Shown piece by piece: positions 1 to 64,000 of a stretch of 64,000 nucleotides of DNA. A model generated the notes under the pieces. It worked only from the letters and a program-made list of their open reading frames with translations, was not told where the DNA came from and made no database searches. Numbering within the stretch: position 1 is the stretch's first letter; every line of letters begins with the position of its first letter. The position numbers and the translations under genes are program-made. Source of the stretch: Prostheceraeus crozeri (taxonomy: Eukaryota > Platyhelminthes > Polycladida > Euryleptidae); assembly GCA_907163375.1 (NCBI GenBank), contig CAJQUW010006851.1:41831-105830 (forward strand). The letters are read 5' to 3'.

Positions 1-511
1 ATAAAAAACATGCAATAAAATATAATGATGTGTGCAAACAAGCATACTAAATTTTGCGGTCGGTTCAGAGCGACCGAACTAGGTAAAGGGGTCATATGAC
101 AGCAGATACTGGCAAAGAATAATTAAATCAAGTTTCTTGGCAGCAACAAGCTTCATTCGAACATTTCCAGTCCAGAATTTCCCGATTGAAATCTCAACAG
201 TAAAATAAGAAGAAAATCCCAGACATTTTCTTAATATAAGATTTTATCATACTACTGATTTCATGCAAAACAAGTGGCTTATGGATCAATTACAATCTAT
301 AAAAGATTTAAGAATATATATTATTTTTAGACTTGACAACTAATTGAAATCAGGTCGTATGTCGGGGAAATTGATGATCTTGTCGGGGAAACTGCTATAG
401 GTAACTTAGAGTGCCATGCATTTTCTCTCAAATTCCCCGATAGCATTTTAGTCCGATTTCCCCGACGGGGTGTCGGCCGACACCCCTGACACCCCGCTGG
501 CGCCGCCCCTG
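1..511. mobile_element. Possible right end of a hAT-type DNA transposon
   Basis: The stretch becomes GC-rich from about 455 to 511 and then stops abruptly. Read on the - strand, the edge at 511 begins CAGGGGCGGCGCCAG, which fits the CAGNG terminus of hAT elements. Just inside it is a perfect 20-bp palindrome at 467-486 (GGGGTGTCGGCCGACACCCC), and GTCGGGGAAA-type blocks recur in both orientations between 362 and 466. No matching left end is visible, so the element probably starts before the window. No transposase reading frame is visible, so this would be a non-autonomous or truncated copy. Family assignment is inference from the terminus only. Confidence 0.35.
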
Positions 512-1959
512 GTTAGCGCGTATAACAGCGATAGAGTTCACCGCGAGTGTCATATGAGTACTGTGTCTTCGAATGCTGAAGTTAAATGATCTTTGATTCA
601 CGCTTTCTCCGTGATAAATTCATCAAATGGAAATATTAATCACATCGTTCGACTCCTCACACTGCTATGTTTTCTGCTATACACATCTGAAATGGTGTTT
701 ATATTCTGCTTCGTCAGAATTTGATCTTGAATTTACATCACGTCGAGCGGGAAGATGACATTCTTGCCCCTCTGGACCTTCAGTGCTCCAAAGTGGCCGC
801 TCTGGACCCTAAAAAAGGCACGAAGCGATTTTTCTCTGTGAGCAGGCCTACATTGCCTGGTGAATAAGGTAAATAGCCTTCCATACAACTGCAGGGAAGT
901 CTAAACAAAAGTAAAGATGTGTCGTTATTGTTTAAACTTCTCTGACGATAGATACGATCATTATTATATATAGAAACCATGAGTTTGACTGACTCGATGT
1001 CAAAAAAGGATTAACAGCGAAGTGCCGTCAACGAGGAAAGTAAGAGGAAGAGATACAATAGTATACGCATCATGGAAATTTCATAGCTTAGTTAATTCCG
1101 GTCACAAACCAGATTTTGAAAATGCAGTAGTTTTTCATTGCTCGCTCAGATCATTAAAACCATAACACAGCATTTACCGAAGTAACAGCTGATGAAAATG
1201 CACTTTTTAAGAAATCTCGAGCAAATTCGAGAAATCAGAAACTCTTTCTTGTCTCGAAAAAATTGAGGAAAATCGAGAAATCGAGAATTATATCAATAAT
1301 TTTCCTGAAAGTTTTGTGTTAAAATTTGCAGTTACACCAACGAAAAGTGTCTCTTTGTACTCTTCACTTCATCCCTTGTCACTCAATGATGGCTCATTTG
1401 AAAGATCATGATCTGTAGATGATTTCTTTAATAACCATTTCAACAAAATATCAATTTTATATTTTGTATGAGCAAAAACTCGAAAAGCGGGAGTCAACAC
1501 CTTAGATGTCACAATTTAACCATTGGAAATACACAGCATTTTGTTATCCTCTCTATTTATGAAAAGCAAATGATCTGATCCGGCAGACGCGAAGCTTTGC
1601 AGTAGGTTAGAGGTGCATATGTCATGTAAAGTTTCATGTAGTACCTCGTTCCCTGCACAAGTTCGCGCTAGGTCCCGGACTACTATGATCTATCACACTG
1701 TAAGTATATCATGAATTTATCCACATGTAGAACTCTGTGGTATAGATTGCTGCGTGAGAATATCAGTTGTGCGCAATTTAGCTGCACAATGTGGAAAAAT
1801 GAAGGCAACAATGTATCTGGTAATGATGATATCTGTATCTACGCACGGGAAAGATATTTAAGAAATCGCAGTTAGCGTATATCTGCATGCGTGTTCATAG
1901 CATTGCTGTACGCTTTTTTTCTACATTGCTGCCCAGACCATTTCAGTTACGCACAATAG
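512..1959. other. Intergenic, no gene seen
   Basis: I see no supported gene. A short run at about 1213-1290 repeats CGAGAAAT-like words several times, which looks like simple-sequence slippage. The rest is unremarkable AT-rich DNA. Confidence 0.5.
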
Positions 1960-1968
1960 TATGAACAT

Positions 1969-2386
1969 ACGTGTGTGAAGTTAGCGGAACCACCCAGCGG
2001 AACCATCTTTTGTTATTAGCTAATTTAATTCAAAAAGCACTGCTATGTTCAAATTTCAGTCTCCTGACTCGATTCTGAGAGCTGCTTTTTTTTTTAACAA
2101 ATTCACATTTTTTTTTAGAATTAAAGTTTGTGAATAATAAAAGTGGTTCCGCTGAAGAAATCGGAAACGAACGCTGATCTCGCTGATTGACAATCAGATT
2201 TGCAAAACTCCCCCGCATTTGCAAAAGATATTCCTCTTTCCTCTTTCTCTTATTTTCTCAGCAGCGGACCAAGAGGAGAATATCTTGCAATGCGGGCGCG
2301 AGTTTGCAAGATCGATTACAGATTTGTGATTATAAGCTATAATAAAAAATGGTTCCGCTGGGTGGTTCCGCTAACTTCACACACGT
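1969..2386. mobile_element. Mutator-type MITE with perfect TIRs and 9-bp TSD
   Basis: The two ends are exact reverse complements over 38 bp (1969-2006 and 2349-2386), beginning ACGTGTGTGAAGTTAGCGG. The element is flanked by a perfect 9-bp direct repeat TATGAACAT at 1960-1968 and 2387-2395. A 9-bp target duplication with long terminal inverted repeats is the signature of Mutator-like (MULE) elements. The 418-bp body has no transposase frame, so it is non-autonomous. A second inverted repeat lies inside it (about 2198-2237 against 2270-2310), so the whole unit can fold into a two-tier hairpin. The perfect TIRs and TSD suggest a fairly recent insertion. Confidence 0.85.
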
Positions 2387-2566
2387 TATGAACATAGCTT
2401 TCAGGCGCTTGCGCGCCCTCAAATGCCCTACATAGTTGCCCTCAAAAACCCATGTTAATGTTATATGGTACCAACCTTCCAGCGGCCATAAATGAAACAA
2501 TCCTCGGACGCTCGGACGGAAATCTCCTAACGCGTCGTCGGATTTCTTCATTTATGTTTTCGTAAG

Positions 2567-3900
2567 GTGGGTGCTATTGATAGACAACTGAAAGATTATC
2601 TGAATGAGAACGACTTGCTGCCCATTTATCAGTCCTCTTACAGACAATATCATTCAACTGAGACTGTTATACTTCATGTGCTATCTGATGCACTCTCGGC
2701 CGCGGATAAACAGCGTGTTGTTCTCTTTTGCCAACTTGACATGTCCGCCGCATTCAACTGCGTTGATCACAAAATCCTGCTGCTACGACTGGAGAAACAC
2801 GTCGGCATCCGGGATAATGTGCTCGGCTGGATCGAGTCGTTCTTGACAAATCGGTCTCAGAAGGTGATTTACATTGACAACTTGTCCTCCAGCCGGACAA
2901 TTAACCAAGGAGTGCCACAAGGTTCTGTCCTCGGCCCATTGCTATTTAACCTATACACTGCCGAACTCTCAGACATCATCTCCTCCCATGGTGTACGCTT
3001 CCATCGGTACGCAGATGACTTTCAGCTCTACGTGGATGTTTCAATTTCTGATTGTTCAACCCCGACCACGAGGATGTCTCGGTGTATTGATGACGTCAAT
3101 TCCTGGTTGAGCTCCAACCGACCTCGACTTAACCCAAACAAAACACTTGCAATCTGGCTAGGTTGTAGGCAGCAGATAAACAAAATCTCTATGAAAGAAA
3201 TTTCAATATCCAATGATATTGTCCAATTCCAAAACAAAGTCGTTCTAGACAGAAACCTAGTTCTAGCTGCACATATCAACGCAGTCTGTCGCTCCGCGTA
3301 TTGTTTCCTACGCCATCTCCGCCACGTCATTCGCTCCGCTGCGACCTCGGCAGCAAAGCCTCTAATTCAAGCATTTATTACATCTTGTCTAGACTATTGT
3401 AATTCTCTCCTCTATGGTGTCCCAGACTGCCACCTTCAAGCGGTTCAGAACTCTGCTGCTCGCCTCATCACTAAGACTTCAAGACGCGAGCACATTACAC
3501 CGGTCCTTCGTGACGCACTGGCTTCCAGTAAAGCAGCGCATTCAATTCAAGTTGTCTGTCATCGTATATAAGACGTTTCATGGTCTATCCCCCCGATACC
3601 TTACCGAAGACTGCCACCCACCTGATCCGATTGGATATCGTCTTCGTTCATCCTGTGGTCCCTCCATCTATCAACCTACCAGGACCCGCACCCGCATGGG
3701 CGACCGTGCTTTCTCGGCAGCGGGTCCTTGACTCTGGAATAGTCATCCTGTGAACATCCGAGACTTTGAAATTGGCCCAATTTCGCCGCAAATTAAAGGC
3801 GTTCTTGTTTTGTTCTGTGGTTTCAGCTGTAAACCGGTGCCTTGCTACCTTGGGGTTTTGCGCGCCGTAAACAAATATATGTATGATAATAATAATAATT
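2567..3900 (+). pseudogene. CR1/L2-type LINE reverse transcriptase, 5'-truncated and frameshifted
   Basis: This is a reverse transcriptase from a non-LTR retrotransposon of the Jockey/CR1/L2 group. The frame from 2567 shows the RT blocks in order: a YRQYHSTET segment, FCQLDMSAAFNCVDH, the NQGVPQGSVLGPLLF block, and the catalytic YADDFQLY box (about 3007-3030). The C-terminal part continues after a frameshift near 3514 into a second frame (HWLPVKQRIQFKL through GDRAFSAAGP). That frame is cut by a TGA at 3729, and a further shifted trace (FRRKLKAFLF) is seen near 3780-3812. The upstream endonuclease is absent, which is the usual 5' truncation of LINE copies. The 3' end is a TGATAATAATAATAATT microsatellite at 3884-3900, typical of this group. 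Not functional. Confidence 0.85.
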
Positions 3901-4384
3901 TGATATACTCATCAATCATGTCGGGTCAATTATTTGCTACTGGTAAAGATATGTAATCCATTACAGCCTGTTCATATCTACATCCTATCATTTCTTATCA
4001 TTGTCATTGTAAATATCATTTTCAAATTCCTTGTATTTCGAACTTCTACAACCCTAGTCTTTTGTATCTGAAGATGATGCGACAAACGCCGACGTTCCAT
4101 GTCTGAACGATCGACGGCTGTCCTCGCCTACTTTCGTCCAATTTTTCGAAATAGCATGCCGTCATTGATGTCAGAATGGACATTCAAAGAGTATCATGTT
4201 ATATTTTGGCAAATTTTTGTGCATAGAATTATTTAGAACTGTATTAGGAAGAATGCTACATATCATGAACTACATACACAATGTATGTAAAGGCAAATAG
4301 TGTATGCAGCTTACGAGTGCAGTCCACATATCGTAGTCGATCGAATGCAGTCCATTACTCGTATATGGAGTATCAGGGATTTAT
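3901..4384. other. Intergenic with a small Penelope/hammerhead-like trace
   Basis: No gene seen. At 4068-4097 the sequence runs CTGAAGA, a short GCG-ACAAA-CGC stem-loop, then CGACGTT. This resembles a decayed form of the CTGAxGA-stem-CGAAACGTT strings found near Penelope-like element ends, but no Penelope coding trace is next to it. The remainder is AT-rich DNA without visible structure. Confidence 0.25.
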
Positions 4385-4948
4385 ATAAGATGCAGTCAGA
4401 ATAATGCAACTAAGTGAGACATGTACAACAATTCAAGAGAGCTACAAAGAGTTAGATAAATTTACAATTCAACAAATGCATCACCATGATTCAGCTGTCT
4501 CTTCAGATTATGGTTTAACAAAGCATTAAGAAAACATTAGAAAGCGTTAACAAAGCATCAAGGTTAAAATAAAGTCTCCATAATATTTAAATCAAAGCTA
4601 TTAAAGGCTTTGGTGAGGAATTTGAAAATTGCAGAATTACAGCTGCACTGACAGCTTAATCTATGGTCTGATTTAATTCTGTCTGCTGATAATTTCTGCA
4701 GCTTCTGACCATAGATTAAGCTGTCCGTGAAGCTGTAATTCTGAAAATTTCAAGATCCTAGAACAAGTCTCAAATAGCTTTGATTTAAATATTATGGAAG
4801 CTGTGTACATAAAAAAGTTTAACCCTAATCTGAACAGACAGCTGATCCATGATGATACATTTTTGAGTTGTAAATTTATTTAATGTCTTGTAGTTCATTT
4901 GGATTGTGCACATGTCTCTCTGTGTTGCATAATTCTAACTGCATCTTG
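4385..4948. repeat. Large foldback (palindromic) element
   Basis: Two arms of about 280 bp pair as an imperfect inverted repeat around a short loop near 4669-4706. The outer ends match as AAGATGCAGT (from 4387) against the complementary stretch ending at 4947. The inner ends match as ACAGCTTAATCTATGGTC (4651-4668) against 4707-4724. Divergence between the arms is modest and spread evenly. No open frame of note and no clear target duplication were found. This fits a foldback or MITE-like non-autonomous DNA element. Confidence 0.8.
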
Positions 4949-6681
4949 AATAACTTCGAATTTTCATGTATTCATTATTCACCTTGCATGATGAAGAAAT
5001 GTTTGAATGGGAGATGATAGCTAAGCTGCTGGGACGCCTGATCCCCAATGCATCCTATTGAAGGCTTCCAATAATAGCATAGTAATTTATCCATGGTTAG
5101 GCATGTACATGAGGTTCATTCACTTGTGTTAGATTTTGCTCTATTATCTTCATTTTCGAATAAAGGACTATCATAGTCTATTAATTCTTACATGTTCTTC
5201 TCTATTTCAGGAATTAGTACATGTTGGTGGAATATCTTCAGTCCCTCGGAACTTCGTCAAATGGGGGAATTCTTGATGCTGATGACTCTAGTATCTGGGC
5301 ACCTACGAAGACCGTCCACTAATCCTTAGAATTCCAACCCTTCAACGTCACCGCCATGTCTTCGACTTGATAGCTGTGTGTGACATTTTTTATTCACAGA
5401 CTCCCTGTGATTCTGGTACTTTCTTCAACTTGCGGACTTGCGCTCTTGATTTGAAACGTTTTCAAAATTTATAAGGGTTCAGTCTCGTCAACCTTTTTTC
5501 TCCCAGAGAGTAATTGTCGATTGGAATTTACCACCCCATTATGTTGTTTAATCGTCATCCTTCCTGGGCGTCAAGGCCCCAAACTTGTTCAATTTATTCA
5601 TGCTGCGAAACTAATTTTGTGACATTTCTATGATCTGCATATGATGCACGTTATTATTAGTTTGCTCATCTATTGGTTGTCAATCTCTTCGGCTTTGTTT
5701 TTTATGGTAGCAATATAAATACTTAATCACAATCATATGAAAGCTGTGCAGACAATTGACAGCCTTGTTATGGTACAAATATTCCCGCGAAGAGGGTCCA
5801 AAGTATTTCGTGTTGAATTGAATGATTTAAAATGCAACATTAAATTGTGAGCTTTAAAGCTTTGTCAGCTTTATCGTATATTTTGAATATTATCATTAGC
5901 AGACCTTGTTGCAATAAGACAGTTTTCAGGAATTTCCGTTGCGTTTTCCGTGAGATTGACTCATATTGTTATGACACATTTGTTATTAAGAATTTTACTG
6001 TCAATTGAGTTGCAGGAAAATTGAGCCTTACTCATCCTATATCTGAAGGCACGTTTTGTACATGTAAAGCAACATATCTCAACGCTTTGATTTTTATGAA
6101 ACGACATAGTCTTTGACCTTTGCCAAGTATATTCAGACGTGTCGAGAAACATGCTTGTGAAATCTGAAAGAACTTCATACATGTATTGATGTTGAATTGT
6201 TCGAATCCTCACAAAACCTGTAATAGTTCCTATAAATGTGCAGGCTTGAAATCCTATTTTTGGTTCATACTCATGTAAAAATTTGATATATCGAATTTCA
6301 GAGGCTGATATTTTCTCTTTAATTCAGAATGAATAACGAGAGAGCATTTCACGATATGTCAATGGGAAGGGATTATACTACTAAAACTACCAGTGTGTAG
6401 AAACTCTATTTCATAAAGAGAAAAATTAGGCACTAATGGCACGAACTCGGCGCCAAGGCTTCGTGCCGGCTCGTGCCTTGTGTTGGTTAGAATTCATGCC
6501 CAGGTTTCGTGTCTAATACAAGCGAAATTTCGTACCCTACAGTTTCCATTGTAGGCCTATTTCTTAGTTACAGGGTAGTAAGTCCGCCCGGAGATTCGAC
6601 TCATTCGACCAATTGCTTGTCTAAGGTAAGGTGCTCTCCGGAATATAGTGCGTTCACATATTCTGAGGGAATGGTGCTCAA
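4949..6681. other. Intergenic, no gene seen
   Basis: No supported gene. At about 6430-6500 a GC-richer patch repeats GGCACGAA/TCGTGCC words in both orientations, suggesting an old inverted-repeat terminus. Short frames here have no recognisable similarity. Confidence 0.4.
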
Positions 6682-9636
6682 AGTCAGTGCGTCTGCTTAC
6701 TATGCGCACCATGCAGTTGCTATGCGGTTAATATTATCCCACAAAATGGACTATTTTTCGCTTATTTCTCATAACCATCACTTTCATCTCAATGCATGAT
6801 ATGCTTGCATGCAATTCAACAGCTCAATTTCCACCAGGAAACTGTGTCTACTCAAAAACCAGTGATTTAAATAAAACACAGAAGCTGGTCTTTAATTTTA
6901 TCAGTACACTTTAAACCGTAGACCGACAATTGTCCTACAAAATTACTGACAAAATCAACCGACCATTGTCACCTCCAATATCCTGTGATATCCGACGAAT
7001 TTGTAGGTTCTGCACCGACATCGAAACAGATGATTTGTATGCAAATTAACTAAACAAAAACTGTTGAATATTGATTGATTTTTTCGATTAGCAAAACGAT
7101 GATTTATTTTGATATAAGTTAATTAATTACCTACATTTTCGATAAAATTTAAGCTATAATTCATTGATATTCATATTGTCGCTTTTTGTCAGATATTGTA
7201 GGTGCTCAGTGGCAATCATCCTACAAGAACTAACAATGACCGACAAAATAGATTTTGTAGGATAAATGTCTGTCAATTGTCAGTCAACGGTTTACAGTGT
7301 AATAGAAATTCAACAGCATAAAGCTTGCAAGGCAACATGCTCAATCATGCAACCTCAAGCAACACTCACGCATATCATTGAGACTACGAGACTCAGACAT
7401 AATTATGTCGACTTCCATGAAATCGAGGCTAAATATTTCTCAGTACTCAAACAGAAATCTTCAAACTATTAAGCAACACAATCCGCATGCAATATAAGCC
7501 CACATTTTGGGACTTCCACGTCAACAGAACAAAATCCTGAAATTAAATGGAATACTTCATTCGTCATTCTCAATATCAAGAGTATCACCAATCTCAAACA
7601 GCTGCATTTCTCTAAGATCGAACAGTTTGAGAGCATCAACCCTGAGCAAAATAGATACTGAACATGATGACATGCATCCATATAAAAAGTCAAATCAGTG
7701 GCATGAAGCCTATCACAACCCTATGATGAAGAGATAATAATAAGCGCTTATTGTGAAGATTAGAAATCGAACACTACAAATCAGACAGTTATGCATAAAA
7801 TTCCAAGTCAATTTTGCAGGCAGATTCAAAGTCAGATAATCACATACAAGCATAAGCAGATGACTTTCTCCTTCCTTCAGATACCCAAAATCATTCCAAA
7901 TGTGCATCAACTACGTTGCTACACAGTTTCAAAGTATAGAGGCATCAACCCTGAGCTTTTTAAATGCTGATCATAATGTGTTTTTTCAGACAGATTTCAG
8001 TGACATCTAATTTTCATGAGGAGTTGAGCCTCGTCTTCCTTCAGATACCCAAATCATTCCAATTCCGCCATAATTGCTTTGCCACGATTTAAAGGAATGA
8101 CGGCATGAATCCTAGGATATTCAGATGGTCATTGCAGATGATGATGCCAGCTCTTAGAATGAAGTTCGAGTGCCCCTAGTCAATTTCTTTCATTAATAGG
8201 AGGACATCTACAAAGTTCATATTTCGGGAAATTACCCAAAATCATTTGAGGTCCATTTAGGGAAAAGTTCATGTTTCAATTTTCGATGATCGATATTGTC
8301 CTTGGAATTTCCCCTTCGTTTAGATGCGCGTTGCCTACCATTTTTCAATGGAATTAAAGCATCAGTTTTAATTATCTTGAAATATGAATTCGGTGATGTT
8401 TCGTTCTTCATTAGTGCTGCAATAATTGATATTTATGACGATTTTACTCCTAAACTTTTGTCCTGTCGCATAGTAATAAAAGACACATTATAGCAGAATC
8501 TTAACTTCCCAATCATCCAGCTTTATCAACTGTGCATGGAGCACAATTCATTTTTCATTAGTACATTTATTTTTGTATTTTATTTTTATAGATTCATTTA
8601 AACTTTATTTTTTTGAGAAGAAAGATGCAGTGTTTTTCATTCTCAGCAATATTTTTACGACAATCATTGTGAATACAGTTTTACAGCTGATGCTGAAGTT
8701 ACTTCCTAACCTATGTTTGAATGTCTGGCGATTACCTCGAATAGTTTCTACGTGTAGCCTGCTTATATGATCACTCATCAGTGCTGTGGCCACTCATCAG
8801 CGAAACTCCTTTCCAATCAAATTTTGATTTGGTCGCCTTCATGCTCCTTCATCCTCAAAAAGCAGGAAAACGAATGAATTAGTGGGTACATGATTCTTCT
8901 TTGATATCTTTCATTAAGAGTACTTGATGGCTTTGTATGGGAGGTTCATCATCATTGAGGCAATAAGGCAAAAAGGCAGCTCCTTCTAGTAGGCCGAACG
9001 TTTTGATAAAATAAAAAAGGAGTTAATAAAATCCTACTCTGAGGAGTTCTCTGCAATGAATCCCTGAGCATGTTGTCTCTTCATCATAGGAGTGGGCCCA
9101 TTGTAATTAGACGTCCCTGATATCGTCACTGACGTCGCTTGATATTGAGAATGACGAGCGAAGTATTCCATTTAATTTCAGGATTTTGTCCTGTTGACGT
9201 GGAAGTCCCAAAATGTGGGCTTATATTGCATGCGGATTGTGTTGCTTAATAGTTTGAAGATTTCTGTTTGAGTACTGAGAAATATTTAACCTCGATTTCA
9301 TGTAAGTCGACATAATTATGTCTGAGTCTCGTAATCTCAATGGTATGCGTGTGAGTTGCTTGAGCTGGCATGATTGAGCATGTTGCCTTGCAAGCTTTAT
9401 GTTGTTGAATTTCTAGTACTGATAAAATTAATGAGTAGACCGGTTTCTGTGTTTTATTAAAGTCATTGTTTTTTTGAGTAGACACAGCTTCCTGGTGGAA
9501 ATTGAGCTGTTGAATTGCATGCGAGCATATGCATTGAGATGAAAGTGATGGTTGTGAGAAATAAGCGAAAAATAGTCCATTTTTGTGGGATCAGTAAACA
9601 CATAGTAAATAGACGTACTTGTGATTGAAGTCTTCA
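6682..9636. repeat. 3-kb inverted repeat with long arms
   Basis: The left arm (about 6682-7580, excluding the MITE at 6907-7299) and the right arm (about 9150-9636) are reverse complements at high identity. Examples are the block around GGACTATTTTTCGCTTATTT near 6748, matched near 9568-9587, and the block around GGGACTTCCACGTCAACAG near 7509, matched near 9190-9210. Both arms therefore contain a short frame with nearly the same peptide (around 7300-7472 on + and 9246-9420 on -), but the few differences change amino acids, so nothing indicates selection. Between the arms are further imperfect repeats, such as a TTCCTTCAGATACCCAAA block near 7871 and 8036. Probably a large foldback-type transposon. 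No transposase seen. Confidence 0.7.
6907..7299. mobile_element. TA-target MITE inserted in the left arm of the inverted repeat
   Basis: This 393-bp unit has imperfect TIRs: CACTTTAAACCGTAGACCGA at the left, and CACTGTAAACCGTTGACTGA read from the right. It is flanked by TA at 6905-6906 and 7300-7301. The right arm of the surrounding inverted repeat supplies an unoccupied copy of the same site at about 9409-9427, where the sequence reads straight through with a single TA. TA duplication and TIRs fit a Tc1/mariner-like MITE. It has no coding frame of its own. Confidence 0.8.
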
Positions 9637-12431
9637 TGAGAGCTTCAAGTGACGTGTAGTTCACAATTTTTAAATAAATTTATGATTTAGCACAGTGTCC
9701 AGTTGCACCAGAAAATTTATTGTCCTCACTTAGCATCGTATCTATAAAATAAGAACTTATAAAATGTACGAGTTACTCAATGATTCTAAGTTATGGTTTA
9801 GGATTAAGACTTATGACACGTTCAGGTTACGACCCCCTGATTTCAACGATTTTCTTACATTGTCTGATAATTATGTTTAAAGTGTTTACGCTGTCATCTA
9901 GATATGAGAAACAACGGAGAAAAGTCATTGCATTTTTTACTGGAAATGTGCAGTTAATTTACCTGAAATCTTCCCTAATTTTCCTAATAGATGCCAATTA
10001 ATTTCGGACTAAAAACTCTTATCGAAAAAACCAGTCTATGACTGTTGAAGAAAACAGAATCTTGTTGGCCCCAACTTTCTGAGTTGATCATTATGATGAC
10101 TGCATCAATGATTGAGTATTAACCTAATTGCCTCAAGTTATTATAACACTAGGATAATTAAATACAATGATACCGCAGGTGATATGAAAAGCAAAACTCA
10201 GAACATAACTGCAACATAAAATCAGTCTCAAAACAAAGCAAAACTTATAGTTTAAAAGTTGCAGCCTCCGCAGCAGAAGGGAGTTTTATTTAGTATTCAA
10301 ATAATAACAGTCACAAAAGTGAGCTTTTATCTTGAAGAGAGAATGAAACACAAATTAGTGGCAGATTTATTAATTTTACGCAAAATTATGAAGGCTTTGA
10401 AATTTGCTCACAAATGGAAAGTATAAACTTTACTATGGAAGCAATAAGAGATTATTGCACTATGAAATATAAAGTTACTTACCCAACTCTCGATCAACAA
10501 GTTGTGGCCTCGCACTTCGGACTCGTGCATAAACATGTTGATCTCAAAAAATTCAACTTGATTAGAATTAAATTGTCTATGGAAGTCAATGAAATCTTAT
10601 TATCTGGCCCTTCTGGGAGGGCACGATCAACTCTCATAGAAATATTCGCATTAGGAATATTCGCCAAGAATTTAGAAGATCAACTGTTCTGTGAATCCAG
10701 GCGGGAAAGAAAATCGTAGAAATCCTTGTCCGCTTCGAGGCCTTCAATTTCTACCTTTCCTTGCCTAGCGACTTGGAAAATTAGTCAGCGACATCGGATT
10801 TCAAATTGACGAATTCCATAAAAATGCAGTTTATCATAATATTAATGAGACAAGACCAGAGATGATCATGTACATATTCTTCAACTGCTTCGCTGCCTCA
10901 GATTAATACCAATTTATTGATTTCTGTAGGCAATTTAATGCTTAGTTTTATGTATTTGAGGTTTTATTTGAGGTTTTTCTGTCAAAAGTAGTTGCCAGTT
11001 AAGAATGGACGAAAGACCGAATTCTATATACTTTTCCACGAATTTCGTGGCATTTTCATTCATAAGTTGTTCTACTTGTTATTCGTGAAAAAATCAGTTT
11101 ACAATAATCAATGTGTTTGAATAATTTTAAGGAGCGTCATTAATATCTCGATTCCATCCTTTGCGTTCAAAGCATTAGTGCACAACTTTTGTCAAAACAC
11201 ATTTTATGACTACAGACTTTCTACTCATTCTTCTTCAGTTTTGTGGATGGAACAACAACTAAGCTTGAAGATCACGTTTCAACGTTGGTTGTTGATGCTT
11301 TGACAGCTCCCTGAATGCGGAGGTTGATTCAATCTTTCTGTCTGCGTGGAATGTGCATTTTGAATTTCCATCTTTCACTTGGTTGGCACTTGCTTACAAT
11401 GCTAGATGTTTGTAAACGGCTGATATTTCTTGTTTGCTTTGTTTACATATTCATCATCCTATGGAGCTCTCTTCTTGCAATTTCACAATGATATTCATTG
11501 CAAATCGTGTAGTAGTTGACATTGTAAACGACTGCTTTTATGATCATTGAATTCATAATTAATGCTAATGTGAAGTGAAATCAACTCTCGATGGCAACTG
11601 TCTTTTTGCAGCATTTAAATTATTTAAATCAGTTTATTTCGGGTGAATTGAGTGTAACAGAACAGTTGTATATGAATTGATTTGATTGGAATTTGAAATA
11701 GACGTGTAGCGCTTTAGGTGACGCATGTATCCTTTTTTAGTCTTTACATCAATATAGGATAGATGAATGTATCAATTCTGTTGCTTTTTCTTTTACGTCA
11801 TGGTTGCAGAAGACAATTGATGGACATTCCGATTTGTTGTTGCAATGAATCTATTTCTATTCAATGTTGAATGAATACGAGTTTTCTAGAAATGTGAATC
11901 TTCTCCGTTGCACACTTTGCATGATTTGATCTCTGATGCATTGACTCACTGTGTTCAACTACGTCAGCCTCTTGTTGTGACTGCTCGGCGACTGTATTCA
12001 TTTGTTCCATGGATTTGCTCTTAAATGACAACTCTTCCGAATGGTAAAAACGCATTATTCTCTGTAAAAGTTCTATACATATCTCTGTAATTTGTGCGTT
12101 TTGATTTTCATTTCGCAAATATGCCTTTCTTGTCTTGTCTTGCTTATATTATTACGATTAATTGATAGGAAGTCGTTTCAAGGTTAGAAGCATAAAATGT
12201 CAACTAAGAAAACTCTTCCTCGAAACACATTCATTTTTTAATGGGATTCGTTTGCGTCACATCTCTGTTCGTGAGAAATTTGAGGCAAAATGATGTTTTA
12301 CAGACGCTGTTCTCTGAACACTATTATTCCCAGGAATTTCAAGAATTCACGAATGTCTGTGTACTTGGAATGGATTGAGTAAAATGCCTGTGGAATTGCT
12401 AGAATTGCTAGCACAATCTTCTGCGTGTTAT
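9637..12431. other. Intergenic, no gene seen
   Basis: Nothing I can identify. An open frame of about 100 codons on + at 10414-10719 and one of about 85 codons on - at 11861-12118 have no domain or motif I recognise. They are within what AT-rich DNA gives by chance. Confidence 0.35.
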
Positions 12432-14274
12432 ACGGGTGCGGCATAAAAAAGTGACTAAATTTAAATGTCGCACAACTTTCTAATTATCCATCAGAAATTG
12501 ACAAAGAAGGTCTCATTTTGAAGCCAATACACCATAATTACCATGAATACCATAAAATTACCATAATCAATATTGCAGTGTTTGCATTTGAGGATGAGAG
12601 TGCAATTTACATGAAAAGCAGATGATCTGAAAATCCAAAAAAAACTAGATGAAAAGAACAACAGCAATCACGCCTTGTAAAAGAACGTCAGAAATTTCCC
12701 ATTTTCCTGTTTTACTTCTTCCAAAGTTTCCAAACATCTTCATTTACTACTTCCAATTCTTCACTTAAACGAGAACCATCATGACGAAGTCTTTCTGTTG
12801 CAGATGATCACATAACATCAAATGGGTGATAGCTGGATCAGCCTTCAGCAATCACGCCTTGTAACCGAACGCCAGAAATTTCGTATTTTCCTGTTTTACT
12901 TCTTCCAAAGTTTCCAAATATTCTCATTTAGAAAAAAGTCATCACAGTTGCTTTTGACCATTATGCTGCATTCAATGCGTTTCTGATGGTTCATGAAGCT
13001 CTTCATAGCACGATCTCTTTATCTCTTTAACAATTTTATAAGGGCCTAGTGCGGATGCTAGTGATGTAGACATTTTACGCATTGTTTAGTCAACTATTGT
13101 TCTCTCTAGTAGTTGTGACAATTCAGTGACAAAATTGAACAAAGATTTCCAGCTATAGACCCGCATGTAATTCCTTCTCATTCCAAATTTGAATTTCCAT
13201 TGTTATAGATAATTCATAGATATGCAATTTATATTGTTTTTTAATAAAGCTAGATGATGTTCTGGGTATTGATTTTTATATGAAAAATTTCTTCTATTAA
13301 GCTATTTGATGCAAAACATCGATCCCTTCATGTACCTGCTAATATTCAGTGTTGCATGATTGAAATGAAAGCTGTTTGGTCATTTGCAACAAGAGTGGGA
13401 GGATTCCCCATAATGATTATCATTCAAGTGAAGAATTGGAAGCAGTAAATGAAGATGTTTGGAGTTTAACTCGAAGAAATGTTTGGAAACTTTGGAAGAA
13501 GTAAAACAGAAAAATGCGAAATTTCTGACATTCGGTTACAAGGCGTGATTGCTGAAGGTTGATCCAGCTATCACCCAATTGATGTTGTGTGATCATCTGC
13601 AGCAGAAAGATTTCGCCATGATGGTTCTCGTTTAAGTGAAGAATTGGAAGTAGGCTAGCTTTTCCGTATTGACAGTGAGAAGCCGTAAGCTTTTGATAGG
13701 TTTATTAGCAGCAATCATGTTTCAGTAGGCAAGCTACCATCATGAGTTATCTTCCGTAATGTATAAGTATACTTGTGAGCATTGCTGTCAATGCTTCGTC
13801 GGTGAAACCCGTCGCGATATTTTCACTAGAATAAACGAACACGTGAAAGGTCGACCAGCATCCGAAATATCCCTGCATGTTCACATCCCAAATAAAGATA
13901 ATTCTAAAATTCTCATTCGCACTCCATACACGAAAATTGCTGAATCATTGTACATAAAGTCATTTCTTCATTCACAGTACCTAATGAATAACCGCAGCCA
14001 ATCACAGCCGCTTTTCCTATATTGATTTTTCTTGTCACATTCCCGCTAGCTTTTCCATTCAGCTGTTGTTCTTTTCATCTAGTTTTTTGGATTTTCAGAT
14101 CCTCTGCTTTTCATGTAAATTGCACTCATCCCCAAATGCAAACACTGCAATGTTGATTGTGGTAATGAAGATGTGTATTGGCTTCAAAATGAGACCTTCT
14201 TTGTCAACTTCTGATGGATAATTAGAAGGCTATGCTACATTTAAATTCAGTCACTTTTCTTATGCCGCACCGTG
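12432..14274. repeat. Composite inverted repeat enclosing a Penelope endonuclease relic
   Basis: Outer arms at about 12432-12660 and 14050-14274 are reverse complements, with TGCGGCATAA at the left end matched by TTATGCCGCA at the right. Inside the left half, a block of about 75 bp (CAGCAATCACGCCTTGTAA onward) occurs twice in direct order (12661-12735 and 12847-12926). It occurs once inverted near 13470-13560. Inverted and partly duplicated copies of their own ends are common for Penelope-like elements, and a GIY-YIG frame sits in the right half. I read this as a rearranged Penelope insertion, but a foldback DNA transposon is possible. Confidence 0.55.
13759..14025 (+). pseudogene. GIY-YIG endonuclease fragment of a Penelope-like element
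   Basis: The 88-codon frame begins MYKYTCEHCCQCFVGETRR and continues with a RINEH motif about 10 residues later. This is the core of the GIY-YIG nuclease carried at the C-terminus of Penelope-like retroelements: a CxxC before FVGET, an arginine, then xxEH. Such nucleases nick the target DNA for insertion. No reverse transcriptase domain precedes it in the same frame, so the copy is strongly truncated. The family call rests on the motif alone. Confidence 0.6.
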
Positions 14275-15155
14275 TAGGCTAGAACGCATTAAAGGGATTG
14301 ACACTTCGGTGTATCAGAAGCCTACTTTCAGCGATGTTTACAGTAACTACAGATTGTTTCATAAAAAATGGATCACCCTTAAACATCGCCTTAACTTCAA
14401 CTTTGTCTAACTCCGCCAAACTTGAACGAATTTCTCTGAAATTTGGAAGATATGTCAGTTGTGCTTACTAATATCATTGTTGGAAATTTCAAGCATGAAT
14501 ATTGAGTTGTTTTCCTGTTATAGATAAAAAAAGTAGTAGATAATTTGATCTTCATTTAGCAATGTTACACAAAATCATACCTCACTCTTATAAAATTACA
14601 TTTACTTCCTTTGTTATGTAATATGTTGTTCTGCAAGCCAAAAGCTATCAAGCAAAACAAATATAAAGAAAATCGGTCAATCAGAGCCAGTATAGCACCA
14701 TTATTCATCAACAATAATGTAACTGCTACATGTGATTAACTGGACTGTTCCATAGCTTCCTGACTTCGTTGCGGTGGTGTTGGCAGCACTCCTGATTGCT
14801 TTCAGCTAGAAATCTATCTCTTACCGGTTGAAAACAATACAAAGCACAAATGAACAATAACGAGACTTACGTCACTGTTAAAAAGAGAGTGGAGAAAGTT
14901 AGATCAGTCAAAAATCAACGATATCATCGAATCAATGCCTAGACGAATTGGTAATGTCATTGACAATATGGGTAGGGCCACAAAATATTAGCTTCTTAAG
15001 AACCGTTACTGTATCATAGCTTATCAGATTATATAAGGACATTTAAATATATTAAGGACATGAAATAACATGAAAAATGCTTTCTGTATCATACTTATGT
15101 TATATTTAGTCAAATTTTAGGATGATCCACTTTTTATGAAACGGACTGTACAACA
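14275..15155. other. Intergenic, no gene seen
   Basis: No supported coding region or repeat structure was found in this AT-rich stretch. Confidence 0.4.
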
Positions 15156-15670
15156 CCCTCTGTCGTAAGCACTACAAAGTGAAACTTGTAAAGTGTCTAT
15201 GTGATCATGGTCGCCGCCTCTGCTCACCCAACTATCTTGAGAAAGAGTTCAACTTTTTAACTCAAGTTTTTCCGAGGAACGGATCTCCTCTCTGTTCTAT
15301 ACAAAGACATTCTGCTTCTACCTCGAAGCAACTCATCCGTGCAGAAGAAGGTGTTGCTCTTCAGTGCACAATACTCTGGTGAAGCATCTGTGCAAGAAGC
15401 CAGGAGCAAGCCTCTGCTTATGTGGAGTTGCGAGCTTGGTACCGCACAAGAAAATGTTCGTCTAACATGCCCAAAGAACAAGCACTCACGTCTCACCGCT
15501 CTTGTCAGGTTTATTCATTCGATTGCGCTTGCGGAGAATCTATGTAGGACGAACGAAACGAGCTGCTCCCAAAGCTGCTCCCTGCTAGGCCATTACTCGC
15601 CATGCCATGACGTTCTCCACAACTCAGAGTACAGACCATTTCAGGATTGTCAAGCAGTGCCGTCATGAGC
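15156..15670 (+). pseudogene. Penelope-like element, RT C-terminus and GIY-YIG fragment
   Basis: From 15156 one frame reads KVKLVKCLCDHGRRLCSP, then a stretch ending LTQVFPRNGSP. This matches the region after the catalytic core in Penelope-type reverse transcriptases (a basic helix, a C/S-P turn, then L-x-x-x-F-x-x-NG-x-P). Further down, near 15510-15560, two neighbouring frames give VYSFDCACGES and YVGRTKRA, the start of a GIY-YIG endonuclease split by a frameshift. An ITRH segment follows in the second frame. The remains are broken and non-functional. This copy differs clearly in sequence from the GIY-YIG relic at 13759, so it belongs to another Penelope family. Confidence 0.55.
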
Positions 15671-18182
15671 ACTAATTGAGCGGAATTCGTCGCTTCGTAA
15701 GCAAATTTTGGTTTGCTTTACGAAGTGAACATCCTAGACATATTTAGCATAAAAGCATGTAGAGCCCACTAGTGTACTCTAGCGTATACAAAGTAGGCCT
15801 CAACCTACCGCTTCTCATTTTTTCTATCAGAGTTCAACATCTGATAGCAACAAGATTGATCTCTACTTTGGAGAAATCATTTTGATCGAACGGCAAAAAG
15901 GAGTTTCAAATCTATCAACATCTGATTGTTTCAAATTACTCTTCTACTTGTAAAATGGAAAATGCAACTTCTAAATTAATTGTGTAGGTTGTCAATAATT
16001 CCATATTTTGGATTTCAGTTCTTAGTTTGTTAGTTGTTGCATTACCTACAGTGAATCATCATTTTGAAATCGCATCATCATGCTGTATTTGAAATGGACA
16101 GCTTCTAATTAACATGGCATATTTTCCAACATTTGAAGTCTTGAATGTCTTGATGAATTTACGATCGATCAGTTTTCCTCAACTACTGACTCTTTACCAG
16201 TTTTTGCAGAAGGAGACCCTAGGTGATAAGCTGGGAATTATAAAAGTAGCCAAGTCTCCAGGAAAAGCCAGCTCTCCGATTCAATATCCCATTGAATTTA
16301 CCCGATTTTCCACCTTTTATTTCCTCAATAGCGAAACAAATCGGGGATGAAATTACTGAAATTGCAGATTTTCTGGGGACTTTGACTCGAATTTCATCCA
16401 AAGAGCTGAATATTACTCGAAAACGCTAAATTTGAATCCTCCAGAATTTAGAGATTTTGCTCTTTGGATTGATGAAGCTTGGCAGGTGACATCTGTCAAA
16501 TAAATTCAAGATTCCGTGAAGCAATGGGCTGTCACAAATATCCTTGATAGGAGGGAAGATCATTTAATTGAGCGTCCAAAACCTGGCAAACCATGCGCAG
16601 GTTTTCAGAGTGGATTTTAAATGATGACATCTCTCACCCATTTGATTTACATACTAAAGCCATGCCAGCACAATGTTAAAGGAAAGCATCAATGATGTCT
16701 TAAACATACAGATTTAAGGCCTTTTTGTCAATGAATATCACACATATGTTGCATGGTACTTACTACTGTTTTGCAAGTAGTGAGATAGTGACATTTAGGA
16801 GTCAAACTTGCAATACTGAATTCTATTTTGATACATGCCAGTCTAAGGCATTTCATAAATAATCAATTAGTATTCAGCCATCAACAGTTATGCACCATGA
16901 AATTTTGGAATTAAGGATATTATCAATCCGAAGTAAAAACACATTATAATTCATTAAACGCAAAAATAGTTATGTTTGAGATATATAAGTCAACATGGTT
17001 CCATAAAAGATATCGCCCTTAATTATCGTTAAACATACATTTAACATTTATTATGTATATAATAAATATATATTTATAATATTTTTAAATTATACATGTA
17101 ACATTTTACATTAAACATATATTTAAACATCTATCAAAAAGAGAGATTCACGACTGGTATTGCTGGAAAAAAAGTTATTTGACATTTGACATATATATTT
17201 TATCTTTCGCTATGTGACTTAAAGCTCTACATACCAGAGGCATACAAATGAGGATGAATTTGCATCGGGTCTCGCGTATAAAACATACCAACAACTCGTG
17301 TTTCATTGTAAAACAGCCTATCACAGATCAAATAGTTCGTATCGCTGCATACCAATCACATACGAAAGTAAGTGAGCCTTCGTATGAAATACATACCAGA
17401 TCTCTGTAAACACAGGAGAATCTCGCATCAAATGTTAGTTTCAAATTGTACGTGAATTTGGTATATGTTTGTATGTAATTTTCGTATTCTGCGATTTACA
17501 GTGCACAGAACAGATTCTGTAGTAAGACGAGTAGAAGAATTTTCTTGCTAAGAAGTGCACGCTTCTATATTCCTCACGAAGCCACTCTATGATGATATCT
17601 ATGTACAAAAACTTCACAAGAAGCATATTGGATCACTGTGGTCTTCGTTGTTGGACTACATATTAAGGACAACGACAGAATCGAAATGATTAAGAAAAGG
17701 TGCCATTGTTTAATTTGTAGATCTGCATGCGTTTGTAGTGACTTCGAATTGGTGGGCAAATGACGCGTGACTCCTGTGCTGAAGTTTTCTTTGAGAAGAT
17801 CAAGGACAGTAAAATACTTTATCATCTCCCCCATCCAAGTCTAATCAAGCATTGTCCCCATTCAGTCATACTCATTGTTTGTGAACAATGCATCTAGACC
17901 GTGTGGAAGGCTTCAACATGCGATGCCTATGTGACTCACATATCTTCCTGCTTTATTAAATTGCTTGTACAATGTTTATAACTGCATAGCGGTTGTCTGT
18001 TCGCTCTTCGAACCAGGTGTCTTGACTGAAATACATGTCAAATATTTTAAATGTCTGCCCTGCGAGATGATATTTTGATCATCCTTTCCTTTAATCAACA
18101 GCAAACACCAAACATATTCTTTTTTCCCATTTTATACTGGTGTATATAATAACGGACAGTGTTGTACGAGTCAATGAAAAAA
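15671..18182. other. Intergenic, no gene seen
   Basis: No supported gene. The part around 16980-17130 is especially AT-rich with short ATTTAA/TATATA runs. Several CATACC words cluster at about 17220-17400 without a regular period. Confidence 0.4.
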
Positions 18183-18298
18183 ATTGACGGCGTCAACCAA
18201 TCCTGAAATTGACGGCGTCAACCAATCCTGAAATTGACGGCGTCAACCAATCCTGAAATTTACGGCGTCAACCAATCCTGAAATTGACGGCGTCAATT
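18183..18298. repeat. Tandem repeat, 25-bp unit, about 4.6 copies
   Basis: The unit ATTGACGGCGTCAACCAATC plus CTGAA repeats in register at 18183, 18208, 18233, 18258 and 18283. Copies differ at very few positions. Each unit contains TTGACGGCGTCAA, which is itself a palindrome. Confidence 0.95.
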
Positions 18299-19012
18299 CA
18301 TAGTGCCAATTTTACATCATACTTCATGATCTGTTTCGAAACTCAAACGATAAATAGACTTTGTCGATGCGAATACTTTTTCAGTAGCCCTGAAGATCTC
18401 TCCTTTCGGCACTCCTCACGGACATCAAGACAATGTCAACAGATCCAAAAAGTGAATTAGGAATAAAAGTGAAGTCGATGTTATCATCAAAATGTAAAAA
18501 AACGTACCTACCTGAACAGCTACCTGAAAGTGATGACTCATAGACCTCTCGAAGAAATATCACATCAGGTAGACATAGCTAAACCTTTACTTTGAAGCCA
18601 TTAGCAAACCCATTATTAAGAATATCGAGATTAGGCCTTCCCAACTCCAATATATAACACTGAGCCAAATGATAAATGTCACTTTTTTATATTGTCAGAT
18701 GCGACATTTATTTCGTATTCGAGAAAATAATCGCAAAGTATGTAAAATTTATTATAAAACATTTTGTCAACACTGCACTTAAAAGGCGCATGAACATTTT
18801 GGTCAACGGCGTTCGCACGATTGTTCTTGGCTGGACATGACGCCGATTCAATCGCAGCTCGAGATGGCAGCCCCATCGCCTGTCTAGCTGACGCAGGGCT
18901 AACAACTCTGTTCAGTAAACTCCTCTTTGTTACGAATCCTGCACGAAATTACACACCGATTGTCTTTACTGGAAGTTGACCTCAGGAAACGGTACAAGGA
19001 TCACGATTTATG
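18299..19012. other. Intergenic or LINE 5' leader
   Basis: No independent gene. The last 150 bp or so before 19013 could be the 5' leader of the RTE element that follows, because a frame from about 18862 (DGSPIACLADAG onward) stays open to about 18976. That link is inference only. Confidence 0.3.
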
Positions 19013-19790
19013 GATTTGCGGAATAAACTACGAATTGTGACATGGAATGTTCTGACCCTTAAGCAGCTTGTCTTCCTTCCTGAGAATTAGCAGAATATCA
19101 CGTGTCAATTGCGAAGCTCGCTGGGCAGATTCTGGTGAGCATGTTGCTGGAGACTATCACTTTCTATGGAGAGGACCAACGGATGGCTCTGGAAGACGAG
19201 GAGTCGCTCTCGCACGTTCTCTCATTGCGCGTCGTTGCTTAGTCTCTTGGCGTCCTATCTGTGATCGTTTACTCATAGCCCGTCTCAATCATCGTTATGG
19301 CAAGCTTCGTCTAATTGTCGGCTACGCTCCAACAAATGCTGGTACTGAAGAAGAAAAAGAAAATTTCAATAGAGAATTGCGTACTCATGTTGCAGCTGTT
19401 CCACATCACGACCTTTCGATTGTCCATCTGGAGCCACTATCTGTGCCTCAAGTCGCTATCTGTACTTGCCGCACATCACTGGCAACAACTTCGTTGACAA
19501 TGTTACGAATGACAATGGTGATCGTCTTCTGGATCTATGTGCATTGACAGATCACTGCATAATCGATACATGGTTGCCCAGAAAGCACATTATTCCTGGA
19601 CGTGGCACAGTAATGACGGTGTCACACGCAAAACCCTCGATCACATTTTGGTCGGTCGCCGCTGTAGTTCATATGTTTCCAACTGGCGTGTATTTCGTGG
19701 ACTCAACTCGGAGATACACGTACAGATCATCGCATGTTGGTCATTACGTGGGGAGAGGGTATCTCCGACCAGGATGAATCACAGATTGTC
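19013..19790 (+). pseudogene. RTE-type LINE endonuclease, frameshifted fragment
   Basis: This is the apurinic-type (exonuclease-endonuclease-phosphatase fold) nuclease domain of an RTE/BovB-like non-LTR retrotransposon. From 19013 it reads DLRNKLRIVTWNVLTL, the first EEP motif with TWN. After a gap and frame change, 19110 onward reads AGDYHFLWRGPTDGSGRRGV, and about 19300-19340 reads RLIVGYAPTNA. A frameshift near 19420 moves to NNFVDNVTNDNGDRLLDLCA, and another near 19590 moves to SNDGVTRKTLDHILVGRR, the last conserved DH block. At least three frame changes and no downstream reverse transcriptase make this a dead 5' fragment. Confidence 0.8.
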
Positions 19791-20128
19791 GTCTTGCAAA
19801 GATGTTGATTTCGGAATAATTGAATCACAAAATTATTGTCAGTTTCGTTAAGTGTCTTATTTTTTTAATGTAAAATCTATAAACTTTTCTGAGCTTTATT
19901 ATATATCATCTGTAAATAATTATTTCAGTAAATTATGCCATCATAAAATAATATATGAAATTGAATAAGAAAATTGGGTATCACAACAATTTGATCATTT
20001 TCAATTTCAGTAATAAAAAGTTATCTTTTGGAAAATCACCATCTCATCGACACCGCCAAAAACTTATTTCACAGCTCATTGAATTGAATCGTTCGTTGAG
20101 CAACTAAACGTTTTTATGCACATAGAGT

Positions 20129-21883
20129 TCGCTGGCTCGGCAGTTTGATTCGATTATCCGATGTGCTAGCTCGGAAGTTTGATTCGATTATGTGATGTGC
20201 TAGCTCGGAAGTTTGATTCGATTATCTGATGTGCTAGCTCGAAAGTGTTATTCGATTATCTGATGTGCTAGATCGGAAGTTTGATTCGATTATCCGATGT
20301 GCTAGCTCGGACGTTTGATTCGATTATCTGATGTGCCAGCTCGAAAGTTTGATTCGATTATCCGATGTGCTAGCTCGGAAGTTTGATTCGATTATCTGAT
20401 GTGCTAGCTCGGAAGTTTGATTCGATTATCCGATGTGTTTGCTCGGAAGTTTGATTCGATTATCTGATGTGCTAGCTCGGAAGTTTGATTCGATTATCCG
20501 ATGTGCTAGCTCGGCAGTTTGATTCGATTATCCGATGTGCTAGCTCGGAAGTTTGATTCGATTATCTGATGTGCTAGCTCGAAGTTTGAATCGATTGTGT
20601 GATGTGCTAGCTCGGAAGTTTGATTCGATTATCTAATGTGCTAGATCGGAAGTTTGATTCGATTATCCGATGTGCTAGCTCGGACGTTTGATTCGATTAT
20701 CTGATGTGCCAGCTCGTAAGTTTGATTCGATTATCTGATGTGCTAGCTCGGAAGTTTGATTCGATTATCCGATGTGCTAGCTCGGAAGTTTGATTCGATT
20801 ATCCGATGTGCTAGCTCGGAAGTTTGATTCGATTATCCGATGTGCTAGCTCGGCAGTTTGATTCGATTATCCGATGTGCTAGCTCGGCAGTTTGATTCGA
20901 TTATCCGATGTGCTAGCTCGGACGTTTGATTCGATTATCTGATGTGCTAGCTCGGAAGTTTGACTCGATTGTGTGATGTGCTAGCTCGGAAGTTTGATTC
21001 GATTATCTAATGTGCTAGATCGGAAGTTTGATTCGATTATCCGATGTGCTATCTCGGAAGTTTGATTCGATTATCTGATGTGCTAGCTCGGAAGTTTGAC
21101 TCGATTATCTGATGTGCTAGCTCGGAAGTTTGATTCGATTAATTGATGTACTTGCTCGGAAGTTTGATTCGATTATCCAATGTGCTAGCTCGGAAGTTTG
21201 ATTCGATTATCCAATGTGCTAGCTCGGAAGTTCGATTCGATTGTGTAATGTGCTAGATCGGAAGTTTGATTCGATTAATTGATGTACTTGCTCGGAAGTT
21301 TGACTCGATTATCCAATGTGCTATCTCGGAAGTTTGATTCGATTGTGTGATGTGCTAGCTCGGCAGTTTGATTCGATTATCTAATGTGCTAGCTCCGAAG
21401 TTTGATTCGATTATCTGATGTGCTAGCTCGGAAGTTTGATTCGATTGTGTGATGTGCTAGCTCGGAAGTTTGATTCGATTATCTGATGTGCTAGCTCGGA
21501 AGTTTGATTCGATTATCTGATGTGCTAGCTCGGAGGTTTGATTCGATTGTGTGATGTGTTTGCTCGGAAGTTTGATTCGATTATCTGATGTGCTAGATCA
21601 GAAGTTTGATTCGATTATCCGATTCGTCAGCTCGGAAGTTTGACTCGATTATCTGATGTGCTAGCTCGGAAGTTTGATTCGATTATCCGATGTGCTAGCT
21701 CGGAAGTTTGATTCGATTATCGATGTGCTAGCTCGGAAGTTTGATTCGATTATCTGATGTGCTAGCTCGGAAGTTTGATTCGATTATCTGATGTGCTAGA
21801 TCGGAAGTTTGATTCGATTATCCGATGTGCTAGCTCGGAAGTTTGACTCGATTATCGATGTGCTAGCTCGGAAGTTTGATTCG
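20129..21883. repeat. Satellite array, 34-bp unit, about 52 copies
   Basis: The consensus unit begins GCTAGCTCGGAAGTTTGATT and ends CGATTATCYGATGT. It repeats head to tail for 1.75 kb, with a few units one base shorter. Variants (GCTAGATC, TGTGTG for TATCTG, GATGTACTTGCTC, CTCGGCAG, CTCGGACG) are not random. The order of variants around GCTAGATC recurs at 20267, 20640 and 21013, 373 bp apart, which is 11 units. That indicates higher-order amplification. No coding frame. Confidence 0.95.
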
Positions 21884-23639
21884 TTGTGCCCGTTAACGGT
21901 AATTGGAAACAATGTTCAGGAAAATTGAAGAAAGATCTATTGAATTTGTTTGAATAAAACTTGCATATTCGCACTTACACCGCAAGGATTCTGAAGATAC
22001 CAAGCATGAACATTTTTGATGAAAAAGTGAGAATATAACATCTTCAGTCAAAAGAGTGAAGTTTTTGTGATAACTTCATGATATCACTAATTTTTTCACA
22101 ATTTTTAACTCACATGTTTTCTTATATTGAAAAGCGAGATTTGTAAAGTGAATGATTTTCATATTTTGGGCAGTGATCATCAAATACAATAACGGATGCT
22201 CTGCTTTCCCATGTCCAACTGTTGAAGTCGACAAATAATGAAAATATAAATTCCAATACAGTACATCATCAAAATTTTAATTAATTCAAAGTAAAACATT
22301 TCAATTTCAATCAAATAGTTGAAAATAGCAGTTTAATTTCAAGTAGTTTTTGATTCTCTCTTGTTTCATGGAGATGGAGATAGCGGTGTTGCCTCAGATG
22401 ATATTAGCCTTGAAAGGGTTAACGCCCTCAGGTCTGTCAACATCCGGATTGAAGATGAAATCATTTTTGAACTATCATTCACTTCTTCTGACTTGGCGGT
22501 CTCAGAACAGCCTCCATTGTGAAAGAAGATGGCGGAGATCACCTGATATGCCATGACAGCGACAAGCTGAGCTGAAAGGAACTGAAACTAAACTGATACG
22601 TGGAAAGCCCTGGAGAGAAGCGTCAGCACTATTCAAACGGTCCACGTCAATGATATAGTCTGTGCATCAAATAATTTTCTCATTCATCGCCGACGCTGGT
22701 CAGCTGCTCTTCAACTCCTCCGTGTAAGTTGCTTCTAATCTGTAGAGAATTCTAAGAATTTCCAATCATTGATTAATCGAACGATATTTCATCAAACCAA
22801 TAGGTTATAAGGATCAAGAATGATCTCAATTGACCTCTTGTTGCAATTACTATTCACTTCTACGTTCTAGACAATGTCATTTCCAATTTCCAGTATTCCA
22901 GTTTTCACACAAGACAATGTCCTTCCTTTCTGTGTATAAAAATTAATTCTCGCGTCCTCTTGTTGACCATTCTGTCTAATATATAACTTTTCATGATTGA
23001 GTCTTATCTTATATTCGACTGAAGCTAATTCGAAGAAAAACCATTTTAAATTAGAGTTTAACTTTTCAGAGAAAGGCACACTTCGAAAATTGCATGTATG
23101 ATTACTGATTGTACAATACTAGTGATTACTGATTGTTCTCCGTTCGTCTGACAAAGTCTTGCACCTGCTGTAATCGATTCTTGCATTTACTGGTGAATTA
23201 CTTCATTTTACAGGTGAGTTACTTGATAACTTTATATTTCTATCTGATAAAATGCTTGCTAACTGTATATGTCATTGCATTGTATAATGACCGGCTCCCC
23301 AAAACTTATTAATAAAGTTTGTAAATAAATTGTGATTGCTGTATGAACAAGAAATTAGTTCAGGAAAAGTTGTTGTTTAATCATCCCATGTTTTAGGTGT
23401 CTCGAGTTCTGGCTACTACAATTACGGCGATTCTCATTATTGCATCAATTGATAGTTTTTTATGACATTTTGTTGCACCTAAGTGTGATAAACTAAGGAA
23501 CAGAAATGAAACATAGACATTCATTCCAAGTACTTCCTGACTTTTTGCGGTACCTGAAAATGTTGAGCTACATACAATCATTTTTATTGTTGTACCAAAC
23601 ATTTAATCTGTTTGTAAATCAGGGTTGACGTGGTTATGA
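21884..23639. other. Intergenic with one coding-like stretch
   Basis: Apart from the coding-like segment at 22352-22723, no gene or repeat is recognised here. The region is AT-rich. Confidence 0.35.
22352..22723 (+). pseudogene. Unidentified coding-like segment, broken
   Basis: One frame reads DSLLFHGDGDSGVASDDISL, then RVNALRSVNIRIEDEIIFEL up to a TGA near 22523. It is interrupted by several stops and, still in the same frame, resumes at 22601 as WKALERSVSTIQTVHVNDIV and runs to ALQLLR directly before a consensus donor GTAAGT at 22724. The GC content is visibly higher than its surroundings and the composition looks protein-like. I do not recognise the product. It could be a decayed gene fragment, an exon pair with an unrecognised intron, or part of a mobile element. 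Confidence 0.25.
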
Positions 23640-23960
23640 CCCACATTGTGGATTATGTGAGTTTGACTGCTGAGCCATCCCCACACCTCCCAGAGAGCTT
23701 CTATGGGAATTATCATGATTTTTAGCATTCAGTAGAAGCAATCAGAACTGACATTTAATCACTCTGACTCATTTAATCAATTCTGACTTTGAATTATTAA
23801 ACAGCTTACCATCTCACAGCTTAAATTCTATGAAATATCTGTGCTGTTTGACAATGATTTTGATTGACTAATAATGCAGCATTAAATCATGGATTTTTAG
23901 GGCAGTAGTATCAGATATAGATGAGACTGTCTGATATTTCTGCCCGCAAAATCCATGATA
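23640..23960. repeat. Copy of a dispersed repeat, ending in a hairpin
   Basis: The block with CATCCCCACA near 23680 and TAGAAGCAATCAGAACTGAC near 23733 recurs in the same orientation at about 46920-47100. The shared part includes CCCATAGGGCTTCT/TCTATGGGAATT variants and the ATGAAATATC segment. At its end, 23884-23960 forms an imperfect hairpin (AATCATGGATTTT against AAAATCCATGAT, with CTGATA paired inside). No coding frame. Confidence 0.6.
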
Positions 23961-24765
23961 TAATCTTATTGTATGTACATCTTGAGAAGTCTATGAATAT
24001 TGCAATTCTTGATCGGTGTAAGTCATAGATAATGGAGAGATTAGAAACATTTGATTGACTTTTGTTGAAGTCTATGAATGTTTGCAAATGTGAATAGATT
24101 TGAAATTCAGATTTCTATCTAGAAATGATTTGAAATATTCATTCACCAATTCATTCATTTATGGATTCTCAAGCTAGAGTGACGGACGACGGTTCATGGC
24201 TATCTGGTGCGGTGAGAATTCTGTGTGACAATGGCGGGTATATAGTGGTGCATCATATACCCTCCAATACCGGGGAATAATGCATTTCAAACTCATTTCA
24301 ATCATTTCTATGACCTCCAAAGCCATCGAGAGTGAAATACAATATAGGAATATTGTCATACTTTAGAGGACAATAATGCAGATTATCCGAGGACGCCGTT
24401 CGAGGATATCTGCATGAATTGTTCGATGAAACTATGACAAAATCCTTATTATAATTCATCGAAGGTAGTGTCAGAATATCAGAAAAGCATATTTTTTCAA
24501 TTGAAAAACACGTATAGAAAAGAGAATGAATGAGATGACTGATGACAAGTCGAATTGAGATATTTACAGAATGACAATAAAGTAGAGGTGAAATTAAGCA
24601 ATGACATTGAAATTCGAGATGACACTGTCTGGATGGAGAGGAAATTTTCATTCATATTTGATATGTTTAAGCAAGTCATGATATCATCTGTAAAAGTCGT
24701 TCACCATCATACTTTTGCAATGAAAAATGTTTGAGGCTTGATCAGTGAAAAGCAGATCAGTATAT
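23961..24765. other. Intergenic, no gene seen
   Basis: No supported feature in this stretch. Confidence 0.4.
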
Positions 24766-24935
24766 GTCCCAGTGAAAAAGCCGAAGTCGGGCAGACTTTG
24801 GCACCGAATTCTTGCCGACTTTGGCAGTGGGAAAGAGAGCGGAAGTCCAGCCAAAGTTGGCATGCCGACTTCCAGCCAAAAAAAATACCGCCAACATACT
24901 ACTTGATTCTGTTTTATCAAGTAGTATGTTGACGG
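24766..24935. mobile_element. Small DNA-transposon relic with a strong terminal hairpin
   Basis: It begins CCCAGTGAAAAAGCCGAAGT, which is the reverse complement of the end of another repeat at about 31628 (ACTTTGGCTTTCACACTGGG). It is rich in GCCGACTT/CCAAAGT words in both orientations. At the right end a 20-bp stem with a single mismatch (24888-24907 against 24916-24935) encloses an 8-base loop. Probably a non-autonomous element that shares its terminus with the copy at 31365-31628. No transposase seen. Confidence 0.5.
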
Positions 24936-26479
24936 TTATCATTATTCAATCTCGGGATATAAAAACACCTTTTTTAACACGATCTAAATATTATATTATA
25001 ATGCCCACAAATCAGGATACTCATCATCCGGCAATTCTGACAAGAAGCGACTGTTTTTCCTCGCACAGAGCCATATTCTTTGTCTTTTGATCCGCATAAG
25101 AAGAGGTAGCTGGATCAAGTGTCCCTCGTCATCTCGTGTGAATTTTCCAGGGAATCCACATCTTCCACAATCCTGTAAAAAATTATGACATAATGAAATA
25201 TAACATATACCTACGGCACAGAAATTGTGGGTACCTATCAGATATAGAATTTGATGACTGGAGAAAAATAGACATAGATGTTTAAACCAAAGTTTCATGT
25301 CTTTCTCTGTAGATTTGTGTACTACAATCTGTATGCCACGTAGTGTAAACGCAACGAAAAATCTATCAATTGAAATAGTCGTAGCAGATAATTGAAGAAA
25401 ATTGATGTTTCAAATGATAAAAGACATCATTTCTGTGTATAAGCAATATTTATGAATATTTTTGTAACAATCAGTTCATCAATTGACAAATCTAACAAGT
25501 TAAATAGATATACAAATACTTCTTTGTCACCGCCCATGATCATAATAAAATTATCAGTGCTGCTCTAGTTTTAAATAGCAAATCATATTTTTATTCTATG
25601 AATGCAAGTTGCTAAGTATTCAGGATCTTTATCACCTACTATTGCATATTTCGGTGCAATACATTTTTTGACAACAAATAGAACTTATAAGATTGTTATA
25701 TATTTCGCGTTTCTTTCTGAGTCACACACAATATAAATGCGATAACAATATAATGATGCCTACCAGCATGCTTTAGCCAATCCTATTGATATGTCAATTA
25801 CATGAAAACAATGTCAATAACCACCAAACTTCAGGCCACATGGGAAAGGCTGTCATTTTTATCACGACACATTCAACTATGAAAAATTGAAGAGAACTTA
25901 AATTTTCAATTATTTTAAAAATGATCCATTGAAAATTTTGAATAGAACTTGAAGTTTGAACTGATAATCAATTAATCATAACAACAGGTTCATATATCTA
26001 TACATATATATTTAAATTTCGACTTTATGGTTCACAATTCAAGTAAATTTTGATCATTCACAATACATTTGTTGTTTTACAATTAATTACAATGATATAA
26101 TGATTAATAATTAATATGAGCTTATAATAAAATAATATATATAAAAATATGTAATAATTAATTAATGTATAATATAATGAGAATAAAATGAAAAAGTTAA
26201 ATACGCCTTAGCTTATGTATTCCTACACATTGATTGTAAAAAATTCTTCATTATGATTTTTCGGCATGCCTATGTTTGCTAACTTTCCATGCAGTAAATT
26301 CATTGCCTGGAGGCTGGTTTTATAACGCTAACGGAGGCCTATCATACAAAAAGATGTGATATTTGACTAATCGACCTTTAACTCATCAAGGAAAGGAAAA
26401 TGATCAATATAGATTATTAGTCCGGGTGCTACTGACACTTTCTTCCTAAATTCGCGCACAAAGGACTTAATAGCATGGA
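24936..26479. other. AT-rich intergenic, no gene seen
   Basis: No gene. From about 25980 to 26200 the sequence is nearly all A and T, with TAATTAATATATA-like words. Confidence 0.45.
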
Positions 26480-26900
26480 TTTGTAAATCTTGAAACGCTG
26501 AATACAAAGATCAAATTCTTGAGTGTCACAGCCAGTCGCTTTTGATTCAGTAAAAAATGAGTAAATTTCATGCCTTGATTTAATTTTGGTAATTTTACTG
26601 ATTTTGTAGAGTATCTCAGACATAAAATGCTGAATCATGTGACTCACTTCAACTTTTATATCGAAGTTGATGTTCTGAACTCAATCATGTTTTAAATTTC
26701 ATGGCATTCTGATAAATAGTTTCTTTTCTGCAAAAGAAAATGTACGAAAATTGCCAGGTATTTCACAAACCATAGATATTTCTTGAATTTTAGAATTGGA
26801 TTCCAATGGGAATCCTTTAACCTTGCCTTTAATCGAAAGCGACTGGCTGTGACACTCAAGAATTTGATTTTTGTATTCAGCGTTTCAAGATTTACAACTT
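26480..26900. repeat. Imperfect foldback
   Basis: The block at about 26480-26555 (through GAGTGTCACAGCCAGTCGCT) is the reverse complement of 26830-26900 (AGCGACTGGCTGTGACACTC onward). The loop is about 270 bp. Short frames on both strands arise from the mirrored arms and are not genes. Confidence 0.7.
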
Positions 26901-27086
26901 TGTTATTATTGTTCCGTTCTTCCAAAAATATATGCATGCAAATCTCTATGAAATTCTGTTCAATGCCTTATGTCACAGAAGATAATTTCATGTGCATTCT
27001 TTTAAAACTGCATTATTATGTTTCTCTATGATCTTGCTATCAATCATTCATTCGCAACAGATTGAGCCACAGCGCTTCAGAGAATT

Positions 27087-27564
27087 TCGCTTCATTCTAT
27101 CATTTTATTTACCAAATTGCAATTTTAAAGACAATGCCATCAGTGGTTTAGATATAAAAGCACACATGCTAAAATGAATCAGTTATCAAAAAGAAATTTT
27201 GTCCAATAGAAAGCTAAGATTACAAACGCAAAAACAATTATACAGACGCAATCTACTATTTAACAATTGAGACCTGTCAGTAGCGGCAATGAGCACAGAT
27301 TAATGACCACAGACCGAAGGAACAACACTTGCATCGCAGAATCTCTACTCATTGCCGCTACTGACAGGTCTTAATTGTTAAATAGTAACACAATGTCAGT
27401 ATCATTGTTTTTACGTTTGTAACTTCTTAGCTTTCTATTGGACAGAATTTCTTTTTGAAAAATGATTGATTTTGACATGTGGGCTTTTATACTAAAACCA
27501 CTGATGAAGAAGACATTGTCATTGAAATTGAAATTTGATAAATAAAATGATAGAATGAAGCGAA
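27087..27564. repeat. Large foldback element
   Basis: The two halves pair over about 190-200 bp each, from TCGCTTCATTCTATCATTTT at 27087 (matched at the right end near 27545-27564) to CCTGTCAGTAGCGGCAATGA near 27273, matched at 27352-27371. The loop is about 60 bp. Identity is highest toward the centre. No coding frame or clear target duplication. A MITE-like foldback is the simplest reading. Confidence 0.8.
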
Positions 27565-27669
27565 GTGCTCATAACCTTTCATTATTTGTTAATAAACATT
27601 TTTAGAAAACTGAGTGAGTGATGCTATCCACTTGAATAATAATAAATGAAAACTATCCGCGTTTATTGG

Positions 27670-27763
27670 CCACGCTTGCTCTATTCAAGCATCAAGGAAT
27701 GACAAATACAAATTGCATCTTTCACAGAAAGACGCATGCCTCAATAGAGAGAGCAAAACGTGG
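27670..27763. repeat. Short inverted-repeat unit
   Basis: CCACGCTTGCTCTATTCAAG at the left pairs imperfectly with CTCAATAGAGAGAGCAAAAC at the right, enclosing about 45 bp. This looks like a very small MITE or hairpin. Confidence 0.45.
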
Positions 27764-29443
27764 TCAAGGTACTTAGATAGCTTTCCTTATTACGCTTAAG
27801 TTGACAGACCATCGTTAGATACGTACTGGGAAATGATTCATTACATTTAAATTCTACTTTTCTATGCGAGTGCGTATTGTTTGTCGCAATGAAATTGATT
27901 TCATAAATTTTTTTGAACGCAGCTGTTTTTAAAAAATTATATAATTTATTGATATAGTATTTATTGTCTATGTCTCAGCCGCACATTGTCATCTTTTGCA
28001 TAGCAATTTGATATATCGTTTATTTAATTTCATTGTTGCTAATCTGAAATGCAATATTAAAACCGAATAATTTATTTATTATTATTATTGCTAGTTTCTC
28101 TTTCATCAAGGCAGAAATCCCAACAATTCGTACATGCATAATTACAGAGAGGACATACCGAAACTAGGAATACTACTCCATGCGGCACACAGCTGCACGA
28201 TTCGTATACGATTCAAACTTTTTGCGAGTCAGAATGTGCGTCACACACCAAAAGCAGTATCACACATTGGTCCGCGTGAATTGAACATGAGCAAATAAGA
28301 GGGGGAGAACAAATACAGGTGAGCAAGTATGTGATGCGAGTGGCAAGGCCAAACACACGGGAAATCTTGGCAAACAGACACAAAATACAGATTGCGCTCG
28401 CTCCGCAAAGGAGGTCATAGACAGCAACAGACATTGCGTAATACTAATTGACTATACACTCAGACAACGAAAACAAGGAAGAAATATAGGTAGACAACTA
28501 AATGAAGGAGGATAAAAAAAAGACAAATGTTAAACATGTACATGAGAAATAAACTATGCAAACACCAAACACAATAATACGGAAAATTAGATATTGTAGT
28601 TTCGAATGCTCCAAACAAGAATCATAAAATGATATAATTACTCAGTTTTAAGATAATGTCATCGTCAATGACAGCTAGGAATAGAAATTTTCTAGAGATA
28701 GTCTTTACATCCAACCTAAAGAAGCACAGCTTCCCATTTGCACCATTCGAGAACGGAGTACATTCAAAAGATCACAAAATCATATATCCAAGGGAAGCTA
28801 TGTAGTTATTAAATATCTCTATTAAATTATCCAAATTTTCGTCGATAAACTGACAACTTGCTGAAAGGAGCAGTGTCGAACATCTCGCGATTTTATCAAA
28901 TACGCAGACATTCAGGGCAATGATTTCATTGAATGTTGATCAAGTACGGAGTTTCATGATTTTACTGTACATGCACTATATATTTCACATGTAAATATTT
29001 TCTATTTTTAAATTGCACTGTTCCGTCCAACACTTTGGTTTCGTCATATCGAATAAAATACGAAGTTCACAAAGATTCAGACAGAATCCATGCATGAGAA
29101 TTTAAATATGGAAGTTTTGTTTTTTGAATATCCATTAACCGCATCGCACTCTAACTTGCATATTACCCAATCGCACCAATACAATCATCAATATAATTTC
29201 TTGAAATTTGAAATCAATAACTTCTCATTATTTGTCTTTTCATTAAAATTAGGCTATTATGTTTTAATATTTAACGAATAGGACTATTTGAAAGTTGTCA
29301 AGATATAAGCAGACTCATTGACAGCTGGCGCACGATAGATGAATAGATATTTCATTCCAAAACTATTTGGTAAGCTTCAGCATCTATATAATAATGCCGA
29401 GCAGAGATTGAGTCATATGCAGTTAGTTTTGACAAGATGACGG
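27764..29443. other. Intergenic, no gene seen
   Basis: No supported gene or repeat. A short GC-richer part around 28190-28440 gives chance frames only. Confidence 0.4.
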
Positions 29444-29543
29444 ACCCAGGTGCAAGCGATCTTTCTTTTTTTGCAAAATGATGTCATGATGGCATGTAAA
29501 TGCCATCTTGCATAATAAAGAGAAAGATCACTTACACCTGGGT
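29444..29543. repeat. Compact 100-bp hairpin element
   Basis: ACCCAGGTGCAAGCGATCTT at the left is mirrored by AAGATCACTTACACCTGGGT at the right, with a second inverted match inside (GCAAAATGATG against CCATCTTGC). The unit folds into one long hairpin, a typical size and form for a miniature element. Confidence 0.6.
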
Positions 29544-30120
29544 AATTCTGCTTATTCAAAACTATATATAAAAATAATTTCGTGAAATATAACTTATGCA
29601 GTTGATCATTTATTTTCAGCAACCCCTACATGTGCAGAAAAGAAATTAGACATCTCACCTGCAAGTTCAGGCCATTGACGATATCAATCATTGGAACACA
29701 TTTTGAGATCATATGCATCAGGGTCCCGACTACGTGAGAATGCCGATCATGAGATGATTTTCAAAGATCTGTTTCTGTCAGCGAACAATGTCGGAGATAA
29801 AGTCGCTAAATATGAAGAGTGAATCAAATCACAAAATGTTTTGTAAGATGACAAAGGCAGAAGTTTAATCACGGCAACTGCCTATATCTGCAACTTGAAA
29901 AGATCCATAAATGACTTCTGCGAATTGATTGTGAAGGTCGAACAGCGGTAGCAGATTTGAATTTCCTCTGTATGTCCAAAGAAGCAAATGGTGATCAAGG
30001 CATCGTTTTAAAAAGTTGGGTAGTACTTTTGATCGTAGGCAGTAAACTGTTTCACAGGACACGAATCTAAGACCGATGCGCTGCGCAAGTAGAATATGAA
30101 TGACTCCATGACCTCTGCAT
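29544..30120. other. Intergenic, no gene seen
   Basis: Nothing recognised. A short piece near 29800 (GTCGCTAAATAT) matches the core of the duplication that follows. Confidence 0.35.
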
Positions 30121-30375
30121 CCTTTCTCGCTGTCATGTGATGATTGAGACACGCCGATTGAAGGTCGCTAAATATCAGTAGCCCAGGCGGGAACACGGAA
30201 ATATTTTGTGCGCGCGATTCTCCTTTACTCGCGGAGCACAAGTAACATGAAATGATGTCCGCGAGCGATATCTTTTCTCCCTGTCATTGTCATGTGAATG
30301 AGGCGCGTCGATTGAAGGTCGCTAAATATAGCCTGGGTGGGCGTATGGAAATAATTTGCGCGCGCAGTTCTCCTT
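30121..30375. repeat. Local tandem duplication, period about 153 bp
   Basis: The blocks 30121-30230 and 30274-30375 share GATTGAAGGTCGCTAAATAT, then a GCCxGGxxGG segment, then AAATA(A/T)TTTGYGCGCGC and TTCTCCTT. They are diverged copies in direct order. No coding meaning seen. Confidence 0.65.
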
Positions 30376-30675
30376 CAGTAATGAAATGTGAGGTTTGCGT
30401 CGGAAGACATAGGCCTACATAAAAAGGATCAACTGGAGTGCGTTCTTCTGATATTGAACTATTGCAATTGCAATAAATGCAAAAAAGTGCAGACGCAAAA
30501 TTTTGATTTCATAATAGTATATCATATCATGCGAAATAATTATGATTTCATGAATCAAATTTTTAGGAAATTTATGGGGAGAAATTTTTGATGCATTTTT
30601 ACGCAGGATATGCATAAAGATCAATTTGTTTTCGAAGATGAACATAAGTAGAGTTTACAAAACTATTTAGGAAAT

Positions 30676-30843
30676 AGACAGCAAGAAGTGAGTGAGGGAG
30701 AGAGAAAGAGAGAAGATGAACGACAGAAGAGATATGACGAAGAGAGGGAGAGAACAAGAAGATAAAGAAGAGAAGTGAGCTGAGGAGAGACAAGAAATGG
30801 AAGAGGAAGATAAGTGAGTAGAAAGAGAAGAAACGAGAAAGTG
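30676..30843 (+). repeat. Polypurine tract
   Basis: For about 165 bases the + strand is almost only A and G (GAGAGAGAAAGAGAGAAGAT-like text), with scattered C/T. It is a simple-sequence tract with triplex-forming potential. No gene function is implied. Bases 30376-30675 before it hold nothing recognisable. Confidence 0.75.
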
Positions 30844-31364
30844 ACGAGTCCTCAGGCTTTTTGCCTTACTTTTGAAATTCGAAAGCGATTATGACGAATT
30901 ATAAGGAAACATCGGTAACACAAAATCAATATGATCAATATCAATAGTAATGAGTATTATCCATAAATGCAGGTCTACAAATTATTGTTAAGTATGAATT
31001 AAAAAGATCCTAATAACGCAATAAAAATTAGGCCTAATTAGGGCTTACTGATATCGATAGCACTTAATAATGAAGTAGGTCCAACTGGTACCCGAAGAGA
31101 CCAAAATGATGCATTTGTTAAAAATAGTACCGGAACTCCGGTAGGCTTAGGTGATATGCAAATAATTTATTCTGAAAGTTTAATCAATGCATCACATAAT
31201 CGCAATTGAAAATTATTCCAATTGTGGTGAAAGAATGCATTACTTCTCCACCTTATTTGCATATATAGCCTACAATGGAAACAATTCATAAACAGGTAAA
31301 AATATGTAATACCAAACCAACGACAACACAGAAGTAAGCAGAACTACTAATTGTGTTGCCAATC

Positions 31365-31628
31365 TCTGAGGGAAGTGGGACCAATTTCGGTTGCCAACTT
31401 ATGCGCCAGCTTGGCATGCCAACTTTTGCCAACATAATAAAAATCTATACACTGATAAAAGATCAATCACAAACTGTCTAGATTCAACTGTGAGCATCAT
31501 TTACTTTGTTTTATCATGATTTCTTTACTCAAAAGTACTAGATTTCGAAATTAAAAAATTATGCCGACTCATGCCAACCGGCGGAAGTCAGACCGACTTC
31601 CGGCCGACTTTGGCTTTCACACTGGGGT
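31365..31628. mobile_element. DNA-transposon relic sharing a terminus with 24766-24935
   Basis: The right end, read on the - strand, is CCCAGTGTGAAAGCCAAAGT followed by CGGCCGGAAGTCGG-type text. The left part has TTGCCAACTT and GCTTGGCATGCC words like those near 24855-24872. The middle is ordinary AT-rich DNA without a frame. Both copies look decayed. I cannot see a target duplication. Confidence 0.4.
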
Positions 31629-34382
31629 ATTCCAAATTAATAACGCACGCCAGCAATTATTTAAGTTCATAATTATTAAATTCTACTTATCAAAACGTCC
31701 GGAACGAGAGGTGATATACATGCATGAAACAATAATATCATATTGTGATCATTAGAAAGTTCAGCAATTCGCATCGTCTTACCTGTAATAGGATCGATTA
31801 ATGAGAAGCGTGACATTGTCAGATACGTTCCGGACCTCGGTTTGCTGTTCGTCTTTGTAATTCGCATTGAACGATATGTTGCGCTATCAGAATCATTAAT
31901 GCATCTGAATACTTATCACGATGTCAGTGGTCGCTGACACAATTTATCTCTTCTGATGCTATTTGCACTATTTATGTACTTGGTTAATGTCACAATTTCA
32001 CCTATTTCCAAAGTTTCTAGCATTACATAGAAATCTTGCTTCGAGATATCTACAAAGAATGGTGCGACGTGCAGCCCGATGTCATTGTACAATGCACATT
32101 CACAAATGAAATGAGTGACTCGAACTATGTTAAACAACTTTGTGTTGAATATGACATGGAACATTAAATTCAAACTTCCTAGCAGTGGAAGTTTCATTTC
32201 ACATTAATCAAATCTCTCCCGACTACAGGTTGCATTTGGCCTATGTTTCATCAACTAGCATTTCAAAAAATAGTGGCTGGGTAAGTAAGGAGAATTTGTT
32301 GATAATGTGAATTTCATTATGATTATTAGTATGTCAATTTCATCAATTGACACACCTTCTAGTGAAAATGACAGAATAAAATTTTTGAATATTTTCATCC
32401 AAAATGTCAATCTTTTTTTCATCATGGATGGACATCACAGCATGTGATGCAACTTGAAGAAGTAATTCTTTCAGCAATTGTTGATTAGGATTTCAAATTC
32501 CAATCAAATTTAATGTCACGATGATCGTAGGATGCTGATATAATGCATGAAATTTACCAGAGGACGAAGCATGTGCATAAAAATCTCGCTCATTCTAAAA
32601 GTAAATGATATCCTGTGACTTACACACAAATCTTCCGACGAATCTCTGCCAGTGTAATTTTGCATGTGAAGTCACATGATCACAGGACCCATATAAATGT
32701 TTCATCTACGCACTTGAATGCATTGAATCCATGCTTTACATCAACACCAATAGACGATGGGTGGATGCAAATGTCGGACCAATGGAAAGGTAAAAATCAC
32801 AAATGATCTCATTCTGGAGAAATTTGCATTGCGATTCGTTTTAGCCATTACATCATTGCCTACAACGACAATGCTGAATTCAATGTGATTGATGAATCGC
32901 TGAAACATCTGTGGTAGCGGACATATATTGGGCATTTTCCTTCCATTGGAATTGCATGGCCTTACCGGACAATATTGCAACTATGAGCAATTGTCCGGCA
33001 AGATGTAGGAATCTTACGTAAGATGAATTAGACTAGCCTCGGTGTGTCAGGCACGTCAGAAAGGGAAGACCGCTAGAAGTTGGTTTTAGGGTGGAACCAC
33101 AGAATGAAATATTTTGTTTATCTGCTTCGGTTTGCTAGAAGTGTGATTAATACGAAATCGCCGGCGCATCGAGGAACCTATTAAGTGGGCAAAAAGAATT
33201 CCTAATACCTTACAGAGATAGGAAAAAGTCGTGCGTCGCTTGCGGATTAATGTGAGTTCCAGCAAAGTGCTTCGATTGCCAAAATTCCTTCAGAATCGAA
33301 GAATTCAGATGATTGCGAACAAGCTATCTCTCCATAATGTTGGCCCTTCCGATCATTATTAAAGAAAGTAGCAGGCGTACGAAAATTAGCTCACTTGATG
33401 ATTTCACATCCTCTCCTCGGCATTTCTCACTGTATAGTGCATACATTGAATCGAAGCCAGGCATCGATGCGTGTTTTGGTGTGTGTGACGTGATATCACA
33501 GCACGCACGCATCTGTCACTGGCTCTCGTGTCTTCTGCTGACACCTTATTGTTTGCCATTTCCAATAGCAAGCGATACACGAATTATCCATTCGAGAAGG
33601 AGCAAGTTGTCTAATTCTGTGATGTGACATTTCGATATTAAGGTTGCATATAACCCTTCCTTTCTAGGAAACCTGCTTCAGTTTTCTGCTGGTAGTTATA
33701 CTTGCCGTCGAATACTAAATTAAAACAGTAGTTTTTAACATTTAGTTTTTACTAACAGTCAAAAACTTTAGTATAACTTCAGTGCGCTTTGACTGAGAGG
33801 TCGATATCTTCGGAATGAGAGCCAGAGGAGGGCTGCTCTATGGCTAGTTCCGGCTGATTGGATCCCGAGGAGAAAAGTGTTGGCTAGTTTAGGATTTCGC
33901 TTACTCTGTTAACCGTGGTTTTTTAATGTACTTTTGCTAATATTCGGAATTGCGTGAAATCTGGTATATACTGGGGTAAAGTCATTCTTTGTTATTGTTT
34001 GTGTGAAGCTACATTGAATTTGGAGAGATATTTAAAAAGTTTTGGCTTTAAACGCCTGCACTGTTTGAAGTCCTTATACCTATCTTGGCAGACTTGAATT
34101 TAATCCTTTTCAAGCTTAAGCTTCATGAAATCCAGTGAGGCTGTCAAGCCATTGTCTTTGTTCAAGGCATCAAAATCGATTTCGAACCTTCAATCCACGC
34201 TCAACTCCTGTATTACCAGATTGCTATATTTAAAAATGTCTGAAGATTTCGGAATCTTATAATCCTATTCCAACATGATATTCTTAATGTTTCCAATAGA
34301 AGGCTCTTTATTTAAACATCGAGTAAATTTTACATTTTTGCTTTCCAGGATCAGATTTTGGAAGACTTTTTCTTTTGGAGAA
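31629..34382. other. Intergenic and possible 5' region of the ubiquitin-like gene
   Basis: No coding gene is supported. Near the right side, 33790-33900 is less AT-rich and contains an inverted CCAAT box (ATTGG at 33857-33861), so a promoter or first non-coding exon could lie there. A good splice acceptor (pyrimidine-rich tract then CAG, ending at 34348) just before the proposed start codon suggests a 5'-UTR intron. Both points are inference. A transcript 5' end would settle them. Confidence 0.25.
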
Positions 34383-34395
34383 ATGGCAACATCTG
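34383..34395 (+). CDS. Exon 1 of the ubiquitin-like gene
   Basis: Codes for MATS plus the first base of a glycine codon. The ATG sits in a good Kozak context (GAAATGG) and the donor GTAAGC follows at once. The frame stays open upstream to the acceptor at 34348, so a slightly longer N-terminus from an earlier exon cannot be excluded. Confidence 0.5.
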
Positions 34396-37300
34396 GTAAG
34401 CGTCGTCACATTTTTTGATGTTAATATTTATACCGGTATTGATTGTGTAGTGGACAATTGAACGTCATTAAAAGTGATCCTATAGAAATTAACCAACGAC
34501 CGAGATTTTTACTTCAATTTTGGAAAGCACGCTATTTCAATCACATAATATAGTCTTTGTAACAATGTCTCAATCGGAATTCAACTGAACTGAACATCAC
34601 TGAACTATGCATAGTCTTTGGAACTATGTCTCAATCGGAATTCAACTGAATTGAACATCACTGAACTATGCATAGTCTTTGTAACTATGTCTCAATCGGA
34701 ATTCAACTGAACTGAACATCACTGAACTATGCATAGTCTTTGGAACTATGTCTCAATCGGAATTCAACTGAACTGAACATCACTGAACTATGCATAGTCT
34801 TTGTAACAATGTCTCAATCGGAATTCAACTGAACTGAACATCACTGAACTATGCATAGTCTTTGTAACAATGTCTCAATCGGAATTCAACTGAACTGAAC
34901 ATCACTGAACTATGCATAGTCTTTGTAACGATGTCTCAATCGGAATTCAACTGAACTGAACATCACTGAACTATGCATAGTCTTTGTAACGATGTCTCAA
35001 TCGGAATTCAACTGAACTGAACATCACTGAACTATGCATAGTCTTTGGAACTATGTCTCAATCGGAATTCAACTGAACTGAACATCACTGAACTATGCAT
35101 AGTCTTTGTAACAATGTCTCAATCGGAATTCAACTGAACTGAACATCACTGAACTATGCATAGTCTTTGTAACAATGTCTCAATCGGAATTCAACTGAAC
35201 TGAACATCACTGAACTATGCATAGTCTTTGTAACTGTGTCTCAATCGGAATTCAACTGAACTGAACATCACTGAACTATGCATAGTCTTTGTAACTGTGT
35301 CTCAATCGGAATTCAACTGAACTGAACATCACTGAACTATGCATAGTCTTTGTAACTGTGTCTCAATCGGAATTATAGCAGAATTTTCAGTGAATAACTG
35401 AAACTATGTGAAATGAACGCACTGCAAGTTTGACATTTATTTCTGGTAGACTTGCCACATTTAAAGGAACGGCATTTCCTTGGCCCTGTCGACGTTGAAT
35501 TTTGAGAGTTAGATGATTGATCGACGAGACGATCTTGTGGGAAAGCACTTTTGGTTTGAGTCAGAACTTTAGAGTTCTTCATGCTGAATATTTTCTGCTG
35601 CCATCTGGTCTGCAACTGACTTGATGAAGTCTTGCTCGATGAAATGCAGTCATTCATTTTACAGATCAAAAATTAGTTCAACAGTGATGCATCCAGTTTT
35701 TCGAAGGAACAGTAAAGGATAGCTATCGTTTGCACGAAAAATCCTCGATCCTGCTATCAATTGGTCAGCGCCATCTTTGTATGAATGATAGTCCAACACC
35801 ACCAAAGTGCTTATCTTTTATTTGCAAAATCCCTTGAAGTGCTCGTAGATTTCTCTGGAATTGAAATTGTTGTTTATAATGGTCTCATGATGATGAGACC
35901 AATTCGGGTATATTTCACTATATTGCTTTTCTAGGACGCTGAAATATACTACTGATTTTACTACTTGTTATGAAAGGGTTCTACGGGCGCGAAATCTGCG
36001 CGTGCAGGTGAGTGGGGGCTCGAGTAATAAGCAATTTAGGTCATTCTAAGCTCTGCCTTTTTATTAGAGCTTTGGTATATTTTTGAAGTTACATTTCAAA
36101 CGTGTCATACTACTCATATGAAAAATACACAATTTATGACCGCAGCTACTTTTTGTGAGGTAACTGCTCGAGCAATATCTTTCAACATTGGTTTGCAAAC
36201 CTTTGAATGTATTTAGGAAATATCTATACACGTTCGGTTCTTGGTATATTTTTTTATCATTGACAGAATATTGAAAAAAAGTAGTTTTTTTCATTTTTTT
36301 CGAAACTACTAGTAGGATTTTGGAAAAATTTTATGGGGCTATATAGCTGACCACACCCAATCATCCTGCAGAATCTCATATCTGGTATACTTTTTGTTTG
36401 ATTATTTTTCATTTTGACCACCTGTGACATCTAATGTTTTTTTGGTTTCTTTTGTAGCCTTTTTATAAGACTTCGACGATTTGCTGTATACAGATGCTAT
36501 CAGAAACGGATGTCAACCACAACGTCGAACTGGTCATAGTCAACAACATGATTAATAGTGACCGACAGCAAAACACGCAACGTCTAACTGAACTCAATCA
36601 TTTAGTTTTGGTGATAGATTCTCCAAATCAAAATACAAGATGCTAATATAAAAGCCAAGGATATGCAATCAGGTAGCTTTTAATTCAGGAATCAGGGATA
36701 GAATTGTCGAGGGTGTCCAAAAGTCATGGATAGGATTGTCGACGAATGAATCCAGGAAAAGTCAGGGATTGCTAGTTTTGAAGCCGGTGGTATCCGAAGC
36801 TCCTTGAATGAATTTTGCAAAATATGGATTTCATTCCTACTCTGACAAACTGATTCTATGAAATGAGCTCACTGACTTTGAGCAATCCTTTCTTTGCAGG
36901 AACTTGGAAGGTAGTTATCTTTGCTGAAAATGATGAACATGACAAGATTTTTACATTTTCACCTGAGACACCTTTGAGCGAAGTGCTGCAGAGTTGGAAA
37001 AAATACTTTGGCATTTTTGGCCATTATGTCTTCAAATCCGAGGACAGGGCCGAGGAGTATGATCTGGATTTTACTCTCCGGGATGTGGGAGAGAGTAAAG
37101 ATGGCTCGAAGAAGGTGGAGTTGGCGCTCGTCCTTTCAGACCTCCCCACGCCAACTCCAACAAGAAACATTTATGTGGTATTGAATGGCCGATACAAACA
37201 TTACCGCGTGAGTCCGCGTGATCGACTCAAATACATTATCCCAAACTCTGCTGGAATGACTTTCTCATTCAATGGAAGGATTATTGATATTAGCAAGACC

Positions 37301-40300
37301 ATTCGGCAGCTGAAGATTCCTGAAAATGGGATGATCACAGCCGTGAAGACAATCCCTGTCAAGATCTCGAACGGCAATCACAAGATGGTGAATGCATCAG
37401 ACGGATCCGTGACATCTCAGCTGAAGAATGTCATGAAGCAATTTGAGGAAGAGAATTTCTTCGTTAAATCCAAAGGACGAATTGTTGTGGGCGACGAGCT
37501 GATTGACTGTAAAGACGCTGAAGTTTTGGTGACCAGGCCGAAGTTTGAAGTGAAGATTGGACATCAAACTTTCACATTTCCCGCTACCGTGGGGAAAGCT
37601 TCATTCCAAGACTTCACGTTTGCTCTCTCCATTGTCTCTGGAATGGAAAGGTGTGAACTCTCCCGTCACACGTACGTTTGTATGGGATGTAAAAGGCGAA
37701 TTGGTGACAATGAAGAGGAAGGGCAGCTGGTCAACATCGAGTGCTGCCGTGTCCGCTCGCTGTCGTTAAAGGTGGAAGAGGATCCGGCTCATGAAGGTGA
37801 GTTGTTAACACTTTGTAAGTAGAATAATTGAATATTGAGTTGCATCCTCAGTTGAAAAAAGGAAACGGACCTAGAAATCCTAGAAATTTCACTGTGTAGG
37901 AATAGAAATCCAACATGTGATAAAGAATCCTAGAAATTTCACTGTGTAGGAATAGAAATCCAACATGTGATAAAGAATCCTAGAAATTTCACTGTGTAAG
38001 AATAGAAATCCAACATGTGATAAAGAATCCTAGAAATTTCACTGTGTAGGAATAGAAATCCAACATGTGATAAAGAATCCTAGAAATTTCACTGTGTAGG
38101 AATAGAAATCCAACATGTGATAAAGAATCCTAGAAATTTCACTGTGTAGGAATAGAAATCCAACATGTGATAAAGAATCCTAGAAATTTCACTTTGTAAT
38201 AATAGAAATCCAACATGTGATAAAGAATCCTAGAAATTTCACTGTGTAAGAATAGAAATCCAACATGTGATAAAGAATCCTAGAAATTTCACTGTGTAAG
38301 AATAGAAATCCAACATGTGATACAGAATCCTAGAAATTTCACTGTGTAGGAATAGAAATCCAACATGTGATAAAGAATCCTAGAAATTTCACTGTGTAAG
38401 AATAGAAATCCAACATGTGATACAGAATCCTAGAAATTTCACTGTGTAAGAATAGAAATCCAACATGTGATAAAGAATCCTAGAAATTTCACTGTGTAGG
38501 AATAGAAATCCAACATGTGATACAGAATCCTAGAAATTTCACTGTGTAAGAATAGAAATCCAACATGTGATAAAGAATCCTAGAAATTTCACTGTGTAAG
38601 AATAGAAATCCAACATGTGATAAAGAATCCTAGAAATTTCATTGTGAAATACGAGATAATTGTGTGGGACGGAAACATAGTTGGCTGTAACTCAATCCAA
38701 TGCAGTTTTTGGATGCTTAACTGCATTACATGTAAGTGCTCCTTAATTGGTGCTAGATGCTTTTTATGGTCATCAATCCGCTGTTGAAGTCGACATTTAG
38801 TTTCACCAATATATTGGCCACTTGGATGAAAATTCATACACAACACACGACTGCATCAATGGAATCACGTTTAAGTGAGAGATGTGATTTCACTTCGTTT
38901 GTGCTAAAAACCACTTATTGCGCCTACATTATGTGGTTAAAACCGAATTCATCTCATTGCATTGAACTCTCAGATAGCACGAACGCTCATTTTACACATT
39001 TTCGTGTAGGAGCTATTCAAGCAAGAATAGCATTGCCCACATTTCTGTGAACATTTCAACATGAACCGATACACTGACGATAGAAGACAATTTGTGAGCA
39101 CTTTTCAACTGAAAATGGAATTTTTAAGTTTTGAAAAATTCCATAAAACTTAACATCAAAGCTACAATGCAGTGTACCTACTTTAAGTTAATTCTTGCGA
39201 TGTAAAGCAGTGTCGTGAATGTTAAGAATATTGGTTCGTGAGACAGAGTTGCCGCGGGACAGGGAAGCTGAGAAAGCCTGGAAAACACGGAATTTTATAG
39301 AACTTGATAACTAAAAGTGATCTATCATGATTTCAGTTCAGTTGGTTTACCGTCATGTCAGTCTTAATGTATCCGTCTTTGAGAACAAGCTTGGCCAGTG
39401 GAAACAATAAATCGTTTTTAAAGAAATTATCAAATTCTGCAGGAAGTCGGTCCAACTAAATTACTAAGTTTTAGAATGTTAGTATCAACAATTTTCATCT
39501 TCATTAAACTCCGAACAAAGTTAAAGTAACAAAAACTGCAGGTCAGTACCGAGCAGCGATCGAAGCTAGGAGCATTCGAGACATATTCAGAGAATGGCAG
39601 AAAAAAGAACGAGCTGAAGATACTTCAAGTCAAAAAGCTGAAACTTGAAAAGGACGCTGCTCGTCATTCCATTTTAGAGAAATGAGAACCAAGTTGAATA
39701 TTGAATATGATTTAAAGTCCATCCCGTCTCCGTAGATACCTCTGCTGTGCGAAGATATGAAATCCTTTGTAGAAAACTCTGCAGTAAAACATCGTGTTGC
39801 ATTTGCGTATGTTCGCAATGATAGCTCGTAATTATAGAGATATACAGTGAATTCGTGAATATGTGAATTTTGTACATCTTTTTGATTTATCTCTTGATGT
39901 GAACTTAAAATTTCCATGCTGTAAATCACTCACTGGCTGATGACAAGTTACTTGCCTCATTTCAAATCCTGAAAATATGTCTGTTAGTCAAGGATTATTC
40001 CCGATCGCAAATCATGAAATTCCCTTATATCACTCATCATTTGCGAGCCTTCATTTCTAAAATCAACAAAATGTTCTGTCGGTCTTATCCATCCGAAATA
40101 AAACTGCTGTTCTACACGTGTGTCCTTTCATTCATGTGATGCAATGACTACATAAACATACGTGTTTTTGGAATTATCCGGCCATCCCAGGCTATCGTTA
40201 ATGTCTTTTTATATTTCTTTCAGATGAGATATCAAATGATTTGTTGATCAGTTTTGAACGGAAGTATTCCAAGTTATTATCGGAATACAAACTACTTGAA

Positions 40301-43300
40301 AGAATGGAAGCTGACGCTCGATACAAGCTCTCAACTGTGAGGTCAAAGTTGGAAGAACTTCAGCTATTAAATGGACGACTGCAGAAAAGTCTGAACAAGG
40401 AAAAAACCAAGAGAAAGAATATTGAGGCCAATTGTCAGAGACTCCAAAGCACCCTCCTTCATCTACAGAGTAAGTTCTGTTGTACTGCAGCCTTCATGTG
40501 CATTGGGGGAATGAATTCTTTAAAGTAACCACAGGATACCTGTCGGATCTGCGCATTCTCCGCGAAGTTTTCAGATTGAGATCCGTTCCTCCGCCGTCGC
40601 CTGCGGAGATCGAGGATATCCTGCGGCTCTGCGCATTCTCCGCGAATTTTCTAGACTGAGATCCGATCCTCCGCCGTCGCCTGCGGAGATCGAGGATATC
40701 CTGCGGATCTGCGCATTCTCCGCGAATTTTCTAGACTGAGATCCGATCCTCCGCCGTCGCCTGCGGAGATCGAGGATATCCTCCGGATGTGCACATTCTC
40801 CGCGAAGTTTTTAGACTGAGATCCGATCCCCCGCCGTCGCCTGCGGAGATCGAGGATATTCTGCGGATCTGTGCATTCTCCTTGAAGTTTTTAGACTGAG
40901 ATCCGATCCTACGCCGTCGCCTGTGGAGATCGAGGATATCCTGCGGATCTGCGCATTCTCCTTGAAGTATTTAGACTGAGATACGTTCCTCCGCTGTCGC
41001 CTGTGGAGATCGAGGATATCTGTCGGATCTGCACATTCTCTGCGAATTTTCTAGACTGAGATCCGTTCCTCCGCCGTCGCCTGCGGAGATCAAGGATATC
41101 CTGCGGATCTCCGCATTCTCCGCGAAGTTTCTAGATTGAGATCCGATCCTCCGCCGTCGCCTGCGGAGATCGAGGATATTCTGCGGATCTGCACATTCTC
41201 CGTGCCATGATTTGATATTTCAGAAGGCACATTATTGGCGTATGAAGGACTTTACCATGATTTAGCTTTCAAAATGATGCTTAGCTTAGGACGTCTATAG
41301 TAATCGGTGATATCCTGATATTGGAGATGATCACCTACAATGCTGGTCAATTTCTTAGACACACACCCATGAAAATGCCGTATTTGTGATGCAAATCAGA
41401 GCTTTTCTTCTACAAGAAGAAACTATTAACTTTTTTCAATCAGAATTGCAAATGATATAAAACACAACAAGCTATTTATCAAGCGCAAGGAATAAATATG
41501 GCCTGTGTTGGCATCGATTATCATCTTCGACTCCCATAGGCATGGAGTCAACTGTTAATCTGTCCTTGATTCTTGGATTACTAAACCATTTCTGTAGCAG
41601 CTTATAATTATCAATTAAGTCCTTCCTATTTGATGGAGGAGCAGTAACTATACGCTTCAGATGTCCCAATTGGGTTTGGGATCAAGAATGCGCCTCGGTC
41701 AGTCCATCAGAGTGATCTCCTGATCTCGAATGGCCTACTGGAAATTTGTCATTAATTAAACTTATTTTGTAAAAATAATTAAGTTTTTGATCCTTTACCA
41801 TCTTCCCATGCAGAAACTTTCGCACGTCTACGCGGACCCTATGGTCGCTTTTCCAATCTCTGTTGGGTCAGTCTCGGTTTTTTTCCTTTTTTATTGGCCA
41901 CCATCATTCACCAACGCAGAGCTCTTGCCTATACAACAGTTGGGAATATTCTTTGGCTAGTCATTTCATTTTTTAGACTTTGGAAAGAGCCAAGTAAATT
42001 GGTAGAATTTATCTGTAATTGCTAATTAGTGCAATATATTTCTGCTACTCTCCGTAGCTCTCATCAGGCAGTAAGTGAATGATTTGCAGAATGAATTTGA
42101 AATTCACATCAAGAGATGTATAAAAAAGATGTACAAAACTATGGCAAGAGAAGGAGCTATGCGGCAGGTAGTGAAGGGTTACATAGTACCAATAGCATTT
42201 ATAGTAAATGACCTGACAGGAAGAAAAAAGGGAAGAAATAGGATGTGAATGAAATCTGATTGCTGTGGAATAAGAGAGTAACAGAGAACCCTTTAATACC
42301 TGCCGCATAGCTCCTTCTCTTGCCATAGTTTTGTATATTTTGTATATCCTTTTTTATACATCTCTTGATGTGAATTTCAAATTTTATTCCGTAAATCATT
42401 CACTTACTGCCTGATGTTAGCTACGGAGAGTAGCAGAAATATATTGCACTAATTAGCAATTACAGATAAATTCTACCAATTTACTTGGCTCTTTCCAAAG
42501 TCTAAAAAATACCATGTAACATTGTCATGCTACTGCTAATGTCTTGTGAGTTGCGAAGATTCTTCAATGATTCTTTATCCATCAAATCAATGCTGATGAC
42601 ATTTTTCTAGGATTGTTGATGCGTTCACATCTCCCAAGCTCATAGTGACCACAGGTGCGCTATTTTTGCTTTGCTGCGCTCATTGCGCTACTTTTTTGCC
42701 TTTTCCGTGGTTTCTGCGCTATTTTTTAAGACTGCAACGAATTTGTTCTTTATTAAAGTACTTGTAGATGTTAATCAAAAGAAGACAAAGTTTTTTCATA
42801 AGTCGGCATTTCTTAGTATAATTTACCGATCTATGTATCGAATGGAGTCTTCTATCTTCAGGTTTCTGCATCTGAACAAAATCCAAAGTATTAGAAGCGC
42901 TATGTTATCTAATTCTAAGCCTATTTGACAGCATATCCTATTTCACTTGAACATCCTGTACATGTCAAGATAAATCATCACAGATATATTTTTCTCTGAG
43001 ACGCGCGAGCATGTGAAGTGTAAGTTACAAGAATTAAGTGATCAAAACTTAAGTGATGTTCAAACGTTGTGGAATTCTTACAATGAGGAGTTATAATATG
43101 CTCGGATCTTGAAGCGGTTTCAGAGTTTTCTACAGTTTAGTATAACTCGAGGCTGTCACGTAATTAAAACTCTCTGAGGTCACACAGTCGGGGAAGAAGA
43201 AGTTTGCTGAGCTGGCAAAGGCATTCAATGTTCATGCTATTACAATGGTTGATGAATTATGCGAACTTCAGGCTCAGCATCCCGATGATACTTTGATTGA

Positions 43301-46300
43301 TATTTTCCGCCGATCCATGACAACGTCTGATCATTCAAACCACCCAAAATCAATGGAACTCGCAGAATCTTAGTTATTGGTTGTAACTCACAGGACGTTG
43401 AGCGCGGTTTTTCTGTAATGAAAACTGCTGAAACAGTCCAACAGAGCAAGATAAGACCAATTTTGTACGACTCCGTGAGATTTGTAAGAGATCGATTCGA
43501 TGGGTCAGACTTTGAGTCGTACAATCCACCGAAGTCCTTATTGAGTGACGTTCAATCTGCTGGTTCGAACTTAGGAAAGAGTGAACGAAATTGGCCGCGG
43601 CGAACAGAAGCGCCTTCCTCAAGAGTCCTCCCTGCAAGAAACTTTGAACGTCTTCAAAAGACACGTCAAAAGAGCTGAAAAGAGATATTGACCAAGTGGA
43701 AATGGAGATTTCTGAAACGCGGAAAGCCGGAAACGGATGCAGGATGTGGAACAAAAAAGGCTCAGTTTGCACTTGGAACAAACAAGCGAGTCTTCACGAA
43801 CAACTGAAATTTCTAAGAAAATCATAGACTCAATGTTTTCTTCGAATTGATACCCCTACCGTTGTGCTTTGCATCGCTGTCACAAATGAACTTTAAAGCA
43901 TGTGGTTTTGTCAATACTTCAACAAGTTTTCTTGTTAAAAATCACTCAATTGCTTTTTGTTTTCCCATCATATGCTGATAGGGGTCAATTAGGTAAAGTA
44001 TATGTATATTTATACAGGGCTCGTACGGCTTGTGAAAGTTTGTAAAAGTTTGTGAATTTTGAAAAGAAAGTTCAAGGCCCTTGAAAGTTTGTAAATTTCA
44101 CGATTTTTCAGAAAAGTTTGTGAATTTTTGGAATAGCAAAGTTAAATTTCTGCTGATGATTTACTTTTTAGATTTTGAACATGATGAAGTCAGGCTTCCC
44201 AGTCATAAAAGTTAAGGATCCACCATAAAATAATGAAATATGACCAAATTTTACAAAGTTCATAAAAGAATTTTCAAGTAAATCTGGGATTGACTGACCA
44301 AGCGCGACCACGTCACTTGAATCAGAACTACTGAGGTAAACAAAATTCAGTTTCGAACCCCGTTCTTGAAACTTGGATTATGCTTTTTGCGAGAAAATAC
44401 AATGTGGTGTGGACGTCAAGCAGTTCATAGCAGATCCACATTCTCTTCTTAAATATTGGAGTGCGCGCCGTACTCTTCTCGTCATGTCCTCGATGAAGTG
44501 CCAACAGGTATCACCACATGGTATACTTTTCGGCTTGCTTCCTCGCGGTGGTTAAGCCTTTAGCCAGCCTTACTTCGAACTTCGGATCTATGAGTAAACT
44601 TTCAGCAGCATTTTCTCTAATATCTTCCATCACAGGAAGAATTCAAGGTACTATTCAGTCAATTGACCGATGCAAGCGGATCGCAAGTGCTGTGAGGCAT
44701 TCTTGCTGAAGCTCCGAAGAAGAGAACCTTTGATTTATGTCTTGCAAGCCACATTGACATCTCTGACTAGAATTAATGCAGAAGTTTTCATCAAGAAGTT
44801 GTTGACATGATCGGACAAGACGCTGGAGACATTGAAACTTGTTGTGAATATGGCAAAAATTGATGTCACAAAGCCTGAAAATGGAAAGTCTGCAAGGAAG
44901 ACGATGTTGGAACGAAAACAATGAATAATGGGCCTACTATTGAATAATGAAGTTTGCGAAAGTGACGCACAGAAACTTAAGAATACTTGTATTGGTTGGC
45001 ATCTTTGTGGTAGTTGTCAGCAACCTAGAAAAAGTATCTTCCCTTTGATTCATCGGCGCTCAAAAGACGCAACCATGCTCCGCCGTCGCGATCCGAATTC
45101 GTCATCTTCAATATCCCGCTTGTCCCTGACAATGCTGGAGTTATGCTGAAGTCTGCATTGGACACTGCATTCCTGTGTTCGGCTGAAGAATCAGAAACTG
45201 GATCAACAGAAACTATTGGTAAAAATTATCAAAAATCACGGACGAGTTCGGAAATCCAAAGTACTGATTCTCATAAAACCTAGCAATATGCGCACTGACA
45301 CCAAACTTCGGTAATGCGGCCTCTGAACTAGGTTGAATCAAGCATGTCGACAGAGCTAGGTACATGACGAAATTAGCCATCGAACTGACAATGGATCAAG
45401 TTTAAGATGCAAGTTCAGAACCCCAAGAAATTTGGAGATCCAATAAACTTTCGCGAGCGTTTTTAGATCGTTTTTTCTCAGATTTGAACACGTGTTTTTA
45501 GCAGTGATTATCCATCTTATTGTTCGTTAGTAGTTATTTAAGAAGAAGCATATAGACCTATTTTGACATCAGCTATTATGAATGTATTATGCATACGGCA
45601 TGTTTCATTTATGCAATCGAGATAGCTCGATTAAATATTTTTTAGATGTAGCCTAATTATGTTTTATATACCTGCGTACTTTTTCAATTCTTGTTTTCCT
45701 ATCAGGAGATATTGACTTCCTTGTTTATGTCAGTTGTTGTTCGTTTCTCTATCAGTAAATATCACATGCTTCTATATATTTTTGAATATAAAAGGAAGCA
45801 CGTATGGAGGATTTTTTATTTCAACATTTCTCTCATGATGCGTCGATACATGAAATGAATTTAGTTGCAATTCTAATGAATGGCGGCATTAATTTGAATA
45901 ACAATTCGGTAGAAATGTATTGTAGCTGAATTTTTGTGGGCATTCTCTTGCCGAAATAGCTTCTTTCCCATTAAATTAGCGAATAAAGGGTTTGTGAAAG
46001 TTAGTGAAAAAAGCTTGTGAATGTTTGTGAAAGTTTGTGAATTCTGCCTCCAGGAAGCCGTACGAACACTGTTTATAAGGGTGCCATCCAAAATTTAATA
46101 AGTCATTCTTTATACACGAATCTTTTCCTTGCGTTTTGTTTCATGAAAAGGTATTTTACACAGGATATATAACGCCGTATCACAAGGGGGGGTAAAATTT
46201 TGTAAATTTGATATCACGTAATATGTGCACGACCCCTTTTGATGAGAACTTTTACTCTCTATTCATTGCTGAATTAGTTTTTCAATTTCTTGTGACCCTT

Positions 46301-49300
46301 TTGTCAACGCCTGATATCAACTAGAACCTGATCCTGTCTTAAATTGGTAACACAATTTTTGTTGTGAAGTTTTTGTAGTTGGTTTAGTTGTAGGATTAGT
46401 GACGTTTGGTTGCATTTGTTACATGCATTTAGCACATGTAGTTGTTGAAACGATGGATTCGGTAACAATATGCCAACTTAATAATTTACATATCAACAAA
46501 AATGGCTCCTCAGAAGTGATTGATGACGGTTATTGCGAACTCATGTAACCAGATCTTTGCGAAGGATCTTCTCCGAGGGTCATCAATGACCAAACGCAGT
46601 TGGTTTCGGAAAATCTTTCTTGTTACAAGTGATTACCTTCCGTTTGAATTAGTGCGTTGTAGTTATATCAAACTTTGCGGAAATTGCATAAAACATATAG
46701 GACTACATCTCTAGGAGGATATTGGGCGTTCTTGGACAAGGTTTAATAAGAGCGGCGATCACCCAGCTTGATCATGAAGTAGGATGCCACAATTCTCTGT
46801 TATTAGTAGGTCTGTGAAAATTTAGTAGAGGTGCGAAAAGAATGGAAAAGTCTCTGGCCCGACCCAGGGTTGCCGTGGGTATGGGGATTCTGTGGGGATA
46901 CCCATGGGTATGGGTATTGAGGCCATCCCCACAGCTCCCATAGGGCTTCTGTGGGGATTCTGATGATTTTTGACATTCACTAGAAGCAATCAGAACTGAC
47001 ATCACATCACACAATCAACTTCGATGTTGAATTACAAAGTATCACGCAGCCTACCCATCTCACCACTTAAAATGCATGAAATATCAATGATGATCATTTT
47101 CACATCAGTAACACACGCTCAATAATTTTGAATGACTTATAATGATAGTTTCAGATGTGTCAAGGACGTCTGAAGTGGAAGAATTGTGCAAGTCTCCTTT
47201 ACTGCAGAGCCGAATGGAGACTTACAAATATTAACTCTAATAGTATAAATAGCTCAGATAAAATTACTTGTGATATAATTGAGCTTGCGTGATAAATGTG
47301 ATTAATCATTCTTAATCTAGATTTTAAACTAATTACGATATAGAAGACCTGTTGGGTCCAGCCCTCAAGGCAAGACACATGAAAATGTTGAATGATTTTC
47401 GTCGAATACATGAACAGTGTGATAAAGATTTCTCACACCAAATCATTCAACTGTAAGCCATCTACTCGCATTGCAATCATAGTTATAGTGAAAGCTCAGA
47501 TTTTTCACTTGTCCACGACTTGTCAGAACTTAAATTTTCATCTGATAGGCGTCCTTAATAATATGTTGAGTATTTATTTCCAAGGGTTAGTTTGAATTGA
47601 AAACAGCACATGAACGATAGTCAAGCCGAGCCGGTCACTGACAGTTCGGGACTCGGTAACACAATAGCCGCATTGTCATAAGTAACAATGCGACAACACA
47701 CCACTTAACTGCACACTTCATTGTGCTGCATTTCATCACCATACACAAATGGGTCAACATCCTCCAAATTCTTGTGCAATAATTCGGTGACATGGGTGGT
47801 TGAGAATATCAGGATGATTTTCATCGAAGTCTATATTTATAATATATAGTAGATTAGATTGATTCAAAGCTTTTCCTTTACCACGTGTAAGCCTATATAG
47901 TCGATTTCTACTGCGAAGCAATTCTAGACTTGAGATGCATAAAGGCCAAACTCGCTTTGATATTTTACTTCTTTATCGGCATTGATGGAGACAGAATTAT
48001 CAATGATTGCTACATTAATTCAATTAGCGAATATTAAACGGAAATATTCACACATGAACTTGGCATGATCCACTGAGCAATAAACGATGGCTATAATGCA
48101 CATTGGTAGACCGCAGACATATAGTAAAAGCCTACATACGAATTTTCGACAGGTGACTTTTTTGTGATAGAGTGACCATTTTGAAGTACTGGCAGGGTAG
48201 TAACATATGAATATTTTTTATTTATGTTCAACACTGTCTTTGTATGTTGATGGACTTCCCATTATTTGAAAGCAACAGAACTGTAAGAAACAAAAGGAAT
48301 GAAAAATCCTCACATTAGGAGCCCCTAATACCAACTTACAGGACAGCCCAGGATTATATTCTCACAAATGGAAGACATGAAACTCGTATATAATCTATCA
48401 AAACAGCCAAATACATGCACTTAGAATTATTTGCACAGAAGATGGAGTCTTCACGAAAAGCATCTGACTGAAAATATTGTGCGGACGTTAAGGTCCTTCA
48501 GGACTTAAACTGACAGTTAAAATGTCAATAGATATATTGATAAATATTCATGCTTGCTTTTGTGAAACATTTTGTACTTAATCACGATTGTCTAAAGCGA
48601 GGAATTTAAGTATGGTTCTTTTGAAATGAATGTGTATATATTTCATGAGAAGCATAACATGTACACATGATGTAATGTAAGCTTAGGTTTGATTTTACTT
48701 GATGTAGACTGGTTGCTTAGTGTTATAACAGCGAACGGTAAAAGGCGAATATAAGAAACATCGAAATTTCAAAATAGCGAAGTATGAAAGCATTTTAACA
48801 TTTTAATAAGGCCATGTTTCCTTTAGTCTACATGTATAGTTGTTGAATTTTTACACAAATGTGATTCCTTTAAGGGAACAGTAATGCAAAAATTGTACCC
48901 ATAAAATAATCTTGTAGCAAAATGAAGTAGGATCGACATGGTCAATAACTAGGTTAAGTGAACCAAAACTCCAAAGTGAGTGAAAGAGGAAGTTTGAAAA
49001 AACACAGCTGATCGATAACCGATTTGTTATAAAAGCAAAAAAATGAAGACAATGTCGTCATACTATGAAAAGGAAACATTTCGAGATAGAATTACGTTCA
49101 CGGTAAACTGCGTTACGGTAGTTTTATGGAAAAAGGGTGTCATGTCTCCTGAATCATTAAAGAATTATGAGTGGAATGAGAAGATCCTATGTAAACTGTA
49201 CGTGTGAGCTGGTAGCAGACGACAAAAACTTACGAATTAATAGAGTAGACAAAGAACACCTATCTGCTAATGCAACCAAATGATTCAGGCAAATGTAAAT

Positions 49301-52300
49301 TTGTAAGTCAAATACGTGTGCATAGCGGGCTCTATTCCTTGCTTGAACGAGCATTTAGTTAAATTTTCGGTACAATAATTTCTAGGTGGCAAGTCAGAAT
49401 CAAGGCTCAATAATGATAGGAAATAGGATTCCAAATAAATCAGGTGATCTTCGTATCCGGAATGGAAGCGTGATGAAAAAATAACCTTCTGCGGATACTA
49501 AATTGATTTATTACGATAACCAATATTTCGCCTTGCGGCTTTGTCAAGGTTACAATAAATAAAGCAGAGAGTGGTAAAAGGTGGGCCTATTTAAACAAAC
49601 TTTGAGTACAGCTAGAAGAGAAACATTAACTTGGATGAACCCGTTACATGACAGTGTCTATATTTAGACCTTGACACCCGTTCATTAGGGAGCCTGCATG
49701 ATGCCGAATGTACATAGCTTCTAACGTGAGTCTCTTTTGAATAGTATTCAATCCACGATGCAGTATCGTCCATGAAATAGGCTGCGAACAATTGGGATGA
49801 GTCTGTAGATGTTGAAAAACAGTACTGTTATTCTGTGAGGGATGTTCTTTTATCCTTGACTTGATACAACGAGCTGACTCGCCAATGTAAATAGCACCGC
49901 ATGTATTGCACACAATTTTATATATGATATTTTTTGAGTGACACGAGTTACCTGTATCGCTCAATTTGCAACTTGTGCAGCTATCATGGCATTGGATTTT
50001 TTGTTTCGGAGGGCGGAACATTGCTATTTACATTGGCGAGTCAGCTCGTTGCATCAAGTCAAGGATAAAAGAACATCTCTCATAGAATAATAGTGCTGTC
50101 TTTCAACATCTACAGACTCATCCCAATTGTTCGCAGCCTATTTCATGGACGATACTGCATCGTGGATTGAATACTATTCAAAAGAGACTCACGTTAGAAG
50201 CTATGTACATTCGGCAACATGCAGGCTCCCTAATGAACGGGTGTCAAGGTCTAAATATAGACACTGTCATGTAACGGGTTCATCCAAGTTAATGTTTCTC
50301 TTCTAGCTGTACTCAAAGTTTGTTTAAATAGGCCCACCTTTTACCACTCTCTGCTTTATTTATTGTAACCTTGACAAAGCCGCAAGGCGAAATATTGGTT
50401 ATCGTAATAAATCAATTTAGTATCCGCAGAAGGTTATTTTTTCATCAGGAAATAGGATGCTACAATTTTAAAGATCAATAGGCCTATACCGAAGATAGCA
50501 AGGAAAAGTCATAAAAGTTACAACACGAAGGTCGGTGACTGTCTTCAAGGACTCCAATCCACATCTCTGGAGTCAAATACGGCCTTCAGATCGTTGAATG
50601 ATGTGCACAAGTTCCACTGAGATGGAGATATTGGACATCAATCATTCTATACGAACAAGAGCAACATATTAATCAGGGGCTTATCCTGTAGGGGCGTGGG
50701 GATTCTATGCGGATACCCGCAGGCTTTTCTGTGAGTATGGGGTGGGGTGGGGATTCAAATATCAATCCCCATGGCAACCCTGTGGCCCGACACTGTTTAA
50801 TACTTCAATATAACACATAAATTCATGAAACTGTCTACCATAGTTAACATAGCATCACAGGTTACTGGTTCAGGTATGGAAAACCTCCTTGAAAGTTATC
50901 GGATTGGTTCATGCTCATTATCTGGATCTGATCCGATTAAAACGTCGTGAATATCAGCCGATCCGATGCGTGTTATTGGATCATGATCCGAATGATCCGG
51001 TAGGAACCCACACGAAATTATTTTTAAAGACCTCATTCTGCATTATATTTTCGGGAAGTTTTGGACCGGTCCCTGGACCTCTGTTTCAGACGGATCTGTG
51101 ACCTGTTACAAGGTGACCAACCAGAACTAGCGACTTGATTCATTCTCTGCGAACTAACCTTAGTTAGATAGCTCTAAATGCAGATAAATGTTCATCCGAA
51201 CATCTCAGTGATTCAAATTTCGTTATCAGATGCTCAAAATGTGAACTTCGTAGGCATGAATGTGAATTTGCGAATTTGTGTTCGCGTTCTACTCACAAGC
51301 CATTGTTAAGTGACTGTGCACTCCGGGAGCTGACCTAATCGGTCAGTGAGAATTTATTTTCAACAGTTCCTCGTGAGGAAAACATTTAAGAGACAAGATT
51401 GGAAACTTTCAGCTGTTATAGGACCTACTGGAATGCCTTCTGCATGATTTCGTCATTATCATGAAAAGTCAATGAATAAGATTCAGTCATTTCATGTAAT
51501 TGTATTCTCTTGATCGAAGGATTAATGAATTGTTTTTGTTTTGACAGATGCTCCGAAGAATGTTGCGGCGGTGCAATTTCCTCCTCCTCCTCCTTCGCCC
51601 GGTAAGTTCGAAGTTCTACCGAAATTCTAATTAATAACATTCTGTCAAGATTGAAGAAGTTTCCTTACTTTTGATGCAATTACATGGAAAGTGAGCACGT
51701 AATAGGATACAGCTCCTTCAAACTTCTCTTTGATCGACACGGAAATGTCGAATTAGTGGACTCAATAAAAGCTGTTCGATCTTGTGAACTGGAAGACGAT
51801 GTCAACAAACAATTAGCGATCAGTATGAGGATAACAGACAGCGAACTATTCAATGAAATGTGAAGTTGTTCAACTGCTTCAATCATATCATGGGGTGAAG
51901 ATACCGTCTTGGCTCTAAACAAACATTTGAAGCTTTCATCATGTCAGAATCTTCTGCGTCTCAGTTTATACAGACAAAAGTTATTGACTTGAATTATTCA
52001 TGTCCAGCATATGCCGAAACTTTTCCATACTTCACCTGGCCGATCAATTCACCTGCGTACCTGTCGCAAAACTGTCTTGTGCTAATCAAGAAGATGTGCT
52101 TAATGACATGAATTCTCCAAATCTGTCTCCTGATAACCCAGTTATAGATGCTGAAATACAAGACAAAGATCTCTTATGTGGCGTATTCATGAAAACAAGA
52201 TCTCGCAAGAATTTTTGAAAAGTATTTACGATGAAATCGTTTAGTGGAGAGGAAAATGTTTTCCTTCTACCTAGTGGTGCTGCAGGAAAGACTCATGTTC

Positions 52301-55300
52301 AAGAAACGACCAGACTTGGAATAATGACTCCAGCGATATGAAAGGGATCACAGCAGTGATGACAACCATCTCTCTTGTTGCAGGAACCGTCTTTTAAGTC
52401 AATAGCATTGCTCTTATTTGGCAAGATGTTTATAGTTGTGGGAAGAAGGCAGGTTTGAAACTTTGCTATCAGAAGAAAGGCAATTCAAACACCATTTCAT
52501 GAAAGAAGGATCGTGTCAAATACAGAAACATTTTCCAAACTGATGTTTAAAGGGAAGGTACACACTGCGGTAAGAATGCTCGACTCACCAGAACCCTCTG
52601 GAGTCTCGCCACTTCCAAAACAAGTTTTAGATGATTTCCAAACAAAACATCCTGAGCCACAACCAGAAAACAATGCATTCATGCTCCATAGAATTCCACC
52701 TTTTGTTGATTTTTGAGAACTTTGATGAATCATCAATTGCAAAATCTGCATTGAAAACAAAGGGAGCAGTTGGACCATCAGGAATGTACACGACAGGATA
52801 GATTCTGGTTTCACGGAATTATGGCGACCATGGTAGTCAAAAATGACTGAAACATAGTCATAAAGCTTCAACTGAATGAGGAGAATACGATAAGTATTGA
52901 ATCATTTATATCCTGTTGTCTCATTGGTCTCTCGATAAGAAGTCCGGAATGCGACCTGTGGGAATTGACGAAATATTGCAACAGATTGTCGGAAGTGATA
53001 ATGTCAGCTGTAAAGTCACAAATTGTTGATTATACAGATTCTTTGCAATTAGATGTAGGCCAAAAAGGAGGTTTTGAGGCAGGTATTCATGTTATGACAG
53101 ACATTTTTGAGGAAGACGAAACAGATGCAACACTTGATGCTGCAAATGCATTTAATTCCATAAAGTGAAACGTTTTCATTCGTAGCACTCAATTCATATG
53201 TCCGCCAGAGAAATCTATGCAGAAAATTCCTATTCGATATCGTTGCGATTATTTACTCAGAGGTAGGGAAATTGCATCTCGTGAAGGAACAACTCAAGGA
53301 ACTCAATATCAATGCCTACGCAATGGGATACTGCGTATGGATAAAATGAAGGATTCAGATTTGCAGATCAAGCGTGTTGCATTTTCGGATGATTTTTCGA
53401 GTATGAGACAAATTTCAGCAAATTTTAAAATGGTGGGAAAACGTCTGTGTTCATGGTCCCTCACTTGGATATTTTCCAAGACCTGACAAATCATGGTTGA
53501 CAGTGAAAGAAGAATTATTTCAAACTGCTACCACTGTGTTTGCTGGAACAAAGTTGAACATTGCGAGTGAACATTCTTATCTTGGAGGATATGTTGGTGA
53601 CATGCAAAATTGTTCTGTTTATGCCAATTCATTAGTCAAGAAATGGACTGCTCAGATTCAAACTTCAGCAATGATGACCGAATTCCAACCTCAGGCTGCA
53701 TACGCCTGTTTTGTTACTTGTTTGCGCAATCACTATCTTTACCACATCCACACAAATGCAAATGTGGAGTCTTTTTTGAAGATCTATCGATCATGTGATT
53801 GATAATAAGCTGATTCCGGTTTTAACAAATGCACAAATGTTGCGTGAAAGTGAACTTCTGTCTTCACCTGTTCAACTTGGTAGACTCGGAATCCTGATCT
53901 TATCTGACGTAGCGAATGTCGAACATGTGAATTCAAAGTCACTTTGCCGACCTTTAACAACAAGCATTATCAATCAAAATGACAATTTGACATGTGAACT
54001 GATAGAGACAGTAGAACGATAGTATAAGCGATCGTTGTAAACGCAAAATGATTTATTGTTGTCAGTACGACTATAAATGACACCGGATCAGTTAAGAACG
54101 AATGACGTTGCCCAGAAGAGTGGTTTGTTAAGTACATTGCCTTTGAAAAGTGAAAGTTGCACCCCTTCTGAGCAGGATTTTTTGATGCTCCGGTCTTAAG
54201 AAATCGTTGGAAAATGCGTCGCCTGCCAACCGAATGTGGATGTTGAAAGAAGTTCTCCATTGATGACGCAATGTCTTGTATCAAAGATGGTTACATCCAC
54301 CGAAAACATGATGAATTGAGAGATTTCATTGCAGTTCTTTTGAATGAAGTGTCGTCTGACGTGTCCATTGAACCGCAATTGGTACCTCTGTCCGGTGAAA
54401 TATTTGATAATGCTGCGAATGTTGCAGATGAAGCTCGACTTGACATTGCCGCTTGAGGATTTTGGCAGCATTGCGTGAAGACACTTTTTGACATCAGGAA
54501 ATCTAATTCATACTCCCAACCACATAAAAGTCAATAAAAGAAAAGATCCTACAATCAACGCTTCATTCAAACCGAAAGAGGATCTTTTCCTCCTTTATCT
54601 TTCAATGCCCACGGAGGTTATGGGTGAGAGACGCATCATTTTCTCTCAAACCTTGAGTGCATTACTGAAAGTGAAATCCAACGCTACGGATAGAAACAAA
54701 TCGTCTCCACACAAAAACATCATTTTTACTACAAGATGAAGAATAGTTTGTGTGAATTCTCGAAGTTTGCGGCCGAAAACTCGCCCACTAGATGCTGTAT
54801 TTGCCTGATAATAAGACGGCAATATCTGACAGCTGTGTTTGATTTAGTTATTCAACTTTATCTTCAGTTTTATATCAAAACTAAAAATCTTAACCGTAAT
54901 CTGCTGTTTTTGCAGGTTTATATTGTTAAAAAGAATGTAGTTTCCATAATGATATGGTTTTGCAAATAATCACTTTTAAGAAATGAATAAGTTGTTCAAC
55001 TGCTCCGATCATTAACCTCCTGAGAGAACAGCTGAGTTTCAAAGTGAAAGTTGCAGCCCATGCGCTTCCCACAGACATTTTACAAGAAGCAAATTCTAAT
55101 GAGAACAACACAGACATTCAATCTTTTTATATTTCGATGACTTTTGATTGTCATTTTCATTGGATTTCAATCATTTGAATGAGGAGAATCCGTTTTTGAA
55201 GGATTTTCTTCTAATAAGTGAATTGCAGATAGAAAAGATGAATAAGAGAAGAAATGATTGGAAAATCCGTTTGCAGGACGATCAGCAGTTGTCAATTCTC

Positions 55301-55793
55301 CGATGAAATGTTTTCCAAACAGTGAAAAATGATTTGATGAACAGAACGGAACCTTCAACTGATTTTCCTTCCAAAACAACTTCTTTGCGTCAAATTCATT
55401 CATTTCCTCTTCTTTGCAGTTCGGTTCTATCTCTTGGACTACACGGGGTCAGTGAGAGATGGATTCCACGATCTGCAGCTGCCGGAGACGCCGACGGTCG
55501 GAGATCTCCGCAGAGCTCTGGCGGAGAAGACGAAACTCCGGCCGGAGGCTTTGAGGATTGTGCAAGGGACCGCCGTCTCCGGAGATGGAGAGAAAGTGTT
55601 CGAGGTGAGGGAAGGAGGAAGGGCCTTCTTCACAACTGCCGCCGGGGAGGAAGTGGAAGGGAGGAATGGGAGAGGCAATGTCCTGGAGAATGATGAGGAG
55701 CTGTTCGTTCTTCCTCCTCAGCGGTGCCTGATCCTCGGCATCTCCCGACGATTTCTCCGAAAATCAAAACTTTTTCTCTTCTCTGAGAATTGA
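34383..55793 (+). CDS. Multi-domain ubiquitin-like protein with coiled coil, five exons
   Basis: Predicted spliced gene encoding 527 residues. Exons: 34383-34395, 36900-37796, 40224-40469, 51548-51601, 55420-55793. Donors are GTAAGC, GTGAGT, GTAAGT and GTAAGT. Acceptors all follow T/C-rich tracts ending in AG. Every intron is phase 1 and every junction keeps the frame. Layout: beta-grasp-like modules at about residues 6-84, 94-159, 166-218 and 219-298; coiled coil 304-386; proline-rich linker 397-403; a further ubiquitin-like module 404-512. The second module is the clearest, with a MTFSFNGRIIDISKT segment like the beta3/beta4 turn of ubiquitin. There is no C-terminal GG, so it is unlikely to be conjugated. 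A scaffold or adaptor role is inference. I do not recognise a named family. Start ATG has G at -3 and +4. No AATAAA is seen in the 650 bp after the stop, so the 3' end may lie further on or be spliced. Confidence 0.7.
34549..35374. repeat. Minisatellite in intron 1, 61-bp unit, 13.5 copies
   Basis: The unit starts ATAGTCTTTGTAACAATGTC and contains CAATCGGAATTCAACTGAAC and ATCACTGAACTATGC. Copies are almost identical except at a hot spot reading AACAATG, AACTATG, AACGATG or AACTGTG, with like variants next to each other, as expected from unequal exchange or slippage. Confidence 0.97.
35375..36899. other. Remainder of intron 1
   Basis: No other coding region or repeat is recognised between the minisatellite and exon 2. 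The 3' splice site with its pyrimidine tract occupies the last 20 bases. Confidence 0.4.
36900..37796 (+). CDS. Exon 2: four beta-grasp-like modules
   Basis: This 897-bp exon is the largest and clearest coding block. Module 1 opens GTWKVVIFAEND and has a helix-like PLSEVLQSWKKYFG. A PTPTPT linker leads to module 2 (NIYVVLNGRYKHYRV through PENGMITAV), the best ubiquitin-like match. Module 3 (QLKNVMKQFEEENFF through DAEVLVTRP) is shorter. Module 4 (KFEVKIGHQTFTF onward) carries a CxxC at residues 265-268 and a CC at 286-287, which could bind a metal. The frame continues upstream to an ATG at 36863 and downstream past the donor to 37822, but the splice signals TTTCTTTGCAG and G|GTGAGT set the edges. 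Codon use and base composition stand out from the flanks. Confidence 0.85.
37870..38646. repeat. Minisatellite in intron 2, 50-bp unit, about 15.5 copies
   Basis: The unit is AATAGAAATCCAACATGTGA followed by TAAAGAATCC and TAGAAATTTCACTGTGTAGG. Copies differ mostly at TAGG/TAAG and TAAAG/TACAG. The array starts only about 75 bp after the exon 2 donor and ends against a Penelope relic. Confidence 0.97.
38650..39060 (-). pseudogene. Penelope-like GIY-YIG endonuclease relic in intron 2
   Basis: On the - strand the frame at about 38846-38680 reads CMNFHPSGQYIGETKCRLQQ followed by RIDDHKKH, the YIGET...R...DH core of the GIY-YIG nuclease of Penelope elements. Upstream (39010-39055) a cysteine-rich KCSQKCGQCYSC matches the zinc-finger-like part that precedes this domain. 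Between them several in-frame stops break the copy. No reverse transcriptase trace is seen beyond it. Its sequence differs from the other Penelope relics here. Confidence 0.65.
39061..40223. other. Remainder of intron 2
   Basis: Mostly unremarkable. At 39850-39930 a segment containing CTCTTGATGTGAACTT and TGTAAATCACTCACTGGCTG is a diverged relative of one arm of the foldback at 41968-42510. A coding-like stretch at about 39541-39645 (QYRAAIEARSIRDIF onward, ended by TGA) follows a weak CTGCAG acceptor. It could be a decayed or alternative exon, but no good donor follows. Confidence 0.3.
40224..40469 (+). CDS. Exon 3: coiled coil
   Basis: Codes for 82 residues starting DEISNDLLISFERKYSKLLS and rich in Leu, Glu, Lys and Arg at heptad spacing through LQSTLLHLQ. 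No proline or glycine breaks the run except one Gly near the middle. This is a typical parallel coiled coil for self-association or partner binding. Acceptor TTTATATTTCTTTCAG and donor A|GTAAGT are both strong. Length is a multiple of three and both sides are phase 1, so skipping or repeating it would keep the frame. Confidence 0.85.
40533..41203. repeat. Minisatellite in intron 3, 80-bp GC-rich unit, 8.4 copies
   Basis: The unit contains CTGCGGATCTGCGCATTCTC, AGACTGAGATCCGATCC, TCCGCCGTCGCCTGCGGAGA and TCGAGGATAT. Copies begin about 60 bp after the exon 3 donor. It is far richer in G and C than its surroundings. Each unit can fold on itself (CTCCGC...GCGGAG). Confidence 0.95.
41204..41967. 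other. Intron 3, no feature seen
   Basis: No gene or repeat recognised. Confidence 0.4.
41968..42510. repeat. Large foldback element in intron 3
   Basis: Arms of about 200-220 bp are nearly perfect reverse complements. ATTTTTTAGACTTTGGAAAG at 41968 is matched at 42491-42510. GCAAGAGAAGGAGCTATGCG near 42146 is matched near 42304-42323. The loop is about 110 bp. The high identity suggests recent origin or gene conversion. A diverged relative of an arm lies at 39850-39930. No target duplication is evident. Confidence 0.85.
42511..43159. other. Intron 3, possible hAT end
   Basis: A run of TGCGCTATTTTTGC, TTGCGCTAC and TGCGCTATTTTTTAAG words at 42654-42730 looks like the terminal part of a DNA transposon. 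No partner terminus was found. Confidence 0.25.
43160..43680 (+). pseudogene. hAT-type transposase C-terminal relic
   Basis: Two frames carry the trace. The first reads KKKFAELAKAFNV and MVDELCELQAQHPDDTLIDI at 43200-43300. The second, shifted near 43370, reads CNSQDVERGFSVMKTAETVQ and continues through RPILYDSVRFVRDRFDGSDF. The VERGFSVMK word followed by a helical leucine/isoleucine stretch resembles the dimerisation domain at the end of hAT transposases (usual pattern: E-R-x-F-S-x-x). Frame breaks make it inactive. The family call is moderately certain. Confidence 0.45.
44015..46071. mobile_element. hAT-like DNA transposon bounded by CAGNG termini
   Basis: The left end starts CAGGGCTCGTACGGCTTGTG and the right end, read on the - strand, starts CAGTGTTCGTACGGCTTCCT, giving a 17-bp TIR with two mismatches. 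Both ends are flanked by TTTATA (44009-44014 and 46072-46077), a possible 6-bp target duplication. Subterminal GTGAAAGTTTGTGAA words are repeated at both ends. The 2-kb interior has coding-like stretches (for example 44375-44550 and 45090-45250 on +) broken by stops, whose product I cannot recognise. The usual hAT duplication is 8 bp, so the 6-bp match needs care. Confidence 0.6.
46855..47160. repeat. Second copy of the dispersed repeat seen at 23640-23960
   Basis: The left part is a run of GGGTATGGGGATTCTGTGGG-like text with GGGGAT repeats. Then CTAGAAGCAATCAGAACTGA and ATGCATGAAATATC follow in the same order as in the 23640 copy. A related fragment lies at 50690-50800. Non-coding. Bases 46072-46854 before it hold nothing recognisable. 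Confidence 0.55.
47161..49417. other. Intron 3, no gene seen
   Basis: No supported coding region or repeat in this AT-rich stretch. Confidence 0.4.
49644..50021 (-). pseudogene. GIY-YIG endonuclease of the Penelope-like element
   Basis: The 125-codon frame has the full GIY-YIG layout. First comes a cysteine-rich lead (CHDSCTSCKLSD), then IIYKIVCNTCGAIYIGESAR with the paired GIY/YIG strands. The arginine helix (IKSRIKEH) follows, then the catalytic-glutamate segment (RLTLEAMYIRHH) and an MNG near the end. In intact elements this domain follows the reverse transcriptase. Here the frame starts at the inversion boundary, so the protein is truncated. The right arm carries a mirrored copy of its second half, in which at least one codon has become a stop. 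Confidence 0.8.
50370..50394 (+). ncRNA. Possible degenerate hammerhead-ribozyme-like motif in the pLTR
   Basis: The sequence reads CTTGACAAAGCC, a GCAA loop, then GGCGAAAT, with AACC/GGTT complementarity outside. This recalls the hammerhead core (CUGAUGA, stem II, GAAA) described in Penelope pLTRs, but the first box does not match the consensus. The mirrored copy is at about 49524-49549 on the - strand. Self-cleavage is doubtful. Confidence 0.25.
50459..51547. repeat. Intron 3 end with a fragment of the GGGGAT repeat
   Basis: Bases 50690-50800 (GTGGGGATTCTATGCGGATA onward) are a fragment of the family seen at 46855-47160. The rest holds nothing recognisable up to the exon 4 acceptor. Confidence 0.4.
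51548..51601 (+). CDS. Exon 4: short proline-rich linker
   Basis: A 54-bp micro-exon coding NAPKNVAAVQFPPPPPSP. It lies between a clear acceptor (TTTTGTTTTGACAG) and donor (G|GTAAGT) and is again phase 1 on both sides. The five prolines come from a CCT repeat, so copy number may vary. A polyproline stretch could contact SH3 or WW domains, but that is inference. Because the exon is short, its inclusion is less certain than that of its neighbours. Confidence 0.65.
51684..51860 (+). other. Unidentified coding-like frame in intron 4
   Basis: A 59-codon frame starts MESEHVIGYSSFKLLFDRHG and ends in ELFNEM before TGA at 51861, then stays open again for some 40 codons. It has protein-like composition but no motif I recognise. 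It may be the start of the retroelement relic that follows. An alternative exon is less likely because no acceptor sits next to it. Confidence 0.25.
52130..54960 (+). pseudogene. Long decayed retroelement: RT followed by zinc knuckle and nuclease-like domain
   Basis: Fragments in shifting frames line up as one polyprotein. In order: ENVFLLPSGAAGKTHVQETT near 52255; LKTKGAVGPSGM near 52755; KKSGMRPVGIDEILQQIVGS near 52945. The RT core follows: AGIHVMTDIFEEDETDATLD and AANAFNS (53076-53160), SREGTTQGTQ near 53280 (usual QGDP altered), and AFSDDFSS near 53380, where the catalytic box has Ser for Ala. Then come KLNIASEHSYLGGYVGDMQN, QLGRLGI, and a C-x-C...C knuckle near 54225-54275 (His replaced by Asp). 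HDELRDFIAVLLNEVSSDVS and EARLDIAA then FDIR follow, which fit a PD-(D/E)XK-like nuclease. RT plus CCHC plus restriction-like nuclease is the layout of R2-type LINEs, though I am not sure of the clade. Many stops and frameshifts. Confidence 0.65.
55420..55793 (+). CDS. Exon 5: C-terminal ubiquitin-like module
   Basis: Follows the acceptor TTTCCTCTTCTTTGCAG. It codes VRFYLLDYTGSVRDGFHDLQ, then a helix-like TVGDLRRALAEKTKL and strands through EELFVLPPQRCLILGI, ending in a stop at 55791-55793. The order strand, strand, helix with leucines, then strands, and the VGDLRRAL / LRIVQGT words are ubiquitin-like. The exon is markedly GC-rich with G/C-ending codons, unlike exon 2. The last 15 residues (RRFLRKSKLFLFSEN) look less conserved and could be read-through of an unrecognised donor. 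Confidence 0.75.
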
Positions 55794-56705
55794 TTGAAAA
55801 CTTAGAAAGAGAATGTCACAAAATGAACTGCGATTGACTTTCTGATGATAAATTTCATCGACAAAAGATATCTCGTGGAAGGATTCGAACTCTCTCCTGT
55901 GGAAGCTCTGAACGTGCCTTTACCATCTGCGCTATTTCTACATGTACTATCTAGTGACTTCAGAAGTCTATATTGAGAAAGTGATTTCACTTCTAAAGAG
56001 AATTTAGTCATTCTAATCACCCTACTTAATTGAAGGGTATCAGTAGCACAAAAGTATCCGTTAAAATGTGATGAGAGGGTGGAAGATATAATATTTTTGA
56101 GTTGGAAAGAGTCCGAGATTTTTATGATAAGATGCACAAAATTTTTTCTATTACCATCCAGTAATCCTCTTCATGAACAAAAGACTAGGGTTAGTCTTTG
56201 TATGAAATATAAGGAATTTGCAAATGATGTTTACAATGAGAAAATATGATAGGATTTAGATATGAACAGGTTGTACTGGATTACAAATCTTTACCAGTGG
56301 CAAAAAATTGACCTGACAGGATTGATGAATTCTGTGTTAGATGAGATGGTGAAAAATGAGAAGTTATCATTAGTAGAAAAGGAAATCACGGTAATTGTCA
56401 AGTTCTGCTATATATTTTTGGTTTATGTTTATTATAAAGAATGCTTCGTGTAGTCTTAAATTTGTATTGTCATGAACGTGAGCCAGAATGTCAATATTGA
56501 TGTCGGAATGTTGTACTTGACACGTTCGAATATGCTTAAATACGGAAGATGAAGGATTTGTGGGATGCTCTTTGAAGCAGACGTGAAGAGGTCACTGCCA
56601 ATTCATTCATTACATTTGTTGCAATGGATTTTGTAGATATTGTTTCTTCGGTCACATAATTTTTTGTTTTTCATTTTGCAGTTAGCAAGAGAACATGATG
56701 TTGTA
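55794..56705. other. Downstream flank of the gene with a tRNA-like fragment
   Basis: No AATAAA signal is seen. On the - strand at 55940-55868 a Pol III A-box-like TAGCGCAGATGGTAAAGGC and a B-box-like GTTCGAATCC lie about 25 bases apart. The acceptor stem does not pair, so this is a tRNA-derived (SINE-like) fragment rather than a tRNA gene. The rest has nothing I can name. Confidence 0.35.
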
Positions 56706-56806
56706 CCGTCAACTGGGGAAACTTGTGCCATGGTCGTTTATGGAGCTTCACATCCATCTGTAAGATTTATGATAATATTATCGGTCTTGTAATCATTTTT
56801 CCTGTA

Positions 56807-58069
56807 CCGGAGTTTTCCACTTAATATACCCCTCCACTTAATATGCCCGGATATATTAACTCGAGCTGAACTTTCATTATGTCTTTGTAACATTCAGCCA
56901 TTTTCTTGGAAATAACACTTCTGATGATTTTTGTAAATCAAGCACTCATCTTGGTGTCTCATAGCGGAAGAAGATTAGGCGAAGTCTTATTACCTGTATA
57001 TTAGGGTTTTCAAAATCCCGACTTTTTCTGATCCCGGGATTAGCAGGCTCAATTCATTTACCGATGGTATGCGGAGGCTAGCGTAGGCGTTGTTTTCAAT
57101 TCTTTGACGAGTATTTTGAACGATACACTGTACGTACTGCACAACTAATGATATCAGATAGACATGTGTCTTAATATCCATGAATTAATAATAACTTATC
57201 TTTTCACATGCAGACAGAAGCTATAACAATACTTAGATCTGGTTATCACACACAATGTGCGTTGTCGCATTAAAGCCCGATATGAGATTTTCAAATCGAA
57301 ATGCAAATCCCGCGATTTTCTGACGTCTGGTAAAAGCCCGATATTGTATAATAATTCATTAGATATTATTAACCCTGTATGTATAACGCTTCTCTCGACT
57401 GCCTGAACATATTCTTATTTTTTGATATCAATGAATTGGTTGCGATAGACAATAAGTATTATTATTCTTCGCAGTTCTATATGGGAGTAGCTGTGTCTCG
57501 AGCTGGCAAGGGTCTACTGTTAAGGTGATCGTGGGAAGTCAATATTTAGTTGTTGCATCGCGTTAACATTCTTATTTCACGCATTGCATCTGTTACTCCA
57601 TGTTCCTTGTCCATAGCTTTGTTACTTCATCTTCATACAGCTGCTAACTGCCCAAAGAATAGATGTTACCTAATCCCGGGATTCAGAATCCTGTAAAAAT
57701 GCGATAATCCCGGGATTGAAAACTCTACTGTAGAGGCCTATGCCTAAGAACTGTTACTCTGTTGTTGAGATTTTATTCAGATGCTTGTTGAGGTATTGCT
57801 CATTTTATACCCTAATAACTGTAATAAGTTGCATTCAAATTGTGAATTTGTTTTCATCACAGTTTAGTTTCAAGCTCATATGTACCAAATTATGAACACC
57901 TATAATAAATTATTGTTGCTTTAAGTGACGGATTCCATCTCATATATTAAATATGCTTATTTTGCGGTGTTTCTAACCAGGTATATTAAGTTGATACAAA
58001 CTTATTCTGCAATTTCGTCATTTTCCAGTTAATATACCGGTTATAAGCTTATTAAGTGGAAAACTCCGG
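56807..58069. mobile_element. TA-target element nested in the outer one
   Basis: Perfect 20-bp ends: CCGGAGTTTTCCACTTAATA at the left and its reverse complement at the right. Similarity extends to about 50 bp, and TA flanks both ends (56805-56806, 58070-58071). TIRs with TA fit a mariner-like non-autonomous element. Its interior is interrupted by a hAT-like element. Confidence 0.75.
56999..57730. mobile_element. Innermost hAT-like MITE with ATCCCGGGAT ends
   Basis: The left side carries TAGGGTTTTCAAAATCCCG and ATCCCGGGATTAGC. The right side mirrors this with CTAATCCCGGGATTCAGAAT and ATAATCCCGGGATTGAAAAC ending in CTACTG. The CAGTAG-x-GTTTTCAATCCCGGG pattern is typical of a hAT MITE group. 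The ends are diverged and I find no clean 8-bp target duplication. Confidence 0.5.
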
Positions 58070-58937
58070 TAAAACTGACTTAATTAAGCAAAAAGTTGCA
58101 TCGGTCCTGAGACTTCCTACAAAATTCAAATTGTCTGAGATTTATTTGAAAAAATTCACTTTTTCGCACTTTCAAAATGTAAAAATCTTTCATGTGGTGA
58201 TAGAGTATCGATTCGCTATTTCAACTTAGTCAACGCTCAAACATCCTATTACATGGTGTATTGGCATGAGATACGAAAAAGAATGAGAAAAATTGATTTA
58301 TTTTTGAAGTTGAGAGAATAATTTTAGTAAAATTAGTCGATTTTCGTGGCACAAGTTACCTAAGAGGTCGGTGGCAACATTGGATCTCTATTGTACAGAA
58401 ATGATGTTCATTAAGTAAAAGCTGTTCAAAAATATTAGTTATGGTTAGTGATCAGTAAAATAGATCATCAATTGACTGCAGCTGTAACTCCTAATGATGT
58501 CTGCAACTTGTTTGTATGATGAAAATATGGGCCTATATTGAAGGTCGGTTTGTTTACAGTTTGAGGTATATATTGCATTCAGTCTTTTACGACTGTGAGA
58601 AACGGAGAATAATCACCAGAAAATCAAAATATCTAACTTATCTAATGATTCCCTTCTATCGAATGTTGTGTACGGCACTGGCAATTTGAAAACTATAGCA
58701 TGCGTACATGATGCTAATTGTTAGCATTGCCGGGCAATAACAATATTCGATCCAATAATTTCAACGTAATTACTAGTTTTGCGTGAAGGCTTTCATTAAA
58801 CATGCAGTACCGGTGCTTGATATTGTGACAAAACTTGCTTCAATTTAGTTGGTGGCTTGCGACTATTCTTTATTATAGAACAGAACATCAGAAACAATAA
58901 ACTTTTCCGCTTCATGACCTCACGACGAGTTTTGAAA

Positions 58938-59015
58938 AAGCCGGTGGTGGGGTTCGAACCCTTCCCCCGTGTGTGGCAGTTTACGCTCTAGTGTCAGGGG
59001 CTATGCTACGCTTCA
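58938..59015 (-). repeat. tRNA-derived SINE-like fragment
   Basis: On the - strand a TAGCATAGCCCC...CTAGAGCG A-box-like part is followed by GGGTTCGAACCCC, a perfect B box. A consistent acceptor stem is not visible, so it is not called as a tRNA gene. Confidence 0.35.
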
Positions 59016-59652
59016 ATGTTAACTGCGATGAATGGCAATTGTATTGCGATGAATTGTGCGACCTTTGTTGAGTATAGGTCTACCGCGAACCGATGTGTGT
59101 ATGCTAGTTTTTGCTATCTACCAACTTCGATTAAACAATACGAGCGGATGTTACAGTAATTCCTCGAATGATCATTACAAGTGCTTTAAAACACATGATT
59201 TCCTACTTTTTTATGATGCGATCTTCACATCATACATCGAATGATATACTATCGATATTTGATCAATTTTAAGGATAAAAGTCCTTTTTATGATATTCGT
59301 TTTTATATATACTGAGTGATCTTCGAGTTTCATGTGCGATTTTTATTATTTAAATATAGTACTGTATATTAGGAACATTCGCTTTTGTGATTTCGAGTAA
59401 TATCTGTAAGTAAATGACCGAAATAGTATAAAATACGATGAGTGGCACAAAGTTGTCCATTTGATGGGGTAACTTGTGTCATCTTTGGCGGGTTCTAGTG
59501 TCAAAAGTATAGCTAGAAAAAATGTCAAAAAATGTGTGGTATTTCTAGAAACCTGAAGTTTAGAACCATGTAAGTTTGGAGTTCTAAAAAAATTTCCGTG
59601 GGCGCAATCTCAAAAAACGCAAATAAATGGCACAAGTTATCCCTTGACGTTA

Positions 59653-60059
59653 CTTTGTTTCATTTCGTTTCAGTTGTTGACGAAGTGTTTTATTGTCTTG
59701 TTAGTCGAACATTAAGTCTATGCCGTTGAACAACGCGTTTTATCGGCGAGTCACTGTTGTCTGAAATGTATATGGGAAAGGGAAATATAGAACATTTTTA
59801 TTCATCCATTGATTGTTATTTAATTGTTGATTTCTTGCGAATTGTACTGCTATATTTTTGTATTCGAAGATTTCATAATTTGTTCGTTATATGCATTTAT
59901 ACGTATAAGATTGTCGAAATCCTTCTCTTGCTTCTTGCGTGATGATTCATCTGAACATCGATCAGAAATTCTCCTCTTTTCATTTATTTTGAAATTCATT
60001 TTATTCTTATTTGTCATGTGAGAATCAGAGTGTACAAAAATGTTCTTTTTAGCTGCTGT
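59653..60059. other. Intergenic, no gene seen
   Basis: No supported feature. Short frames on + here are AT-rich chance frames. Confidence 0.4.
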
Positions 60060-60355
60060 TTTGTAGAATTCAAATCTTGCTCTATTCGATGAAGATATTG
60101 TGACTGTAAAGTCAAGAAGATTTAAAGTTTTTGATTTTCAGAATACTCAACTTCGAATTTTATATCAGGATGTTGCGTATTCAGAGCATGTAAAAGGTCT
60201 AAAGCTTGTTCCTCACTATTCGTTAATATAGCAATGCAATCATCAACATGGAATAAAGGTAGTTGGTTTGAGGAGCGTTGTTTTCTATTGTTTCAATGAA
60301 AAAAGATGCTAATAATCCTGATAGAGAGTTACCCAGAGGTTGGTCTTTGATTGGT
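60060..60355 (-). pseudogene. Penelope-like reverse transcriptase fragment
   Basis: On the - strand, from about 60350 downward, one frame reads IKDQPLGNSLSGLLASFFIE, the PLG-S-LS block of Penelope reverse transcriptases. After a shift it reads HVDDCIAILTNSEEQALDLL with the catalytic VDD box, followed by HALNTQHPDIKFEVEYSENQ and, after another shift, NLLDFTVTI. The VDD box, the LN-x-x-HP-x-IKF signature and the LDFT ending are characteristic of Penelope-like elements. At least two frameshifts make it dead. No GIY-YIG domain is found next to it. Confidence 0.8.
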
Positions 60356-60737
60356 TATGACTAGGGGTGTACCGATTAGTGATTTTGATGATCTGCCGAT
60401 CAATGATTAATCGGTGGAAGGGAGTCGATTACTTCTTTTGAATTCATCTGAAATCGACGTTTTCCATATGCTGAAAGTACCCTTTTAGTTGAAGGAAGCT
60501 TAATAATAGTATAGTGCGCCAAATAATAAGTAAAAAAAGTCCTGAATGTTCAATGCAAAAGTTGTTGTGATGCTAGTCCAGTCCTACGTTCAGTTGAATA
60601 ATTATGAATTTTTATCAATCGCTTTTGATTAGATTGCAATAGAAGATACAAAAGCATAGAACAAGAAGTTTATTTTATGTGACTACATAAGCATTCCAAA
60701 TAAAATCACATCGATAATCAGCATTATTGTAATGATT

Positions 60738-60968
60738 GGGGCGCTTGGTACACGCGATTATCATAAATTCGGGCGCCTCGTGCATTATAACAATGATCAG
60801 GGCTCTCTGTACAAAATTCAAGAAAATAGGGCGCTTGGTACAAAATTGTTTTTGATCTTATTGCAAATTCATTGATAAATTAGCAAACAGCTATACCGGA
60901 ACCAAAGCGCATGAAACAGTTGAATTTCCAATAAGGGCGCTTGGTACAGCAAGTGTACCAAGCGCCCC
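60738..60968. mobile_element. 231-bp element with perfect 16-bp inverted ends
   Basis: Starts GGGGCGCTTGGTACAC and ends with its exact reverse complement (60953-60968). A third copy of the motif lies inside at 60829-60842 and a fourth at 60935-60948, so the right end forms a 34-bp palindrome. Target duplication is not evident. Probably a miniature DNA transposon that also inserts into itself. Confidence 0.6.
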
Positions 60969-63122
60969 TATCGAAAATATTTTTTGTTCTTATTTCATAC
61001 TCATTTATTTAGTAGTGAACAGGTATGTGATAGCACTAAAGCACATGCAATAAAATTCAAATATATTTAAATTTTGAATTTTTTACAGTGGGTGTACCAA
61101 GCGCCTTTATTAAAATTATCAGAACAGCTACAATCAGTGGCGTCTTCTCCGTACCTGCGAGGTCTTCGGCGCATCCTCAAAAATTATTTACCAACATTTA
61201 TAAAAATGAAAAGTGTCATCATTCATTTAAATTCGATAGCTTCTCGTGATAGCTGTGCACAGCTTCCGTCTCAAAATCAGACGCTCAACCTCAAGAGTGA
61301 ACAGTTTTGCAGCACGTGCTCGAATCACAGCTGTTTTCTTCGAACAATTAGACACACAAGCTAGTCGTGTGTCCAGACGGAGCACTGATGTTCAGACAGC
61401 GAAAGAGAGTTGTGTGCGTGTGGGGCAGTAAGCGCACGCGCCCGCGACAATATTGGCTTTCCCGATAGACATGATGCTTTGCCTTCTCCAATTTTTGCAA
61501 TGAAATTCCACGCAATTCTTGATCGAGGCGCGGTGCCTAAATATAGTAAGGGAAGCGCAACCCAATTGTTCCTAGCTTCGCTTAATGTGAGGGAAGCCAA
61601 TACGTCAACAGTGGCAGATGGATGACGTTCAGACAAGACTGCAATCAGATGATGAGCGTTCTCCAATGAATGCAGAGTAATGCATCTGACTCGAACACCC
61701 AGATTCGGTAGAATTCCATAATTTGTTTTTACGTGATTGATGTGACACTATGTTTAGTACTGCAGATGAGATCATAACCACGTCTTTCGTCCCAAGGGAA
61801 TATACTGAAAAGATGACAGTCGTCAGGCAAGGTAGGCCAACACCTGATATGAAGTTGAAAGTACTCACAGAGAAAGAAATAAGAAATACACAAGACATTT
61901 TAATGCATCAAAATTTCAAACATGTGAGTGGCTGACCGGCCGTCAAAAACGCAAGAAACTGTTGGCCTTGCCTCCTTTTTTCTCGAGAAAATGTGGTCTG
62001 GACAGAGAGGGGATATAATGATATAGCCGCTCCTTGAGTAAGGCGGTTAAGTGACATGAGCAATCACTTCTCATGTGCACTTTCACTTGACCTTAAAAAA
62101 TGTTCGGAAAATTGTTATTAAAAATTCAGCTTTTATGAAAATTAATGTTGTGACATAAAAGTGCTTTGTATAGAAATAGTATCCCAATGCCGAGTGAAGG
62201 CCTATGGTTAGGGAGCACGCGACGCCACTGGCTACAATATATAAAATATTCTATCTTATGATGTTCTATGATTCTTATATAGATTCTTGTATCACGTAAG
62301 GCTAACTCAGATATTATTTTGCGACAAGTGTTGAAGAAAAACATAATTGGGCCTACCTCAGCTGCAAGCCTTTTGAAAGAAAAATATCAATGTTTGTCTA
62401 AGACCGTGTTTTTTGTAATTATATACAGTTAAGTTTGATTTTGTTTAGTCAAATTCAATAATGTATCTGCTCTTGATTTATCTATCAACAATAATGCATC
62501 ACATGATGAAATATTAAGTTTACTTGTTATGTCGATGATCTCGAAATAATCAAGGATGCTTTCTATGCAGCATTTCTAAAATTTTCGATACAATGTAGGC
62601 TATGTATTTCATCTTACACTTTATATGCTTCTCATGACTCAAACGATGAGATTATCAAGGAAAAGACATCACATGTGCAGGTATGACAAACCTCTAATAC
62701 ACAATATAACCAAGCATTCGCAGCCGAAGAATCAAAAAATTGCATCATCCAACGTGTCAATTTGAGGCGCGAATTCGTCCCGGTCGCTGAACTGGTCATC
62801 TGACATTGCAAAATGAGCCTGCGAATTTTAGGAATATGCCTTTAATAGTATCGGTTTAGTGCATACCTCATTGGCTTCGTTTAGTTGCTACTAGATGTCA
62901 CGTTTGCCAGTTTGCATTGCTCCACCTTGATGAAATCACTGTCATCATGCCGAGTCATAACTATTTTTGTATGATGGCACCATTAACCAATATCACTGCA
63001 GCTAGCATGCGAAAAATTTCCAAGGTGATAAATCTTGCAAAAATAAGTTTGGTTTAATGCGAATAGTTAATAGGGATAAGCGAGAAACTTTTCTAGAGTT
63101 AACTTTTTTATATTTTATTGAA
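60969..63122. other. Intergenic with one more copy of the terminal motif
   Basis: TGTACCAAGCGCC recurs at 61093-61105. No gene is supported. A GC-richer part at 61120-61700 gives several overlapping short frames on both strands, but none has a recognisable domain. Confidence 0.35.
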
Positions 63123-63352
63123 AGTGTACAGAGCGCCCTATAATTTCATACATTTTATCTTCTATCATGTCGATATAACACCGTGGCACAGATAATCAAT
63201 CCATGTTGTTGTTGTTATAGATAAAGGACAACTAGCCCGACATGTACAAGTAATATGGAGTCTCAATTCATCATAGATATCAAATGAAGATGGGAGGGCG
63301 CTTGGTAAAAATCGCCTCCTATTCACTCCATAGTACCAAGAGCCCTAATTAT
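63123..63352. repeat. Further diverged copies of the GGGCGCTTGGTAC motif
   Basis: GTGTACAGAGCGCCCTAT at about 63124, AGGGCGCTTGGTAAAA at about 63296 and TAGTACCAAGAGCCCTA at about 63332 are variants of the end found at 60738. The last two form a short inverted pair. This looks like remains of one or two related elements. Confidence 0.5.
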
Positions 63353-64000
63353 TATTATTGAAATAATATATAGAGACGTGGGAGAGCCAATCCATTTTCA
63401 AACCAATGATGGCATGAAAGGACAGAACTTATTATTGTGTCGAAGGGGTCTGAAGTGATCCGTCATTACTTTCCATAGGACTCCAATTTGGTAAATGATA
63501 ATTTCATCCGTTATTTACGGAAATTAAAATATAGGCCGATATTCCGCGCTGGGACTCGATCGAACCCAGGGCCTTGTTGTATGAGAAAACTCCACAACAA
63601 GGCTACAGTAGCAGCTGGTTAGCTGCAAAGTGATTGGTTGCATATCTCAGTCAACCATGAGCGAGATCGCGACATGGCCAAGGTTTACCAAGAATTTAAA
63701 AAGCAGAGAAAGCAGCGATCTTCCAGAGTGGAAGCCGAGCCCTGGCCTGGATTTTCCGAAACACAACCAGTCGCTTCTTCTTATAATATTGCTTTCCTTG
63801 CCGTCCTCTAAATCTTGATACTTCTATATGCAAAGCATCTATAGCGTTGATGCGCAACAGAGTATAATTTGTGCGTTTTACAATCATGTCCATCATGGCG
63901 AACGCTAAAATCACTTGACAATGATGGTTAGGCCATTATTTTCCTTGACACACGCAAAATCCTCTCCCTAAAAATTCTATTAATGGATTTAAAGACCAAC
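63353..64000. other. Intergenic with a B-box-like fragment
   Basis: On the - strand near 63620-63545 GGGTTCGATCGAGTCCC resembles a Pol III B box with a 4-base insertion, preceded by an inverted CCTTGTTGT/ACAACAAGG pair. No tRNA fold. No gene is supported to the end of the window. Confidence 0.3.

Follow-up and report, generated by a model that had tools for sequence, protein, structure and literature searches.

TUG (ASPSCR1/UBXD9) combines N-terminal ubiquitin-like domains with a C-terminal ubiquitin-fold domain, the latter being a UBX domain (PMC9556833). OTU1/YOD1 pairs a UBX-like domain with an OTU protease domain, and USP7, OASL and ISG15 carry several ubiquitin-like domains per chain. 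Among the papers listed for a broader literature query on multi-ubiquitin-like proteins, many concerned ISG15, OASL, USP7 and TUG; narrow term combinations for tandem or multiple ubiquitin-like and coiled-coil proteins retrieved no paper, and queries combining ubiquitin-like, coiled-coil and EVH1 gave nothing relevant by title and abstract opening. Ligands of Ena/VASP EVH1 domains (ABI1, zyxin, LPP, NHSL1) follow the rule [FWYL]PX-hydrophobic-P; FP4 motifs abound, the human proteome having 4,994 of them, and acidic flanks are said to enhance their affinity (PMC8789275).

The locus compared here lies in the window, the whole stretch of 64,000 nt of Prostheceraeus crozeri DNA that was analysed. 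Its 527-residue conceptual product resembles TUG in having a ubiquitin-like signal towards either end and differs from it by a coiled-coil exon and an FPPPPP linker in between. Several ubiquitin-like domains per chain would recall USP7, OASL and ISG15, but no protease or OAS domain was found among the Pfam matches, there is no terminal GG, and the modules are mutually unlike. Our main reading, to which a probability of about 0.45 is given, is a spliced gene for a cytosolic dimeric adaptor with ubiquitin-like docking domains at both ends and an exon-4 motif directed towards Ena/VASP-type EVH1 domains.

All five exons lie on the plus strand: exon 1 (34349..34395, with an acceptor-like 5' end; coding part 34383-34395, encoding MATS and the first base of a Gly codon, donor after 34395), exon 2 (36900..37796, 897 nt, phase 1-1), exon 3 (40224..40469, 246 nt, phase 1-1), exon 4 (51548..51601, a symmetric micro-exon of 54 nt) and exon 5 (55420..55793, stop codon TGA at 55791-55793). 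The in-frame joining proposed in the preliminary description was reproduced: the joined exons comprise 1584 nt (527 aa), and every junction is GT-AG and in phase 1. Splice sites were scored with a generic hand-written matrix, and ranks were taken among the 3346 GT and 3522 AG dinucleotides scored on the plus strand. The donors of exons 1, 2, 3 and 4 ranked 12, 4, 86 and 6, and the acceptors of exons 2, 3, 4 and 5 ranked 12, 14, 13 and 9, respectively. The strong signals claimed earlier were thus recovered at seven of eight sites (ranks 4-14) but not at the exon-3 donor (AGA/gtaagt), which is considered a weak site because of its rank of 86. The start codon stands in the context gagaaATGG. Codon composition varies from exon to exon (GC content: exon 2, 0.46; exon 3, 0.39; exon 4, 0.59; exon 5, 0.56), which, like the mediocre exon-3 donor, counts against the model. 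A tblastn search of the window with the joined protein returned that protein's own exons and no paralogue, and tRNA and Rfam searches gave no match.

The introns carry retroelement-like debris and satellites. Minisatellites begin 64-155 nt downstream of three donors; the three are mutually unrelated and stand just after three successive 5' splice sites. Their placement may reflect the introns of this genome more than the gene, and nothing to the point on minisatellites behind donors was found in the literature searched.

The frame of exon 2 extends over 322 aa from stop to stop (36854-37822) and is longer than any frame in 120 simulated windows; with 60 windows for each of the two Markov orders, the longest frames were 206 and 208. 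Such a length, a frame intact through all five blocks and seven of eight splice sites ranking 4 to 14 in the window all argue against a chance chain or a dead pseudogene without product, which we consider very improbable even though the introns are littered as described above and no relative was found among viral and GTDB contigs. In these searches, exon 2 gave one pattern match in the viral contigs and 49 in the GTDB contigs, and exon 5 gave 25 in the viral contigs, none of them a relative; since the collections are viral, bacterial and archaeal, missing relatives say little and are expected for an animal gene. The five-exon split gene is probably real. Its model may change at either end, because a good acceptor at 34349 precedes the ATG and the last exon contains a splice pair of its own. 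The former (score 6.57, with the frame open from the ATG back to 34349) points to a 5' UTR exon, a further coding exon upstream or a trans-splice site. A continuation of the gene downstream of exon 5 was also considered, and no convincing one was seen among the acceptors listed.

Codon usage was scored with a model trained on exon 2 and applied to the other exons in the expected frame. Exon 5 (55420-55604) scored 0.529, against a 99% limit of 0.014 for the intron null, and exon 3 scored -0.073, a modest fit (intron null: 95%, -0.120; 99%, -0.042). As the intron null is rich in AT and exon 5 passes it in several wrong frames as well, composition-matched controls (2000 mono-shuffles and 2000 order-1 samples per stretch) were added. 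The score of exon 3 was reached by 5/2000 mono-shuffles and 115/2000 order-1 samples, and that of exon 5 (to 55604) by 0/2000 and 15/2000; for exon 4 the numbers were 80/2000 and 323/2000, which taken alone is not significant.

Exon 4 was first located with a proline filter and was then the sole candidate in a filter-free scan of 40470-55419, at strong as well as relaxed thresholds, all of which were set after the real values had been seen. Its scores were reached in 0/200 simulations; at the relaxed thresholds a chance micro-exon appeared in 25%, and the minus strand gave two candidates. The link between exons 3, 4 and 5 rests on splice sites and phase across a 15-kb interval with repeats, and this counts against the model. 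Two neighbouring genes on the same strand, one encoding the N-terminal block and the coiled coil in exons 1-3 and the other comprising the ubiquitin-like exon 5 and perhaps exon 4, could have been misjoined across it: exons 3 and 5 are 14.95 kb apart, their GC contents are 0.39 and 0.56, and the exon-3 donor is the low-ranking one. Against this, the phase fits at all junctions, the single micro-exon candidate of the scan bridges both halves, and exon 5 has a strong acceptor (rank 9) directly before its domain and therefore requires an upstream exon anyway; two genes are judged unlikely.

The preliminary description had proposed five beta-grasp modules, four in exon 2 and one at the C-terminus. 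Scored with a ubiquitin-like profile, the C-terminal module and module 2 (protein residues ~90-155) each exceeded 300/300 shuffles, so the claim stands for these two; for modules 1, 3 and 4, whose scores were reached in 40/300, 100/300 and 213/300 shuffles, respectively, it was not confirmed. Module 2 was also aligned pairwise with 16 reference ubiquitin-like domains entered by hand: its mean z was reached by 0/150 shuffles and its best-of-16 value by 2/150, the best match being TUG (z 4.5). The best match of the C-terminal module was UBL4A (z 7.1, 0/150 shuffles), and the alignment of this module covers the first half of the domain only. By these sequence comparisons, the N-terminal block is supported as holding one ubiquitin-like module, and the C-terminal module is likewise supported as ubiquitin-like.

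Neither the Pfam nor the PDB search of the joined protein gave a clear match. The highest Pfam match of module 2 was TUG-UBL1, both in the joined protein (residues 118-148, E=3e-4, 21.3 bits against the curated gathering score of 23.3) and in the module alone (E=0.011, 16.3 bits, again under the cut-off of 23.3). That of the C-terminal module, searched alone, was OTU1_UBXL (E=0.0091, under the curated cut-off); Pfam returned no OTU protease domain when searched with the joined protein. Module 3 matched Chibby (E=0.14) and module 4 matched DUF1289 (E=0.018) and DUF2197 (E=0.025), while module 1 and the end of exon 5 gave no Pfam match; of four hand-typed reversed fragments, one matched MHC_I (0.23) and three nothing. 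As these matches to unrelated families are similarly weak, E values of ~0.01-0.03 are of little value alone, and this includes OTU1_UBXL at 0.0091. Sequence searches of the PDB gave nothing for exon 2 at E<=10. Module 2 had three matches (E 0.2 to 1.6), none with a ubiquitin-like name, and the C-terminal module had five (E 0.52 to 1.8), two of which were FAF1 chains (0.84 and 1.8).

A divergent TUG/UBXD-like cofactor that works by binding the p97 ATPase, with ubiquitin-like domains of the TUG type at its N-terminus and a UBX-like domain at its C-terminus, would account for the two leading Pfam matches, for TUG as the leading pairwise match of module 2 and for the general layout. No Pfam match reaches its curated cut-off, however, and in the pairwise comparison the C-terminal module comes closest to UBL4A and not to a UBX domain. 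Pfam matched no UBX family, whether searched with the joined protein or with the separate modules, and a PDB search with the joined protein did not return the TUG structure 2al3 at E<=10. The tripeptide FPR is the p97-contact signature of UBX domains and does not occur in the 527 residues. We regard a p97 cofactor as improbable.

Whether the N-terminal block is a tandem array is a separate matter. The modules show no likeness among themselves, no pair exceeding shuffles (best z 1.2), and single-sequence structure prediction, performed without an alignment, gave mean pLDDT values of 34.2 for exon 2 (low confidence) and 57.6 for module 1, whose low-confidence model is devoid of strands 1 and 2. 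A Foldseek search with this low-confidence model returned 174 matches at E<=10, 0/174 of them at E<=0.001, and by title no ubiquitin-like domain was the matched molecule among the best 50 of the 174; no conclusion is drawn from this search. The shuffle counts for modules 1, 3 and 4, the unlikeness of the modules and, at low confidence, the missing strands of module 1 would favour a two-domain ubiquitin-like coiled-coil protein, in which the rest of the N-terminal block adopts some other, unrecognised fold. By eye, the strands and helices in modules 1 and 3 are nevertheless spaced as in a beta-grasp, module 4 has a weak, isolated pairwise match to YOD1 (z 4.4, reached by 3/150 shuffle sets), and ubiquitin-like domains are frequently undetectable from sequence. 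A protein without an array is a distinct possibility, though short of an even chance; it denies the array only and is compatible with the adaptor reading, so that the odds of the two are not exclusive.

The coiled coil predicted earlier was confirmed in exon 3, and its assignment by heptad pattern is solid: a 63-residue stretch (at least nine heptads) has a contrast of 0.60, which 0/1000 shuffles reach. The thresholds of this test and of the exitron splice-pair test below were set after the real values had been seen. The sole NCBIfam match of the joined protein was a coiled-coil SMC entry (E=0.046), and its one PDB match by sequence was a weak coiled-coil match (E=1.9). The protein ends in ...LFLFSEN, and the terminal diglycine is absent, as had been noted; the adaptor role drawn from this remains the best reading, on indirect grounds.

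The polyproline linker of the preliminary description is present as a proline run in exon 4, which encodes NAPKNVAAVQFPPPPPSP. The string FPPPP (FP4) occurs once across all six frames of the window, namely in this exon, and its extended form FPPPPP matches the EVH1 rule given above. By motif it would be a textbook Ena/VASP EVH1 ligand; compared with the known ligands it is a single motif, has no acidic flanks and lies within a ubiquitin-like-domain protein.

Inside exon 5, a splice pair delimits 117 nt (55605..55721, plus strand), with a donor score of 7.42 and an acceptor score of 8.69, the latter the highest among the acceptors listed beyond 33000. A comparable pair was present in 27/5000 synonymous resamplings, so that the pair is better than chance. 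Exitrons are described as stop-free, a multiple of three in length, of high GC content and within a coding exon (PMC4494720); the 117-nt stretch is free of stops, in frame, has a GC content of 0.57 and lies inside the coding exon. Exitrons are further marked by transcripts both with and without the stretch and by mostly synonymous substitutions. Read in the frame of exon 5, the 117 nt had a codon score of 0.593 (reached by 0/2000 mono-shuffles and 58/2000 order-1 samples), and a minus-strand frame scored 0.474. With the 117 nt spliced out, the ubiquitin-like profile gave 5.7 bits against 4.5 for the unspliced form, that is, no worse. A constitutive intron is not preferred, because the codon score does not fall below the exon's own and beats 2000/2000 mono-shuffles and 1942/2000 order-1 samples; an exitron is possible.

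In the adaptor reading, the exon-3 coiled coil would dimerise a cytosolic protein, and the dimer would display the N-terminal block, with one or more ubiquitin-like domains (module 2 among them), together with the C-terminal ubiquitin-like domain, each serving as a non-conjugated docking surface. Exon 4 would add a flexible FPPPPP motif able to recruit Ena/VASP-type EVH1 domains, and as its inclusion or skipping keeps the frame, optional use of this exon could switch the link to the actin machinery. A bolder version envisages an undescribed animal family of dimeric scaffolds with four beta-grasp modules in degenerate form, a coiled coil, a C-terminal ubiquitin-like domain, an optional EVH1-ligand exon that ties them to the actin machinery and a last-exon exitron that removes or restores the last part of the ubiquitin-like domain; we hold it to be improbable, and if it is true, a single adaptor would carry two splice switches that both keep the frame. 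Should the adaptor model hold, the gene would encode a ubiquitin-like adaptor that is not conjugated and whose own splicing could switch a connection to Ena/VASP without loss of frame, and would offer a testable link between ubiquitin-like scaffolding and actin.

The five blocks named in the preliminary description join on the plus strand as claimed: the coding part of exon 1 (34383-34395), exon 2 (36900-37796, 897 nt), exon 3 (40224-40469, 246 nt), exon 4 (51548-51601, 54 nt) and exon 5 (55420-55793) give 1584 nt and a product of 527 residues, each junction separating the first base of a codon from the other two. Exons 2, 3 and 4 are symmetric as a result, so that skipping any one of them would keep the frame. 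When the plus-strand splice sites were ranked with a generic matrix, the donors of introns 1-4 took places 12, 4, 86 and 6 among 3346 sites, and their acceptors places 12, 14, 13 and 9 among 3522. The exon 2 region is open for 322 residues from stop to stop, whereas no frame in 120 simulated windows (two Markov orders, 60 windows apiece) exceeded 208. A coding gene at this locus is near certain; exons 1-3 very likely belong together as modelled, and exons 4 and 5 are likely to be linked to them.

Codon preferences were learnt on exon 2 and applied to the other exons. Exon 5 (55420-55604) scored 0.529 in the expected frame (99% limit of the intron null: 0.014), and exon 3 scored -0.073, above the 95% limit of the null (-0.120) and below the 99% limit (-0.042). 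Exon 4 topped the plus-strand frames, one minus-strand frame being higher. The intron null had a lower GC content than exon 4 or exon 5 and was also exceeded by several wrong frames of exon 5, so each stretch was retested against composition-matched samples (2000 mono-shuffles and 2000 order-1 samples). The observed scores were reached by 5 mono-shuffles and 115 order-1 samples for exon 3, by 80 and 323 for exon 4, by 0 and 15 for exon 5 (to 55604), by 0 and 58 for 55605-55721, and by 50 and 476 for 55722-55790. On these counts, coding in the expected frame is well supported for exon 5 and coding is modestly supported for exon 3; for exon 4 and the final 23 codons the codon score alone gives no support.

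Exon 4 was initially found through a proline filter. A scan of 40470-55419 for in-phase, open micro-exons of 30-300 nt, with no proline requirement, returned it as the sole candidate at strong and relaxed thresholds alike. The strong thresholds had been placed just below the scores of exon 4 itself; simulated micro-exons appeared in 0/200 cases at these and in 25% under relaxed settings. On the minus strand the strong thresholds gave no candidate and the relaxed ones two. The translation of exon 4, including its junctions, reads NAPKNVAAVQFPPPPPSPV, and a six-frame translation of the window contains its FPPPP nowhere else. This motif matches the EVH1 rule [FWYL]PX-hydrophobic-P given in PMC8789275, which puts such motifs in the human proteome at 4,994 and states that affinity can rise with acidic flanks; the flanks in exon 4 are non-acidic. 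The rule, looser than FPPPP itself, was matched by 152 of the 48,137 open 54-nt stretches in the window. The motif marks exon 4 as a putative EVH1 ligand, which is a lead and no proof.

Within exon 5, a stop-free, in-frame stretch of 117 nt (55605-55721, plus strand) is bounded by strong splice signals: the internal donor at 55604|55605 is strong, and the acceptor at 55722 is the best among those listed beyond position 33000. Such a pair arose in 27 of 5000 synonymous resamplings of the exon. The stretch has a GC content of 0.57 and a codon score of 0.593 in the frame of the exon (0.474 in a minus-strand frame). PMC4494720 counts high GC, the lack of stop codons and a length divisible by three among exitron features. 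An optional exitron fits the splice pair and the coding score better than a constitutive intron; its removal would leave 488 residues. At the 5' end, an acceptor-like site (34349, score 6.57) lies 34 nt upstream of the ATG, and the frame of exon 1 is open back to it; what precedes exon 1 may therefore be a spliced leader or another exon, coding or non-coding. Downstream (55794-58500 scanned), the first AATAAA stands at 57904; variants of it occur at 56433 and 57269.

Four beta-grasp-like modules had been proposed for exon 2. Each was scored on a profile built from 16 reference ubiquitin-like domains and compared with 300 of its own shuffles. Of the four, only module 2 exceeded all 300; modules 1, 3 and 4 were equalled or surpassed by 40, 100 and 213 shuffles. 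The C-terminal module, described as ubiquitin-like, also exceeded 300/300, its match being confined to the first half of the domain whether the 117 nt are kept or removed. In pairwise best-of-16 comparisons the C-terminal module reached z 7.1 (UBL4A; 0/150 shuffle sets as good) and module 2 z 4.5 (TUG; 2/150). Module 4 gave a lone YOD1 match (z 4.4, 3/150) with the general signal absent, and no two modules resembled each other (best z 1.2). A Pfam search of the joined protein gave no family above its curated cut-off; the best match was TUG-UBL1 in module 2 (residues 118-148, E=3e-4, 21.3 vs 23.3 bits), where the general ubiquitin model gave E=0.056. Since TUG-UBL1 drops to E=0.011 with module 2 alone, and unrelated families match module 4 at 0.018 and 0.025, the Pfam matches are treated as leads. 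AlphaFold models made without relatives had a mean pLDDT of 34.2 for exon 2 and 57.6 for module 1; the latter, low-confidence model has a helix and three strands, lacks the first two beta-grasp strands, and gave zero Foldseek matches at E<=0.001. The coiled coil assigned to exon 3 was borne out by a strong heptad pattern (0/1000 shuffles).

Minisatellites stand behind three donors: 34550-35374 in intron 1 (61-bp unit, starting 155 nt past the donor), 37876-38646 in intron 2 (50-bp unit, 80 nt) and 40533-41202 in intron 3 (80-bp unit, 64 nt). The arrays, of 670-825 nt, are mutually unrelated. With a 160-nt distance limit fixed after the fact, random placement of five large arrays gave three such starts in 1 of 200,000 trials, and placement of three arrays within introns only in 2 of 200,000. 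A search of 51500-55500, covering intron 4, found no comparable array, only two short rows. Minisatellites near 5' splice sites of introns have been described in amphioxus, although the word minisatellite is absent from the main text of one amphioxus paper examined; here they are possibly a trait of this genome. The pattern is a hint, short of a demonstration, that the source may be a lancelet.

The longest open frame of the window (2531-3571, 346 residues) encodes a reverse transcriptase (RVT_1, E=3.7e-24). One GIY-YIG frame lies above the Pfam cut-off (22.9 vs 22.6 bits), and a second is weaker (E=0.03). An inverted repeat (49471-49896/50022-50447; 426-nt arms, 98% complementary, 125 nt between), one arm of which overlaps a GIY-YIG-like frame (E=1.1e-4), looks like a piece of a Penelope-like retroelement in fold-back form. 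Broken frames in the last intron (51675-54456) are taken by us to resemble reverse transcriptases of marine-invertebrate retrotransposons, their pieces giving nothing significant in Pfam; a frame at 43331-43678, without a Pfam match, seems by eye like the C-terminal region of hAT-type transposases. A satellite of about 52 copies of a 34-bp unit with strong GC and AT skew occupies 20131-21883, and a candidate 52-nt plus-strand exon with strong splice sites (6574-6625; scores 6.6 and 7.2) possibly belongs to an upstream gene. The RVT_1 and GIY-YIG frames, the satellites and the lack of any match in tRNA and Rfam searches make the window look eukaryotic, and its host is inferred to be an animal. 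Viral and GTDB contigs yielded no relatives, which is what one would expect if the gene is from an animal.

Membership of TUG/UBXD9 is not borne out by the features tested: the TUG-UBL1 score is sub-threshold, and the protein has no UBX match and no FPR. The absence of a terminal GG, already taken to argue against a modifier, holds, so the protein cannot act as one as it stands. It is most likely a dimeric adaptor: the coiled coil would pair two chains, a ubiquitin-like domain at either side would serve for docking, and the coil would be joined to the last domain by a proline arm. Its mode of action may be that of a UBX-type adaptor.
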